Assembly: GCF_000971135.1 (NCBI RefSeq)
Contig: NZ_BBLW01000007.1
Coordinates: 62,001-126,000, forward strand
Source: Demequina phytophila
GTDB taxonomy: Bacteria > Actinomycetota > Actinomycetes > Actinomycetales > Demequinaceae
Reading direction: 5' to 3'
Length of the DNA stretch: 64,000 nucleotides
How positions within the stretch are numbered: position 1 is the first letter of the stretch; every line of letters begins with the position of its first letter. A program made the translations under genes and the position numbers. The notes beneath the pieces are model-generated. The model made no database searches. It saw only the letters and a program-made list of their open reading frames with translations, and was not told where the DNA came from. Shown here in pieces: positions 1 through 64,000 of the stretch.

Positions 1-1459
<1,459 letters not shown>

Positions 1460-1467
<8 letters not shown>

Positions 1468-2584
1468 GACGGCCCTTCATGAGGTCGAGGAAGCGGTCGA
1501 AGAGGTACGAGGCGTCGTGCGGACCGGCCGCCGCCTCGGGGTGGTACTGGACCGAGAACGCGGGGATGTCGCGGCACTCGAGGCCCTCGACCACGTTGTC
1601 GTTGAGGCACACGTGGCTCACCAGCACCTTGCCGTAGCCGTGCGGGCTGTCGGACTCGCCGTCCAGCGGCGCGTCGACGGCGAAGCCGTGGTTGTGCGCG
1701 GTGACCTCCACCTTGCCGGTGGTGCGGTCCATGACGGGCTGGTTGATGCCGCGGTGGCCGAACGCCAGCTTGTAGGTGCCGTAGCCGAGCGCGCGGCCCA
1801 GGATCTGGTTGCCGAAGCAGATGCCGAAGAACGGCACCTTCGCGTCGAGGATCTCGCGCAGCGTCGCGACTGTCGCGTCGGCGGCGCCCGGGTCGCCGGG
1901 TCCGTTCGAGAAGAACACGCCGTCGGGGTTCATCTCCAGGATGGACGATGCGGGGGTCACCGAGGGGACCACCGTCACCTTGATCCCGCGCTGGGCCATC
2001 TGCTGGGGCGTCATCGCCTTGATGCCGAGGTCGACTGCCACCACGTGGGCGACCTGCTGCCCCTCGGCCTCGACCACGTAGGGCTCGGTGACCGAGACCT
2101 CGTCGGCGAGGTGCGCGCCCTTCATCTGGGCGGACTCGCGCACCCGGGTGAGCAGGGCATCGTCCCCCGCGAGGGCCTCGCCCGAGAAGATGCCGGCGCG
2201 CATCACGCCGGCCGTGCGCAGGACGCGGGTGAGCTGGCGGGTGTCGATGCCGGAGATGCCGACGATCCCCTGGCTCACCAGGTCCTCGTCGAGGCTGCGC
2301 TGCGCGCGCCAGTTGGAGGGGCGGCGTGCGGGGTCGCGGACCACGTAGCCGGCGACCCAGTACTGGCGGGACTCGTCGTCCTCGTCATTGACGCCGGTGT
2401 TGCCGATGTGCGGCGCCGTCATCACGACGATCTGCTTGTGATAGCTCGGGTCGGTGAGGGTCTCCTGGTAGCCGGTCATGCCGGTGTTGAAGACGATCTC
2501 GCCGAGCGTCTCGCCGGTCGCGCCGTACGCGCGGCCCTCGAACGTCTGGCCGTCTTCCAGGACCAACACTGCACGGTCGCTCAT
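1460..2584 (-). CDS. carA: Carbamoyl-phosphate synthase small (glutaminase) subunit
   Basis: Glutamine amidotransferase subunit that hydrolyses glutamine and channels ammonia to CarB. The protein has 374 residues, normal for the family. The class I amidotransferase triad is visible: Cys256 in FFGICFGNQ, His348 and Glu350 in YHPEA. The ATG at 2584 overlaps the pyrC stop by 4 bases, and the TAA lies inside the first codons of carB. An upstream in-frame extension has the composition of a shadow frame and was not used. Two copies of the GGACGATGC repeat fall inside the gene, one read as Asp-Asp-Ala and one as Ala-Ser-Ser. Confidence 0.97.
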
Positions 2585-3888
2585 GCGAACGCTCCTTCCA
2601 GCTGCGCGTCGAGATGGGTGGGGACGCCGCGCAGGAAGGTGGCCACCGCGCGGCCCGGCAGCTCGATGCCACCGTACGGGGTATTGGACGCGCGCGAGGC
2701 CAGGGCCTCGGGCGTCACGGTCCAGGCGGCCTTCGGGTCCACCAAGGTGAGGTTGGCGGGCTCGCCCTCGGCGATGGGGCGGCCGTGGAGGTGGTCCACC
2801 TGGCCGATGCGCGCGGGCGCCTCCGACATGAGGCGGGCGACGTCGCGCCAGGTGGCGGCGCCGGTGTCGACCAGGACCTTCTGGATGACGCCGAGCGCGG
2901 TCTCGAGGCCGAGCATGCCGAACGATGCGGCGGCCCACTCGCAGTCCTTGTCCTCGCTCGCGTGCGGGGCGTGGTCGGTGGCGATGATGTCGATGGTGCC
3001 GTCCGCGACCGCGGTGCGGAGCGCGTCGACGTCGGCCTGGGTGCGCAGCGGCGGGTTGACCTTGAACAGCGGGTCGTAGGTGCGCGCGGACTCGTCGGTG
3101 AGCAGCAGGTGGTGCGGGGTCGCCTCGGCGGTGACCTTGATGCCGCGCTCCTTGGCCCAGCGGATGATCTCCACGGAGCCGGCGGTGCTGAGGTGCTGGA
3201 CGTGGACGCGGGAGCCGACGTGCTCGGCGAGGAGGGCGTCGCGGGCGACGATCGACTCCTCGGCGACGGCGGGCCAGCCGGCGAGGCCGAGCTCGGCGCT
3301 CACCTCGCCCTCGTGCATCTGGGCGCCCTCGGTGAGACGGAGGTCCTGCGCGTGCTGGACCACGGCGCCGTCGAACGTCTTCACGTACTCGAGGGCGCGG
3401 CGCATGATCACCGGGTCGTAGACGCAGACGCCGTCGTCGGAGAACAGGCGGACGCGGGCCTTGGAGCTGGCCATGGCGCCCATCTCGGACAGGTGCTCGC
3501 CCTTGAGACCGATGGTGACGGCGCCGACCGGGTAGACGTCGATCAGGCCGATCTCCTGGCCGCGGCTGTAGACCTGCTCGACCACGCCGGCGGTGTCCGC
3601 GACGGGGTTCGTGTTGGCCATCGCGTGGACGGCGGTCCAGCCACCGCGGGCGGCGGCGCGGGAGCCGGTCTCGATGGTCTCGGCGTCCTCGCGGCCGGGC
3701 TCGCGCAGGTGGGTGTGGAGGTCCACCAGGCCCGGGAGGACCACGAGGCCGTCGGCCTCGACGACCACGGCATCGTCCGGGGTCTCGATGGTGTCGGCGA
3801 CCTTGGTGATCACCCCGTTCTCGATGAGGAGGCTGGCGACGGTGTCGCCGTAGAGGTTGGCGTTCTTGATGACGATGGGGCGGCTCAC
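2581..3888 (-). CDS. pyrC: Dihydroorotase
   Basis: Zinc amidohydrolase that converts carbamoyl-aspartate to dihydroorotate, the third step of de novo pyrimidine synthesis. The 435-residue protein carries the metal motif [10 protein letters not shown] (His58, His60) and the catalytic-aspartate motif ATDHAPH at 303-309. This is the long, type I-like dihydroorotase usually found next to pyrB in Gram-positive bacteria. The start overlaps pyrB by 4 bases and the stop overlaps carA by 4 bases, so it sits in the middle of a tightly coupled operon. A GGACGATGC repeat near residues 38-40 is read as Asp-Asp-Ala. Confidence 0.97.
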
Positions 3889-4835
3889 TGAGCGGCCTCC
3901 TCTCCGGCGAGCAGAAGGTACAGGGCGGCCATGCGGACGGCGACGCCGTTCGCGACCTGCTCCACGATGACGGAGCGGGGCGAGTCGGCGGCCTCGGCCG
4001 AGATCTCGAGGCCCCGGTTCATGGGGCCGGGGTGCATGACGATGGCATGGTCGGGCAGGCGGCGCAGGCGGTCCCCATCGAGGCCGAAGATGCGGGAGTA
4101 CTCGTTGGGGCTGGGGAAGAACCCACCACCGGTCATCCGTTCGCGCTGGACGCGGAGCATCATGAGGGCGTCGATCTCGTAGGTGTCGAGAGCCTGGTCG
4201 AGCGTGTGGACCACGTCGCAGGGCCAGGGCTCGATGCCGACCGGGACCAAGGTGGGCGGGGCGACCAGGACCACCTTCGCGCCGAGCGTGGTGAGCAGGT
4301 ACACGTTGGAGCGGGCGACGCGGCTGTGGAGCACGTCGCCGACGATCGCGACCGTCACGCCTTCCAGGTCCCCGCCGGGCGCGAGGTGCTTGCGGATGGT
4401 GAAGGCGTCCAGCAGCGACTGGGTGGGGTGCTGGTGGGTGCCGTCGCCCGCGTTGAGGACGCTGCCGTGGAGCCAGCCGCCGTGCGCGAGCTGGTAGGCG
4501 GCGCCGGAGGCCCAGTGGCGGACCACCACGGCGTCGGCGCCCATCGCCTGGAGGGTGAGGGCGGTGTCCTTGAGGGACTCGCCCTTGGACACGCTCGAGC
4601 CCTTGGCGGAGAAGTTGATGACGTCCGCGCTGAGGCGCTTGGCGGCGGCCTCGAAGGAGATGCGGGTGCGGGTCGAGTCCTCGAAGAAGAGGTTGACCAC
4701 GGTCTTGCCGCGCAGCGTGGGGAGCTTGCGCACCTCGCGCTCCTGGGTGGCCGCCATCTGGGTGGCGGTGTCGAGGATGCGCAGCGCGTCCGTCTTGGAG
4801 AGGTCCTTGGTGGTGAGGAGGTGGCGCATGGTCAC
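3885..4835 (-). CDS. pyrB: Aspartate carbamoyltransferase catalytic subunit
   Basis: Condenses carbamoyl phosphate with aspartate, the committed step of pyrimidine synthesis. The carbamoyl-phosphate loop FFEDSTRTR lies at residues 50-58 and the aspartate-side HPGPMNRG motif near residue 270; 316 residues is the usual length. No pyrI regulatory subunit is seen, as is usual in Actinobacteria, so control probably acts at the mRNA level through PyrR. It overlaps pyrR and pyrC by 4 bases each. Confidence 0.97.
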
Positions 4836-5374
4836 TCCCCCTTCCTCAGGATCACGGCGTCCTCGCCGTCGATCTCCTCGAGACGCACGTCGACGCGCTC
4901 GGAGCGTGAGGTGGGGATGTTCTTGCCCACGAAGTCGGCGCGGATCGGCAGCTCGCGGTGGCCGCGGTCGACCAGAGCGGCGAGCTGGACGGCGCGCGGC
5001 CGTCCGAGGTCGCGGATGGCGTCAAGCGCGGCGCGGATGGTGCGGCCGGTGTGGAACACGTCGTCCACCAGGACCACCACGGCGTCGTCGATCCCGGTGT
5101 CGGGGACCGAGGTGGTGCCGATGGCGCGGGTCGGGTTCTTGAACAGATCGTCCCGGTACATGGTGATGTCGAGGGCGCCCGTGGCGAGCTCGGCGTCGAA
5201 GGCGGGCTCGATCTCTGCGATGCGGGCGGCGAGGCGGTGCGCGATGGGAAGTCCCCGGGTGGGGATCCCCATGAGGACCACATCGGCGGCGCCGTCGTTG
5301 CGCTCCACGATCTCGTGGGCGATTCTGGTCAGCGCGCGCGAGATGTCCGCCGCGCCCATGATGGTGCCAGTCAC
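4832..5374 (-). CDS. pyrR: PyrR bifunctional regulator / uracil phosphoribosyltransferase
   Basis: UMP-sensing RNA-binding protein that represses the pyr operon and has side activity as a uracil phosphoribosyltransferase. The PRPP loop [12 protein letters not shown] lies at residues 101-112 of 180. I chose the GTG at 5374 because a strong GGAAGGAGG ends 7 bases upstream; an internal ATG at 5359 would cut off conserved-looking sequence. It is the first gene of the operon. The mRNA just upstream contains a PyrR-binding hairpin (see the regulatory feature), implying autoregulation of translation. The stop overlaps pyrB by 4 bases. Confidence 0.95.
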
Positions 5375-5381
5375 CTGGCGA

Positions 5382-5417
5382 CCTCCTTCCCCGCCTCTCT
5401 GGACGGTCCTTAAAGGA
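5382..5417 (-). promoter_or_regulatory. Predicted PyrR-binding RNA hairpin overlapping the pyrR ribosome binding site
   Basis: In the transcript, bases 5405 to 5392 read CGUCCAGAGAGGCG. This fits the PyrR-binding consensus ARUCCNGNGAGGYU at 12 of 14 positions, and the two outer changes keep base pairing (C-G in place of A-U). The upper stem is CCG / CGG plus CC / GG around an AGAGA loop with a bulged U. A lower stem can form between CCUU (5416-5413) and AAGG (5388-5385) with a purine-rich internal loop between. The 3' strand of that lower stem is part of the Shine-Dalgarno GGAAGGAGG at 5390-5382. PyrR binding would therefore mask translation initiation, as described for Mycobacterium smegmatis. 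Confidence 0.8.
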
Positions 5418-6397
5418 TGTCTGGGTTGCGGTAGATACCCTACCCGACGGCGCCGGGGTGGGGTGGCTTGTCGAGGCTGGCCGTGCCCCCGCCGAACAGA
5501 CACGCGTGACCGGGTGAGGCGATCGACCGACCGTCTCTGCCGGCTTGATCTTGCGCGACGCTGCAAGCCATCACGGTCACTTCCAGTACCTAATCTTCGC
5601 GCGTTGTGCAGCGTGCCAATATTGGCGCACGACCCAATTGGTCAATCGGATAGTGCCGCCGGCCGCACACGGTCGACCAGGAGTTGCGTTGCTGTTCGCA
5701 ACGACCATCCGCCGGACATTGCGTACGCGATCCGATGTAGTTGATTGGGACTTTTGCGAACGCCAAGCGTGAGGCCGGCGCTCCCGCGCCTCACGCGTTC
5801 GCGAGCAAATGTCACCGCTCCCCCATCGCGTTCTGAGTCCGGATAAGCGGCCCATCCGTTTGGTGACAGAGCTGGCGATGTACCCCCGTGCTCATCAGAC
5901 ACCAGGTTGGCCGGGTTCGCGCCTGCCATTGCGGACGGCCAGACGAGCTGTGCCACTAAATTGGCCGGGCATGCGGGCCGCGCAAAACAGCGCCAGCAAT
6001 GCAAATTAGAGCCACACCCGCGTGCCCAGGATCACGTTTCGCGCCTATTGCTCCGTAGGGGCTGGTACCTCGCGCGCAAGCAGGGTCGAAGGCGACGAGG
6101 CCGCGGCAAATAGGGACCTTGACCGTGCCGCGCTCGCACGCTGCAGTCGCCGTATTGTCCGGCCCAGCCGCCAGATGTGAGCGCCGTCGTGCGAGCGACC
6201 ACGGACCAACACCCACCTTCACACATGGTCAGCACCCAAACCGGCGAATTTGACCGAGTGCGACTGTGACCGGCGCTGCGCTGCGAGGCGTACGCAGGGC
6301 TCAAGCTCCGCGCCGCACCAACGGCCTTACGGCGAGACCTGCGGCCGAAACTCCGTCGCACGGCGTTGCGCGCGCCACCGGCACAAGGTGGTTCAGC
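5418..6397. other. Gene-poor, base-atypical stretch between pyrR and the acyltransferase gene
   Basis: About 1 kb with no supported gene. Open frames of 60-160 codons exist on both strands, but none has a convincing start, ribosome binding site or recognisable protein. The DNA is visibly richer in A+T than its neighbours and its third positions lack the usual strong G/C bias. It contains the perfect 12-base palindrome GCCAATATTGGC at 5615-5626, a nearby CCAATTGG at 5634-5641, and two later TTGGCCGGG copies. It may be a decayed acquired segment plus regulatory DNA; nothing more can be claimed. Confidence 0.6.
5615..5641. repeat. Pair of short palindromes (GCCAATATTGGC and CCAATTGG)
   Basis: A perfect 12-base inverted repeat at 5615-5626 is followed 7 bases later by the 8-base palindrome CCAATTGG. 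Both share a CCAA/TTGG half-site. They could be an operator for a dimeric regulator or chance in A+T-richer DNA. No adjacent gene shows which. Confidence 0.4.
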
Positions 6398-6403
6398 TAG
6401 ATT
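6398..6403 (+). promoter_or_regulatory. Possible -10 element (TAGATT) for the acyltransferase gene
   Basis: TAGATT fits the actinobacterial TAnnnT pattern. It would place a transcript start near 6410, giving a leader of about 34 bases before the ATG at 6444. No clear -35 box is visible, so this is tentative. Confidence 0.3.
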
Positions 6404-6443
6404 GCGGCGCGTGAAGGCGCGGGGCGCCGGGCGGGAGGCTGGC

Positions 6444-8504
6444 ATGGCGACGAGCGCGGGTCCCGCTGTCCGCACCAAGTTCGACTCGACAGTGCTGGCT
6501 TCACAACCGCGTCGCAACGACATCCAGTTGATGCGCGCGTTCGCGGTCGTGGTGGTAGTGGCCTACCACCTGCGGCCCGATCTCATGCCAGGCGGGTTTA
6601 TCGGGGTCGATGTCTTCTTCGTCATTTCTGGATATCTCGTGGGCGGGGGTCTGATCAACGAGGCTCTCAGCGCGGGGCACGTGAACTGGCGCGCGTTCTA
6701 TGCACGGCGGGTCCGGCGAATCGTCCCCGCCGCCACTGTAGTTGCACTTGCGTCACTCGCGATCGCGTCGGTGCTGCTTAGCCCGCTGCAGAACACATTG
6801 CTGGGCCCCACATGGGACGAGCCATCGGTTTCTCGCGATGGAATCGCAGCGTCGCTCTCGGTCGTAAACCTTTGGCACGGGGCGCAGGCGAACGCATACG
6901 ACATCGGAGCGCTTTCCTCTCCGTTCACCCACTATTGGTCACTCGGCGTCGAGGAACAATTCTACCTAGGCGCTCCGCTCATGGCTGTCGCAGTTGTCGC
7001 TGCCGCAAGAAAGCGTCGCCGGGACGCCACCGCAATCGTCGCAGCACTCGTGGTCTGGGGATTCATCTTTGGTGTGGCCGTTCCTTGGCTCATCACCTAT
7101 GACGGATTCTTCGATCCGCTCTCGCGAGCGTGGGAATTTGGCGCCGGGATACTCGTGGCGATGGCGGCCCCACGCCTCAGAGAAGTGCGCAAAGACACAG
7201 CGCCATCGGCGGTCGCGACCTCCATTGCATGGCTAACGCTCATCGCACTTGCATTCTCGCTCAAGCTTGAGGGCGGGTGGCCCGGACTTCCGACGTTGGC
7301 TCCGGTAGGTGCCTCAGTCGCGCTGCTGGCCCTTGGCCTCGCGCGAAGCCCGGGTCGCATCGTGAACATGGCGGTATTTCAATGGGTGGGAGATCGTTCC
7401 TATTCGATATATCTTTGGCATTGGCCGATCATCATCGCGGCTGACCGTTTGACCTCGCACGCGCAGTCTTGGGCGGTCGGGGCCGGCGTGGTATTTACTA
7501 CGCTATTGGCTGCACATTGGACGTACCGGTGGGTCGAGCAGCGATTCATGAGACGCGTGTCGCACCGACGCCCGGCGTCGGCCTCCTTGCTCGCTGCGGG
7601 CGCTCTGCTGAGCGTCATGGTCGCGTCCGTCGCCGTGGGTGGTCGCGCGTTCGACCAACTCCAAGGCGATGGCGGCGTGATGGCCACCTACGACGCTCGG
7701 CCTGTAGGTGAGGGCGCGTCGCAGGCACCCGTAGTCGTGCCGTCAAACTTGCGTCCGCAGATCTTCGCTGCGGCCGAGGACGAGAGTTCCATCGTGGCCG
7801 ACGGCTGCAATACGGACCTCTTCGCAGAGGACTTTGTGCTCCACGATTGCCACTACGGTCGAAGTGGTCCGATCGTTGTACTATTCGGCGACTCGCATGC
7901 GGCGCAGTGGTTCGATGCCTTCGTACCTGCATTCGAAACCGGCAGGATGCAAATGGTGGTGCTAACGGCAAGCGGGTGCCCACCTATCGACCTGGTGGGC
8001 CTTAGGCTCCGCGACGAGTGCAACGAGTGGCGTCAGAGCGCACTCGCGCGGATACGCGCACTCCAGCCGTCTCTAGTGCTGCTCTCCATGCGCACGACCT
8101 ACGACGAAGTGGATCACCATGACATGCTCGATGCAATCTCGGGAGGCGTGCCGCAACTCCTCGCTGAAATGCCTGTAGGCGCCGCTTGGATAGCCGACGT
8201 TCCGAAGTACGCCGATTCGCCCGCATCCTGTGCCAGCGGCGCTTACGCCGATGTCACCGGCTGCACGGGCGACGCCGCGTCGGTCATTCCCGCAGCTCAG
8301 AACTCTGCCCTTGAACAGGCATCACTGGATGCGGGAGCTGCATGGATCGATATGACTCCATACTTATGTGACGACACGTCGTGCCCGATCATCTTGGGCG
8401 ACGTGCTGGTGTATAGAGACGACGACCACTTGACCGCCACTTTCGCGCGCGCGCTCGCACCGGTCCTGGAACCCGAGGTACTGAAGATCAGCCGGCGGCA
8501 ATAA
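6444..8504 (+). CDS. Membrane O-acyltransferase, AT3-SGNH fusion (OafA/OafB type)
   Basis: Integral membrane enzyme predicted to transfer acyl, usually acetyl, groups to a cell-surface glycan. Residues 25-370 form the acyltransferase-3 domain with about ten membrane helices: catalytic-type His42 in YHLRPD, FVISGYL at 59-65, FYARRVRRI, WSLGVEEQFYL, and YSIYLWHWP. After a last helix near 380-400 comes an extracellular SGNH domain with GDSH at 482-485 and a C-terminal DDDH (about 659-662). I start at the ATG at 6444 because GGGAGG lies 5 bases before it. Length is 686 residues. It is on the opposite strand to nearly all neighbours and uses many A/T-ending codons, which suggests recent acquisition. 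The acceptor glycan is unknown. Confidence 0.9.
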   Translation: MATSAGPAVRTKFDSTVLASQPRRNDIQLMRAFAVVVVVAYHLRPDLMPGGFIGVDVFFVISGYLVGGGLINEALSAGHVNWRAFYARRVRRIVPAATVVALASLAIASVLLSPLQNTLLGPTWDEPSVSRDGIAASLSVVNLWHGAQANAYDIGALSSPFTHYWSLGVEEQFYLGAPLMAVAVVAAARKRRRDATAIVAALVVWGFIFGVAVPWLITYDGFFDPLSRAWEFGAGILVAMAAPRLREVRKDTAPSAVATSIAWLTLIALAFSLKLEGGWPGLPTLAPVGASVALLALGLARSPGRIVNMAVFQWVGDRSYSIYLWHWPIIIAADRLTSHAQSWAVGAGVVFTTLLAAHWTYRWVEQRFMRRVSHRRPASASLLAAGALLSVMVASVAVGGRAFDQLQGDGGVMATYDARPVGEGASQAPVVVPSNLRPQIFAAAEDESSIVADGCNTDLFAEDFVLHDCHYGRSGPIVVLFGDSHAAQWFDAFVPAFETGRMQMVVLTASGCPPIDLVGLRLRDECNEWRQSALARIRALQPSLVLLSMRTTYDEVDHHDMLDAISGGVPQLLAEMPVGAAWIADVPKYADSPASCASGAYADVTGCTGDAASVIPAAQNSALEQASLDAGAAWIDMTPYLCDDTSCPIILGDVLVYRDDDHLTATFARALAPVLEPEVLKISRRQ

Positions 8505-8566
8505 CCCTTCGGCCTTGCCAACAGACGCCAGCTCGCATAGCGTCGATCTTGCCGTCGCGGTTCGCG

Positions 8567-8983
8567 CTAATCCCCGAGCGCAGGCGCTTCGCGGGCGATG
8601 GTTCCGAGCACTCCGTTGACGAACGTCGGCGAGTCGTCGGTGGAAAGGTCAGCCGCGAGAGACACAGCTTCGTCGATCGCAACGGCGGTGTCCACCTCGT
8701 CATTGCAGAGGATCTCCCACGTCGCGATGCGCAGCAGCGCACGATCGACTGCGGGCATCCGGGGTAGCGTCCAGTCTGGGGACGCATCCTGGATGATGGT
8801 GTTGATCTCGACCCACCACTGCACCACACCGCGCACGATCTGCTCGGAGTAGGGCGGCAGAGGCGTTTCGCGCCCGGAGTCGGTGACGCGGCGCTCGAGG
8901 GCCGCGAGCACGTTGTCGCCGCGCTGATCAGCCTCGAACAGAACGTCGAGTGCGCGCTTTCGGGCCTTGCTGCGGGCGCCCAT
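8567..8983 (-). CDS. nusB: Transcription antitermination factor NusB
   Basis: RNA-binding partner of NusE (S10) that binds boxA in rRNA leaders and supports processive rRNA transcription. At 138 residues it spans the whole all-helical NusB domain, from MGARSKARKRALDVLFEAD to TFVNGVLGTIAREAP. The ATG at 8983 is chosen by family alignment; upstream in-frame sequence would need a TTG and is arginine-rich like a shadow frame. In related genomes nusB follows efp directly. Here an unrelated membrane gene lies between them with a terminator after efp, so nusB must use another promoter, either in the 113-base gap upstream or through the membrane gene. Confidence 0.95.
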   Translation of the reverse strand: MGARSKARKRALDVLFEADQRGDNVLAALERRVTDSGRETPLPPYSEQIVRGVVQWWVEINTIIQDASPDWTLPRMPAVDRALLRIATWEILCNDEVDTAVAIDEAVSLAADLSTDDSPTFVNGVLGTIAREAPALGD

Positions 8984-9096
8984 CAGGCGGCACCTACGGA
9001 CGCCGCGGCCCAAAGGGCCGAAAAGTGTGTGTGGTCAACAGTCATGATGTCCAAGGATACCGGCGCTCCCGGACCAGCCGCGCTCAACGACGGCAG

Positions 9097-10845
9097 CTAA
9101 CCCTGTTCTGCGGTAGCAGGCGGCATCAGAAGTCCTTGTCGGTCAAGCTCGTCGAACACCTCGCCCGGGTAAACCCAGGCGAGCATCGATGCGCCGATGC
9201 TCGGAATCAGCGCCTCCGCGCCGTCGTAGTAGGGACGTGCGTCAGAACTGCTCGTGTAGACGACTTCAATGCCGACGGGAATGTCATCCACATCCACGAC
9301 CTCTACCGGGTGATCGCCGGAATTGAATATCAGCCCATTGATGAGAGTGCCGAGGTCGGCAGACGCTCCGATGGGCACTGCAGCCGGAAGGTCCGAAAGA
9401 CCGCTCACGCTTGCATCAGCAGGTCGCGAACCATCACGCACATCGATCGCGATCGAGTCGTGCGCCATCGAGAGCAGCATGAAAAGAGCCGCGACGACGG
9501 GCACAACTATCGCGCGGAAGTGCGCGACCGCAAGGACCAAGGCGGTGAGCGTGATCGTCACGCCCACGAGCAGAGGCCATTCCTGCTGCCCGCCTTCGGC
9601 AAAGGTATTGAGGTTGAGCCACGGCGACACACCTAGGATGTGCATGTCGATCCATTCGGTGTCGACCGAGATCATCGGCACCGTCAACAGCAGGAACGTG
9701 GCTGAGATCACCGTTGCCACTCCGAGGACCGTTGCGGAGAAGGCTCCCCACCGGAGCCGGACAATCACACCGAGGCCCATTGCGGCGAGGATGGTCCACA
9801 GCGGATCGCAGTACCTTCCGTAGAACCAAGCGTCGTGGCGCGGAGCCTGCATATTGAGGGCGATGGCACTCATGGTCGCCATAGCAACAACAGAGAGAAC
9901 CAGGTAGGCCTCAAAGCCCGACCCTCGCCTTCCACGCGCTGCAGCGAATACAAGGCCCGCGGCCGCGATTGCCGGCCAGGCCAAACACATGTACCAGAAC
10001 TCGCCTACCAACGCGCCGAGCGTCGCACCCCACGGTCGGTCGAGAAGTCCGCCAAACGTTGCGTCCACGCGATGGTCGGCGAGAAGCAATCGATCGGAAA
10101 CCGCGAGGTAGACCGCGTACGAGCCGAGCGACGTCACGACTGCCGTCACGCCCGCGACCATTGACGAGCGCCAGTGATGTCGAAGCCTCATCAGACACCA
10201 GAGTCCTGCCGCGACGGCAATCGCGGTACCCCTACCGTGCGCCAGGATCACTCCGCCCACGGACAAGCCGAACACCAAGCCGCGTCCAAGCGTGGGCGAC
10301 TCGGCCATGCGTGCAGCAGCTACGAGGCTCAAGGCAATGGCTGTCAGTAGGAGTGTCTCCGCGAAAAGATAGTTCGAGATAAGCGCGCGCGCAGGCGCCA
10401 TCATCACGACCGCGGACACGGTCACAGCGGCGTTGCCCTTGATCCCACAACGCCGCACGAGCGCGGAGATCGGGGCGATAGCGATGACCGCAAGCGCCAC
10501 CGTGATCCACACGCCGATCCGATAAACGAGCAGCGGATCGCTGGTGAACCACCATGCCGGTGCCATGAGCAGCGCAAGACCAGGCATGTAGCCCGATCCG
10601 AACAAGGCCCAGTCGGGGGACGCACCGCCGAGGACGCGAGAATTGCCGAGCATGACGATCTCGTCGAGCGCGATGATCGGATGATCGGCACCCCACGTCA
10701 CCCAAACATGGGTCGCGATCGCCGCGAGAACCGCGAGGACCGGCACCCAAGTGGGCGGGTCCCAGACGAAGTCAGGTCGGCGCACGAGGAGACGGCGGCG
10801 ATCTGGAGCGGCGGGGTCCGCAAGAGGCATGGGCAGGACAGACAT
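9097..10845 (-). CDS. Polytopic membrane protein, possible GT-C-fold glycosyltransferase
   Basis: The 582-residue protein has about a dozen strongly hydrophobic segments from residue 30 to 450, followed by a roughly 110-residue hydrophilic, acidic C-terminal region predicted to be extracytoplasmic. The first loop after helix 1 holds an acidic LDEIV motif, the position where GT-C glycosyltransferases carry their catalytic acid; with the helix number this suggests a lipid-linked-sugar transferase. That is inference, and no named family was recognised. It interrupts the usual efp-nusB pair and follows a strong terminator, so it needs its own promoter. Base composition is more A+T-rich than the aro genes. 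It may belong with the O-acyltransferase on the other side of nusB in modifying a surface polymer. Confidence 0.75.
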   Translation of the reverse strand: MSVLPMPLADPAAPDRRRLLVRRPDFVWDPPTWVPVLAVLAAIATHVWVTWGADHPIIALDEIVMLGNSRVLGGASPDWALFGSGYMPGLALLMAPAWWFTSDPLLVYRIGVWITVALAVIAIAPISALVRRCGIKGNAAVTVSAVVMMAPARALISNYLFAETLLLTAIALSLVAAARMAESPTLGRGLVFGLSVGGVILAHGRGTAIAVAAGLWCLMRLRHHWRSSMVAGVTAVVTSLGSYAVYLAVSDRLLLADHRVDATFGGLLDRPWGATLGALVGEFWYMCLAWPAIAAAGLVFAAARGRRGSGFEAYLVLSVVAMATMSAIALNMQAPRHDAWFYGRYCDPLWTILAAMGLGVIVRLRWGAFSATVLGVATVISATFLLLTVPMISVDTEWIDMHILGVSPWLNLNTFAEGGQQEWPLLVGVTITLTALVLAVAHFRAIVVPVVAALFMLLSMAHDSIAIDVRDGSRPADASVSGLSDLPAAVPIGASADLGTLINGLIFNSGDHPVEVVDVDDIPVGIEVVYTSSSDARPYYDGAEALIPSIGASMLAWVYPGEVFDELDRQGLLMPPATAEQG

Positions 10846-10905
10846 GCGGCGACACTAGCGTCGTGCGAAGTGGGAGCTAGGACCGGCACGCCGCCCGGAG
10901 ACGAC

Positions 10906-10943
10906 CAAGCCCCCGCCGCACGGATACACGCGGCGGGGGCTTG
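10906..10943 (-). terminator. Intrinsic terminator after efp
   Basis: A perfect 14-base-pair G+C-rich stem (10906-10919 with 10930-10943) and a 10-base loop lie 11 bases after the efp stop. It lacks a long U run but is the strongest hairpin in this gap. It separates efp from the inserted membrane gene and nusB. Confidence 0.85.
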
Positions 10944-10953
10944 ATCGAACGAA

Positions 10954-11517
10954 TCAGTCGTTGACGCGACCGAGGTACTCCCCGGTCGACGTGTTGACCT
11001 TGACCTTGGTGCCCTGCTCGAGGAACAGCGGCACCTGGATCTCCTTGCCGGTCTCGAGCGTGGCGGGCTTGGTGCCGCCCGACGAGCGGTCGCCCTGGAG
11101 GCCCGGCTCGGTGTACGTCACCTCGAGCACCACGGAGGCAGGCAGCTCGAGGAAGATCGGGTTGCCGTTGTTGGAGCCGATGACCGCGGACTCGTTCTCG
11201 AGCAGGAAATCCGTCGCGTCGCCCATGACGGCCGCGGACACGGGGATCTGGTCGAAGGACTGCGGGTCCATGAAGATGTACGACGTGCCGTCGAAGTACA
11301 GGTACTGCATGTCGCGGCGGTCGACGGTCTCGAACTCGACCTTGGCGCCGGCGTTGAACGTCTTGTCGACCACCTTGCCGGTGAGCACGTTCTTCAGCTT
11401 GGTGCGCACGAACGCGCCGCCCTTGCCGGGCTTCACGTGCTGGAACTCGATGACGGACCAGAGGTTGCCGTCGAGGTTGAGCACGGAGCCGTTCTTGATG
11501 TCGTTCGAAGTCGCCAC
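10954..11517 (-). CDS. efp: Translation elongation factor P
   Basis: Ribosome-binding factor that relieves stalling at polyproline. The 187-residue protein has the three expected domains: N-terminal KOW-like (1-65), central OB (about 66-130) and C-terminal OB ending [10 protein letters not shown]. The tip loop that reaches the peptidyl-transferase centre reads [10 protein letters not shown] with Lys32 at the position modified in E. coli. No modification enzyme is in view. It follows aroQ and ends at a strong terminator. pepQ, often found between aroQ and efp, is missing here. Confidence 0.97.
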
Positions 11518-11562
11518 AGGGGTGTCCTTACAGAAGTTTCTGGGATTAGTCCGCAGACGATT

Positions 11563-12003
11563 CTAGCCGACGCGCCGCGCCACGGCCTCGAGCGCCAGGC
11601 GGTAGCCCTCGACCCCGAAGCCTGCGATGGTCCCGGTAGCGACGCCGGAGATCACCGACGTGTGGCGGAACTCCTCGCGCGTGTGCGGGTTGGTGAGGTG
11701 CACCTCGACCAGCGCCAGGCTCGCGGCGGACACGAGCGCGCACGCGTCGCGCAGGGCGTACGAGTAGTGCGTGAAGGCCGCCGGGTTGAGCACCACGTGC
11801 CAGCCGGCGTCGACGGCCTCGTGCATCCAGTGGACCAGGTCGGCCTCGTCGTCGGACTGGCGGACCTCGACGTCGAGGTGCAGGTCCGCGCCCCACTGGG
11901 TCACCAGGACGGCGAGCTCGTCGTGGGTGGTGGTGCCGTACTTCTCGGGCTCGCGCGTGCCGAGCCTGCGCAGGTTAGGACCATTGACCACCAGGACGTT
12001 CAT
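11563..12003 (-). CDS. aroQ: 3-dehydroquinate dehydratase, type II
   Basis: Dodecameric enzyme that removes water from 3-dehydroquinate, step three of the shikimate pathway. At 146 residues it has type II hallmarks: NGPNLRRLGTREPEKYG with catalytic Tyr22, the NPAAFTHYSYALRDA segment, and His102 in VHLTNPH. The ATG at 12003 is the family start. It is part of aroC-aroK-aroB-aroQ-efp; the 33-base gap to aroB holds one GGACGATGC copy. Confidence 0.96.
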   Translation of the reverse strand: MNVLVVNGPNLRRLGTREPEKYGTTTHDELAVLVTQWGADLHLDVEVRQSDDEADLVHWMHEAVDAGWHVVLNPAAFTHYSYALRDACALVSAASLALVEVHLTNPHTREEFRHTSVISGVATGTIAGFGVEGYRLALEAVARRVG

Positions 12004-12036
12004 ACGGACGAGCCTATCGGGGGACGATGCCCCGGT

Positions 12037-13128
12037 TCAGTCGGACACGGCGGCGTAAGCGCCCTGGACGAGCGCCGGGTCCGGGCCCTCGAGACGGATC
12101 GGGTTGCCGATCCCGGCGAGGATGACGAAGCGCAGGAGGTCGCCGCGGGTCTTCTTGTCGCGCTTCATCGCGGTCAGCAGCGCGTCCCAGCGGTGGCCCG
12201 GGTAGCTGATCGGCAGGCCAAGCCCGGACAGGATCGCGCGGTGGCGCTCGACCTCGTCCTCAGACAGGCGCCCGGCCAGGTGCGCGAGTTCCGCGGCGAA
12301 GACCATGCCCACGGACACGGCGGACCCGTGGCGCCACTGGTAGCGCTCGGTGTACTCGATCGCGTGCCCGAACGTGTGGCCGTAGTTGAGGATCTCGCGG
12401 AGGAACGACTCCTTGAGGTCGGCCGCCACCACGTCGGACTTCACCTGGATCGCTCGCGAGGTCAGCTCGACCAGCACGGGGCGCACCTCGTCGAGCTCAC
12501 CCTCGCGCAGCGCCTCGAGGTTCGCCTCGACCAGCGCCAGGATCTGCTGATCCCTGATGAAGCCGCACTTCACCACCTCGGCCAAGCCCGCGACCAGGTC
12601 GTATCGCGGCAGCGTGTCGAGCGCGCGGACGTCGCAGAACACGGCGAGCGGCTCGTGGAACGCGCCCACCAGGTTCTTGCCCTCTGTCGTGTTGATGCCG
12701 GTCTTTCCGCCCACCGCGGCGTCGACCATCGCGAGCAGCGTGGTGGGCACCTGAATGACGCCCACACCGCGAAGCCAGGTGGCGGCCACGAACCCGGCAA
12801 GGTCGGTCACCGCTCCCCCGCCGAACCCGATCACCACATCGCTGCGGGTGAAATCGGACTTGCCGAGCACGCCCCAGCAGAACGCGAGCACCTCGGCGGA
12901 TTTGCCCTCCTCCGCGTCGGGCACCTCGGCGATGACGACGGTGAGCCCACGCGCGTCGAGCAGCGCCTTGAGGTTGTCGACATGGCGCCGTAGCGGCGCG
13001 GCGGTCACCACGAGCACGCGTGCGGCCGTCTCTGGCACCGCCGCGGCGACGTCAGGAAGCAGGTTCTCCCCGACCGTCACGTCGTAGGGTGCGCTGGTGG
13101 GGACGGGGATGATGCGGTGGACGCTCAT
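12037..13128 (-). CDS. aroB: 3-dehydroquinate synthase
   Basis: NAD- and zinc-dependent enzyme that cyclises DAHP to 3-dehydroquinate. The NAD loop GFGGGAVTDLAGFVA is at about 101-115 and KTGIN at 142-146. Likely metal ligands are Glu184 (AEVVKCG), His251 (NYGHTFGH) and His267 (QWRHGSAV). Length is 363 residues. The ATG at 13128 overlaps the aroK stop by 4 bases; a longer upstream reading is only the aroK region in another frame. Confidence 0.97.
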   Translation of the reverse strand: MSVHRIIPVPTSAPYDVTVGENLLPDVAAAVPETAARVLVVTAAPLRRHVDNLKALLDARGLTVVIAEVPDAEEGKSAEVLAFCWGVLGKSDFTRSDVVIGFGGGAVTDLAGFVAATWLRGVGVIQVPTTLLAMVDAAVGGKTGINTTEGKNLVGAFHEPLAVFCDVRALDTLPRYDLVAGLAEVVKCGFIRDQQILALVEANLEALREGELDEVRPVLVELTSRAIQVKSDVVAADLKESFLREILNYGHTFGHAIEYTERYQWRHGSAVSVGMVFAAELAHLAGRLSEDEVERHRAILSGLGLPISYPGHRWDALLTAMKRDKKTRGDLLRFVILAGIGNPIRLEGPDPALVQGAYAAVSD

Positions 13129-13649
13129 GCGCGCTCCTTCAGCTCCGCGTCGATGCGGACTGCGACGTCGGTGGGGCTGGTCTTGTCCGTGAGAATGGTG
13201 ACGGTCGCGAGGCGCTCGTAGATGGGACGGCGGGCGTCCATGAGCGCAACCCACTGGGCGCGCGGGTTTCCCACGAGCAGCGGCCGGGAGGCGTTGAGGC
13301 CGACGCGCGGCGCAGCCGCGGCAAGGGAGACGTCGAGGAACACCACCGCTCCGCCCTCCGCGGCGTACGCCTCGAGCAGCGCCTGGGTCTCTGCCGCCAA
13401 AACAGCGCCACCGCCCAGGGCGAGGACGCCGTCGTGGGTGCGCAGCGCATCGTCCACGGCCTCCCGCTCGATGGAGCGGAAGGTCGCCTCGCCGTCCTCG
13501 AGGAAGACGTCGGGGATGGACTTGCCGGCGCGCTGCTCGATGTCGGTGTCGGTGTCGCGGCGCTCGACCTGCCACAGGCGCGCGAGCGCCTTGGCGACAG
13601 TGGACTTGCCCGAGCCGGGCGGGCCGATCAGGACCGCGCGGGGCGCCAT
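13125..13649 (-). CDS. aroK: Shikimate kinase
   Basis: Phosphorylates shikimate at O3 with ATP. The 174-residue P-loop kinase carries IGPPGSGKST (Walker A at residues 9-17), the shikimate-binding DTDTDIEQRAG region, and the GGGAVL loop. Its ATG shares one base with the aroC stop (TGATG), so translation is coupled. A GGACGATGC copy is read as Asp-Asp-Ala in EAVDDALRTH. Confidence 0.96.
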   Translation of the reverse strand: MAPRAVLIGPPGSGKSTVAKALARLWQVERRDTDTDIEQRAGKSIPDVFLEDGEATFRSIEREAVDDALRTHDGVLALGGGAVLAAETQALLEAYAAEGGAVVFLDVSLAAAAPRVGLNASRPLLVGNPRAQWVALMDARRPIYERLATVTILTDKTSPTDVAVRIDAELKERA

Positions 13650-14833
13650 CAGCTCAGGTGCTCCGGGATCTGGGCGACGTACGCGTCGATGTTGCGGCGC
13701 ACCTCGGCGACCGAGTCGCCGCCGAACTTCTCCAGCAGCGAGTCGGCGAGGGTGAGGGCAACCATCGCCTGCGCGACGACGGCCGCGGGCGCGACCGCGC
13801 ACACGTCGGAACGCTGGTGGATGGCCTTGGCCGCCTCGCCGGTCGCGGTGTCGATGGTGTCGAGCGCGCGCGGCACCGTGCTGATGGGCTTCATGGCGGC
13901 GCGGACGCGCATGGGCTCGCCGTTGGTCATGCCGCCCTCGACGCCGCCGGCACGGTTGGTGCGGCGCTGGACGCCGTCCTCGCCGTACTCGATCTCGTCG
14001 TGGGCCTGGGAGCCGCGGCGGGCGGCGGTGCGGAAGCCGTCGCCGACCTCGACGCCCTTGATGGCCTGGATGCCCATGAGCGCGGCCGCGAGGCGCGCGT
14101 CGAGGCGACGGTCCCAGTGGACGTGGCTGCCGAGGCCGACGGGCACGCCGTAGGCGACGACCTCGACGACGCCGCCGAGGGTGTCGCCAGCCTTCTGGCA
14201 GTCGTCGATCTCGGCGAGCATGGCGCGCGAGGTCTCGGCGTGGAAGCAGCGGATCGGGTCGGCGTCGAGCGCGGGTGTCGCGTCGGCGGGCGGGAGCGGC
14301 GCGTCCTCAGGGACCGCGACGGGGCCCACCTGGACCGTGTGCGCGACCAGGCGGATGCCGGCGGCCTGCTCGAGGAAGTTCTCCGCCACCTGGCCGAGCG
14401 CGACGCGCGCAGCGGTTTCGCGAGCGGAGGCGCGCTCGAGCACGGGTCGGGCGTCGTCGAAGCCGTACTTGGTCATGCCGACCAGGTCGGCGTGGCCCGG
14501 GCGGGGACGCGTGAGGGCGGCGGCGCGGGCGCCGGTGAGCTCCTCGGGGTCCACGGGGTCCGCGTTCATCACGGTTTCCCACTTGGGCCACTCGGTGTTA
14601 CCCACCATGACGGCGACGGGACCGCCCTGGGAGACGCCGTGGCGGACGCCCCCGAGGATGGTGACCTGGTCCTGCTCGAACTGCATGCGCGCGCCGCGGC
14701 CAGCGCCCAGGCGGCGGCGGGCCAGCGCGGACTGGATCTCGCTGCTGGTGATGTTGACACCGGCGGGCAGACCCTCGAGGGTGCCGACCAGCGCGGGGCC
14801 ATGGGATTCGCCTGCGGTGAGCCATCGAAGCAT
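13649..14833 (-). CDS. aroC: Chorismate synthase
   Basis: FMN-dependent enzyme that converts EPSP to chorismate, the last shikimate step. Signatures are the N-terminal [11 protein letters not shown], the RPGHADLVG region, and the C-terminal [11 protein letters not shown] block. I start at the second ATG (14833, [12 protein letters not shown]), which matches mycobacterial AroC and has GGAAGA nine bases upstream. An ATG three codons earlier (14842) would sit directly on that site. Length is 394 residues. It opens the aroC-K-B-Q-efp operon, and its promoter must lie in the short gap after the pilus terminator. Confidence 0.96.
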
Positions 14834-14883
14834 GGGCGTCATTCTTCCACGAGTGGACGGTCCGTCCGGATGGTGAGATGCGG

Positions 14884-14913
14884 AGGAGGGCCACCCTGCT
14901 GGGTGGCCCTCCT
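14884..14913 (-). terminator. Intrinsic terminator of the pilus operon
   Basis: A 13-base-pair stem (14884-14896 with 14901-14913) around a TGCT loop lies 19 bases after the pilO stop and before aroC. It separates the pilus transcript from the aro operon. Confidence 0.85.
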
Positions 14914-14931
14914 TCGTCGATGAGCTGGGTC

Positions 14932-15810
14932 CTAGGACGCGGGCTGCTCCTTGGCTTCCGACTTCTCCGAGAACGCGTCGTTGTCCGGGTTCGGCTTGGT
15001 CAGCTTCTCCTCGTCCACCACGGTCATGTCGGGGTTGAGGACGTAGACCGCTGCCGTGATGGTCGCGTGCACGTCACCGTCGTCCGGGTCATGCACGCCG
15101 GGGATCGGGGCGGAACCGGCGGGGCGCGCGAGCAACGAGTACTCGTAGATCTGGAACAGCTGGTCCTTCGGGTCTTGCATCGCGTCGATGAACTTGCGGA
15201 TCTCCTCCGGATTGCCGACCATATCGATGGTGAACGGCACCATCTGGATGTCGCCGGCGAACGGGCCGTCGGTGACGACCGCAGTGACGGCGGGGGTCCA
15301 GCCCGTCGACGTAGTCGTGGTTGTGGCGGCCTGCGTGGCGGTCGGATCGGGCGCGTCCGTGGTGGCCGTCTCCGCCGGCGCGGTCGCCCCGACAGGGCCG
15401 GTGCTGAACAGCGCCGCCACCTGGGTCGAGACCAACCCGCTGGAATCGGCGAGCCAGCCGTCGACGGCGCTGGATTGCTGCTGCTCGAAGCTCACCAGCT
15501 CCGCCTTCGACGACTTGAGCGCGGCCCACACGCGGTTGCGCAGTCCATCGATGTCGATTGCGGAGGGCGCGTTGAGCGCGACCGCCGACTCGATCTCCGA
15601 ATCCTCTGCGAGCAGTGCGGCGTACTCGTCGAGCTTCGCCGACTGCGCGTCGATCTGCGAAGTATTGGCCACGACGGCGTCCGTCTGAGCCCGCAGGTCC
15701 GACGCCTTGTCGAACTGCGGCTTGATCGCGAGGAACCACGCGAGCAATCCGATCGCGATGATGCCCAGGACGGTGAGCATCACGATGGGCGCGTAACGAG
15801 AGTTCAGCAT
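14932..15810 (-). CDS. pilO: Type IV pilus inner-membrane alignment protein, PilO-like
   Basis: The 292-residue protein has one N-terminal membrane helix (about 8-28), a coiled-coil segment rich in Gln, Asp and Ala (about 30-110), a Thr/Ala-rich linker (about 140-175), and a ferredoxin-like C-terminal region. That is the PilO architecture. PilO pairs with PilN and connects the PilM ring to the pilus base. It starts one base after pilN and ends the operon. Identification rests on position and architecture because sequence conservation in this family is low. A long disordered linker is unusual for PilO. Confidence 0.82.
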
Positions 15811-15811
15811 G

Positions 15812-16600
15812 TCACTCCTCCGTGGTCTCAGTGCTGGCTGCGGGGCTCGGCTCGGCGCTGGCAGCAGCCTCGGTCTCGGCCGTGGCGGTCGCCTCGTTAC
15901 CGTTCGCGGCGACGATGGACACCGCGTCGACGCCGGACAGCGAGCCCTCCGGAGTGAGCCGCCCGGTGAGCCTGAGGTCGGTGATGATCGCGCTGCCGCT
16001 CACCCGGTAGTACGTAGTTGCGCCGTCCTCCTCGTAGGCCTCAGAGGTGCCACGCACGTTCGCGATACCCGGGAGCGCCTCGAGCCGCTCGAGCAGCTTG
16101 GTGGCGTCGTCGAGGCTCTCGGCCCGCGCGGAGAAGGTGACGCCTCCCACGCCTCCGCCGAAGAGGTCGTCGTCGACGGTGCCGAGCGCCGTGGCGTTCG
16201 GGCCGAGGACATCGATCTGGTCGAAGCTCGTCGAGTCGTTGGCGACCGATTGGAACGCGGCGGTGAGGGCCGAGTAGCTGAGTTCGCCGTACCCCACCTG
16301 GGCGAGCGCGTACTCCTGCTGCTCCCTCGCCAGGACGTCGGTGTACACCGACGCCTTCGCGTCGCGAGCCGCGACCGAGGTCGCCTCGGTGGCGGCGGCA
16401 TCGTCGAGCTCACCCTGAGCGAGCCCCGCTGCGGCAAGCGCACCCAGATAGCCGAGCACCGCCAGCGCGACGGCGCCGACGATGGCGAGGATCGCGAGTC
16501 CTCGCACGGTGTTCATCTTCTTGCGCTCGGCGATCTCCGCCGGGATCAGGTTGACGCCGGGGAGGCCGGGCGCACCGTACTTGAGAGCGGTCTCGTTCAC
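15812..16600 (-). CDS. pilN: Type IV pilus assembly protein, PilN-like
   Basis: The cytoplasmic N-terminus has the PilN signature GVNLIPAEI (about residues 15-23), the short peptide that docks into PilM. A single helix follows at about 34-62, then a coiled coil and a ferredoxin-like extracellular domain, and finally an Ala/Glu/Thr-rich tail. Length is 262 residues. It overlaps pilM by 4 bases and is followed by pilO after one base. Together PilM-PilN-PilO make the alignment complex. PilP and PilQ are absent, as expected without an outer membrane. Confidence 0.88.
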   Translation of the reverse strand: MNETALKYGAPGLPGVNLIPAEIAERKKMNTVRGLAILAIVGAVALAVLGYLGALAAAGLAQGELDDAAATEATSVAARDAKASVYTDVLAREQQEYALAQVGYGELSYSALTAAFQSVANDSTSFDQIDVLGPNATALGTVDDDLFGGGVGGVTFSARAESLDDATKLLERLEALPGIANVRGTSEAYEEDGATTYYRVSGSAIITDLRLTGRLTPEGSLSGVDAVSIVAANGNEATATAETEAAASAEPSPAASTETTEE

Positions 16601-17655
16601 TTCGCACTCCTCATGCCGAGGCCGACGGCCACTGCCAGCGACGACTCGCGGCCCTGCAGCTGCGTCGCATCGACCTTCTTGCCCAGGTTCATGCCGGCCA
16701 GCGGCTCGCCCAGCATGACCGGAAGGCGCGTGGCGCTAGCCAGCGACTGACCGAGGCCGCGCAGCTGGCTGCCGCCTCCGGTCAGGACCACACGCTCGAC
16801 GGCGCCGCCGGGGTTGGAGCTCGCGAAGTACACGAGCGTGTTGCGCACGGCCTCGATGAGCGGGTTAAGCGAGTGCGCTGCCGCCTCGGCGAGACCACGC
16901 CGCTCGGGGTGGACGTTCATGTCCATGCCGATCTCGCGCTTCACCATCTCGGCATCTGCGCCCGCGCCCTTGAGCGCCAGCGCGATCGCCTTGGTCGCGT
17001 CGCCCGCGGCCTGCGGGATCGCACGCACCAGGCGCGGGACCCCCGACTGAGCGATGACCACGGTGGTCGTCTCCGCGCCGATGTCGACGATCGCGACATT
17101 GGAGCCGAGCATTGGCCCGCGCACCAGGTCGCGGCAGAGCCCGAACGCCGAGTGGTCGACCACGGACACGGCCAGGCCGGCCTTCTCGGTGACCTCGATG
17201 GCGTCGCGCACGAGCGCCTTGGGCGCGGCGATCAGCAGTCCGCGCAGCGTCGGACCTGACTGACTGTCGAATTCATGCGTGGGATAGAAGTCGAGGATCG
17301 CCTCGTCGGCCGCCATGGGCAGCTGGTCCTGGACCTGGAACGCGAGCGACTGTCGGATCTCAGGCATCGGTTGGGCGGGGATGTCCACCTCGCGCACCAC
17401 GATGCTGGGGTGTCCCAGACCGATCGTGACCGTCTTCGTCGACGGCTTCGCCTTGGCGAACGCCTCGCGCACCACGTCCGCGAGAGCGGAAGGCTCGTGG
17501 ATAGTCCGATCGCGGACCACACCCGCGGGCACCGCCACCTCGCCGAACGCGTGCAGCGTCGCCCCCTCACGCGGGTCCTTGCCCGAGCCAAGCTCGACCT
17601 CCACCACCCGAACGGACGCCGTACCGATGTCAATCGCTACAGTTCTCGCCCCCAT
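16597..17655 (-). CDS. pilM: Type IV pilus assembly ATPase-like protein PilM
   Basis: Actin/FtsA-like cytoplasmic protein that forms a ring with PilN around the motor. The 352-residue sequence has the phosphate-1 motif VAIDIGTASVRVVEV at the N-terminus, VAIVDIGAETTTVV (phosphate 2) in the middle, and the adenosine motif VVLTGGGSQLRGL near the C-terminus. The ATG at 17655 has GGAAGG upstream. It lies 58 bases after the prepilin peptidase gene and overlaps pilN by 4 bases. Confidence 0.93.
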   Translation of the reverse strand: MGARTVAIDIGTASVRVVEVELGSGKDPREGATLHAFGEVAVPAGVVRDRTIHEPSALADVVREAFAKAKPSTKTVTIGLGHPSIVVREVDIPAQPMPEIRQSLAFQVQDQLPMAADEAILDFYPTHEFDSQSGPTLRGLLIAAPKALVRDAIEVTEKAGLAVSVVDHSAFGLCRDLVRGPMLGSNVAIVDIGAETTTVVIAQSGVPRLVRAIPQAAGDATKAIALALKGAGADAEMVKREIGMDMNVHPERRGLAEAAAHSLNPLIEAVRNTLVYFASSNPGGAVERVVLTGGGSQLRGLGQSLASATRLPVMLGEPLAGMNLGKKVDATQLQGRESSLAVAVGLGMRSAK

Positions 17656-17713
17656 GTTGCACCTTCCTCTCCCACCGCCCTGCCTATCGGCAGTTGGGCG
17701 GTCCTTCTCAAAC

Positions 17714-18499
17714 TCAGATCCCGAGAATTGTCCCGAGATACCACTCTGCGATTGCCGGACCGACGAGCACTCCCGTCACCGCACCGACGCACATCCACGG
17801 ACCGAATGGAATCGCGACACCTCGACCCCGCCCGCTTCGCGCCATCACCACGAGGCCCACCGCCGCTCCCCAGACGAACGCCGCGAAAGCGCCGACCACG
17901 AGCTGCGGCCACCCCAGGAATGCGAGCACCGCGCCGATGGTGGGCGCGAGCTTGACGTCACCGAATCCCATCCCCTTCGGGTAGACCACGAAGGCGATCC
18001 CGTAGAGCAGACCGAGCGCCACCGCTCCGGTGACCGCCCGGAGGGCCGGCGACCAATCCCCGGTGAACGCCGCCGGCACCAGGATCGCCAGCGACGCTGT
18101 GATGGCGAACGCCGCGGTCAACGGGTTCGGCAGCCGCCGCGTCTCGAGATCGATCGCGGAAAGAACGATCCCGAAATACACCAGAGCAAGCAGGGCGAAC
18201 GTGGTGGCACCCGGTCCCGAGAACCAGGTCACGAGGCCGAACGCGACGCCGGTGCCCAACTCCACCAACGGGTATCGGCCGCTGATAGGGGCGCCGCAAG
18301 CCGCGCATCGTCCCCTCAGCCACAGCCACCCCACCACCGGGACGTTATGCCGCGCCTTGATGCGCGTACCGCACCTCGGGCACGCGCTCGGCGGCGACAC
18401 GATCGACAGCCCGAGCGGTACCCGGTGGATCAGCACGTTCGCGAACGAGCCGAGCAACAGGCCGAACAGGACGGCGATCGCCGTCAGGATTCCCGTCAT
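17714..18499 (-). CDS. pilD: Prepilin peptidase / N-methyltransferase
   Basis: Membrane aspartyl protease that cleaves prepilins after Gly and methylates the new N-terminus. The 261-residue protein has the cytoplasmic zinc-type tetracysteine (Cys40, Cys43, Cys65, Cys68) of full-length PilD enzymes, and the catalytic aspartates Asp117 (SAIDLETRRLP) and Asp181 (GFGDVKLAP). About seven to eight membrane helices are visible. Having the methyltransferase part separates it from the short TadV type. In Mycobacterium a lone prepilin peptidase occupies a similar place beside aroE; here the whole pilus locus is present. Confidence 0.95.
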   Translation of the reverse strand: MTGILTAIAVLFGLLLGSFANVLIHRVPLGLSIVSPPSACPRCGTRIKARHNVPVVGWLWLRGRCAACGAPISGRYPLVELGTGVAFGLVTWFSGPGATTFALLALVYFGIVLSAIDLETRRLPNPLTAAFAITASLAILVPAAFTGDWSPALRAVTGAVALGLLYGIAFVVYPKGMGFGDVKLAPTIGAVLAFLGWPQLVVGAFAAFVWGAAVGLVVMARSGRGRGVAIPFGPWMCVGAVTGVLVGPAIAEWYLGTILGI

Positions 18500-18513
18500 T
18501 CCCTATCGCTGAT

Positions 18514-20373
18514 TCAGTTGTGAACGTCGAACCGCGCCCCGACACGCATGTTCGTCTTGTCCGCAGGCTCGGGGTCCTTGGTCTTGAGCGACGGCACAGG
18601 CATGGGATCCATCTGCAGGTTCATCCCGACCTTCATGTCCACGAACCCGGCATAGATCTGGCCCTTGAGGTCGTCGGAGCCGCTATCGGTGCCGTTCTTG
18701 GACTCGAAGGTGCAGGGCGTATAGAAGAAGCTCGCGATGTCGAAGAACTTCAACTTGTCGACGCTGATGTTCGACTTGCCCGACACACAGGTGGGCACCA
18801 GCTGCCCCTGCGAAGTCGACGTGGTCGACCACGTCACGTTCGGAGAGTCCGCGGGCACGATCAGATAGAAGAGGCGCTCCTCGTCCGCGACGGAGCTGCG
18901 CACCGTCATGAGGTTCGACGAGTTGAAGCCCTGCTTCGACACGAGCACCACGTCGGACTTGAGCACCAGGTCCGCGCTGTTGAACTGGACGGGACCCGTG
19001 CACCCCTCGAAGGAGATCAGGCGTGGACCGGTCGTGCCCGAGGGCGCCGCGCCGTTGATGATGGTCGCCGGACGTGTGCCCGTGCAATCCGAGGCGTTGG
19101 TGTACGGCTCGTACTGATAGCCGGCCGCGACCCACAGCGCGATGTCGGCGCTCGTCATCGTGACGCGTGCCATGGCCTCGCGCGGAGGCACCTGGATCTT
19201 GCCGGGGTATCCGACGGAGTCGGGGTAGACCGCCGCCGGGTAGATGGGGTTGGGCACCGAGGTGGTCGTGTTCGGCTTGAGAATCGGCGACGTCACCTTG
19301 TTCGAGATGGTTCCCGACGCGATGGCGCTGGTGCCGATCGTGTTCCCGTTGTTCGCGCCCGTGATGTTGCCGTTGCGCACCCACCCGTAGACGCCGACCT
19401 TGGATCCGTTCTCCAAGTTGAGGTTGGTGGCGGCGAGAGCGCTGCCGCGGATCTCCGAGCCATTGTTCAGCGTGATGCCGCCCTGGTAGGAGTAGGCATT
19501 GCCCCAGATCGCGCCACCATTCGTAACGGAGCTGTTGGTGAGGTAGATCCCGCCGTTGGCCAGCACCGAGCCCGAGATGTACGCACCCGAGTTGCGGATC
19601 TCGACCGCCCACTCCGGGGTCGTGTCCGCGGAGTACACATCACCATCGATCCACGCCGACGAAGAGGCGAGCTTGACCTTGCCCGAGGCCCACACGTTCG
19701 AGTAGATCTTGCACGTGTTGTCGAGGTTGACATCACCGTGCGCCGCGATCACGGAGCCCTCGATCTCCTCATTGGTCGAGCACGTGATGCCGCCATTCGA
19801 ATAGATGTGGGCATCGGCCTTGTCGGGCGAGGACTCGATCAGCATGCTGCCGTTGCGGAGGGTCGTGGTCGACTCGGAGAAGATCGCCTTGTCGAGCGTC
19901 ACCTCGGGCGGGGTCGGGGTGAATCGGGCGACGACCGTGCGCTCGATCGAGTCCTCCTCGAGGCCCTGGGGATCCGTCACGGCATCCGCTGTCACCGTCA
20001 GATAGCTGGTGATGTCGGTCGCGAGCGGGCAGTCGAGCGTGTACGTAGACGTGCCGCGCGTCACGACGTACTCGAGGTCGATGGCGACGGTGTCGCCGTT
20101 GATGGTGAGGTCGGCCAGGTCGCACACATTGTGAAGTTCCGCATATGTCGCACCGGCCACCATCGAATGCACTAGGTCGATCGCTGCATCGGCGCTGGCG
20201 AGAGCACGCTCCTCGGCACGATTGATGACCGTGCGCTGAGAGTTGAACATGATGACGAACGCCAGCGTGGTGGTGATGATCGCACCGACGAGCATGATGC
20301 CGAGCACCATGACCATGGCCATGCCGCTCTCGGTGCTCTCACCGGCACCCCTCGCGCGCAGTTTCCTCAACAT
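18514..20373 (-). CDS. Large minor pilin, PilX-like, with a bactofilin-like beta-solenoid region; candidate tip protein
   Basis: The 619-residue protein has a prepilin-like N-terminus, ESTESG then MAMVMVLGIMLVGAI, with predicted cleavage after Gly17. Position +5 is Met22, not the Glu found in ordinary pilins; loss of Glu5 marks tip subunits such as GspK. Residues from about 175 to 370 are a run of short Gly/Asn/Ser repeats (e.g. NNGSEIRGSALA, IYLTNSSV) typical of a right-handed beta-solenoid. A Cys-containing C-terminal domain (CTGTR, EGCTG, CVSG, FYTPCTFES) follows. I start at the ATG at 20373; upstream in-frame sequence is shadow-like. It lies 10 bases after the PilW-like gene. Function as tip or adhesin is inference. 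Confidence 0.82.
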   Translation of the reverse strand: MLRKLRARGAGESTESGMAMVMVLGIMLVGAIITTTLAFVIMFNSQRTVINRAEERALASADAAIDLVHSMVAGATYAELHNVCDLADLTINGDTVAIDLEYVVTRGTSTYTLDCPLATDITSYLTVTADAVTDPQGLEEDSIERTVVARFTPTPPEVTLDKAIFSESTTTLRNGSMLIESSPDKADAHIYSNGGITCSTNEEIEGSVIAAHGDVNLDNTCKIYSNVWASGKVKLASSSAWIDGDVYSADTTPEWAVEIRNSGAYISGSVLANGGIYLTNSSVTNGGAIWGNAYSYQGGITLNNGSEIRGSALAATNLNLENGSKVGVYGWVRNGNITGANNGNTIGTSAIASGTISNKVTSPILKPNTTTSVPNPIYPAAVYPDSVGYPGKIQVPPREAMARVTMTSADIALWVAAGYQYEPYTNASDCTGTRPATIINGAAPSGTTGPRLISFEGCTGPVQFNSADLVLKSDVVLVSKQGFNSSNLMTVRSSVADEERLFYLIVPADSPNVTWSTTSTSQGQLVPTCVSGKSNISVDKLKFFDIASFFYTPCTFESKNGTDSGSDDLKGQIYAGFVDMKVGMNLQMDPMPVPSLKTKDPEPADKTNMRVGARFDVHN

Positions 20374-20383
20374 GTCCGTTGTC

Positions 20384-20989
20384 CTATCCGCAGAAGATCG
20401 ACGTGCCGGCCTTGGGCCGGAGCGCGACGCTTTTCTTGAACTCGACGGGCTTATGACTATTGCCGGTTTCGATCTGCATCGATATCGAGACGAGTTTCGA
20501 GACGGCGACAACGCCGTCGACCGTACCGAACGCGCGCGTACCGGACTTTGAGAAGCTGTCCCGCTTCGGGCTCCAATCCGCGGTGACGGTGTCAAGGGCG
20601 CTCGTCGCAGAGATCAGGGCCTCGTGAGTCTGAGTGTTGGTGGACAGCACCGTCCGGCGGAGCTCCCCCGTGCCCGGTGAGACGTAATAGCCCACGCACC
20701 GGGGAATCAGACTGGTTGCGCTGTCGGCGACGACGGTCTGCAGAACCAGCACAGAACCGCCGTGTCCGATAGTCGCCCATTGCGCGTTGCGGATGTCGGT
20801 CTCGATCTCCTTGAAGGCCAACTGTCCAACTTCGTTGGCATCCGCGGCACCCATAGTGTCACGCTGGACTGTGATCGTTCGAATAAGCAGAGTTGCGCCG
20901 ATACCCAGCATGAGGATCAGCAGCATCATGTAGATGATGAGTTCGGCAAGGGTAAAGCCCGCTTCGTTGCGGGGTTCCGGGCGCATCAT
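20384..20989 (-). CDS. pilW: Minor pilin, PilW/PilJ-like prepilin
   Basis: The 201-residue prepilin has the class III signal NEAG|FTLAELIIYM: cleavage after Gly11, Phe at +1 and Glu at +5. A long hydrophobic alpha-1 helix and a globular C-terminal domain with two cysteines (RCVGYY, FCG) follow. It overlaps the PilV-like gene by 4 bases and precedes the large PilX-like gene. The PilV-PilW-PilX order is that of minor-pilin priming complexes. Family naming is by position; the prepilin call is firm. Confidence 0.88.
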   Translation of the reverse strand: MMRPEPRNEAGFTLAELIIYMMLLILMLGIGATLLIRTITVQRDTMGAADANEVGQLAFKEIETDIRNAQWATIGHGGSVLVLQTVVADSATSLIPRCVGYYVSPGTGELRRTVLSTNTQTHEALISATSALDTVTADWSPKRDSFSKSGTRAFGTVDGVVAVSKLVSISMQIETGNSHKPVEFKKSVALRPKAGTSIFCG

Positions 20990-21438
20990 TCCTCGAACCT
21001 GACATAGATGTTGGACGAAGTCTCAACAATCGGGTTGGTGAAGTTGGGGTCCGTTGTGGTGACCGTGACGGTCACGAGGGTCAGCTTCGGATCGAGTTTG
21101 ACGTCTCCGACTTGGACACAGTCATTGGCGGGGTTCTTGCCGTCCTTCACGGTTGCCGTCACCGTCAACGGAACGCCCCGACCGTCGGTCGTGGTCACCG
21201 CTGGCTCGACAACGGTCTCGAGGTTGGCACACGAACCTGCGACAGCCTGGGTGCGCGCGAGCTCGAGTCTCTGCTGGGCAAGCTCCGCAGCCGTCGCATG
21301 CGTCGAGTTCTCAGCAACGGCCCGGAACGCACTAATGAGCAGGGAAAGAATAGCGAGCATGATGATCATCAGGATGAGCATGGCGACCATGACTTCGGCC
21401 AAACCCAGGCCACGATCAGATCTCAATAGGGATCTCAT
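20986..21438 (-). CDS. pilV: Minor pilin, PilV-like prepilin
   Basis: The 150-residue prepilin has the cleavage site SDRG|LGLAEVMVAML, after Gly10, with Glu at +5. A hydrophobic stalk follows, then a small beta-rich domain with two cysteines (SCANLE, NDCVQVG) likely to form a disulfide. It starts just beyond a strong hairpin that follows pilA, so it is probably transcribed at a lower level by read-through. It overlaps pilW by 4 bases. Confidence 0.88.
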   Translation of the reverse strand: MRSLLRSDRGLGLAEVMVAMLILMIIMLAILSLLISAFRAVAENSTHATAAELAQQRLELARTQAVAGSCANLETVVEPAVTTTDGRGVPLTVTATVKDGKNPANDCVQVGDVKLDPKLTLVTVTVTTTDPNFTNPIVETSSNIYVRFEE

Positions 21439-21464
21439 GCCACACCACTTTCGAATCTAGTGGG

Positions 21465-21501
21465 GTTGCGGGGGCTCGGCCGAAGCGCGAGCCCCCGCAA
21501 C
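21465..21501 (-). terminator. Strong hairpin between pilA and the minor pilins
   Basis: A perfect 14-base-pair stem (21465-21478 with 21488-21501) with a 9-base loop starts 16 bases after the pilA stop. It can terminate or stabilise the pilA mRNA and lower expression of the downstream minor pilins, giving many major subunits and few minor ones. Confidence 0.82.
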
Positions 21502-21517
21502 AGTCAACTGCCAAGAA

Positions 21518-21910
21518 CTACGCGCAGGTCGTCGCGCCCTCGAACAGCGTGCCGGTCTCGTCAATGGCGAAGTTCTTCTTGTCACCCTGCGGGTTGGAGC
21601 CCGTGATGCAGAAGCTAGCGGAGGTGATCGCCACGCTGTTGGCAACAGAAACGCCAGGCGACTCCTTGAACGACGAGATGTCGATCGTCGCAGCCGTCGG
21701 GTGGTCGACGAGCTGGCTTGCGACCTCGATCTGGGCGTTCTTCAGGTCGGACTTGACTGCCGCGTCGCGGGCCTTTGCCTGCTGGTTGAGGTACAGCGGG
21801 ATCGCGACGGCAGCGAGGATACCGATGATGATGATGACGACGAGGAGTTCGACGAGGGTGAAGCCCTTGTCGTCCTTCTCCTCCATTGCCTTGCGGATGC
21901 GAGCGAGCAT
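21518..21910 (-). CDS. pilA: Major type IV pilin
   Basis: The 130-residue prepilin has the leader MLARIRKAMEEKDDKG, cleaved after Gly16, then mature FTLVELLVVIIIIGILAAVA with Phe +1 and Glu +5. The 114-residue mature protein ends with a Cys101-Cys129 pair that would close the usual D-region. A strong ribosome binding site (AAGGGAGGG) precedes the ATG, and a strong hairpin follows the stop. Both suit a highly expressed structural subunit. The 99-base gap to pilC may hold its own promoter. Confidence 0.95.
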   Translation of the reverse strand: MLARIRKAMEEKDDKGFTLVELLVVIIIIGILAAVAIPLYLNQQAKARDAAVKSDLKNAQIEVASQLVDHPTAATIDISSFKESPGVSVANSVAITSASFCITGSNPQGDKKNFAIDETGTLFEGATTCA

Positions 21911-22009
21911 GATGCTCCCTCCCTTTCTGATTGTCTTCTCTAGTTGTTGATGCGAGATAACCCCTCAGAGCCATCTCATCCACCGTTCGGCGAACCGGAC
22001 GGAAGCTTG

Positions 22010-23251
22010 TTACCCGATCAGATCGAAGACCTTGAAGATGGGCATATAGAGCGCGATCACCATGCCGCCGATCATGCCGCCGAGGAACGCAATCATGATC
22101 GGCTCGATCAGGCTCGTCAGTTGCTCGGTGGTCGACTCGACCTCCTGGTCGTAGAAATCCGCGACTTTGTCCAGCATCACGTCGAGCGCGCCCGTGTCCT
22201 CGCCCACCGCGATCATCTGCACCACCATCGGAGGAAACACGCTGTGCTGCGTGAGCGGACCTGCAAGCGAATCACCGCGTCGCACGGAGTCCTGAACCGC
22301 CTTGGTGGCGTCCTCGATGACGATGTTGCCCGATGCTTGGCCGACTATGTCGAGCGCTTGCAGGATCGGTACGCCTGAGCGAATCATCGACCCGAAGTTG
22401 CGAGTGAATCGAGCAACGGCGATCTTCTGCAGCAGAGGTCCGAACACGGGCACCTTGAGGTAAACCGGTTCGACCTTCACGCGGATCTCACGACGATGCT
22501 TGTTCTTGCGCCACCACATCGAGAACGCCACCAAACCGATGACCAGCGGAACTGTGGCAATCTTGAGAATCGACGACAGCCACACCAAGATCTGCGTCGG
22601 AAGCGGCAGCTCACCGCCGAGTCCTTCAAACATGTCGGCGAACACCGGCACGATGAACAGCAGCATCGCGGCAACGGCGAGAATCGCGATGCAAAACACG
22701 ACCACCGGGTACGTCATCGCCGACTTGATCTTGCCGCGGAGCGCCACTTCCTTCTCGAAGTTCACCGCGATCGACACGAGCACCTGGTCAAGGAAACCGC
22801 CAAGCTCGCCGGCCTTGACCATGTTGATCATGATCGGGGGGAAGGTCTCCGGGTGACGCGCCAGCGCCACGGAAAACGACTTTCCAGTCTCGACGTCGGA
22901 ACGAACCTCACCCAACACCTTCTGCAGCGCCTTGTTCTCAGTCTGCTCGGTGAGGATCTGCATCGCGCGTAGCAGCGACAGGCCCGCAGAGATCATGGTC
23001 GCGAGCTGGCGCGACATGATCGCGATGTCCTTGAGGCCGATCTTCTCCCCGAGGCCGGGGATCTTGATCTCGGCGTTGAGACCCTTCGCCGTTGCGTCTT
23101 CGACGTGCAGCACGGTGAACCCACGCTCGCGCAAGCGTGAAGCCACCGCCTGCGACGACGGCGCTTCCATCTCGTCGGTGCGCGTCTTCCCCTGCGCGTC
23201 ACGGATCGTGTACGTGAACTTCTGGGTCGCGGACTTGGTCGCGGTTGCCAT
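22010..23251 (-). CDS. pilC: Type IV pilus platform protein PilC
   Basis: Polytopic inner-membrane platform that couples the PilB and PilT motors to pilin insertion and removal. After an N-terminal segment (about 1-65) come two repeated GspF/T2SF domains (about 75-200 and 275-400) with three to four hydrophobic helices. Typical phrases are MSRQLATMISAGLSLLRAM and FTRNFGSMIRSGVPILQAL. Length is 413 residues. The ATG at 23251 lies 11 bases after pilT. Reading further upstream gives shadow-like sequence. Confidence 0.95.
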   Translation of the reverse strand: MATATKSATQKFTYTIRDAQGKTRTDEMEAPSSQAVASRLRERGFTVLHVEDATAKGLNAEIKIPGLGEKIGLKDIAIMSRQLATMISAGLSLLRAMQILTEQTENKALQKVLGEVRSDVETGKSFSVALARHPETFPPIMINMVKAGELGGFLDQVLVSIAVNFEKEVALRGKIKSAMTYPVVVFCIAILAVAAMLLFIVPVFADMFEGLGGELPLPTQILVWLSSILKIATVPLVIGLVAFSMWWRKNKHRREIRVKVEPVYLKVPVFGPLLQKIAVARFTRNFGSMIRSGVPILQALDIVGQASGNIVIEDATKAVQDSVRRGDSLAGPLTQHSVFPPMVVQMIAVGEDTGALDVMLDKVADFYDQEVESTTEQLTSLIEPIMIAFLGGMIGGMVIALYMPIFKVFDLIG

Positions 23252-23262
23252 GGCTCGCTCCC

Positions 23263-24891
23263 CTACCGTCCGTGCCGGCCGCAGAGGCGGTTGAACTCTT
23301 CGAAGGACTGCGCCATCTCGACCGCGTTCTCGTAGTCGACCTTGCCCGACTTCACCAGCTCGGCGAGGTGGTAGTCCATGGTCTGCATGCCCTGCGACGC
23401 GCCACCCTGCATCGAGGTGAAGATCTGGTGCGTCTTGCCCTCGCGGATGAGGTTCCGGATGCCGGGGGTGGCGACCATGATCTCGACGGCGACCGCACGG
23501 CCGGGGCCGTCGGCGCGCTTGAGGAGCGTCTGGCACAGCACGCCCTGGATGGCGGCGGCCAGCTGCGTGCGCACCTGTCCCTGCTGCTCCGGCGGGAAGA
23601 CGTCGATGATGCGGTCCATGGTCTGCGGCGCGGACTGCGTGTGCAGCGTCGCGAACACCAGGTGACCCGTCTCGGCGGCGGTGAGCGCCACTGAGATGGT
23701 CTCGAGGTCGCGCATCTCACCGATGAGGATGATGTCCGGGTCCTGACGCAGCACGTGCTTGAGCGCCTTGCCGAAGGACCGGGTGTCCGCGCCGACCTCG
23801 CGCTGGTTGACGATCGACTTCTTGTGACGGTGCAGGAACTCGATCGGGTCCTCGACCGTCATGATGTGCGCGGCACGCGACCGGTTCGCGAGGTCCACCA
23901 GCGACGCGAGCGTCGTGGACTTGCCCGAACCCGTCGGACCCGTGACGAGCACCAGGCCACGCGGCAGCTGCGCGAAGTTCGAGACGACCTCGGGGATGCC
24001 GAGCGCCTCGAGCGGTTTGATCTCGTAGGGGATCACGCGGAACGCGGCACCGAGAGAGTCGCGCTGGCGGTACAGGTTCACGCGGAAGCGGGACTCCCCC
24101 ACCACCGAGTACGAGAAGTCGAGCTCGAGCTCCTCCTCGAACTTCTCGCGCTGCGCCTGGGTCAGGATTCCGAAGAGCGACCGGTGCAGGCTCTCCGGCG
24201 TCAGCCGCCCGAAGCCCTCGAGAGGCGTGAGACCGCCGTCAAGGCGGATCATGGGCGGCACACCCGTGGTGAGGTGAAGGTCGGAGGCCTTCGCCGCGAT
24301 CATCGCCCGCAGCGCGGCGTTGATGTCGAGGTCGCCCTCCTGGCGCTGGTTGTTCGCGCCGACACGGGCGCCACCCGGGGTCACGGGCGCCGCCGGCTTC
24401 TTGGGCTCGGGCGCCTGCTTGACCTCCGGCTCGCGGACAGAGTCGTCCATCGGCATGAAGGACCGGGGACCGCCCAGGTGCTCCTGGGCGGCGGCGGCGA
24501 ACGCGGCTGCCGGGTCGGACGCGCCGCCGGCGGCGACGCCCACGGGCGCGGGTGCCGGGATCGGAGGAGTCTGCGGGGCCGGCGGCTGCTGCATCGACTG
24601 CGGAGCCGATGCGCCGGGCGCCGCGGCCATCGGCCGACGCTCCTCGAGGAACGGCGCGCGGCGGGTCGCGGTCCCGCGGGAGTCGGAGTGGAGCGACGGT
24701 CCGGTCGGAAGCACGGGCGCAGCCGGAGCGGCTTGCGGAGAAAGTGCGGGGGCGGGAACACTCGGCGCACCCTGACCGTTGGAAGGAGCGGACGCGACAG
24801 GAGGAACGGACGCCGCGGCCGGCGGGACAGCAGGCTGCGCGGCGGGCGGCGGCGTGGGCCGCCAGGGCTCCCCAGGCGTGAACTCGTTCAC
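23263..24891 (-). CDS. pilT: Type IV pilus retraction ATPase PilT with a long disordered N-terminal extension
   Basis: Hexameric ATPase that powers pilus retraction. From about residue 188 the protein is a standard PilT: KASDLHL, Walker A GPTGSGKST (318-326), Asp box VEDPIE (346-351), Walker B GEMRD (391-395), His box HLVFATLHT (410-418), and the PilT-specific GIRNLIRE (477-484) near the end. The first ~185 residues are Pro/Ala-rich low complexity, about half as long again as the core, and unusual for PilT. I start at the GTG at 24891 with GAGGGAGG just upstream; a TTG eight codons earlier would overlap that site. Presence of PilT implies retractile pili, needed for twitching or DNA uptake. 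Confidence 0.93.
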   Translation of the reverse strand: MNEFTPGEPWRPTPPPAAQPAVPPAAASVPPVASAPSNGQGAPSVPAPALSPQAAPAAPVLPTGPSLHSDSRGTATRRAPFLEERRPMAAAPGASAPQSMQQPPAPQTPPIPAPAPVGVAAGGASDPAAAFAAAAQEHLGGPRSFMPMDDSVREPEVKQAPEPKKPAAPVTPGGARVGANNQRQEGDLDINAALRAMIAAKASDLHLTTGVPPMIRLDGGLTPLEGFGRLTPESLHRSLFGILTQAQREKFEEELELDFSYSVVGESRFRVNLYRQRDSLGAAFRVIPYEIKPLEALGIPEVVSNFAQLPRGLVLVTGPTGSGKSTTLASLVDLANRSRAAHIMTVEDPIEFLHRHKKSIVNQREVGADTRSFGKALKHVLRQDPDIILIGEMRDLETISVALTAAETGHLVFATLHTQSAPQTMDRIIDVFPPEQQGQVRTQLAAAIQGVLCQTLLKRADGPGRAVAVEIMVATPGIRNLIREGKTHQIFTSMQGGASQGMQTMDYHLAELVKSGKVDYENAVEMAQSFEEFNRLCGRHGR

Positions 24892-24978
24892 TTTTCCTCC
24901 CTCAGCTGGAAGCAAAATCTAGCGCTTCCTTCGCATAGAAATATCGGCACATTCCCCGCGTGTCTGTAGTGATGTGAC

Positions 24979-26640
24979 TTATTTCACGACACGGAGCAAT
25001 TCCTCCAGGGACGTCGTGCCGTCCATCACCTTCGCCCAGCCGTCTTGGATGAGCGTCTCCATGCCCGCATCGACAGCTGCATTCGCGATCTCCGCCGACG
25101 ACGCACGCGCGACCGTGAGCCGCTCGATCTCCTCGTTGATCGGCATGATCTCGTGCAGCGCCACACGTCCCCGGTAGCCGGTGTTGGAGCACCGCTGGCA
25201 GCCCTCTGGCCGCAGGATCGGCGGGATCGACTGGTTCGGGTTCCACTTGATCGCCGGCGGCAGGTCGTGCGGGTCGATCCGGTGCTCCACCGCGCAGTGG
25301 TCGCACAGGCGCCGCGCGAGTCGCTGAGCGACCACGCAGTCGATCGCGGAGCCCACCAGGAACGGCTCGATGTCCATCTCTATCAGGCGTGTCATCGCCG
25401 ACGGCGCGTCGTTGGTGTGAAGGGTCGACAGCACCAGGTGACCGGTGAGCGCCGCCTCGATCGCGATCTGCGCGGTCTCGCCGTCACGCACCTCACCCAC
25501 CAGCACCACGTCCGGGTCGGCACGCAGGATCGAGCGCAGCGCGGCCGCGAACGTGAGTCCCGCCTTGGGGTTCACCTGCACCTGGTTGATGCCCGGGATG
25601 CGGTATTCGACCGGGTCCTCGACGGTGATGACGTTGACCTCGGGCTTCGAGATCTGGTTGAGCGTCGCGTACAACGTGGTCGACTTTCCGGAACCCGTGG
25701 GCCCGGTCACAAGGATCATGCCGTACGGCTTCTGGTACGCGCCGGCGTAGATCCGCTGGTTGTTCTCGCGAATTCCGAGGTCCTCGAGCGCGAGCCGCGC
25801 GGTCGAATTGTCCAGAATTCGCATGACGACCTTCTCTCCCCACACCGTGGGAAGGGTGGCCACGCGGAGGTCGATCTTGCGACCCTCGTGGTTGACCGAG
25901 AGGCGGCCATCCTGCGGCTTGCGCCGTTCGGCGATGTCGATGTCCGACATGATCTTGAGGCGCGAGATCACGCCGCCGGTGATCGCCTTGGGCGCCCGCT
26001 GCATCTCGTGCAGCACGCCGTCGATGCGGTAGCGGACGCGCAGATCGTGCTCCGCCGGCTCGATGTGGATGTCCGAGGCGCGGTCCTGCACGGCCTGCGT
26101 GATGAGCAGGTTGACGAAGCGCACAATCGGCGCGTCGTCGTCCGCCGCGGAGCTCAGGTCCTCGTTGTCGAGCGATGCCTCGGTCTCGATCGACTCCTGC
26201 AGGTCCTCCATCTCCGCGTCGGAGCGCACGTAGCGCGCGATCGCCGCGGCGACATCGTCGTGCGCGGCCACCACGGGGATGACGCGCATCTTCGTGATGG
26301 TGCTGATGTCGTCCACCGCGACCACGTTGCCGGGGTTCGACATCGCGACGTGGATCAGCCCGTCGCCCATCGCGATCGGCAGCGCCATGTGGCGACGGCA
26401 CACCGCGCCCGGCACCAGGGCGACGGCCGCGCGGTCCACCGGGTAGTCCCCGAGCTCGACGAACTCCATGCCCACCTGCGTGGCGAGCGCGCGCACCAAC
26501 TGGCCCTCGGAGATGTAGCCCATCTCGACGAGCGTCCGCCCGAGGGACTGTCCCCGCTCCTTCTGCTCGTCGATCGCGTCGACCAGCTGGTCCTCGGTGA
26601 GCGCACCATCCTCGAGCAGGATGGTCCCCAGCTGCTTCAT
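24979..26640 (-). CDS. pilB: Type IV pilus extension ATPase PilB
   Basis: Hexameric motor that drives pilus polymerisation. The 553-residue protein has the N-terminal T2SE/MshEN domain (about 1-140), the N2 core, Walker A GPTGSGKST (313-321), VEDPVE, GEVRD, and the C-terminal zinc tetracysteine Cys446, Cys449, Cys481, Cys484 typical of PilB and absent from PilT. The ATG at 26640 has GGGAG five bases upstream. It opens the pilus locus, 73 bases after aroE. Confidence 0.96.
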   Translation of the reverse strand: MKQLGTILLEDGALTEDQLVDAIDEQKERGQSLGRTLVEMGYISEGQLVRALATQVGMEFVELGDYPVDRAAVALVPGAVCRRHMALPIAMGDGLIHVAMSNPGNVVAVDDISTITKMRVIPVVAAHDDVAAAIARYVRSDAEMEDLQESIETEASLDNEDLSSAADDDAPIVRFVNLLITQAVQDRASDIHIEPAEHDLRVRYRIDGVLHEMQRAPKAITGGVISRLKIMSDIDIAERRKPQDGRLSVNHEGRKIDLRVATLPTVWGEKVVMRILDNSTARLALEDLGIRENNQRIYAGAYQKPYGMILVTGPTGSGKSTTLYATLNQISKPEVNVITVEDPVEYRIPGINQVQVNPKAGLTFAAALRSILRADPDVVLVGEVRDGETAQIAIEAALTGHLVLSTLHTNDAPSAMTRLIEMDIEPFLVGSAIDCVVAQRLARRLCDHCAVEHRIDPHDLPPAIKWNPNQSIPPILRPEGCQRCSNTGYRGRVALHEIMPINEEIERLTVARASSAEIANAAVDAGMETLIQDGWAKVMDGTTSLEELLRVVK

Positions 26641-26713
26641 CGATGCTCCCTCATGCCGCGACGGAAAGTGTGCCGAACCTACCATCGGCACAGCGTCGCG
26701 AATGCTGAAGTGA

Positions 26714-27550
26714 CTAACTCCGCAAAGAAGCTGCGAGGGCGCTCTCCATCGCGTCGAGAGGCGCCGCGCGACCCGTCATGAGTCGCACCTGCTCAGCGGC
26801 CTGATGGAGCAGCATCCGCTCACCGCCGATGCGAATTCCGCCGAGCGCTGAGAATCGCTCCCCGAGCGGAGTGATAAGCGGGTGATAAATAGCGTCAAGC
26901 AGCGCCGCGCCTTCGCGAATATCGGAAAGGGACGATGCCACGGTCGCCCCGGCCTCGGCCGGCACCGTGGACATCACGACGTCCGCGAGGCGCATGACCT
27001 CCGGAATATCGGATAGCGACACGAACCGCGGGGTGACCCCCATCTTGGTCGCCGCGCGCAACAGCCCGCCGGCCCGACCCCTCGACCGCACCGCCACGTA
27101 CGGCGCCGTCACGCCGAGGGCCCCGAACGCGGCCAGAGCGGAGGTCGCCGTCGCTCCCCCGCCGATGATCAGCCCGGAACCAGCACCGGAGACCCCGGCC
27201 TCCTTGAACGCCGCCTGGATCCCCCACACGTCGGTGTTGGCGCCGACCAGCTGCCGGCCTCCGCCCACGGACTGCACCAGCACCGTGTTGATGGCGCCCA
27301 CCAGCTTCGCCATGGACTCCGTGAAGTCCATGAGCGGCAAGGCCTCCACCTTCAGGGGCATGGTCAGCGACAACCCAGCCCAGGCATCGTCCATCCCGGC
27401 CACGAACGAAGCGAGGCCACCCGAGGGAACGTCGTACGCGTCGTACTCCCACTCCAACCCGAGCGACGCGTACGCCGCCCGGTGCAGCACCGGGGACAGC
27501 GAATGCGCGATCGGGTGGCCGAGCACGCCGGCCCGGCGAACCCCTCCCAC
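26714..27550 (-). CDS. aroE: Shikimate 5-dehydrogenase
   Basis: NADPH-dependent reduction of 3-dehydroshikimate to shikimate. The N-terminal substrate domain has HSLSPVLH (about 16-23), Lys67 in MPLKVEAL, Asn88 and NTD at 105-107. The nucleotide domain has GGGATATS. At 278 residues it is full length. The start is a GTG at 27550 that shares its first base with the mltG stop, so it relies on coupling. aroE is separated from the rest of the shikimate genes by the pilus locus. Two GGACGATGC copies lie inside it. Confidence 0.94.
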   Translation of the reverse strand: MGGVRRAGVLGHPIAHSLSPVLHRAAYASLGLEWEYDAYDVPSGGLASFVAGMDDAWAGLSLTMPLKVEALPLMDFTESMAKLVGAINTVLVQSVGGGRQLVGANTDVWGIQAAFKEAGVSGAGSGLIIGGGATATSALAAFGALGVTAPYVAVRSRGRAGGLLRAATKMGVTPRFVSLSDIPEVMRLADVVMSTVPAEAGATVASSLSDIREGAALLDAIYHPLITPLGERFSALGGIRIGGERMLLHQAAEQVRLMTGRAAPLDAMESALAASLRS

Positions 27551-28674
27551 TACGAGTCGGAGTTGGCCGCGGCCCAGTCCTGGAGCTCCTGGACGTTCGC
27601 GAGGTGGTCGGAGTACTCGGACGCGTACTTGGTCTCACCCGTGTCGAGGTTGACCGTCACGAAGAACAGGTAGTCCGTCTCGGCGGGGTTGACCGCCGCC
27701 TCGATGGAAGCCTCACCGGCACCCGCGATGGGGCCCGGGGGAAGTCCCTCGTACATGTAGGTGTTGTACGGCGAGTCCGTGGCGCGCTCGTCGTCCGACG
27801 TCCACACGCCCTCGGTCTGCGTGAGGTACTTGACGGTCGAGTCGAGCTCGAGCTTCATGCCCTGGTCCAGGCGGTTGTAGATGACCGACGCGATGATCGG
27901 GCGGTCCTCGTCCAGCTTCGCCTCGCGCTCCACCAGCGATGCCACGGTGAGCACCTGCTCGCGGTCCTCGGCGGCCACGCCGTGCTTGTCGAGAACCGTG
28001 ATGGTCTGCTGGATCATCTTCGCCATCACCTCCTGCGGGGTGACGCCGGGGGTGAACTCGTACGTGGACGGGAACAGCCAGCCCTCGAGGTTGCCCTCGG
28101 CCTCGGCCGGCAGGCCCAGCGCGTCGGTGTCCTTCGCGGCGGCCTTGACGTCGGCCTTGGAGGAGCCGGTGAGGTTCGCGATCTGCTGGTAGTAGTAGTC
28201 CAGCGCCTTGCCCTCGGGGATGGTGATCGACCGCACGTCGCGGTTGGTCGGGTCGAGCAGCGCGGCGAGCGCGTACTCGGCCTTCATCTCCTTGTGCATG
28301 AAGTAATAGCCGGGGATGATCGACGCCGAGTCCGGGTTGTCGTTCCACGCGGTGAGGAACGCCTGCTCCGAGGCGATGACGCCCGCGTCGTACAGCGTCG
28401 CGGCCATGTCCGCGCCGGTGGCGCCGCTCTCGATGACCACCTGGATGTTGCCCTGGCCCGCGCCCTCGTAGTCGGCGACGGCCGTGTCGGTGGACTCGAA
28501 GCTGCCCAGGAAGTTGAACGCGATCGAGCCGCCGATGGCGAACAGCACCACGGCGACGGCGGTCACCAGCAGCGTCATCCGGCGGCGCGCGGCGCGGCGC
28601 TTCTGGCGCTGCAGCCGGCGCAGGTCAAGAGACGTGGTGGTGGTCGCCTCGGCCTCGAAAAGGTCAGTCATCAT
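27550..28674 (-). CDS. mltG: Endolytic murein transglycosylase MltG
   Basis: Membrane-anchored lytic transglycosylase that cuts nascent peptidoglycan and sets glycan length. The 374-residue protein has a basic cytoplasmic N-terminus, one membrane helix at about 33-55, and a YceG domain with the catalytic Glu249 in ASLVEREAKLDEDRP and the C-terminal GLPPGPIAGAGEASIEAA motif. Two adjacent ATGs (28674 and 28671) are possible; either overlaps ruvX. It sits in the conserved alaS-ruvX-mltG-aroE string. Confidence 0.95.
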   Translation of the reverse strand: MMTDLFEAEATTTTSLDLRRLQRQKRRAARRRMTLLVTAVAVVLFAIGGSIAFNFLGSFESTDTAVADYEGAGQGNIQVVIESGATGADMAATLYDAGVIASEQAFLTAWNDNPDSASIIPGYYFMHKEMKAEYALAALLDPTNRDVRSITIPEGKALDYYYQQIANLTGSSKADVKAAAKDTDALGLPAEAEGNLEGWLFPSTYEFTPGVTPQEVMAKMIQQTITVLDKHGVAAEDREQVLTVASLVEREAKLDEDRPIIASVIYNRLDQGMKLELDSTVKYLTQTEGVWTSDDERATDSPYNTYMYEGLPPGPIAGAGEASIEAAVNPAETDYLFFVTVNLDTGETKYASEYSDHLANVQELQDWAAANSDS

Positions 28675-29123
28675 TCCCCTTGCGCGGAACCTCGATGGTC
28701 ACTGCCTCGAGGTTACCGTTCTTGTCAACGTCCAAGGCGTTCTCCAGGATCACCACGGCGGCGGCCTGGTCGATCACCTGCCGCTGCTTCTTGGCATTGC
28801 GGCCCGCGCTGCGCATCGCCTGGGACGCGGTCGCGGTGGAGAAACGCTCGTCGATCAAACGAACATCCGCGGACGTGAGTTCCGCGAGCCGGGCGGCGAA
28901 GGCCCGCGCGTCCTCCGCGCTGGTCCCCTCCTGCCCGGACAGCTTGCGCGGCAGGCCGACGAACACGCGGATCACGCCGCGCTCGTCGGCGATCGCCGCG
29001 ATGGCCTCGGCGTCCCCGTCGCCACGCTTCACCGTGTCGACGGGGAACGCCATGAGGCCGTCGGGGTCGGACGCCGCCACGCCGATGCGGACGGTGCCGA
29101 CGTCGACCCCGAGGCGTGCGCCC

Positions 29124-29131
<8 letters not shown>
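28664..29131 (-). CDS. ruvX: Holliday junction resolvase-like / pre-16S rRNA nuclease YqgF
   Basis: RNase H-fold protein that processes the 5' end of 16S rRNA and resembles a Holliday junction resolvase. The N-terminal VDVGTVRIGVAASD supplies the catalytic Asp10, FVGLPRKLSG follows, and LIDERFSTATA near residue 105 supplies the acidic pair. Length is 155 residues. The GTG at 29131 is 8 bases inside the end of alaS; the in-frame upstream extension is arginine-rich shadow sequence. Confidence 0.93.
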
Positions 29132-31796
<2,665 letters not shown>

Positions 31797-31871
31797 GCCT
31801 GTCCTGTGTCCTTCGTTGTCCGGGGGCTGCGGCGCCCCACCTCTGCGAGATGCCCTGCGTGGTGCAGAAAA

Positions 31872-31909
31872 GCCGCGGTGCACGGCCCCGAGGGGCAGCG
31901 CACCGCGGC
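31872..31909 (-). terminator. Intrinsic terminator after rpsD
   Basis: A 10-base-pair stem (31872-31881 with 31900-31909) encloses a loop that can itself form a small G/C stem. It lies about 40 bases after the rpsD stop and ahead of alaS. Confidence 0.75.
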
Positions 31910-31948
31910 CACTGCTGGTGGGGCCCGTCAGGGCCTCACCGGTGCGCC

Positions 31949-32575
31949 TTAGCGAGCGTAGTACTCGACGACCAGCTGCACGTCGCAGGTCACGGGGACC
32001 TCGGCGCGCTTCGGGCGACGGACCAGGCGGGCCGTGAGCTTCTCGAGCGTGACGTCGAGGTACTCGGGCACCTGCGGGAGCACGTCACGGTGCGCGCCGG
32101 CGGCGGCGGCCATGTACGGCTCCAGCGTGACGGCCTTGGGCTTGACCTGGATGGTCTGGCCGGGCTTCACGCGGAACGACGGGCGGTCGACGATCTTGCC
32201 GTCCACGAGGATGTGGCGGTGCAGGACCGACTGACGCGCCTGAAGGATCGTGCGAGCGAAGCCCGCACGGAGCACGAGGGCGTCAAGGCGCATCTCGAGA
32301 AGCTCGACGAAGGCCTCACCGGTCAGACCGGACTCCTTCTTCGCCTCGGCGTAGGTCGAGGTCATCTGCTTCTCGCGAAGGCCGTACTGCGCGCGAAGAC
32401 GCTGCTTCTCGCGCAGACGCACGGCGTAGTCGCTCTCCTTGCGGCGGGCGGTGCGGCCGTGCTCACCCGGGGGGTACGGGCGCTTCTCGAAGTGCTTGAC
32501 GGCCTTCGGGGTCAGGGCGATCCCGAGGCTGCGCGACAGGCGGACCTGGCGACGTGCCTTCTGAACAGAGGTCAT
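31949..32575 (-). CDS. rpsD: 30S ribosomal protein S4
   Basis: Primary 16S rRNA-binding protein. The 208-residue sequence includes the N-terminal S4 domain, without the zinc cysteines found in some S4 proteins, and the S4 RNA-binding module (about residues 97-160: MRLDALVLRAGFARTILQAR). I start at MTSVQKARRQ (32575), with AAGGA upstream; a TTG four codons earlier would cover that site. It is monocistronic by its terminator and is outside the usual alpha operon, as in many Actinobacteria. Confidence 0.96.
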   Translation of the reverse strand: MTSVQKARRQVRLSRSLGIALTPKAVKHFEKRPYPPGEHGRTARRKESDYAVRLREKQRLRAQYGLREKQMTSTYAEAKKESGLTGEAFVELLEMRLDALVLRAGFARTILQARQSVLHRHILVDGKIVDRPSFRVKPGQTIQVKPKAVTLEPYMAAAAGAHRDVLPQVPEYLDVTLEKLTARLVRRPKRAEVPVTCDVQLVVEYYAR

Positions 32576-32678
32576 GATTTCCTTCACAGCTCTCCGGGCG
32601 CGCGGATGCGACCGGAGAAATGATCGTTATTTGCTGAGTTCGCGGCGACAGCAGCCAACCGTCCGCGAGGGCTCCACA

Positions 32679-32684
32679 ACTATA
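32679..32684 (-). promoter_or_regulatory. Candidate -10 element (TATAGT) for rpsD
   Basis: On the minus strand TATAGT is preceded by TGCTGG, an extended -10-like context, about 100 bases before the rpsD start. The -35 region is weak. The long leader would leave room for autogenous control by S4, which is only a possibility. Confidence 0.4.
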
Positions 32685-32781
32685 CCAGCACCACAGCCAC
32701 CCTGCTATGGGGAACACACCGACGGTTTCCAGGCATCTCGACATCCTGCGGGGAAGTCAGCGACGTGTCTACGATCCTCCC

Positions 32782-33075
32782 ATGTCATTCCAGGCGTACC
32801 TCGACGCGGTCGAGACCAAGACGGGCCTCACGCCCCGCCAGCTGCTGGACCTCGCCACCGAGAGGGGCTTCGGGCCCGGCACCAAGGCCACCCCGATAGT
32901 CGAGTGGCTCAAGGAGGACTACGACCTGGGCCGCGGGCACGCGATGGCGATGGTGCACGTCATCACCAAGGGCCCCCAGATCTCGGACAAGCACGTGAAC
33001 TCGGGCGGCACGCACTCCGACCCGAAGGACCACCTCTGGCTCGACGGCAAGGACTCCAAGCCCGAGGGCTACTGA
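32782..33075 (+). CDS. DUF4287 domain protein
   Basis: A small 97-residue cytoplasmic protein with the DUF4287 pattern: an N-terminal helix [15 protein letters not shown], then [33 protein letters not shown]. The function of the family is unknown to me; relatives in Actinobacteria are often annotated only by domain number. I start at the ATG at 32782. It is transcribed divergently from rpsD and its end overlaps the end of rarA by 7 bases on the other strand. Confidence 0.85.
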
Positions 33076-34397
33076 CCGCGCCCCAGCAGCCTGCGGATGG
33101 TCCCCAGCCGCTCCCCCAGCGCCCGCTCGTAACCGTGATCGGTCGGCTCGTAGTAGCGCGAGCCGCGCAACGACTCCGGCAGGTACTCCTGCGCCGCCAC
33201 CCCGTGCGGGGCGTCGTGGGCGTACAGGTACGTCTGCCCATGGCCCAGCCGCTCGGCTCCCGCGTAGTGCGCGTCGCGCAGGTGCTCCGGCACCACGCCC
33301 GCCTTGCCGGCCCGCACGTCTGCGATCGCCGCGTCGATGGCCCGGTACGACCGGTTGGACTTGGGCGCGCTCGCCAGGTACGTGGTCGCCTCCGCCAGGA
33401 CGATGCGCCCCTCGGGCATCCCGATGAAGCTCACCGCGTCCGCGGCGGCCTGGGCGATCACGAGCCCTTGGGGGTCCGCCATGCCGATGTCCTCGGCGGC
33501 GAGGATCACCAGGCGCCGGGCGATGAAGCGGGGGTCCTCCCCCGCCACCACCATGCGCGCCAGGTAGTGCAGCGCGGCGTCGACGTCGGAGCCGCGCACC
33601 GACTTGATGAAGGCGCTGATGACGTCGTAGTGCTGGTCGCCCGACTTGTCGTAGGCCACCAGCGCGGCGTCCATGGTCGCCTCAGCCAGCTCCGCGGTCA
33701 CCACACCGTCGGCGCCGGCGGCGCCCGCGATCGACTCGAGGAGCGTGAGCGCCTTCCTGGCGTCCGCCCCGGCGACGCGCAGGATGTGCTGAACCGCCGC
33801 ATCGTCCACCGTCACCGAGCCATCCAGGCCGCGCGGGTCCTCCACGGCGCGCGCGATCAGCGCCGCGATGTCCGCGGCCGCGAGCGGCTGCAGCACCAGC
33901 AGCAGCGAGCGCGACAGCAGCGGCCCCACCACGGAGAAGCTCGGGTTCTCCGTGGTCGCGCCGATGAGCGTGACCCAACGGTTCTCCACCGCGGGCAGCA
34001 GCGCATCCTGCTGGGAGCGCGTGAAGCGGTGGATCTCGTCGATGAACAGGACGGTCTCGCGCTCGCCGGTCGCGATGCGGCGCTTCGAGTCCTCTACCAC
34101 CGCCCGCACGTCCTTGACGCCCGCGGTCACGGCGGACAGCTCGACGAACCGGCGATTGCCGGCCACCAGGTACGCGAGCGTGGTCTTGCCCGTGCCGGGC
34201 GGCCCCCACAAGACCACGGACGTCGCGGGAGCGGACTCCCCGATGAGCCTGCGCAGCGGCGAGCCGTCGGACAGCAGGTGCGTCTGCCCCACCACCTCGT
34301 CGAGGCTGCGCGGCCGCATCCGCACCGCGAGGGGCGCGTTGCCGAGCGTCACGGGGACGCCCGACACGTCCGTGCGCGCCGCGTCGAACAGATCCAT
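33069..34397 (-). CDS. rarA: Replication-associated recombination protein RarA (MgsA family AAA+ ATPase)
   Basis: AAA+ ATPase of the clamp-loader clade acting at stalled replication forks. The 442-residue protein has Walker A GPPGTGKT (65-72), Walker [10 protein letters not shown], sensor ATTENPSF, and the C-terminal tetramerisation domain ([18 protein letters not shown]). The ATG at 34397 begins MDLFDAAR. Two GGACGATGC copies lie in the coding region, one as Asp-Asp-Ala and one as Arg-Ile-Val, and a third lies 43 bases upstream of the start. Confidence 0.95.
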
Positions 34398-34460
34398 GCG
34401 CCCAGCGTAGGCGGTGGCACCGACAGCCAGGTGACCACCGCATCGTCCCCCGGAACGACG

Positions 34461-34494
34461 ACGGGCGCCGCACCCCGAAGGGTGCGACGCCCGC
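34461..34494 (-). terminator. Intrinsic terminator after the CHAP-domain gene
   Basis: An inverted repeat of about 14 bases with one mismatch and a short loop lies 18 bases after the stop at 34512. A GGACGATGC copy (34440-34448) lies just beyond it. Confidence 0.75.
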
Positions 34495-34511
34495 CGATCA
34501 GAGAAGCGCGG

Positions 34512-35579
34512 TTACTTGAGCGCGTTCCACTTCGCGAACTCGGTGGGACGGTAGACGGCGTGGATGTCGACCATCGCTCGCTGGCGGTAGAAGACGCCGC
34601 GACCGGTCGCGCCGGTGCCGTCGGTGGTGTTGCCCTCGACCAGCCAGATGGAGTCGCCCGACACGTGGTCGACGATCCCGGTGTGCGTGGGCCCGTTGTA
34701 CGGATACCAGTCGACCAGGACCACGTCGCCCTTGCGGATCTCGCCCGCGGTGGGCGTCGTGTCGAGCACGCCCGCCTCACGGAGCCGTGCGACGTACTGG
34801 TCGAAGTGCTTCTTGTACGGCACCCCAGCCGGGTAGTCGGCGTGCTCGAACACCCACTCGACAAAGACGGCGCACCACGCGTAGTCGCCGTTGATCCAGG
34901 TGTTGTACTTGTTGTTGCGCCACGACGGCTCGCGGTAGCCGACCTCGTTGTGCGCGACGTTCATGATCTTGTCGACGTTGAACACGCCGCCGACGCTCAG
35001 AAACTTCTGCGGGGTCCACGCGAACGTGTCGTTGACCTTGACCAGCCACCAGCCGTTGCGCTGGATGCGGGTGAACTTGCCGATGGTGCCGAACTTCGCG
35101 GTGACCTTGACGTCGTAGCCGCTGCCCGGTCCCGCGCGAAGGCCCAGGTTCTGCGCGGTCACGCCGACCTTGATCTTCTTGGGGTTCGGCTGGTTGGCGG
35201 TGAGGTACGCCTCGGGCGTCCACGCCTTGGTGCCGCCGAGCTGCACCTGGGTCCAGCGGCCCTTGGTCTGGCCCGTGAAGGTGGCCTGCGCGCCCCTGTA
35301 GGCGACCACCTTGACGCGATTGTCGTTGGACGGCCCGTTACGCAGCTTCAGCGCGGTGCCCGTGACCCAGACCTTCTGGCCCGCGGTCAGGGTCGCGTTG
35401 TTCACGGTGGGCACCACCGCGGAGGCCACCGAGGTGCCCGCCTGGGTGCCGGTCTGCGTCGCCGCGGGGGCGGCGGCCGTCGCGCTGGTGCCGGCGGCGA
35501 GGCTGGCGGTGACCAGCAGGCCGGCGATCAGCCCGGTCGCGCGGTGGCGCGTCGGGCGTGCAGAGGTGATGGTCAACAT
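34512..35579 (-). CDS. Secreted CHAP-domain peptidoglycan amidase with two SH3-like domains
   Basis: The 355-residue exported protein has a signal peptide of about 37 residues (hydrophobic core 17-30, Ala-rich cleavage area), an Ala/Thr linker, two SH3b-like wall-binding repeats (about 67-127 and 138-195), and a C-terminal CHAP domain. The catalytic residues are visible as Cys236 (DYAWCAVFVEW), His299 (GPTHTGIVDHV) and Glu315/Asn317 (VEGNT). Such enzymes hydrolyse peptidoglycan stem peptides during growth, division or attack on competitors. AAGGA precedes the ATG at 35579. It is a single-gene unit with its own terminator. Confidence 0.88.
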   Translation of the reverse strand: MLTITSARPTRHRATGLIAGLLVTASLAAGTSATAAAPAATQTGTQAGTSVASAVVPTVNNATLTAGQKVWVTGTALKLRNGPSNDNRVKVVAYRGAQATFTGQTKGRWTQVQLGGTKAWTPEAYLTANQPNPKKIKVGVTAQNLGLRAGPGSGYDVKVTAKFGTIGKFTRIQRNGWWLVKVNDTFAWTPQKFLSVGGVFNVDKIMNVAHNEVGYREPSWRNNKYNTWINGDYAWCAVFVEWVFEHADYPAGVPYKKHFDQYVARLREAGVLDTTPTAGEIRKGDVVLVDWYPYNGPTHTGIVDHVSGDSIWLVEGNTTDGTGATGRGVFYRQRAMVDIHAVYRPTEFAKWNALK

Positions 35580-35761
35580 CGATTCCTTCCGTTGTGACGC
35601 CTGAGCCCTCCCCTGGCGTCTCGCGGGGGCCGCCCTCTCCGGCCCTTGGTTTCGAGAAGGTAGCCTGACAAATCGGACGAGTCCAGCCTCACACCCCGAG
35701 AGAGACGCATCTCACGTCGCGCCCCTCGCGGCTGTCGGAGGGCCCGCCTAACCTGTGTGCC

Positions 35762-38026
35762 ATGGGGGGATTCGCTCGGGTCGGGCGGCTGATCGCCCGG
35801 GCCCCACGCCTGGTGGTCGTGCTCGCGGTGGTGGGCACGCTGGGCTTCTACGCGCTCGCGACCATCGGCGTGAACGGCGAGGGCCTCTTCCAGCGCGTCA
35901 CCACGGGCCCGCCGCTGGTCGACGGCTCCGACTCGTGGGAGGTCTACGAGGCCTTCGAGCGGACCTCCGACTCCTCGGTGGGGCCGGGCGTCACCTCGTA
36001 CGTGATGAACGTGGCGATGGACGATGCCGCGGTCGCCTCCGCGGTCGAGGAAGCCTCGGCGCGGATCGCCGAGATCGACGGGGTGACGATGGTCTCCTCG
36101 CCGTTCGGCGCGGTGCCGGGGCCCGCGTTCGACCCGGCCGCGGCATCGTCCGCCCGAGGCGACGGTGATACGGACCCGGCCGCGCAGGCGGCCGCGCTGG
36201 TCGACGCGGACGGCACGGGCTTCCTCATCGACGTCGGCTTCACGTCCTTCGGTGACGAGGATCCGCTGGAGACGCACCAGGACGTCGCGGCGATCGTCGC
36301 CGACGGTGTCGACGAGATGCGGGCCAGCAACCCCGATGTCACCGTGGCGACCTCGTCGAACCCGCTGGTGTTCGAGGACTTCACCGGCCAGCTCGAGGAC
36401 GACCTCCTCACCGGGGAGATGATCGCGCTGCCCGCTGCGCTGGTGGTGATGGTGTTCGTGTTCGGGGGCTTCCTCGCCGCCGCCACGCCGCTCACCGGGG
36501 CCATCGCGTCGATCGCGGGCGGGCTCGCGGTGCTGTACGGGTTCTCGTTCCTGCTCGACCTCGACCAGAGCGCGGTCAACGTGGTGTCCGTGCTGGGCAT
36601 CGGCCTGTCGATCGACTACGGGCTGCTCATCGTGTCGCGCTTCCGCGAGGAGCTGCACCGCATCGGCGGGGACCCGCGCGAGGCGCGCGACAAGGCGATC
36701 GAGCTCACCATGGCGACCGCCGGCCGCACCGTGACGTTCTCGGGGATCGTGGTCGCGATCTCGGTGGGCGGGCTGCTGCTGTTCGACCCGGTGATCATGG
36801 AGGGCATCGGCGGCGCCGCGGTGGGCGTGGTGACCACGGCGATGGTCGCGGCCCTCACGATCGTGCCCGCGGTCCTGTACCTGCTCGCTCCCCGGATCGC
36901 GAAGCCGGGGCTGCTGGCGCGGGTGCCCGGGTTCCGCAGGATTCTCGTCACCACCTCGAACGTGGACCGCGAGGAGGGCGCGTTCTCGCGCCTCGCGGCG
37001 TGGGGGCAACGTCGGCCGTGGCTGGTGGTGATCGCATCCGTCGGGCTGCTGCTCGCGCTGGCGAGCCCCGTGCTCGGCATCACGCTGCGCAACTCCGACA
37101 TCGAGGCGCTGCCCGCGGACAACGAGCGGCGGGAGTTCGTCACCGCGTTCCGCGAGGGCTTCCCGGACCTGGGCGAGCCCGCGATCTGGATCCACACGCT
37201 GTCGGACGCCGGGGAGCTCGACGGCTACCTAGACCAGGTCGCGGCGGTCGACGGCGTCCGTGCGATCGACGCGCCCCTGGTCCAGGGTGGCGAGACGTTC
37301 ATCGGGGTGCGGCTCGACGTCACCGACCCCTCGGGCCCGGAGGCGGTGGCCGCGGTGGAGGACATCCGCGCGCTGGAGGCGCCCGTCGAGGTCCACGTGG
37401 GCGGCGTCGCGGCCACCCAGATCGACTTCCTCGACGCGATCATCGAGGGCGCGCTGCTCGCCGGCGCGCTGGTGGTCGTCGCGACGCTGGTGCTGCTGTT
37501 CCTCATGACCGGGTCCCTCCTGGTGCCCGTGAAGACGCTGCTCATCAACTCGCTCTCGCTCGCCGCGACGCTGGGCGTGGTGACATGGATCTTCGGTGAG
37601 GGCCACCTCGAGGGCACGCTCGGATTCAGCTCGACGGGCGGCATCGAGACGTACGTCGCGGTCATCATCGCCGCGTTCGGGTTCGGGCTCGCGATGGACT
37701 ACGAGGTCTTCCTGCTCGCGCGCGTCAAGGAGTACGTCGACGCGGGCGAGGACAACGACGCCGCCGTGCGCAAGGGTCTGCAGCGCTCGGGGCGCATCAT
37801 CACGTCTGCGGCCGCGGTGATCGTGCTGGTGTTCCTGGGCTTCGCGCTGGGCGAGCTGCTGATGATCAAGGAGGTCGGCGTGGGCCTCGCCTTCGCCGTG
37901 CTGCTCGACGCGACCGTGGTGCGCATGTTCCTGGTCCCCGCGACCATGACGCTGCTGGGCGACTGGAACTGGTGGGCGCCGGGCCCGCTGCGGCGCCTGC
38001 ACGCGCGCATCGGCGTGCGGCACTGA
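35762..38026 (+). CDS. MMPL/RND family membrane transporter
   Basis: The 754-residue protein has the RND plan: one N-terminal helix (about 15-35), an extracytoplasmic domain (about 36-200), six helices (about 210-380), one more helix near 425, a second extracytoplasmic domain, and a final cluster of helices. Proton-relay-type aspartates occur in GLSIDYGLLIVSRF and FGLAMDYEVFLLARVKEY. Relatives export lipids or hydrophobic compounds, and the substrate here is unknown. It has no operon partner. The first extracytoplasmic domain holds two GGACGATGC copies, read as Asp-Asp-Ala and Ala-Ser-Ser. Confidence 0.9.
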   Translation: MGGFARVGRLIARAPRLVVVLAVVGTLGFYALATIGVNGEGLFQRVTTGPPLVDGSDSWEVYEAFERTSDSSVGPGVTSYVMNVAMDDAAVASAVEEASARIAEIDGVTMVSSPFGAVPGPAFDPAAASSARGDGDTDPAAQAAALVDADGTGFLIDVGFTSFGDEDPLETHQDVAAIVADGVDEMRASNPDVTVATSSNPLVFEDFTGQLEDDLLTGEMIALPAALVVMVFVFGGFLAAATPLTGAIASIAGGLAVLYGFSFLLDLDQSAVNVVSVLGIGLSIDYGLLIVSRFREELHRIGGDPREARDKAIELTMATAGRTVTFSGIVVAISVGGLLLFDPVIMEGIGGAAVGVVTTAMVAALTIVPAVLYLLAPRIAKPGLLARVPGFRRILVTTSNVDREEGAFSRLAAWGQRRPWLVVIASVGLLLALASPVLGITLRNSDIEALPADNERREFVTAFREGFPDLGEPAIWIHTLSDAGELDGYLDQVAAVDGVRAIDAPLVQGGETFIGVRLDVTDPSGPEAVAAVEDIRALEAPVEVHVGGVAATQIDFLDAIIEGALLAGALVVVATLVLLFLMTGSLLVPVKTLLINSLSLAATLGVVTWIFGEGHLEGTLGFSSTGGIETYVAVIIAAFGFGLAMDYEVFLLARVKEYVDAGEDNDAAVRKGLQRSGRIITSAAAVIVLVFLGFALGELLMIKEVGVGLAFAVLLDATVVRMFLVPATMTLLGDWNWWAPGPLRRLHARIGVRH

Positions 38027-38034
38027 CGCGTCCC

Positions 38035-38928
38035 TCAGCCGAGTTCGCCACCCACCTCTGCAAGCAGGTCCAGCACCGCCCGTACGGCGCGGCGCTCGAC
38101 GCGGTCCGGCCGGCCGATCGCGACGATCGCACGCGTCGCCCGCACGCCCGTCAGCGGGATCAGCCGGTAGGCCTCCGAGTCGGGTGTCGAGAAGCGCGGC
38201 AGCAGCGCGACGCCGAGCCCCTCGCCCACCAGCGACTCCACCAGGCGGTTGTCGCGGACCTCGACCATCCGCTCGAGCGTGGCACCGGTCGCGGCCTCGA
38301 CGGACTCGAGGACCGTCGCGAAGGGGAACCCGCGGGGCACGGCGATCCAGCGTTCGTCTGCGACGTCCGCGGGCGCAAGCCGGGCGCGGCCTGCGAGCCG
38401 ATGCGCGGCAGGCACCGCGACGTCGATCGGTTCGCGGGCGACCACCTGGGCGAACAACCCCTCGGCACCCTGGGGCACGTCCGCCGCGAGGCTGTGCGCG
38501 ATCACCAGGTCGTGGTCGAGGGTGCGCGCCGCGTAGTCCGCCTCGGCGAGGTCGAAGTCCTCGACCTCGATCCGCAACTGGGTCCCGGCGAGCCGGGCCA
38601 ACACGCGCGGCAGCAACGCGGCGCCCGCGCTCGGCAGGGTGCCGATCCGCACCAGGCCGCTCGGCTCTCCCCGTCCCGCGTCGAGCGTCGCCTGCACGCG
38701 GGCGAGCGCGGCCAGCACGTCGTCCGCGCCGGAGGCAAGGATCTCCCCCGCCCACGTGAGGCGCAGCCCGCGGGACGCCGGCTCGACCAGCGCCACGCCC
38801 AGCTCCCTCTCCGCGGTGCGCAGCTGCTGCGACAGCGCCGAGGGCGTGCGGAACGTCGCCTCCGCGACGGCGAGCAGCGTGCCGCGCTGCTTGAGCTCGC
38901 GCAGCAGCTCCAGATGACGGACCTCCAT
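38035..38928 (-). CDS. LysR-type transcriptional regulator
   Basis: The 297-residue regulator has an N-terminal winged helix-turn-helix (about 1-60; AVAEATFRTPSALSQQLRTAERELG) and a periplasmic-binding-protein-like effector domain (about 85-295). It is divergent from an EamA-family transporter with only 71 bases between starts, the classic arrangement in which a LysR protein controls the neighbour. A possible binding site, CTTGTTCTTCAACGAAG, lies at 38963-38979. The effector is unknown. Confidence 0.92.
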   Translation of the reverse strand: MEVRHLELLRELKQRGTLLAVAEATFRTPSALSQQLRTAERELGVALVEPASRGLRLTWAGEILASGADDVLAALARVQATLDAGRGEPSGLVRIGTLPSAGAALLPRVLARLAGTQLRIEVEDFDLAEADYAARTLDHDLVIAHSLAADVPQGAEGLFAQVVAREPIDVAVPAAHRLAGRARLAPADVADERWIAVPRGFPFATVLESVEAATGATLERMVEVRDNRLVESLVGEGLGVALLPRFSTPDSEAYRLIPLTGVRATRAIVAIGRPDRVERRAVRAVLDLLAEVGGELG

Positions 38929-38962
38929 GTAGGAAGCCTAAACCTTGGGTGCGCAACTACTC

Positions 38963-38979
38963 GCTTGTTCTTCAACGAA
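38963..38979. promoter_or_regulatory. Possible LysR binding site in the divergent promoter region
   Basis: CTTGTTCTTCAACGAAG is an imperfect inverted repeat with the T-N11-A spacing of LysR boxes, between the regulator and transporter genes. Support is the position and symmetry only. Confidence 0.35.
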
Positions 38980-38999
38980 GGTCATCCCAGACTGGCGCC

Positions 39000-39962
39000 A
39001 TGCCCGCCCGCCACGTCGCCCTCGCCGTCCTCGTCGCCGTGCTCTGGGGGATCAACTTCCTCGCGATCCACGCCTCGCTCGGCCAGTTCCCGCCGATGTT
39101 CCTGGTGGCGCTGCGCTTCGCGATCATCGCGATCCCGACCGTGCTGCTGGTCCCCCGCCCGCAGGTGCCGCTGCGATGGCTGCTGCTCTACGGGCTCGGT
39201 TTCGGGACGCTGCAGTTCCTGTTCCTCTACCTCGGGATGGAGGCGGGCTTCCCCACCGGGCTCGCGTCGCTCGTCCTGCAGGCCTCTGCGCCGTTCACCG
39301 TGGTGCTGGGCGGGATGCTGCTGCGCGAGCGGCTGGGCGGACGGAGCCTCACGGGCGTCGCCGTCGCCACGGTCGGGCTCGTCGCCGTGGGCCTCAGCTA
39401 CGGCACGTCCGCACCGGTGGGCCCGTTCCTCCTGGTCCTGCTCGGCGCGCTCGGCTGGGCGTTCGGCAACCTCGCCTCCCGTCAGGCGCGGGCACCCAAG
39501 CCACTGCACCTGGTGCTGTGGATGTCGGTGGTGCCGCCGCTGCCGATGCTTGCGCTGTCCCTCGCGCTCGAGGGACCGGAGGCGATCGGCGACTCGCTGG
39601 CCACCTCGCTCACCGCCGCGGCCGTGCCCGCGTGGATCGGGCTCGCGTACACGGTGCTGCTCGGCACCTTGCTGGGCTCCGGCATCTGGGTATGGCTGAT
39701 GGCCCGCTACCCCGCGGGCACCGTGGCGCCGTTCTCGATGCTCGTCCCGGTGGTCGGCATCGCCACCGCGTGGCTGGTGCTCGGCGAGCAGCCGGGGCTC
39801 GGCGAGCTCGCCGGCGGCGTGCTGGTGATCGGCGGGGTGCTGTGGGCGTCGCGGCCTTCTGGCTCGTCGCGCGACGGCCGCACCGCCACTCACACTCCGC
39901 CCGCCCATCGTCCCGCCGCCGCTGAGCCCGACGGGGTGCCCGCTCCTCTCCCGACCCGCTGA
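39000..39962 (+). CDS. EamA/DMT-family transporter
   Basis: The 320-residue protein has ten hydrophobic helices arranged as two EamA repeats (about 5-135 and 145-285), with a Pro/Ala-rich cytoplasmic tail. WGINFLAIHASL in helix 1 and the duplicated inner repeat are typical of the drug/metabolite transporter superfamily. The substrate is likely an amino acid or metabolite exported from the cell. The ATG at 39000 is chosen because the hydrophobic region begins there. No good ribosome binding site is visible, so the mRNA could be nearly leaderless. Likely controlled by the divergent LysR gene. Confidence 0.88.
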   Translation: MPARHVALAVLVAVLWGINFLAIHASLGQFPPMFLVALRFAIIAIPTVLLVPRPQVPLRWLLLYGLGFGTLQFLFLYLGMEAGFPTGLASLVLQASAPFTVVLGGMLLRERLGGRSLTGVAVATVGLVAVGLSYGTSAPVGPFLLVLLGALGWAFGNLASRQARAPKPLHLVLWMSVVPPLPMLALSLALEGPEAIGDSLATSLTAAAVPAWIGLAYTVLLGTLLGSGIWVWLMARYPAGTVAPFSMLVPVVGIATAWLVLGEQPGLGELAGGVLVIGGVLWASRPSGSSRDGRTATHTPPAHRPAAAEPDGVPAPLPTR

Positions 39963-39987
39963 ACCCGCGCACCGTCCGCAGACGCGA

Positions 39988-40022
39988 CGAGGGCGGGACC
40001 CCGGATCGGGATCCCGCCCTCG
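39988..40022. terminator. Terminator between the converging EamA transporter and aspS genes
   Basis: An 11-base-pair G/C stem (39988-39998 with 40012-40022) lies between two converging genes and could serve both strands. Confidence 0.75.
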
Positions 40023-40039
40023 CGCACGGCTGACGAAGG

Positions 40040-41830
40040 CTACGCCTCGACGGCCTCGGCCTTCTCCGCCTTCTCGCCCGTGGCCTCGGGCTTGGCGTCG
40101 ACGCCGGCCTCCTTGCGCTGCTCCGGCGTGATGGGCGCCGGGGCCGCGGTGAGCGGGTCGTAGCCGCCGCCGGACTTGGGGAACGCGATGACGTCGCGGA
40201 TGGAGTCCGCCTTGGCGAGCAGCGCCGTCACGCGGTCCCAGCCGAGCGCGATGCCGCCGTGCGGCGGGGCGCCGTACTGGAACGCGTCGAGCAGGAAGCC
40301 GAACTTCTCCTGCGCCTCCTCCTCGCCGATGCCCATCACCGTGAACACGCGCTGCTGCACGTCCTGACGGTGGATACGGATGGAGCCGCCGCCGATCTCG
40401 TTGCCGTTGCAGACGATGTCGTACGCGTAGGCGAGCGCCGGGCCCGGGTCCGTGTCGAAGGTGTCCATGAACTCCGGCTTGGGGCTCGTGAACGCGTGGT
40501 GCACGGCGGTCCAGGCGGAGTGGCCGAGCGCCACGTCGTCGTCGTCCACGTCGACCGGCTTGAACAGCGGGGCGTCGACCACCCAGCAGAACTCGAAGCG
40601 GTCCTCGTCGATCAGACCCACACGCTTGGCGATCTCGTTGCGCGCGGCGCCGAGCAGCGCACGCGAGGCACCGGTCTTGCCGGCGGCGAAGAAGATGCAG
40701 TCACCGGGGTTGGCGCCCACGGCCTCCGCCAGGCCGGCAAGCTCCGCCTCGGAGAGGTTCTTGGCGACGGGGCCGCCGAGCGTGCCGTCCTCCTGCACCA
40801 GCACGTACGCGAGGCCGCGGGCGCCGCGCTGCTTGGCCCACTCCTGCCACGCGTCGAGGGTCTTGCGGGGCTGCGAGGCGCCGCCGGGCATGACCACGGC
40901 GCCCACGTACTCGGCCTGGAACACGCGGAACGGCGTCTCGGCGAAGTAGGACGTGAGCTCGGTGAGCTCGAGCCCGAAGCGCAGGTCCGGCTTGTCGGAG
41001 CCGAAGCGGGCCATGGCGTCGTTGTAGGTGAGGCGCGGGATGGGCAGCGGCACCTCGTAGCCGATGAGCGACCACAGCTCGCGGACCAGCTCCTCGCCCA
41101 GCGCGATCACGTCGTCCTGGTCGACGAAGCTCATCTCGATGTCGAGCTGCGTGAACTCGGGCTGGCGGTCCGCCCGGAAGTCCTCGTCGCGGTAGCAGCG
41201 GGCGATCTGGTAGTACCGCTCCATACCGGCGACCATGAGCAGCTGCTTGAACAGCTGCGGCGACTGGGGCAGCGCGTACCAGGAGCCGGGCGACAGGCGC
41301 GCGGGCACCAGGAAGTCACGGGCGCCCTCGGGGGTGGAGCGCGTGAGGGTCGGGGTCTCGATCTCGAGGAAGTCGTGACGCTCGAGCACGCGGCGCGCGG
41401 CCTGGTTGACCTTCGAGCGCAGCACGATGTTCTCGCGCGGCTGCGGGCGGCGGAGGTCCAGGTAGCGGTGCTTGAGGCGCGCCTCCTCGCCGACGGTGAC
41501 GTGCTCGTCGATCGGGAACGGCGTGGGCGCGGACTCGTTGAGGATGGTCACGTCCTTGACGTCGACCTCGATCTCGCCGGACGGCATGTTGGGGTTCGAC
41601 GAGCCCTCGGGGCGCAGGCGCACCTCGCCGGTGACCTGGATGACGTACTCGGTGCGCAGCGCGTGCGCGACCTCCTCGCGGATCACCAGCTGCGCGAGGC
41701 CCGACGCGTCACGCAGGTCGATGAACGCGACGCCGCCGTGATCGCGGCGACGGCCCACCCACCCGGCGAGGGTGACGGTGGCGCCGGCGTCGGCGGCGCG
41801 CAGGTTTCCAGCGAGATGCGTGCGGAGCAA
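40040..41830 (-). CDS. aspS: Aspartyl-tRNA synthetase
   Basis: Class IIb synthetase of the bacterial type. The 596-residue protein has the N-terminal anticodon OB domain ([17 protein letters not shown] at about 26-42), catalytic motif 2 with [14 protein letters not shown], the GAD insertion domain (about 290-420), and motif 3 GIALGWDR. It ends in a short Lys/Glu/Ala tail ([11 protein letters not shown]). The start is a TTG at 41830 preceded by AAAGG at 8 bases. Whether it also charges tRNA-Asn cannot be judged here. Confidence 0.96.
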
Positions 41831-41886
41831 GTTGCTTGCCTTTCTTACGCGCGGGTAGCGCGGGGTTGTGAAGAGCGGACCTCAGT

Positions 41887-43248
41887 CTAGCCGCGGACGA
41901 TGCGCGGGTTCAGGTCCTCGGTCGGGGGCGCCCAGGCGTCGGCGTCGGCGGGGACCTGGTCGCCCGAGCGGATGTCCTTGACCTCGCCGTCGGGCGACGT
42001 GCCGTCGCCGGCGGCAGGGAACCACACGAACGGGATGCCGCGGCGGTCCGCGTACTGGATCTGCTTGCCGAACTTGGCGGCGTTGGGCGACACCTCGGTG
42101 GCGATGCCGCGGGCGCGGAGGCGATCCGCGATCGCCGTGGACGCGGCGCGGTGCTCCTCGTCGGTGACGGCGACCAGGACGGCCTGCGGCACGGAGCGGG
42201 ACGCGGTCGCGAGGCCCGCGCCGAGCATGCGGCTCACCAGGCGGCTCACGCCGATCGACATGCCGACGCCGGGGAAGCCGCCGCCGGCGACCAGCGAGTC
42301 GTAGCGGCCGCCGGAGCAGATCGAGCCGAGGTCCTCGTGACCGTCCAGGACGGTCTCGTAGACGGCGCCCGTGTAGTAGTCGAGGCCGCGCGCGATCCGG
42401 AGGTCCGCGATCGCGGTCTCGGGGACGGCGGTGTTGACCGCGTCCACCAGCGCCGCGAGTGACCGGGCGCCGCGATCGAACTGGGCCCGCGCATCGTCCG
42501 CCTCCTCGACGATCGGGCTGTGGTCCCACAGCGCCTCGACCAGGTCGAGGAAGGAGCCGTCGGGCGTCTGGATCGCGGCGAGCTCGAGGATCGCGTCGAC
42601 GGCCTCGGGGCTGACGCCCTTGCCGTGGAGCTCCTCGCGCACGCCGTCGGGGCCGATCTTGTCGAGCTTGTCGACGCTGCGCAGCGCGCCCGCGACGTCC
42701 GCGATGCCGACGCCCCGGTAGAAGCCCTCGACCAGCGCGCGGTTGTTGAGGTGCATGCGCGCGGGAGGCAGCGGCAGTGCGCGCAGGGCGCGGGCCATGA
42801 CGATCGCGACCTCGGCCTCGAGGTGCTCGGGCAGGGTGTCCCGCCCCACCACGTCGATGTCGGCCTGGTAGAACTCGCGGAATCGGCCCTCCTGCGGGCG
42901 CTCGCCGCGCCACACCTTCTGGATCTGGAAGCGCCGGAACGGGAACTGCAGGCGGCCCTGGTTCTCCTCGACGTACCGCGCGAACGGCACCGTGAGGTCG
43001 AAGTGCAGGCCCAGCTTGGCCTCGCGACCGGCCTGCTCGTCGGCGTTGAGGCGACCGATCGCGTAGATCTCCTTCGACGCGTCCGAATCGCCTGCGAGAC
43101 GGTCCACCGGCTCCACCGCACGGGTCTCGATCTCACCGAAGCCGTGCAGCGCGAACACCTCGCGCAGCGTCGCGAGGACGTGCGCCTCGACAAGGCGCTC
43201 CTGCGGGGACCATTCGGGGAATCCGGAGAGGGGTTGCACGCGTGCCAT
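41887..43248 (-). CDS. hisS: Histidyl-tRNA synthetase
   Basis: Class II synthetase of 453 residues. Visible are LSGFPEWSPQERLVE at the N-terminus, motif 2 RFREFYQADIDVVG, the histidine motif RGLDYYTGAVYE, and motif 3 GVGMSIGVSRL, followed by the anticodon domain. I chose the ATG at 43248 (MARVQPLSGFPEW), as in relatives; an in-frame ATG three codons earlier (43257) is also possible. It is divergent from the cyclophilin gene. Two GGACGATGC copies lie in it, one across the last codons (Arg-Ile-Val). Confidence 0.95.
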   Translation of the reverse strand: MARVQPLSGFPEWSPQERLVEAHVLATLREVFALHGFGEIETRAVEPVDRLAGDSDASKEIYAIGRLNADEQAGREAKLGLHFDLTVPFARYVEENQGRLQFPFRRFQIQKVWRGERPQEGRFREFYQADIDVVGRDTLPEHLEAEVAIVMARALRALPLPPARMHLNNRALVEGFYRGVGIADVAGALRSVDKLDKIGPDGVREELHGKGVSPEAVDAILELAAIQTPDGSFLDLVEALWDHSPIVEEADDARAQFDRGARSLAALVDAVNTAVPETAIADLRIARGLDYYTGAVYETVLDGHEDLGSICSGGRYDSLVAGGGFPGVGMSIGVSRLVSRMLGAGLATASRSVPQAVLVAVTDEEHRAASTAIADRLRARGIATEVSPNAAKFGKQIQYADRRGIPFVWFPAAGDGTSPDGEVKDIRSGDQVPADADAWAPPTEDLNPRIVRG

Positions 43249-43316
43249 GCCCGCCATTGTTCCGCATGCGCCCGCCCTAGACTGACCTGGCACATCACCG
43301 GGATGAGGACGACTCG

Positions 43317-44117
43317 ATGACCAACAAGAAGCAGGCCAAGGCGCAGGCGGCCAAGAAGCAGCACGCGTACGAGGCACGGATCGCCGCGAAGCAGCGCAAG
43401 CGCGAGCGGACCATCCGCATCACCGCGATCGTCACGATCGTCGCGCTGGTGCTCGGCGGCGGGCTCGCGGTGATCCTCACGGCGGTCCACAGCAACCAGC
43501 AGGCGAAGAAGGCCGCCTCCGCCACGGAGTCGACCGCCACCGCGACCACCGACGACGAGGTCGAGCTCGAGTCCGGCTGGGCGGTCTCCCCCGAGCCCCC
43601 GGACCCGTCCTACGCGGAGGACCGCACCTGGACCGCGACCCTTGCGACCAACCAGGGCGATATCGAGATCGAGCTCGACGGCGCCGCGGCCCCGCAGGCG
43701 GTCGCGAGCTTCATCAAGCTCGCCGAGGACGGCTACTTCGACGGCACCGGCTGCCACCGCCTCACCACCGCGGGCATCTACGTGCTCCAGTGCGGCGACC
43801 CGACGGGCACCGGCACCGGCGGCCCCGGCTACCGCTACGGCCCCGTCGAGAACGCCCCGGCGGACGATGTCTACCCCGCCGGCACCGTCGCGATGGCGCG
43901 CGTGGGCGGCGACGGCGAGTCGATGGGAAGCCAGTTCTTCATCGTCTACCAGGACTCCACCATCCCGTCCGACGCGGCGGGCGGCTATACGGTGCTCGGC
44001 CAGGTGGTGGCCGGAAACGCTAGTGTTGAGCGTGTTGCCGAAGCAGGCACCATCACCGGGGACACCGACGGTGCCCCCGCAATGTCCGTCATCGTGAACG
44101 AGGTATCCGTCTCATGA
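43317..44117 (+). CDS. Membrane-anchored cyclophilin-type peptidyl-prolyl isomerase
   Basis: The 266-residue protein has a very basic cytoplasmic N-terminus, a membrane helix at about 34-56, an acidic linker, and a cyclophilin domain (about 104-266) facing outward. The catalytic pocket is partly recognisable: CHRL where FHR is usual, GSQFFIVYQD, and YTVLGQVVAG. Actinobacteria commonly have such an anchored PPIase beside relA and hisS. It overlaps the DUF349 gene by 4 bases. The substitution in the FHR motif may lower isomerase activity. Confidence 0.88.
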   Translation: MTNKKQAKAQAAKKQHAYEARIAAKQRKRERTIRITAIVTIVALVLGGGLAVILTAVHSNQQAKKAASATESTATATTDDEVELESGWAVSPEPPDPSYAEDRTWTATLATNQGDIEIELDGAAAPQAVASFIKLAEDGYFDGTGCHRLTTAGIYVLQCGDPTGTGTGGPGYRYGPVENAPADDVYPAGTVAMARVGGDGESMGSQFFIVYQDSTIPSDAAGGYTVLGQVVAGNASVERVAEAGTITGDTDGAPAMSVIVNEVSVS

Positions 44118-45691
44118 CCGAGTCGTCCGACGCTCCGGCGCCGAAGACCGAGGCCCCCGAGGCCGCGTCCCAGCCCACCCCCGAGGCCGTGGCGGAGGTG
44201 ACCGAGACCGTCGAGGTCGCCGCCGAGGCTCCCGTCGAGGAGGCGCCTGCCGAGGTCGCAGACGCCCCTGCCGAGGCCGAGGCTCCCGCGGAGGAGCCCG
44301 CAGCCGAGGAGGAGGCGCCCGCCGCATCGTCCCCCGCGAAGAAGGGCCCGAAGCCGCGCGCTCCCAAGCCGGGCGCGTTCAAGGCCCCGTCGCCGGTCGC
44401 CGTCGCCAAGCAGGCGACGCACACGGTCGTGGTGGTGCCGGTCGCCGCGGAGGTGCCGGAGGAGCGCTTCGAGGAGGCGCTCGCGCACGGCCTGGTCGAG
44501 GACGGCAAGGCGTACGTGATCATCGCCGAGGAGCGCGTCGAGGTCGGTCCCGCCGAGGACGACGAGGCCCTCAAGCCCTACGCGCACGCGTTCTTCGAGC
44601 TCGAGGCGTCGGTGGAGCGTTTCCACGCCCGCCTGTCCTCCGCGGAGCTCTCCCCCAAGGACATCGACGAGTCGATCGCCTCGATCGAGGCTGTCCTCAC
44701 CCCGGTGAGCGTGGTGGGCGACCTCGACACGCTGGTCGAGCGCTACGCCGCGGTGAAGGCGGAAGCCGAGGAGACGCGTACGCGCATCCAGGAGGAGCGT
44801 CGCGTGGCCCGCGAGGCCGCCGTGGCCTCGCGCGAGGAGATCGTGTCGACGGCCGAGGCGCTCGCCGCGAAGCCCGAGACGCAGGTCCACTGGAAGAACG
44901 ACACCGCCACCCTGCGCGGGCTGCTCGACGCGTGGAAGGAGGCGCAGCGCTCCGGCGCACGCATCCCCAAGGACGTCGAGCGCGCCCTGTGGACGCGCTT
45001 CACGCACGCGCGGTCCGCGTTCGAGAAGGCCCGCAAGCACCACTTCGCGGAGCTCGACCGGTCCAACGCGGACGTCGCGGGCCGCAAGGAGGAGCTGGTC
45101 GCGAAGGCCGAGTCGCTCGCCCAGACCACCGACTGGGACACCGGCGCACGCGGCTTCCGCGACCTCATGAACGAGTGGCGCACCGCCGGCCGGGGCCGCC
45201 GCTCCGTCGACGACGCGCTGTGGAAGAGGTTCCAGAACGCACAGGACTCGTTCTTCGAGGCCCGCCGCGGTGCGGCCGACGCGGAGGACGAGGCGCTGTC
45301 GGGCAACGTCGACGCCAAGGAGGCCGCCGTGGCCGAGGCCGAGGCGCTTCTGCCCATCAAGGACCTCAACGCCACCAAGCAGGCGCTCCGCCCCATCCAG
45401 GACCGCTTCGAGGCCGCGGGCCGCGTCCCGCGCGCCGACATCGCGCGCCTGTCCAAGCGCATGGGCGCCGTCGAGAAGGCCGTCCGAGACGCCGAGGACG
45501 CGGAGTGGAACTCGCGCAACCCCGAGCTCGAGGCGCGCGCCTCGGGCGCGGCGGCGCAGCTGGGCTCCGCGATCGCGGCGCTCGAGGCCGAGATCGCCGA
45601 GGCGAAGGCCAAGGGCAAGGACACCAAGAAGCTCGAGGAGTCGCTGGCGGCCCGCCGGCAGTGGCTCACCCAGATCGAGGGGCTCGCGTAA
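44114..45691 (+). CDS. DUF349-repeat protein
   Basis: The 525-residue cytoplasmic protein has a Pro/Ala/Glu-rich disordered N-terminus (about 1-95) and a basic patch (KKGPKPRAPKPG), then a conserved segment with VEDGKAYVIIAEERVEVG, and several helical DUF349 repeats (about 230-480) with repeated W-K-R-F patterns such as DALWKRFQNAQDSFFEARR. Related proteins occur beside relA in many Actinobacteria; the function of DUF349 is unresolved. It is coupled to the cyclophilin by a 4-base overlap and followed by a terminator. Confidence 0.88.
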   Translation: MTESSDAPAPKTEAPEAASQPTPEAVAEVTETVEVAAEAPVEEAPAEVADAPAEAEAPAEEPAAEEEAPAASSPAKKGPKPRAPKPGAFKAPSPVAVAKQATHTVVVVPVAAEVPEERFEEALAHGLVEDGKAYVIIAEERVEVGPAEDDEALKPYAHAFFELEASVERFHARLSSAELSPKDIDESIASIEAVLTPVSVVGDLDTLVERYAAVKAEAEETRTRIQEERRVAREAAVASREEIVSTAEALAAKPETQVHWKNDTATLRGLLDAWKEAQRSGARIPKDVERALWTRFTHARSAFEKARKHHFAELDRSNADVAGRKEELVAKAESLAQTTDWDTGARGFRDLMNEWRTAGRGRRSVDDALWKRFQNAQDSFFEARRGAADAEDEALSGNVDAKEAAVAEAEALLPIKDLNATKQALRPIQDRFEAAGRVPRADIARLSKRMGAVEKAVRDAEDAEWNSRNPELEARASGAAAQLGSAIAALEAEIAEAKAKGKDTKKLEESLAARRQWLTQIEGLA

Positions 45692-45721
45692 CCCGCGCAA
45701 CCCGCGCATCGTCCAGGCTCC

Positions 45722-45751
45722 GAGGCCCGTCACCGCAAGGTGGCGGGCCTC
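45722..45751 (+). terminator. Terminator after the DUF349 gene
   Basis: A 13-base stem with a single G-T pair around a GCAA loop starts 30 bases after the stop. A GGACGATGC copy in reverse orientation (45706-45714) lies between the stop and the hairpin. Confidence 0.8.
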
Positions 45752-45775
45752 GCTGCTTCCCCGCTTCCGCGATTG

Positions 45776-45873
45776 CTCATCCACACAGCCTCCGCGATGT
45801 GACCGTTCACCGAGACAGCTTCAAGCGGATCTGGCGCATCTAGGTGGATGAGTGCGTTTCCTGTGTGGATCAG
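45776..45873. repeat. Three copies of a GTGGATSAG-like element upstream of the small unknown gene
   Basis: CTCATCCACACAG (45776-45788, reverse), TAGGTGGATGAG (45841-45852) and CTGTGTGGATCAG (45861-45873) share TGTGTGGATSAG. They lie within 175 bases upstream of the start at 45947. They could be operator half-sites. The remaining gap holds nothing else recognised. Confidence 0.4.
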
Positions 45874-45946
45874 TGCAGCCGGCGTCGGCAGCGGGCGCCG
45901 TCCACAGGGGGTCGCCTGCCCGGCCCCGGCACGGGACCCTGGGGTG

Positions 45947-46486
45947 ATGATCCTGGTGCGACCTGACGACGTCGGTCCCGCCGCCTTCGCACGCCTGCTG
46001 CGCGACCGTCACCTGGCGCACCTCCTGCCCGGGGTCGCCCGTCCCGCCGACATCCCCGACTCCCCCGGCCTGCGCGCGCTCGCCGCCGCCGACCGGGTCC
46101 CCACGCACGTGGTCCTGACCGGCCTCGCGGCGCTGTGGGTGCACTGCTGGAGGGACGATGCCCCGGCCGGGTGGCACGCGGTGGGTGTCCGGGGGCTCTA
46201 CCGCCCGGCGAGCACCGCGGTGCGGCTCCACTCGGGCCCGACGGCGCGCCTGGGAGCGACGGTCGAGGGCGGGCTGCGCCTCGCTCCCCCGGCGCGCGCA
46301 TGCGTCGACGCGCTGCGGTGGGAGCCGCCCCACGCGGCGCTGCACACGGTGGCCGGAGCGGTCGCCCGCGGCCGCCTCGCCCCCGCGGACCTCGAGGCGG
46401 CCCTGCGTCACGACGCGCGCTCGAGCGCCGGCTACGCGCGCGTCGCCGGGCTGGTGGAGGCGATCAGGGCCGCTTGGTCCCCGTGA
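45947..46486 (+). CDS. Uncharacterised 179-residue protein (faint resemblance to AbiEi-type antitoxins)
   Basis: No confident family. The protein is soluble and rich in Ala, Arg and Leu. The pattern of a short N-terminal helical part, then VVLTGLAALWVHCW, a VRLHSG strand, and ACVDALRW followed by AALHTVAGAVARGRL faintly recalls the layout of actinobacterial AbiEi-like proteins, but a helix-turn-helix is not clear. The ATG at 45947 (or the GTG at 45944) is preceded by a weak GGG. Its end overlaps the end of relA by 23 bases on the opposite strand. Three short repeats lie upstream. It interrupts the usual relA-ppi adjacency. Confidence 0.6.
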   Translation: MILVRPDDVGPAAFARLLRDRHLAHLLPGVARPADIPDSPGLRALAAADRVPTHVVLTGLAALWVHCWRDDAPAGWHAVGVRGLYRPASTAVRLHSGPTARLGATVEGGLRLAPPARACVDALRWEPPHAALHTVAGAVARGRLAPADLEAALRHDARSSAGYARVAGLVEAIRAAWSP

Positions 46487-48713
46487 TGCGGCGCGCGTCG
46501 TAGACGCCGTCGATGCGGCGCACCGCGGACAGGATCGCGCCCAGGTGCGACGGGTCCGCCATCTCGAACTGGAAGCTCGACATCGCGACGCGGTCGCGGG
46601 TGGTCGACACGTTCGCGGACAGGATGTTGACGTGGTGGTCGGACAGCACCTGCGTGACGTCCGAGAGCAGGCGGTTGCGGTCGAGCGCCTCGACCTCGAT
46701 CTGCACCAGGAACGTGCCGGCGGAGTGCCCGGTCCACTCGACGTCGATGAGCCGCTCGCTCTGGTTGTTCAGCTGCGCGAGGTTGTCGCAGTCCGCACGG
46801 TGCACCGAGACGCCGGAGCCGCGGGTGATGAAGCCCTGGATCGGGTCGCCGGGCACGGGCGTGCAGCAGCGTGCGAGCTTGACCACCACGTCGGTGAGCC
46901 CGTGCACGGACACTCCGGGGTCTCCACGACGCGCGGCGCGTGCCGGCGGCAGCCCGGGGCGGGTGATCTCGGTGAGGTCCTCGTCCGCGCCCTCCTGACC
47001 ACCCACGGCATCGGTCATCCGCGCGACCACGTCGGCCGCCTGCTCCTTGTGCTCGCCGATCGCGGCGTACAGCGAGTCGACGTCCTCGTAGTGCATCTCC
47101 TTCGCGAGGGCGAGGAGCGTGGGACGGCTCATGAGGCGCTGCATGGGCAGCTGCTGACGGCGGATCGCGCGGGCGAGCATGTCGCGCCCGGTCTCGATGG
47201 ACTCCTCGCGCCGCTCGCGCGTGAACCACTGGCGGATCTTGTTGCGGGCGCGCGTGGACTGCACGAACTCGAGCCAGTCGCGCTTGGGGTGCGCGTTCTC
47301 GTCGGACGTGGTGAGCACCTCGACGGTGTCGCCGTTCTCGAGCGTCGAGTCGAGCGGCACCAGCCGGCCGTTGACCTTGGCGCCGATGGTCTTGTGGCCC
47401 ACCTCGGTGTGGACCGCGTACGCGAAGTCCACCGGCGTGGCGCCCTGGGGCAGCGACAGCAGCTTGCCGCGCGGCGTGAACACGTAGACCTCGGCCTTGG
47501 AGATCTCGCCCCGGAGGCTGTCGAGGAACTCGGTCGGGTCCGCGGTCTCCTGCTGCCAGTCCGCGATCTGGCGCAGCCAGCCCATCTCACCGCCGCCGCG
47601 CGACGTGACGCCGGTCTTCGCGGTCTCCTTGTAGCGCCAGTGCGCGGCCAGGCCGTACTCGGCGCGGCGGTGCATGTCGTAGGTGCGGATCTGCAGCTCC
47701 ACCGGCTTGCCCGTGGGACCGATCACCGTGGTGTGCAGCGACTGGTACAGGTTGAACTTGGGCATCGCGATGTAGTCCTTGAACCGGCCCGGGACGGGCT
47801 GGTACCTGGCGTGCATCGCGCCCAGCACGGCGTAGCAGTCGCGGACCGTCTCGACCAGGATGCGGATCCCCACCAGGTCGTAGATGTCGTTGAGGTCGCG
47901 ACCCCGCACGATCATCTTCTGATACACCGAGTAGTAGTGCTTGGGGCGACCGGTGATCTCGCCCTTGATCTTCATGCCGCGGAGGTCCTTCTCGATCTCC
48001 GCGCGAACCTGCGCGAGGTACTTCTCGCGCTCGGGCGCCCGCTCCGTGACGACGTCGACGATCTCCTGGTAGATCTTCGGGTACAGGGTCTGGAAGCTGA
48101 GGTCCTCGAGCTCCCACTTGATCGCGTTGAGGCCCATGCGGTGCGCGAGCGGGGCGTAGATCTCGAGCGTCTCCTGCGCCTTCTTGCGCGCGGACTCCGG
48201 CGCGACGTACTTCCAGGTGCGCGCGTTGTGGAGCCGGTCGCACAGCTTGAGCAGCAGCACGCGGATGTCCTTGGCCATCGCGACGACCATCTTGCGCACG
48301 GTCTCCGCCTGCGCGGCGTCCCCGTACGTGACCTTGTCGAGCTTGGTGACGCCGTCGACGATCATCGCGACCTCGTCGCCGAACTCCTGCTGCATGCGCT
48401 CGAGCGAGAACTCCGTGTCCTCGACCACGTCATGCAGCAGCGCCGCCGCGATCACCGAGTCCGTCATGCCCAGGTCCGCGATGATCTGCGCCACCGCGAT
48501 CGGGTGGGTGATGTAGGGCTCGCCGCTCTTGCGCTTCTGGCCGCGGTGCGCCTCCTCGGCGACCTTGTAGGCGCGCTCGATCAGCCCCGTCCGTCCGCGC
48601 GGATACATCCGGCGATACGTGTCGAGCACGCCGTCGATCGCGCTGGCCTCCCGGCTCCCCCGGCGCAGGAATCCGAGCCCGAGCGTGCCGGTCGAGGGAC
48701 GGGTCTCTGTCAC
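46464..48713 (-). CDS. relA: Bifunctional (p)ppGpp synthetase/hydrolase Rel
   Basis: Makes and degrades the stringent-response alarmone. The 749-residue protein has the HD hydrolase domain (HPIAVAQIIADL, LLHDVVEDT), the synthetase domain (GRPKHYYSVYQKM), TGS (FTPRGKLLSLPQGATPVDFAYAVH), and a C-terminal zinc-finger/ACT region with ARCCTPVPGD. The intact HD residues indicate a hydrolase-competent enzyme. I start at the GTG at 48713, which has CGGAGG five bases upstream; the GTG two codons earlier overlaps that site. apt, commonly the next gene upstream, is absent. Confidence 0.96.
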   Translation of the reverse strand: MTETRPSTGTLGLGFLRRGSREASAIDGVLDTYRRMYPRGRTGLIERAYKVAEEAHRGQKRKSGEPYITHPIAVAQIIADLGMTDSVIAAALLHDVVEDTEFSLERMQQEFGDEVAMIVDGVTKLDKVTYGDAAQAETVRKMVVAMAKDIRVLLLKLCDRLHNARTWKYVAPESARKKAQETLEIYAPLAHRMGLNAIKWELEDLSFQTLYPKIYQEIVDVVTERAPEREKYLAQVRAEIEKDLRGMKIKGEITGRPKHYYSVYQKMIVRGRDLNDIYDLVGIRILVETVRDCYAVLGAMHARYQPVPGRFKDYIAMPKFNLYQSLHTTVIGPTGKPVELQIRTYDMHRRAEYGLAAHWRYKETAKTGVTSRGGGEMGWLRQIADWQQETADPTEFLDSLRGEISKAEVYVFTPRGKLLSLPQGATPVDFAYAVHTEVGHKTIGAKVNGRLVPLDSTLENGDTVEVLTTSDENAHPKRDWLEFVQSTRARNKIRQWFTRERREESIETGRDMLARAIRRQQLPMQRLMSRPTLLALAKEMHYEDVDSLYAAIGEHKEQAADVVARMTDAVGGQEGADEDLTEITRPGLPPARAARRGDPGVSVHGLTDVVVKLARCCTPVPGDPIQGFITRGSGVSVHRADCDNLAQLNNQSERLIDVEWTGHSAGTFLVQIEVEALDRNRLLSDVTQVLSDHHVNILSANVSTTRDRVAMSSFQFEMADPSHLGAILSAVRRIDGVYDARRITGTKRP

Positions 48714-48740
48714 GCGCACCTCCGAGGCTGGTAGACCGAC

Positions 48741-48746
48741 AGTCTA
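48741..48746 (-). promoter_or_regulatory. Possible -10 element (TAGACT) for relA
   Basis: On the minus strand TAGACT, about 28 bases before the relA GTG, fits TAnnnT and would give a short leader. The -35 box is not clear. Confidence 0.35.
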
Positions 48747-48800
48747 TCCGCGCGGCCCGACACCCCGACACGTCCGCATTCTGTACCAAAGACGACGGAA

Positions 48801-48834
48801 GGGGGACGATGCGGCGGTCGCCGCATCGTCCCCC
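48801..48834 (-). terminator. Terminator of secDF made of two inverted GGACGATGC repeats
   Basis: A perfect 14-base-pair stem (48801-48814 with 48821-48834) with a 6-base loop starts 30 bases after the secF stop. Each arm contains one full GGACGATGC copy (48804-48812 and, inverted, 48823-48831). This use of paired repeats as a terminator is characteristic of DNA uptake sequences in Neisseria. Confidence 0.85.
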
Positions 48835-48863
48835 TCACCTTCGGCCGGGGTGGAGACCCCGTG

Positions 48864-49952
48864 TCAGGCCTTGCGCTTCTTGCGCTTGGGCTGCGCCGCG
48901 GCGCCCTGGTGGCTGCCGCGGTTGACCGCGCCCACGCGCACGTCGCCGGTGTCGGAGATCGCCACGTCCGTCTCGCCCGAGGCCCGCAGCGCGAGAACCT
49001 GCCGCGTGTGCTCGACGATCTTGGGCTCGTAGTCGCGCAGCGCGACCTCGACCGGCGTCGCCACGAAGATCGACGAGTACGTGCCGACCGCCATGCCGAC
49101 GAACAGCGCGAGCGAGATGTCCTTGAGCGTGCCCGCACCGAGAAGGAACGAGCCGATGAACAGGATCGCGGACACCGGCAGCAGCGCCACCACGGACGTG
49201 TTGATGGAGCGCACCAGGGTCTGGTTGAGGCCCAGGTTCGCGAGCTCGTCGTACGTGTAGCGGTGCTGCGACGTGAGGTGCTGCGTGTTCTCGCGGATCT
49301 TGTCGAACACCACCACCGTGTCGTACAGCGAGTAGCCGAGGATGGTGAGGAATCCGATCACGGACGCCGGGGTGACCTCGAAGCCGATCAGCGCGTACAC
49401 GCCGACCGTGATGATGAGGTCGTGCGCGAGCGCCACGAGCGCCGCCACCGCCATGCGCCAGGCGCGGAAGTACAGCGACATCACGATGCCGACGAGCACG
49501 AGGAACACGATCAGCGACTGGACCGCCGCCTTGCCCACGGACGCGCCCCACGTGGGGCCGATCTGCGTGAAGCTGACCTGGTCCTCGGGGACGTCGTAGG
49601 CCTCCGCCAGGGCGGACGTGATCTCACGACCGGTCTCGATGTCGACCACGCCGATCTGGATGCGGACGTCGTTGTCACCGAGGATGGTGACGCGCGCGGT
49701 GGCGTCGGGCGCGAGCTCCTCGATCACGGCCTGCGCCTCGGCGGGCTCGGTGATCGACGTCTCGGTGACGCGGAACTCGGTGCCGCCGACGAAGTCGATG
49801 CCGGCGTTGAGCCCCTTCGTGAACAGCGCCACCAGCGACAGCGCGACGAGCACGCCGGACACGATGAACCAGCGCTTGCGCTGGGCGACGATCGGGTAGG
49901 TCTTCTCCCCGGAGTGCAGCTTGTTGCCCCACTCGGCCAGGTTGAGCTTCAT
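48864..49952 (-). CDS. secF: Protein translocase subunit SecF
   Basis: Partner of SecD in the SecDF complex that uses the proton gradient to complete protein export. The 362-residue protein has a first helix near 30-50, the P4-type extracellular domain after AGIDFVGGTEFRV, five further helices (about 145-310), and a basic C-terminus KRKKRKA. The ATG at 49952 overlaps the secD stop by 4 bases. Immediately downstream is the inverted-repeat terminator. apt is missing between secF and relA. Confidence 0.96.
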   Translation of the reverse strand: MKLNLAEWGNKLHSGEKTYPIVAQRKRWFIVSGVLVALSLVALFTKGLNAGIDFVGGTEFRVTETSITEPAEAQAVIEELAPDATARVTILGDNDVRIQIGVVDIETGREITSALAEAYDVPEDQVSFTQIGPTWGASVGKAAVQSLIVFLVLVGIVMSLYFRAWRMAVAALVALAHDLIITVGVYALIGFEVTPASVIGFLTILGYSLYDTVVVFDKIRENTQHLTSQHRYTYDELANLGLNQTLVRSINTSVVALLPVSAILFIGSFLLGAGTLKDISLALFVGMAVGTYSSIFVATPVEVALRDYEPKIVEHTRQVLALRASGETDVAISDTGDVRVGAVNRGSHQGAAAQPKRKKRKA

Positions 49953-51724
49953 CGGGTCTCCTCCCCCTCGGGGCGGGCGTCGTCGTCGGTGTCGGTCGCG
50001 GTGGCGGCCGCCGCGGGCGCGACGATGCCGGCGGCCGCGGCCTTGCGCTCGGCGAGCGTGGGCTGGCCGGTGACGATGCGTCCGCGGCCCTTGTACATGG
50101 TGTCGCGTCCCAGCTGGCGCGGATCGAGGCCCGACCACTTGTGACCGCGGGCGAAGAACGGCCGCTTCCCCATGAGCATGAGGATCGGGTGGGTGAAGAG
50201 GAACACCACCAGGACGTCGACCAGGGTGGTGAGACCCAGCGTGAACGCGAAGCCGCGCACGCCGCCGACCGCGAGGAGGTAGAGCACCACGGCCGCGAGC
50301 ACGTTGATCGCGTCCGAGGCGAGGATGGTGCGGCGGGCGCGACGCCAGCCGTGATCGATCGCGGCCTGCAGCGACCGTCCCTCGCGCAGCTCGTCCCTCA
50401 CGCGTTCGAAGTACACGATGAAGGAGTCCGCGGTCACACCGATCGCGACGATCAGGCCGGCGACGCCGGCGAGCGACAGGCGGTAGCCGATCACCCACGA
50501 CAGCAGCGCGATGAGCCCGTACGTGATCGCTCCGGCGATGACGAGCGAGCCGACCGTGACGAAGCCGAGCGCGCGGTACTGGATCAGCGAGTAGATGACC
50601 ACCAGCAACAGGCCGATCGCGCCGGCGATCAGACCCTTCTGCAGCTGGTCGGCGCCGAGCGTCGCGGAGATCTGCTGCTCCGACTGCACCTCGAGCGTCA
50701 TGGGCAGCGCGCCGAACTTCAGCTGGTTGGCCAGCTGCTCGGCGGACTCCTGCGTGAAGTTGCCCGTGATCGAGGCCTGGCCGCCGGTGATGGTGGTCGA
50801 CACGGCGGGAGCGGAGATCACGACGCCGTCGAGCACCATCGCGAACTGGTCGCGGGGCGACTCGAAGTCCTTGATGCGGCCGGTGGTGTCGGCGAACTTC
50901 TTGGCGCCGTCGTTGGTGAGCTCGAGGCGGACCTCGTAGCGGCCGGTGAGCGTGCCGGCCGAGTTGTACTCGGGGCCGGAGGTCGCCGTGGCGACGTCGG
51001 TGCCGTCCATCTCGACGGGGCCCATGATGTACTTCGCGAGGCCGTCCTGGTCGCACGCGACGTCCGCGAGGGCCGGGTCGCCGGGGGTGACGCCCGAGAG
51101 GTTCTCGGCGGCGGTGCAGTCGAGCGCGTCGTACTTCGCCTGCACGTCCTCGGTGATCCACTCGAGCGACGAGGGGTCGGTGCCCTCGGCAGGGGTCGCC
51201 GCGTCGGCGCTCGCGCTGGCGCTCGGCTCGGGGGTGGCGGAACCGGCAGGCTCGGCGGTCTCATCCGCGGACGGCGAGGCGCTGGGCTCCGGCGTGGCCG
51301 AGGCCGAGGCGTCGCTGGTGGTGGTCGGCAGCGGGGAGCCCGAGACCAGCACGGGGCGGAACTGCAGCTGCGCGCTCTGGCGCACCAGGTCCACCGTCTC
51401 CTCGGACGGGTTGCCGGGCAGCGCGACCACGATGTTCTGGCCCTGCGTGCTGATCTCCGCCTCGGCGACGCCGGACGCGTCGATGCGGCGGCGGATGATG
51501 TCGACGGCCTGGTCGAGGTCGGCCTGGTCGATGGTCTGCTCGGCGCCGTCGGCCAGCACGGGCGCGAGCACGATCTCGCGGCCGCCGGCCAGGTCGAGCG
51601 CCAGGTTGGGCGTCCAGGACGCGTTGCCGAACACCACCCCCAGCGCCAGGGTGCCGTAGAGCACGACGATGATCGCGCCCAGCCAGGTCAGCGCACGACG
51701 CGCCTCGTTCTTCACACGTGCCAC
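49949..51724 (-). CDS. secD: Protein translocase subunit SecD
   Basis: Export motor subunit of 591 residues. There is one N-terminal helix, then DLAGGREIVLAP, a large extracellular region with an inserted Ser/Ala/Glu-rich low-complexity stretch (about 135-185), and a C-terminal six-helix domain with VIYSLIQYRALGFVTVGSLV. I start at the GTG at 51724 because GAGGA lies 5 bases upstream; a GTG four codons earlier covers that site. yajC, usually between ruvB and secD, is not present here. Confidence 0.96.
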   Translation of the reverse strand: MARVKNEARRALTWLGAIIVVLYGTLALGVVFGNASWTPNLALDLAGGREIVLAPVLADGAEQTIDQADLDQAVDIIRRRIDASGVAEAEISTQGQNIVVALPGNPSEETVDLVRQSAQLQFRPVLVSGSPLPTTTSDASASATPEPSASPSADETAEPAGSATPEPSASASADAATPAEGTDPSSLEWITEDVQAKYDALDCTAAENLSGVTPGDPALADVACDQDGLAKYIMGPVEMDGTDVATATSGPEYNSAGTLTGRYEVRLELTNDGAKKFADTTGRIKDFESPRDQFAMVLDGVVISAPAVSTTITGGQASITGNFTQESAEQLANQLKFGALPMTLEVQSEQQISATLGADQLQKGLIAGAIGLLLVVIYSLIQYRALGFVTVGSLVIAGAITYGLIALLSWVIGYRLSLAGVAGLIVAIGVTADSFIVYFERVRDELREGRSLQAAIDHGWRRARRTILASDAINVLAAVVLYLLAVGGVRGFAFTLGLTTLVDVLVVFLFTHPILMLMGKRPFFARGHKWSGLDPRQLGRDTMYKGRGRIVTGQPTLAERKAAAAGIVAPAAAATATDTDDDARPEGEETR

Positions 51725-51806
51725 AGGAATCCTCACGGTCTCGGCTCGCTTGAGCCCCGAGTGATTCTAGCCAGGCTGGCGCGGCACCCGGTGACCCCGG
51801 GCCGTG

Positions 51807-52850
51807 TCAGTCGAAGAGGCGGCCGCCCGATTCGCCGCCGATCGCGTCCGCGGGCGGCTTGAGACCCAGGTGCAGCCACGCGTCGGCGGTCGCGATGCGG
51901 CCGCGCGGGGTGCGGCTCATGAGGCCCTCGCGGACCAGGAACGGCTCCGCGACGGTCTCGACGGTCTCGGTCTCCTCGCCCACGGTGACGGCGAGCGTGG
52001 ACAGGCCCACGGGACCGCCGGCGAACCGCGTGCACAGCGCCTTGAGCACGGCGCGGTCGAGCCGGTCGAGGCCGCGCTCGTCGACCTCGTACACGGCGAG
52101 CGCCTCCCGGGCCGCCTCGAGGTTGGCGCGGCCGGTGCCGTGCACCTCCGCCCAGTCGCGCACGCGACGCAGCAGGCGGTTGGCGATGCGAGGGGTGCCG
52201 CGAGAGCGCGACGCGATCTCGCGCGCGGCGTCGTGCGTGATCGACACGCCGAGGCGCCCGGCGGAGCGCACCACGATCGCCATGAGCTCGTCGTCCTCGT
52301 AGAAGTCGAGGTGGCCGGTGAACCCGAAGCGGTCGCGCAGCGGTGCCGGCAGGAGGCCGGCGCGGGTGGTCGCGCCCACCACGGTGAAGGCGGGCAGGCT
52401 GAGCGGGATGGAGGTGGCGCCGGCGCCCTTGCCCACCACCACGTCGACCCGGAAGTCCTCCATCGCGAGGTAGAGCATCTCCTCCGCGGGTCGCGCGAGG
52501 CGGTGGATCTCGTCGAGGAACAGCACGTCGCCCTCGTCGAGCGAGCTGAGGATCGCCGCGAGGTCGCCGGCGTGCTGGATCGCGGGACCGGAGGTGAGCC
52601 GCAGGGTCGAGCCGAGCTCCGCGGCGATGATCATCGCGAGCGTGGTCTTGCCCAGCCCGGGCGGGCCGGACAGCAGCACGTGGTCGGGGGGCGTGCCGCG
52701 GCCCGTCGCGGCGTTGAGGACCAGGGACAGCTGCTCGCGCACCACGCGCTGGCCCACGAACTCGTCGAGGTTGGAGGGCCGCAGCGCGGCCTCGTTGGAT
52801 CGCTCGATCGCGTCCGCGTCGGGGCTCACCACCCGGGTCTCGTCATCCAC
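51807..52850 (-). CDS. ruvB: Holliday junction ATPase RuvB
   Basis: AAA+ motor that drives branch migration with RuvA. The 347-residue protein has Walker [11 protein letters not shown], Walker [10 protein letters not shown], sensor ATTRAGLL, arginine finger region RDRFGF, and the C-terminal winged helix. The GTG at 52850 has GGAGG five bases upstream and lies 8 bases inside ruvA. Confidence 0.97.
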
Positions 52851-53433
52851 GCGTGCCTCCCAGGTGCTTGAGCGCGGACCGCAGCGCGGTACCCGTCTCA
52901 GACGCCGCCAGCGGATCCGGGGCGACCGCATCGACGGCCGCCTGCGCCTGCTTGGCCGGGTAGCCGAGTCCCACGAGGGCCTCGACCACCTCGCCGCGGG
53001 CGTCCGCGGCGGGGGCGCCCGGGGCATCGTCCGGCAGCACCAGCTTGCCGCCGAGCTCGAGCAGCAGCCGTGCCGCCACCTTGGGGCCGATCCCGGGGAC
53101 CTTGGTGAGCGCCTTCTGGTCGCCGGCGGCGACCGCGGCCGCGAGGGCCTCCGGAGAGTGCACCGCGAGCATGGCCAGCGCGAGCTTGGCTCCCACGCCC
53201 TGGACGCTCTGGAGCTGCTCGAACGTGTCGCGCTCCCCCGCGCTGAGGAAGCCGAACAGCGTCATCGAGTCCTCGCGCACCACCATGTGGGTGTGCAGCG
53301 TCGCATCCAGGCCCGCCCGGAGCTCCGCGAGGGTCGCGGGCGTCGCGAGCACCCGGTAGCCCACGCCGGCGACGTCCAGCACCAGCGCCGTCGCGCCCGC
53401 ATGCGCCACGGTCCCCCTGAGCTGTGCGATCAC
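52843..53433 (-). CDS. ruvA: Holliday junction branch migration protein RuvA
   Basis: Tetrameric junction-binding protein. The 196-residue sequence has an N-terminal OB domain ([13 protein letters not shown]), two helix-hairpin-helix motifs ([16 protein letters not shown] and [19 protein letters not shown]), and a C-terminal RuvB-binding domain ([17 protein letters not shown]). The start is a GTG at 53433 with GGGGA upstream. The flexible linker carries one GGACGATGC copy, read as Asp-Asp-Ala. Confidence 0.96.
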
Positions 53434-53493
53434 GCCCGTCCCCTTTCGAACACCTGTGCGAACAGGCTAGCCGATGGGGCGGACATCGGGGCC

Positions 53494-54051
53494 TCACCCG
53501 CGGCGGCGCGCCGCCTTCTCCGCGGCGGCCCATTGCCGTTGCGCGGGCGTGGTCGCGCCGGAGCCCACCGGGGCCGCTCCCCCGCGCCACGCGTGGGCGA
53601 TGGCGATCGCGAGGGCGTCCGCCGCATCGGCCGGGCGCGGGGCCTCTTCCAGTCCGAGCAGGCGCGTCACCATGAAGGTCACCTGCGCCTTGTCGGCGCG
53701 GCCGTTGCCGGTGACCGCGGCCTTCACCTCGGACGGCGTGTACAGCGTGATGGGGAGCCCGCGGCGCTCGGCGGCGAGCATGATGACGCCCGATACCTGG
53801 GCGGTGCCCATGATGGTCGAGACGTCCGAGCGCGCGAAGATGCGCTCCATCGCGACGGCCTCGGGCTCGTGCTCGTCGAGCATGGCCTCGAGGACCGTCG
53901 CGATCTGGGCGAGACGCGCGGGCGTCTCGTGCGTGGAGGGTGACGTCGCGACGCGGACGTCCAGCATGCTGATGCGTCGTGCGGAACCCGACTCGACCAC
54001 ACCCAGGCCGCACCTGGTGAGGCCGGGGTCGACCCCCAGGATGCGCATCAT
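53494..54051 (-). CDS. ruvC: Crossover junction endodeoxyribonuclease RuvC
   Basis: Holliday junction resolvase of 185 residues with an RNase H fold. GVDPGLTRCG supplies the first catalytic Asp, VAMERIF the Glu, and PADAADALAIAIAHAW the last Asp pair. A short Ala/Arg-rich tail follows. Two adjacent ATGs (54051 and 54048) are possible. It begins the ruvC-ruvA-ruvB set, 60 bases before ruvA. Confidence 0.96.
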   Translation of the reverse strand: MMRILGVDPGLTRCGLGVVESGSARRISMLDVRVATSPSTHETPARLAQIATVLEAMLDEHEPEAVAMERIFARSDVSTIMGTAQVSGVIMLAAERRGLPITLYTPSEVKAAVTGNGRADKAQVTFMVTRLLGLEEAPRPADAADALAIAIAHAWRGGAAPVGSGATTPAQRQWAAAEKAARRRG

Positions 54052-54071
54052 CCCCCGCCGCCGGTCGGCCG

Positions 54072-54827
54072 TCAGGCCTGCGCGGCCTCGAGCACCTCGT
54101 CGGACGCGTCGAAGTTCGCCCACACGTTCTGGACGTCGTCCGAGTCCTCGAGGGCGTCGATGAGGCGCAGCATCTTGCGCGCGCCGTCGACGTCGAGCTC
54201 GATCTTCATCGAGGGCATGAACGTCGCCTCGGCGCTCTCGTAGTCGATGCCGGCGTCCTGCAGCGCGGTGCGGACGGACACGAAGTCGGTGGCCTCGGAG
54301 ATGATCTCGAACACGTCGCCGAGGTCGTTGATCTCCTCCGCGCCGGCCTCGAGCGTCGCCTCCATGAGCGAGTCCTCGGTGGCGCCGCCCTCCTTGGAGA
54401 CGATCACCTGGCCCTTGCGCGAGAAGAGGTATGAGACCGAGCCGGGGTCCGCGAGCGTGCCGTTGTTGCGGGTGAGGCCCACGCGCACCTCGGTGGCCGC
54501 ACGGTTGCGGTTGTCGGTGAGGCACTCGATGAGCACCGCGACACCGTTGGGGCCGTAGCCCTCGTACATGATGGTCTCGTAGTCCGCGCCGCCCGCCTCG
54601 AGGCCCGAACCGCGCTTGACGGCGCGGTCGATGTTGTCGTTCGGGACGGACGACTTCTTCGCCTTCTGCACCGCGTCGAACAGGGTCGGGTTGCCCGCGA
54701 GGTCCCCGCCGCCGGTACGCGCCGCGACCTCGATGTTCTTGATGAGCTTGGCGAACAGCTTGCCGCGCTTGGCGTCGATGACGGCCTTCTTGTGCTTGGT
54801 CGTCGCCCACTTGGAATGCCCGGACAC
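54072..54827 (-). CDS. yebC: YebC/TACO1-family protein
   Basis: The 251-residue protein has the family start [21 protein letters not shown] and conserved segments [26 protein letters not shown] and [11 protein letters not shown]. Members act in translation, easing ribosome stalling like EF-P, or as regulators near ruvC. The GTG at 54827 has GAGGAG five bases upstream. It is 20 bases before ruvC. Confidence 0.94.
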
Positions 54828-54931
54828 GTGTGCTCCTCGTCGAATGTCGGTCTGGAATCCCGTCCAGTGTAGTGCGTGGCAGCGGGGACGATGCGGCGGT
54901 CGGGCGGGCGGTCGGCCCACCGGACCGCGGT

Positions 54932-55534
54932 TCAGCCCACCAGGTCGAGGAGGAGCCGGTGGACGCGGTCGTCGTGGACGGCGCCCGGCTCGGCGATCTC
55001 GGGGTGGAAGCTCGTGGCGATGGCGTTGCCATGGCGCACGGCCACCGGGTGGCGAGAGCCGTCCGGACCCGCGGCGGTGGCGAGGACCTCCACGGCCGGG
55101 TCGCAGGACTCGACCCACGGCGCGCGGATGAAGGTCGCGTGCATGACGGAGCCGTCGGGCTCCCACACCAGCTCCGTCTCCGCGGAGTCGACCTGGCGTC
55201 CGAACGCGTTGCGGCGCACCGTCATCGGGATCGCGCCGAGGCTCTGCTGCCCGGAGATGCCGCCCACGAGGTCCGTGGCGAGCATGATCATCCCGGCGCA
55301 GGACCCCATCACGGGCATCCCGGCGTGGATCCGGTCGCGCAGCGGCTCGAACAGGTCGAAGGCCCGCAGCAGCTTGTCGATGGTGGTGGACTCGCCGCCG
55401 GGGATGATGAGCGCGTCGACGGCCTTGAGCTCCGCGAGCCGGCGCACGCCCACCGCGGTCGCGCCCACGCGGGTCGCCGCCGCGAGGTGCTCGCGCACGT
55501 CTCCCTGCAGGGCCAGCACGCCCACGGTGCTCAT
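54932..55534 (-). CDS. pdxT: Pyridoxal 5'-phosphate synthase glutaminase subunit PdxT
   Basis: Supplies ammonia to PdxS for PLP synthesis. The 200-residue class I amidotransferase has [12 protein letters not shown], the IPGGEST substrate loop, the nucleophile in [10 protein letters not shown], and the C-terminal FHPEI that completes the triad. The ATG at 55534 overlaps the NUDIX gene by 4 bases. Confidence 0.96.
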
Positions 55535-56052
55535 TCGTCCACCTCTCCCAGGTCCCGGGTGACGCCGTCCCAGTCGAGGAACCACGCCCATGTCTCTCTC
55601 AGCTGCGCGGGGAACACCTCGATGGGCGAGTCGCGCAGGTCCTGCTCCGTGAGCCAGGCCACCTCGTCGATGGTCTCCAGCTCGATCGCGGTCCACTCGG
55701 CCGCGGTGCGGTCGCGCCGCTCCGCGTCCTCGAGCCGGCCCACGTAGATCTCCTCGAACTGCGTGTACGGCTTCGAGGCGAAGTCGAAGATCGCGGTGCG
55801 CCGCCAGACCGGGCCCACCAGCTCGTCGGTCTCGAGCACCAGGCCCGTCTCCTCGGCGAGCTCGCGGACCGCTGCCGCGCGCATCGTCTCCCCGTCCTCG
55901 AGGCCGCCGCCCGGGGTGAACCAGAAGTAGCGCTCGACGTCGTGGGGGTCGTGGCCGCGGACCATCAGCAGGCGGGTCTCCCCCGCGGTCCGCCCCACCA
56001 GGAGCACGCGGGCGCCGCGACGGTGGATGCGATCCCCCGGCGCGGCGCCCAT
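55531..56052 (-). CDS. NUDIX hydrolase
   Basis: The 173-residue hydrolase has the Nudix box [24 protein letters not shown] (shown in two parts: [13 protein letters not shown] and [11 protein letters not shown]) near residues 47-70, with the metal-binding REx2EE core intact. Substrate is unknown; a nucleoside diphosphate derivative is typical. It sits between pdxS and pdxT and overlaps pdxT by 4 bases, so it is co-expressed with PLP synthesis. The ATG at 56052 has only a weak ribosome binding site. Confidence 0.88.
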
Positions 56053-56072
56053 GCGTGCGTGAACCTGGTGCC

Positions 56073-56981
56073 TTACCAGCCGCGCTCGGCGAGGCGGTGC
56101 GGCTCGGGGATCTCGTCCACGTTGATGCCGACCATGGCCTCGCCCAGGCCGCGCGACACGTCCGCGATGACCGACGGGTCGTCGTAGAACGTGGTGGCCT
56201 TGACGATCGCCTTGGCGCGCGTGGCCGGGTCGCCCGACTTGAAGATGCCGGATCCGACGAACACTCCCTCGGCGCCCAGCTGCATCATCATCGCGGCGTC
56301 GGCCGGGGTGGCGATGCCGCCCGCGGTGAAGAGCACCACGGGGAGCTTGCCCGTCCGCGCGATCTCCTGGACCAGGGGCAGCGGCGCCTGGAGCTCCTTG
56401 GCGGCCACGTAGAGCTCGTCCTCGGGCATCGCGCCGAGGGCCTTGATCTCCGCGCGGATCTTTCGCATGTGGGTGGTCGCGTTGGACACGTCGCCGGTGC
56501 CGGCCTCGCCCTTCGAGCGGATCATGGCCGCGCCCTCGGAGATGCGGCGCAGCGCCTCGCCCAGGTTGGTCGCGCCGCACACGAAGGGAACGGTGAAGTT
56601 CCACTTGTCGATGTGGTGCGTGTAGTCCGCCGGGGTGAGCACCTCGGACTCGTCGATGTAGTCGACGCCGAGGCTCTCGAGCACCTGCGCCTCGACGAAG
56701 TGGCCGATGCGGGCCTTCGCCATCACGGGGATGGAGACGGCGTCGATGATGCCCTGGATCATGTCGGGGTCGCTCATGCGCGACACGCCGCCCTGGGCGC
56801 GGATGTCGGCGGGCACGCGCTCGAGCGCCATGACGGCGACGGCGCCGGCGTCCTCCGCGATCTTCGCCTGGTCCGGGGTGACCACGTCCATGATGACGCC
56901 GCCCTTGAGCATCTCGGCCATGCCGCGCTTCACAAGGTCGGTCCCTACCTGGGGCTTCGTGGTCTCGTCGATGGTGCTCAT
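56073..56981 (-). CDS. pdxS: Pyridoxal 5'-phosphate synthase lyase subunit PdxS
   Basis: TIM-barrel subunit that assembles PLP from ribose 5-phosphate, glyceraldehyde 3-phosphate and ammonia from PdxT. The 302-residue sequence has [33 protein letters not shown] with the first active-site Lys, and [12 protein letters not shown]. The ATG at 56981 overlaps the pimA stop by 4 bases, linking vitamin B6 and phospholipid-mannoside genes in one operon. Confidence 0.97.
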
Positions 56982-58132
56982 GGGGTGCTGACGTCCTTCG
57001 TCGGATGGGGATGGAACTCGGCGTCCATCCTAATGGCGTCGCGGTACGTCTCCTCGACACGTGGCGCGACGTTGGACCAGTCGAACGCCGCGGCGCACTC
57101 GCGCCCGCGCTCGGCCAGCTCCTCGCGACCCGCGGGGTCGTCGAGAAGTCCTGTGATGCACGAGGCGAGCGACGCCGGGTCGCCCACCGCGTGATGCGCG
57201 GCCGCGTGGCCGCCGTCCGCGACCGTCGACACGTCCATGAAGGCCGTGAGGTCGGAGGCGACCACGGCGGCGCCCGCCGCCATCGCCTCGACCAGGACGA
57301 TCCCGAAGCTCTCGCCACCCGTGTTGGGGGCGCAGTAGATGTCGACCGAGGCCATGAAGCGGGCCTTCTGGTCCTCGTCGAGCTCGCCGATCACCTCGGC
57401 GCCCGCCCGGGCCGCCTTCGCGGCGATCCGGTCGGAGAACCGGCCCGCGACAAGGAATCGCGCGTGCGGGTGGCGGGCGCGCACCGCGGGGATCGCGGCG
57501 AGCAGGTCCTCGAGGCCCTTGCGGGGCTCGTCGAGGCGGCCGAGGATCCCGATGGTCGGGGCCTCCCGGGTGCCCTCCCAGCGGCGGTCCGCGCGGGCCC
57601 GCACGTAGCGCGACGTGTCGACGCCGTTGGGGATGATGTGCGTGGCCTGCACGCGCAGGTGGTCGGCGATGGTGGCGGCCGCGGAGGGCGAAACCGCGAT
57701 GCGGGCGTCGAGCTCCTCGTAGCCCGGCTTGATCCACGGCTTCGCGAGCCGCATCGCCACGGACTCGTCCTGCGACGAGTGGAACGTCGCGACGGTGGGG
57801 CCGATCCTGGCCCACATCGCGATGAGGCTGAGCGACGGCGCTCCCGGCTCGTGGAGGTGCACGACGTCGAAGTGCCCCAGCTTGAGCCACTCTCGCACGC
57901 GGCTCGCCGCCATGAGGCCGAACGTGAGGCGGGCCGTGGATCCGTTGTAGCGGATGGGCAGCGACCGCCCCGCGCTCGAGACGTACGCCGGCACCGGGGT
58001 GTCCTCGGCGGCCGGCGCGAGCACCGAGACCTCGTGTCCACGGTCCATCAGCGCCTGTGCGAGGTCGAGCACGTGCAGCTGGACGCCGCCCGGACGGTCG
58101 AGGGAGTACGGGCACACGATCCCGATCCTCAT
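56978..58132 (-). CDS. pimA: Phosphatidyl-myo-inositol mannosyltransferase, PimA-like
   Basis: GT4 glycosyltransferase (GT-B fold, 384 residues) that adds the first mannose to phosphatidylinositol. It begins [20 protein letters not shown], typical of PimA, and carries the C-domain [14 protein letters not shown] and the E-x7-E motif in [14 protein letters not shown]. Its neighbours pgsA and patA-like confirm the pathway. It overlaps both by 4 bases. Confidence 0.93.
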
Positions 58133-59025
58133 CGCTCCGACCCCGTCCACCCGAACCGCTGCAGCATGTGCCAGTCCTCCGGATGCCGCGCGATCTCCGC
58201 TGCGAGGAACTGTACCCACGCCCGGGTGAGGTGTCCCACGCGGTCCTCCGCCGGCGCATCGGCCGGCAGCGAGGCGGGACCGAAGTGGAGCACCACGCCC
58301 CACCGCGACCGCGCCGTCAGGCGGCGGCGACCGCGGAGGCGCTCGTAGCGGACGTGCACGGGGAAGAGCGGCGCGCCGATCGCGACGGACAGCGCCGCGG
58401 GCCCGGGCGCGACCTTGACGCCGTGACCCCACATGTCGACCTCGATGCCGGAGCCGGACAGGTCGCGGTCGGCCAGCAGGCACATGAGCCCGCCCTGACG
58501 CTTGCCCAGGCGGATGAGCTCGCGGAACGTCGAGCCGCCCTCGTGACCGAGGATCGTCATCCCGACCTTCTCGCGGAGCGCGACGAACTCGTCGAAGACC
58601 TCACGCGGCTCGAGGATCTCCGCGACCGACGTCACGGGCGCGATGTGGCGGCACGCGTACGCGCCCACCAGGTCCCAGTTGCCGGAATGCGACAACGCGA
58701 GCACGGCGGTCCCCTCGGCCGCGACGCGCGCGCGTGCGCCGTGCGGGTCCTCGACGCGCACGCGGGCGTCGATGGTGCGCGCGGTCATGCGACCCAGCTC
58801 GAACGTCTCGGCGTAGTAGCGCGCGGCGGAGGCCATGCCCCGGCGCGACAGCGCACGCAGCTCCGCGCCCTCGAGACCGGTGACCCGGTGGAGGTTGTCC
58901 TCCAGCCGGCGCGCAGGCTTCGCCCGCCGTCTCCACTGCGCGTCGAAGCCCGCCCACAGCAGGACGCGCGTGAGCGAGCGGGGCGCGTACCGCGAGGCGC
59001 GGAACGCGAGGAGCATGCCGTTCAT
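58129..59025 (-). CDS. Phosphatidylinositol mannoside acyltransferase, PatA-like (LpxL/HtrB family)
   Basis: The 298-residue membrane-associated acyltransferase has the catalytic HX4D motif in LSHSGNWD (about residue 110) and LLADRDLSGSGIEVDMWG further on. In mycobacteria the gene between pgsA and pimA acylates the mannose of PIM. The ATG at 59025 overlaps pgsA by 4 bases; an ATG three codons later is possible. Mannosylated phosphatidylinositol lipids in this organism are inferred from the gene set. Confidence 0.9.
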   Translation of the reverse strand: MNGMLLAFRASRYAPRSLTRVLLWAGFDAQWRRRAKPARRLEDNLHRVTGLEGAELRALSRRGMASAARYYAETFELGRMTARTIDARVRVEDPHGARARVAAEGTAVLALSHSGNWDLVGAYACRHIAPVTSVAEILEPREVFDEFVALREKVGMTILGHEGGSTFRELIRLGKRQGGLMCLLADRDLSGSGIEVDMWGHGVKVAPGPAALSVAIGAPLFPVHVRYERLRGRRRLTARSRWGVVLHFGPASLPADAPAEDRVGHLTRAWVQFLAAEIARHPEDWHMLQRFGWTGSER

Positions 59026-59681
59026 TCGTGCGGGTACGGCTGCGGCTGACCGTCGAGGCGGGCGTTCCACTCGGGGTGCTGGCGCGCCTGACGCACGACC
59101 GCCCAGATGCGCTGGCCCACCGTGATCGCGGCGAGGATGGTGAGGATCCACAGCGCGGCGGTGAGCACCCACAGCGGGAACAGCCCGAGGCCGTAGAAGC
59201 CGACCGCGACCAGGGAGATCACCAGGCGGTCGGAGCGTTCCGCGAGCCCGAAGTTGGCCGCCACCCCCATGCCCTCCGCCTTGGCGCGCGCGTACGGCAC
59301 CAGCGAGCCGATCGCGAGGCACAGCAGCGCGCCGAGCGCGGTCACGCGGGAGACGTCGATGAACACCCAGGTGAGCGTGCCGAAGATCGCCGCGTCGGCG
59401 ACCCGGTCGAGCGTGGAGTCGAGGAACGCGCCCAGCCGGGAGCTCTTGCCGCCCAGGCGAGCCATGGTGCCGTCGAGCATGTCCGTCACCACGAAGAACG
59501 TGATGAACAGCGTGCCCCAGAACAGCCAGATCCCGCCGTGCGGGAAGAACAGCACGGCGCCCATCACCACGCCGACCGTCCCGAGGACGGTCATGACGTT
59601 CGGGTGGATCCCCTTCGACAGCAGGAAGCGCGCGGGGGCCTGCCACAGGGCGGCCATGTACGGCCGGAGCCTGCCGAGCAT
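59022..59681 (-). CDS. pgsA: CDP-alcohol phosphatidyltransferase, phosphatidylinositol(-phosphate) synthase type
   Basis: Membrane enzyme of 219 residues with about six helices. It has the complete CDP-alcohol motif D-x2-D-G-x2-A-R-x8-G-x3-D-x3-D in DMLDGTMARL followed by GAFLDSTLDR. Between HIT and patA-like genes this is the actinobacterial phosphatidylinositol (phosphate) synthase. Its ATG directly follows the stop of the HIT gene. Confidence 0.92.
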   Translation of the reverse strand: MLGRLRPYMAALWQAPARFLLSKGIHPNVMTVLGTVGVVMGAVLFFPHGGIWLFWGTLFITFFVVTDMLDGTMARLGGKSSRLGAFLDSTLDRVADAAIFGTLTWVFIDVSRVTALGALLCLAIGSLVPYARAKAEGMGVAANFGLAERSDRLVISLVAVGFYGLGLFPLWVLTAALWILTILAAITVGQRIWAVVRQARQHPEWNARLDGQPQPYPHE

Positions 59682-60224
59682 CTAGTGGTCCTCTCTCCAG
59701 GCGTCGCTCACGCGACGCCACGTGTCGTCCAGCAGCTGGGGCACCGCCTTGGTCCTCGCGATGATCGGGAGGAAGTTGGTGTCCCCCTCCCAGCGCGGCA
59801 CCACGTGCTGGTGCAGGTGGCCCGAGATCCCCGCGCCGCCCACGCTCCCCTGGTTCATGCCGATGTTGAAGCCCTGCGGTCCGCTCACCTCGCGCAGCAC
59901 GTGCATGGCCCGCTGGGTCAGCGCGCTCATCTCGTCCCGCTCCTCGTCCGTGCACTCCGTGTACCAGGCGATGTGCCGGTACGGGCACACCATGAGGTGG
60001 CCGGGGTTGTACGGGTAGAGGTTGAGCACCACGTAGCAGTGCTCGCCGCGGTGCACCACGAGCGCCTCACGGTCGTCCTCCTCCGCCTTGCGGCAGAGGG
60101 GGCATCCCGTCGGGCCGTCGTCGGGTCGCTCACCCTCGACGTACGCGAGGCGATGGGGTGTCCACAGGCGCTCGAAGCCGTCCGGGACCCCTCCCATCGT
60201 CTCCGCGTCGACGGCGTCGGGCAC
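59682..60224 (-). CDS. HIT-family nucleotide hydrolase/phosphorylase
   Basis: The 180-residue protein has the histidine triad HLHQHVVPRW near residue 140, and a CPLC pair at about 41-44 that binds zinc with later residues. Actinobacterial homologues beside thrS and pgsA include the mycobacterial AP4A phosphorylase. The start is a GTG at 60224, two bases after the thrS stop, so they are coupled. Confidence 0.92.
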   Translation of the reverse strand: MPDAVDAETMGGVPDGFERLWTPHRLAYVEGERPDDGPTGCPLCRKAEEDDREALVVHRGEHCYVVLNLYPYNPGHLMVCPYRHIAWYTECTDEERDEMSALTQRAMHVLREVSGPQGFNIGMNQGSVGGAGISGHLHQHVVPRWEGDTNFLPIIARTKAVPQLLDDTWRRVSDAWREDH

Positions 60225-60226
60225 CG

Positions 60227-62218
<1,992 letters not shown>

Positions 62219-62309
62219 AGGTCACTCCCTCGAAGGTTCGGTTGTACGGGACGATGCTACCGAGAGGGCGAGGCTCGCCGCGTCACCGGCGGTCGCAGCC
62301 CGGCGGGTG

Positions 62310-63884
62310 CTACAGCCCCTGTCCCCCGTCCCACAGCCGCTCCGACGCGCCGGACACCAGGTTGGCGACGGACATCGCCTGCGCGTCGGTGAGCGAGGCG
62401 ACGTAGTCGATGATGCCGCGGCCTGTCGCGTAGCGGCGCAGCGTGGCCGCATCCGTGGTCGGCAACGTCTCCGGGCGCGTGTCGCGGACCTTGAGATAGT
62501 CCTCCGCGGCGAGCTCGACCAGGTCGAGCAGGCGGCGAGGCGCGCGGCGCACCTCGTCGTCGTCGTCCAGCCACGCCGCGAAGCTGGTGACGAGCCGCTC
62601 GATCACGCTCGCCTGGCCGCGCTGGTAGAGCGCGAGGTCGGGGCGGTGCAGCACGAACCTCTCCTGGAGGAACTTGAGCACCGCGACGTCGTGGAACGCC
62701 GAGGCGTCGAGGCTCACGTGACCGGACCGGATGTGCGGGTCGCGCGACACCGAGATCGAGTGCTGGAGGCGTGCGATCCAGCCGGCCATGAACACGGCGA
62801 GCGTACGATCCGCGGCCAGCGAGCCGTCGTACGGCACCGACAGCAGGCCGTCCACCACCTCGTCGGCGACGCGGGCGACCGACTCGCCGAACGCATCGTC
62901 CCCCGCGATCCACGGGTCGTGGCTCACCAGGCGACGGCGCAGCAGCTCGAGGCCGTGGCCGGGCGTGCGGCGGGCGCGCAGCAGGTCCTCGCGCGGGATC
63001 GCGGCAAGGGCGGCGCGGTCCCGGATCCACGTACGGAACTCTGCGGACACGGCGGCCTGGTTGAGCAGGTCGGCGCGGTAGAAGTCGTCGAGGTCGTGCA
63101 GCGAGTACGCGATGTCGTCGGCGATGTCCATGACGGAGCACTCGACGGTCTGCTGCAGGTCGGCGATCGCGGGGAACGCGGAGCGCGCCGCCTGCATGTG
63201 GTCGAGGTCGAGCGTGTAGACCGAGAACTTCCGCGAGCCCTCCCCCGGCCGGCGCGGCGCGATGCCCCGCGGCGAGCCCGAACCGGGCGTCCAGCCCTCG
63301 CCCTGCGCGCGGGTCCACGGGTACTTGAGCACGGCCGCTCGGACGGCGGCGGTGAGGTTGAGGCCGGCCCCCGCGCGGTCGTACTCGTCGAGGCGGGTGA
63401 GGATCCGGAAGGTCTGGGCGTTGCCCTCGAAGCCCTCGTCGAGGCCGAACCGCTCGCGAGCGAGCCTGTCGAGCGTCTGCTCGCCCAGGTGGCCGAACGG
63501 CGGGTGGCCCAGGTCGTGCGCGCTCGCGGCGGCCTGCACCACCACGGCGTCGCAGCCTCCCAGGTCGCGCACCAGCGCGCCCCGCTCGCCCCAGTCCCCC
63601 GCGAGGGAGACGGAGATCGCGCGGGCCACGGCCGTCACCTTGACCGAGTGCGTGAGGCGGTTGTGCACCGCGAGGCCGGCGCCGGACTGCGAGATCACCT
63701 GGGTGACGGCCGACAGCCGGGAGAAGTACGGCGAGAAGCGGATCCGCTCGAGGTCGACGCGGTACTCGGGCCGGTACTCGACCAGCTGGAACTCGTCGAG
63801 CGTCTCGGGGACGGACCGTGCGACCCGCGGATCCGCCGCCACGGGGGTGGCCTCGGTGTCCGCCGCCTCGTCCGTCCCCGTCAT
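62310..63884 (-). CDS. dgt: dNTP triphosphohydrolase (dGTPase-like, HD domain)
   Basis: HD-domain enzyme of 524 residues that hydrolyses dNTPs to deoxynucleosides. The metal site is visible as His in HNRLTHS, then AHDLGHPPFGHLGE, and the later Asp in MDIADDIAYSLHDLDD. It is somewhat longer than typical (420-430) because of an N-terminal extension and inserts. The ATG at 63884 has GGGGAGG upstream. One GGACGATGC copy is internal (Asp-Asp-Ala) and copies flank the gene on both sides. Confidence 0.92.
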   Translation of the reverse strand: MTGTDEAADTEATPVAADPRVARSVPETLDEFQLVEYRPEYRVDLERIRFSPYFSRLSAVTQVISQSGAGLAVHNRLTHSVKVTAVARAISVSLAGDWGERGALVRDLGGCDAVVVQAAASAHDLGHPPFGHLGEQTLDRLARERFGLDEGFEGNAQTFRILTRLDEYDRAGAGLNLTAAVRAAVLKYPWTRAQGEGWTPGSGSPRGIAPRRPGEGSRKFSVYTLDLDHMQAARSAFPAIADLQQTVECSVMDIADDIAYSLHDLDDFYRADLLNQAAVSAEFRTWIRDRAALAAIPREDLLRARRTPGHGLELLRRRLVSHDPWIAGDDAFGESVARVADEVVDGLLSVPYDGSLAADRTLAVFMAGWIARLQHSISVSRDPHIRSGHVSLDASAFHDVAVLKFLQERFVLHRPDLALYQRGQASVIERLVTSFAAWLDDDDEVRRAPRRLLDLVELAAEDYLKVRDTRPETLPTTDAATLRRYATGRGIIDYVASLTDAQAMSVANLVSGASERLWDGGQGL

Positions 63885-63961
63885 CCATGCCTCCCCGTCC
63901 GTCCCTACCGGGACGGTAGCGACGCGGGACGATGCGGGCAAGGCCCCGCGCGGAGCCTCGC

Positions 63962-64000
63962 CTACGGCGCGAACGGGTGGGTGGACAGGACCCGGTAGCG
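63962..64000 (-). CDS. Possible last 12 codons of a gene extending beyond the right edge
   Basis: Reading from the right edge on the minus strand gives RYRVLSTHPFAP and a TAG at 63964-63962, with the high G/C third positions seen in real genes here. It is too short to identify. Confidence 0.3.
   Translation of the reverse strand, partial: RYRVLSTHPFAP

What the first reader, a model, noticed from the sequence alone, without database searches (positions are those of the whole stretch)
1943..63935. Over-represented, orientation-balanced GGACGATGC repeat: a candidate DNA uptake sequence in an actinobacterium
Seen: 25 exact copies in 64 kb, 12 on plus and 13 on minus, about one per 2.6 kb. At ~70% GC, base composition predicts roughly 0.8 (my hand estimate). 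Known: DNA uptake sequences in Neisseria and Pasteurellaceae are 9-12 bases, non-palindromic, similarly dense, orientation-balanced, enriched between genes and often paired as terminators. Inference: this repeat may mark self-DNA for uptake through the type IV pili encoded in the same window. I know of no uptake sequence described in Actinobacteria. Balanced orientation argues against Chi or KOPS. Binding by a nucleoid protein is the main alternative.
Basis: partly seen in the sequence, partly recalled or inferred. Interest (0 to 1): 0.88.

Follow-up and report, generated by a model that had tools for sequence, protein, structure and literature searches.

The report
Actinobacterial DNA-uptake words in dialects
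Most sampled genomes of the actinobacterial genus Demequina are peppered with a short DNA word, spelled differently in different species, that looks like a 'self' tag for DNA uptake of a kind described before in two families of Gram-negative bacteria.

Summary
In detail: 26 exact GGACGATGC in the window, 13 per strand (shuffles 1.7), and 772+766 in the whole genome, a Demequina species, against 21 for the reversed word. In 398.7 kb of this genome it is the most over-represented 9-mer (192 vs 17.8) and no one-mismatch variant is comparably enriched. Coding copies exceed synonymous shuffles (128 vs 14.8); noncoding copies are about 3.5-fold enriched, some as inverted pairs; strands are balanced.

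Among 44 Demequina genomes the word has dialects: GGACGATGC in 16, GGCCGATGC clearly in 18 and weakly in 2, GCCCGACGC in 2; 6 show none of these. At orthologous sites it is kept in same-dialect species (29/49) and never in the other dialect (0/40). Pilus genes, comEA/comEC and dprA are present. Most genomes carry one unlinked small pilin, a weak receptor candidate.

Best reading: a DNA uptake sequence system with dialects in Actinomycetota, working like DUS/USS. It survives every test I could run; uptake itself is untested. In the library searched I found no earlier report.

The parts
1943..1951 (+). GGACGATGC copy
2157..2165 (-). GGACGATGC copy
3770..3778 (-). GGACGATGC copy
12022..12030 (+). 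GGACGATGC copy, between called genes
13447..13455 (-). GGACGATGC copy
18305..18313 (-). GGACGATGC copy inside the prepilin peptidase ORF; GGCCGATGC at the aligned place in D. aestuarii
26930..26938 (+). GGACGATGC copy; GGCCGATGC at the aligned place in Demequina sp. NBRC 110057
27384..27392 (-). GGACGATGC copy
29241..29249 (+). GGACGATGC copy; GGCCGATGC at the aligned place in D. aestuarii and Demequina sp. NBRC 110056
33398..33406 (+). GGACGATGC copy
33799..33807 (-). GGACGATGC copy
34440..34448 (-). GGACGATGC copy, between called genes
36019..36027 (+). GGACGATGC copy
36143..36151 (-). GGACGATGC copy
41895..41903 (+). GGACGATGC copy
42491..42499 (-). GGACGATGC copy
44324..44332 (-). GGACGATGC copy
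45706..45714 (-). GGACGATGC copy, between called genes
46153..46161 (+). GGACGATGC copy
48804..48831 (.). inverted pair of GGACGATGC (48804-48812 + and 48823-48831 -) between two minus-strand genes; one long stem
   Evidence: RNA fold -36.5 kcal/mol
53024..53032 (-). GGACGATGC copy
54886..54894 (+). GGACGATGC copy, outside called genes
62249..62257 (+). GGACGATGC copy, between called genes
62893..62901 (-). GGACGATGC copy
63927..63935 (+). GGACGATGC copy, outside called genes
24979..26691 (-). pilB, type IV pilus extension ATPase
   Evidence: TIGR02538 639 bits, a little under its cut-off of 675.65
23263..24915 (-). pilT, retraction ATPase, with a long Pro/Ala-rich N-terminal part in this reading frame
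   Evidence: TIGR01420 over cut-off
22010..23536 (-). pilC platform protein (true start probably inside)
   Evidence: PF00482
21518..21910 (-). pilin
   Evidence: PF07963
20384..21438 (-). two minor pilins, 20986-21438 and 20384-20989
   Evidence: PF07963 just under its cut-off for each
17714..18499 (-). pilD prepilin peptidase
   Evidence: PF06750, PF01478
16597..17655 (-). pilM
   Evidence: TIGR01175 over cut-off
14932..16600 (-). probable pilN (15812-16600) and pilO (14932-15810)
   Evidence: by position and look only; 15812-16600 has no Pfam match, 14932-15810 was not scanned

Best explanation
GGACGATGC is the core of a DNA uptake sequence of this Demequina species. A receptor on the type IV pilus, most likely a pilin, prefers DNA that carries the word; the PilB/PilT-driven pilus pulls it through the cell wall; ComEA and ComEC bring a strand in; DprA helps it to recombine. 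Because fragments with the word enter more often, copies that arise by point mutation spread by recombination (molecular drive), so the word accumulates on both strands, most densely where it does least harm. In different Demequina lineages the word (and, by inference, its receptor) has changed, giving GGACGATGC, GGCCGATGC and GCCCGACGC; some lineages lack these words. Shown here: word, density, strand balance, context, dialects, turnover by substitution, presence of the genes. Inferred: receptor binding, biased uptake, drive. The order of events after binding is taken from known competence systems.
For: 1538 copies against 21 for the reversed word. Top 9-mer of a 398.7-kb sample, one-mismatch variants at 0 to 2.4 times expectation. 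128 coding copies against 14.8 in synonymous shuffles; C4 23+/25-, C6 47+/47-. 64 of 192 copies not fully coding, 18.5 expected. Seven +/- inverted pairs within 60 bp, about 1.4 expected. Three spellings in a common frame across 44 genomes, clustered on a ThrS tree (7 changes, shuffled mean 19.6). Words at orthologous places: 29/49 identical in GGAC species (background 30.1%), 0/40 in GGCC species (background 14.0%), 4/37 exact translations. comEA/comEC in this genome; in the genus ComEC 43/44, PilM 43/44, DprA 44/44.
Against: No uptake or transformation data; no report of competence in Demequina seen. Six genomes with competence genes have none of the three words in number; a fourth word was looked for only in samples of three of them (G001, G003, G027), so 'none' may be incomplete. 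In G009, G026 and G041, all rich in a word, the ComEC match is split between frames, either broken genes or assembly errors. DprA and ComEC are common in bacteria not known for a word (control genomes). The candidate receptor pilin is acidic in its soluble part (net charge -2 to -16), absent as an unlinked gene from 4 of 16 GGAC genomes (G011, G020, G026, G037), and not sharply separated from cluster pilins, which score up to 149.6 bits in the same profile.
Confidence: 0.78

Rival explanations
1. The word is a site for a cytoplasmic chromosome protein: a nucleoid or segregation protein, or a Chi-like recombination signal.
For: Such sites can be short, sharp and spread over the whole chromosome; the density (one per 1.9 kb) would fit.
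Against: No strand polarity on any large sampled stretch, unlike KOPS and most Chi sites (recalled). Three spellings within one genus and loss in some species would need a fast-changing essential protein. Inverted-pair and noncoding enrichment follow from tolerance, not from polarity. The sampled stretches cover 13% of the genome.
Confidence: 0.09
2. The word is a self mark for a defence or modification system, such as a methylation site that protects own DNA.
For: A lineage-specific word that changes between species is also typical of modification systems (general knowledge).
Against: Such sites are not expected to be enriched about eleven-fold over a Markov model or to be placed by tolerance. 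No such system was looked for here.
Confidence: 0.05
3. The word is part of transcription terminators or another RNA or regulatory element.
For: Seven +/- pairs fold into strong stems, five of them clear of called genes; density is highest between convergent genes.
Against: Only 9 opposite-strand pairs within 60 bp among 192 copies, and 128 copies lie inside coding sequence.
Confidence: 0.04
4. Within the uptake reading: the receptor is a pilin of the pilus cluster, not the unlinked pilin. (This does not compete with the best explanation; its odds are given on their own.)
For: In GGAC genomes G011, G020 and G037 the best match to the unlinked-pilin profile is the cluster pilin, and no unlinked N_methyl protein was found there at E 0.1.
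Against: Cluster minor pilins come in two architectures, and both occur with both main dialects, so architecture does not set the dialect; single residues were not compared across dialects for these proteins. One column of the unlinked pilin separates the dialects (12 I against 12 V).
Confidence: 0.35

Closest known systems
DNA uptake sequence (DUS) of Neisseriaceae, with receptor ComP
   Same: Short non-palindromic word, over a thousand copies, species dialects that follow phylogeny, inverted pairs associated with terminators (PMC3630211, passages); unlinked small pilin as possible receptor (that comP is unlinked is recalled).
   Different: Other letters, other phylum, cell wall without outer membrane; no sequence link to ComP shown; uptake not tested here.
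Uptake signal sequence (USS) of Pasteurellaceae
   Same: 9-base core with a weaker conserved block downstream; two dialects; in situ evolution by molecular drive (PMC7811141 and PMC12616744, passages). Here core plus G before it and GGTC-like block at +12 to +15.
   Different: Flank is G+C-rich, not A+T-rich; other letters; other phylum.
Competence of Micrococcus luteus (Actinobacteria)
   Same: Actinobacterium with comEA/comEC and a type IV filament (PMC6370729, passages).
   Different: Flp/Tad pili rather than PilB/T/C/M-type pili; no uptake word is mentioned in the passages that I saw.

Membership tests
DNA uptake sequence (DUS/USS kind) | Short non-palindromic word strongly over-represented genome-wide | tested here: met
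DNA uptake sequence (DUS/USS kind) | Both orientations equally frequent, no replication polarity | tested here: met
   772/766 in the genome, balanced on sampled stretches; not tested against a mapped origin
DNA uptake sequence (DUS/USS kind) | Enriched between genes, often as inverted pairs | tested here: met
   64 of 192 against 18.5; seven +/- pairs against about 1.4; own approximate gene calls
DNA uptake sequence (DUS/USS kind) | Copies arise in place by substitution, not as inserted elements | tested here: met
   aligned places in other species are mostly ungapped: 46 of 49 and 37 of 40 cells
DNA uptake sequence (DUS/USS kind) | Dialects that follow lineages | tested here: met
DNA uptake sequence (DUS/USS kind) | Competence machinery present | tested here: met
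   also present where the word is not common
DNA uptake sequence (DUS/USS kind) | Word raises DNA uptake or transformation | not testable with these tools
   needs an assay
DNA uptake sequence (DUS/USS kind) | Specific pilin receptor binds the word | not testable with these tools
   candidate only
ComP family (Neisseria DUS receptor) | Sequence or fold match to ComP | tested here: inconclusive
Chi / KOPS | Strong strand polarity along a replichore | tested here: not met
   balanced on each sampled stretch of 60 kb or more

The most novel reading that the evidence does not exclude
Demequina has an independently evolved self-recognition system for natural transformation: a bipartite uptake word in at least three dialects, read by a variable pilin, the first in Gram-positive bacteria, with a related-looking word (CGATGCCGTC, sharing CGATGC) in a genus of another family of the same order.
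Probability: 0.6. Interest if true: 0.92.

Novelty: new variant of a known kind. Interest (0 to 1): 0.87.

Why it matters
[quoted passage not shown] A third case, in Actinomycetota, would show that sequence-specific uptake does not need an outer membrane and secretin, and would give an independent test of how receptor and word change together and of uptake as a barrier between species. Forty-four genomes with at least three spellings, many from cultured type strains, make the question directly testable.

Tried and rejected
Rejected: Chi/KOPS, on strand balance. Codon-use artefact, by synonymous shuffles. Terminator family only, since 9 opposite-strand pairs within 60 bp are a small part of 192 copies. 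Pilus-cluster architecture as the determinant of dialect, since both architectures occur with both main dialects.

Led nowhere: looking for a further word in G001, G003, G018 and G027 in samples of 60-189 kb; pooled Cellulomonas/Actinotalea loci, where shared homology swamps the k-mer test; Foldseek against PDB, nothing at E 0.001 or below for the pilin model. ComP is not among the 50 rows shown, which excludes nothing. Searching papers for the letters of the word: 207 papers, 20 listed, titles unrelated. Paper searches for an actinobacterial uptake word; two returned nothing; one search returned one brine paper that I did not open;'s 44 papers I saw 20 listed. The library holds open-licence papers only.

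Cautions: the 'GGCC' label of G007 (472 copies) and G018 (409) is weak, as some GGAC genomes hold as many (G022 664, G037 488). Of the six 'none' genomes, G005, G013 and G032 were checked for the three known words only. Binomial values treat related species as independent, which they are not. My gene caller missed the prepilin peptidase, so some 'noncoding' copies may be coding and that enrichment may be a little too high. One of the four exact dialect translations is in NBRC 110056, whose dialect I know from one locus only.
Full report
WHAT IS THERE. The window lies in a 2.98-Mb genome in 12 contigs. Its PilB is 98% identical to that of Demequina silvatica, 91% to D. maris, 89% to D. soli; Demequina belongs to Actinomycetota, Micrococcales. 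GGACGATGC occurs 26 times in the window, 13 on each strand, and 1538 times in the genome, one per 1.9 kb, against 21 for the same letters read backwards. In 398,741 bases of this genome it is the most over-represented 9-mer: 192 against 17.8 from a fourth-order Markov model. The 27 one-mismatch variants lie between 0 and 2.4 times expectation, so the word is sharp.

EXTENDED WORD. A G before the core and a GGTC-like block 12-15 bases after the first core base are preferred, in 191 copies and in 50 noncoding copies without a close partner (14 of 64 dropped). The whole reads about RGGGACGATGCGSSGGTC.

CONTEXT. With my own codon-based gene calls (363 genes, 90.3% coding, approximate), 64 of 192 copies are not fully coding where 18.5 are expected; densities are 1.66 and 0.36 per kb, and by class 2.51 per kb between convergent, 1.76 between co-directional and 0.98 between divergent genes. 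The caller missed at least one true gene, pilD, so the excess is somewhat overstated. Coding copies are 128 against 14.8 in 100 synonymous shuffles, maximum 25. They prefer frames reading Asp-Asp on the same strand (65 of 69) or Ala-Ser-Ser on the other (42 of 59). Seven +/- pairs lie within 60 bp, about 1.4 expected; five are clear of called genes; the seven fold at -26 to -49 kcal/mol (no shuffled control), for example 48804-48831 of the window. Two -/+ and two +/+ pairs also lie within 60 bp. Orientation is balanced on each stretch of 60 kb or more; the smallest 20-kb stretches vary (for example 3+/7-).

DIALECTS. Of 119 genomes searched, the own included, 44 are of this genus: 16 hold 929-1864 copies of GGACGATGC, the other 28 hold 49-275. 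The 75 genomes outside the genus hold 5-399, the highest being G098 (399) and G067 (203), of one genus of another family. Reading the named loci showed GGCCGATGC in other species. Across the genus it reaches 584-2018 in 18 genomes outside the GGAC group and 472 and 409 in two more (G007, G018); in the GGAC group it is 134-664. G009 and G012, low in both, have GCCCGACGC, found first by k-mer counting (22 per 60 kb and 47 per 107 kb): 1206 and 1101 copies, against 31-370 in the other 42. The three words share the frame G-x-x-C-G-A-x-G-C. Six genomes are rich in none. On a ThrS tree of 43 genomes (G041 left out, its gene is broken) the four labels need 7 changes, shuffled mean 19.6, least possible 3; it is one gene and several forks are weak. 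GGAC occurs both in a large clade and in the separate G038/G004 lineage, where G027 lacks it.

HISTORY OF SITES. Nine word sites in window 14-38 kb were aligned to orthologous loci of 6 GGAC and 8 GGCC species. In GGAC species 29 of 49 cells are identical, against 30.1% of other 9-mers, 11 of 35 one-mismatch and 213 of 571 two-mismatch 9-mers; in GGCC species 0 of 40, against 14.0%, 5 of 40 and 93 of 623; 4 of 37 ungapped cells there are exactly GGCCGATGC (cells), three if NBRC 110056 is left out. Six of 89 cells are gapped, so copies come and go by substitution. The names of species were joined to whole-genome counts by equal contig lengths.

MACHINERY. The window carries pilB, pilT, pilC, a pilin, two minor pilins, pilD and pilM in one minus-strand cluster. 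comEA and comEC lie side by side elsewhere (L196: TIGR01259 4.3e-22 and TIGR00361 8.8e-40, both under their curated cut-offs; TIGR00360 over its own). In the genus ComEC is found in 43 of 44, PilM in 43 of 44, DprA in 44 of 44; the genome without ComEC and PilM is G005, 85% complete. In G009, G026 and G041 the ComEC match is split between frames.

JUDGEMENT. The features match those of uptake sequences in Neisseriaceae and Pasteurellaceae as described in passages of PMC3630211, PMC7811141 and PMC12616744. What is lacking is the experiment. I hold that it is an uptake sequence at 0.78, working like DUS/USS by convergence rather than descent (inference).

Noticed in passing
L124-L131 (G098); genomes G067, G112: A genus of another family of the order is rich in CGATGCCGTC (514, 492 and 584 copies; 46-186 in the other 15 of 18 genomes searched). 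It shares CGATGC with the Demequina words and may be another uptake word.
   Followed up: partly
window 14932-26691; loci L001-L027: The pilus cluster is very variable within the genus: PilM 37-94% identical to the window's where ThrS is 78-98% in intact genes, and clusters have either two small minor pilins or one of about 600-680 residues plus a small one.
   Followed up: partly
   Followed up: no
window 18514-20595, minus strand: ORF of 693 codons in the pilus cluster without a Pfam match; its true start is probably inside.
   Followed up: no
own genome sample (L081-L097 and window): CTCCCCCGC (GCGGGGGAG) is the strongest 9-mer unrelated to the word (53 against 10.8), also high in pooled GGCC loci (26 against 2.1). 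Unexplained.
   Followed up: no
L172 (G026): This GGAC genome lacks the usual unlinked pilin but has two neighbouring unlinked pilins of 216 and 314 residues with different C-terminal parts.
   Followed up: no
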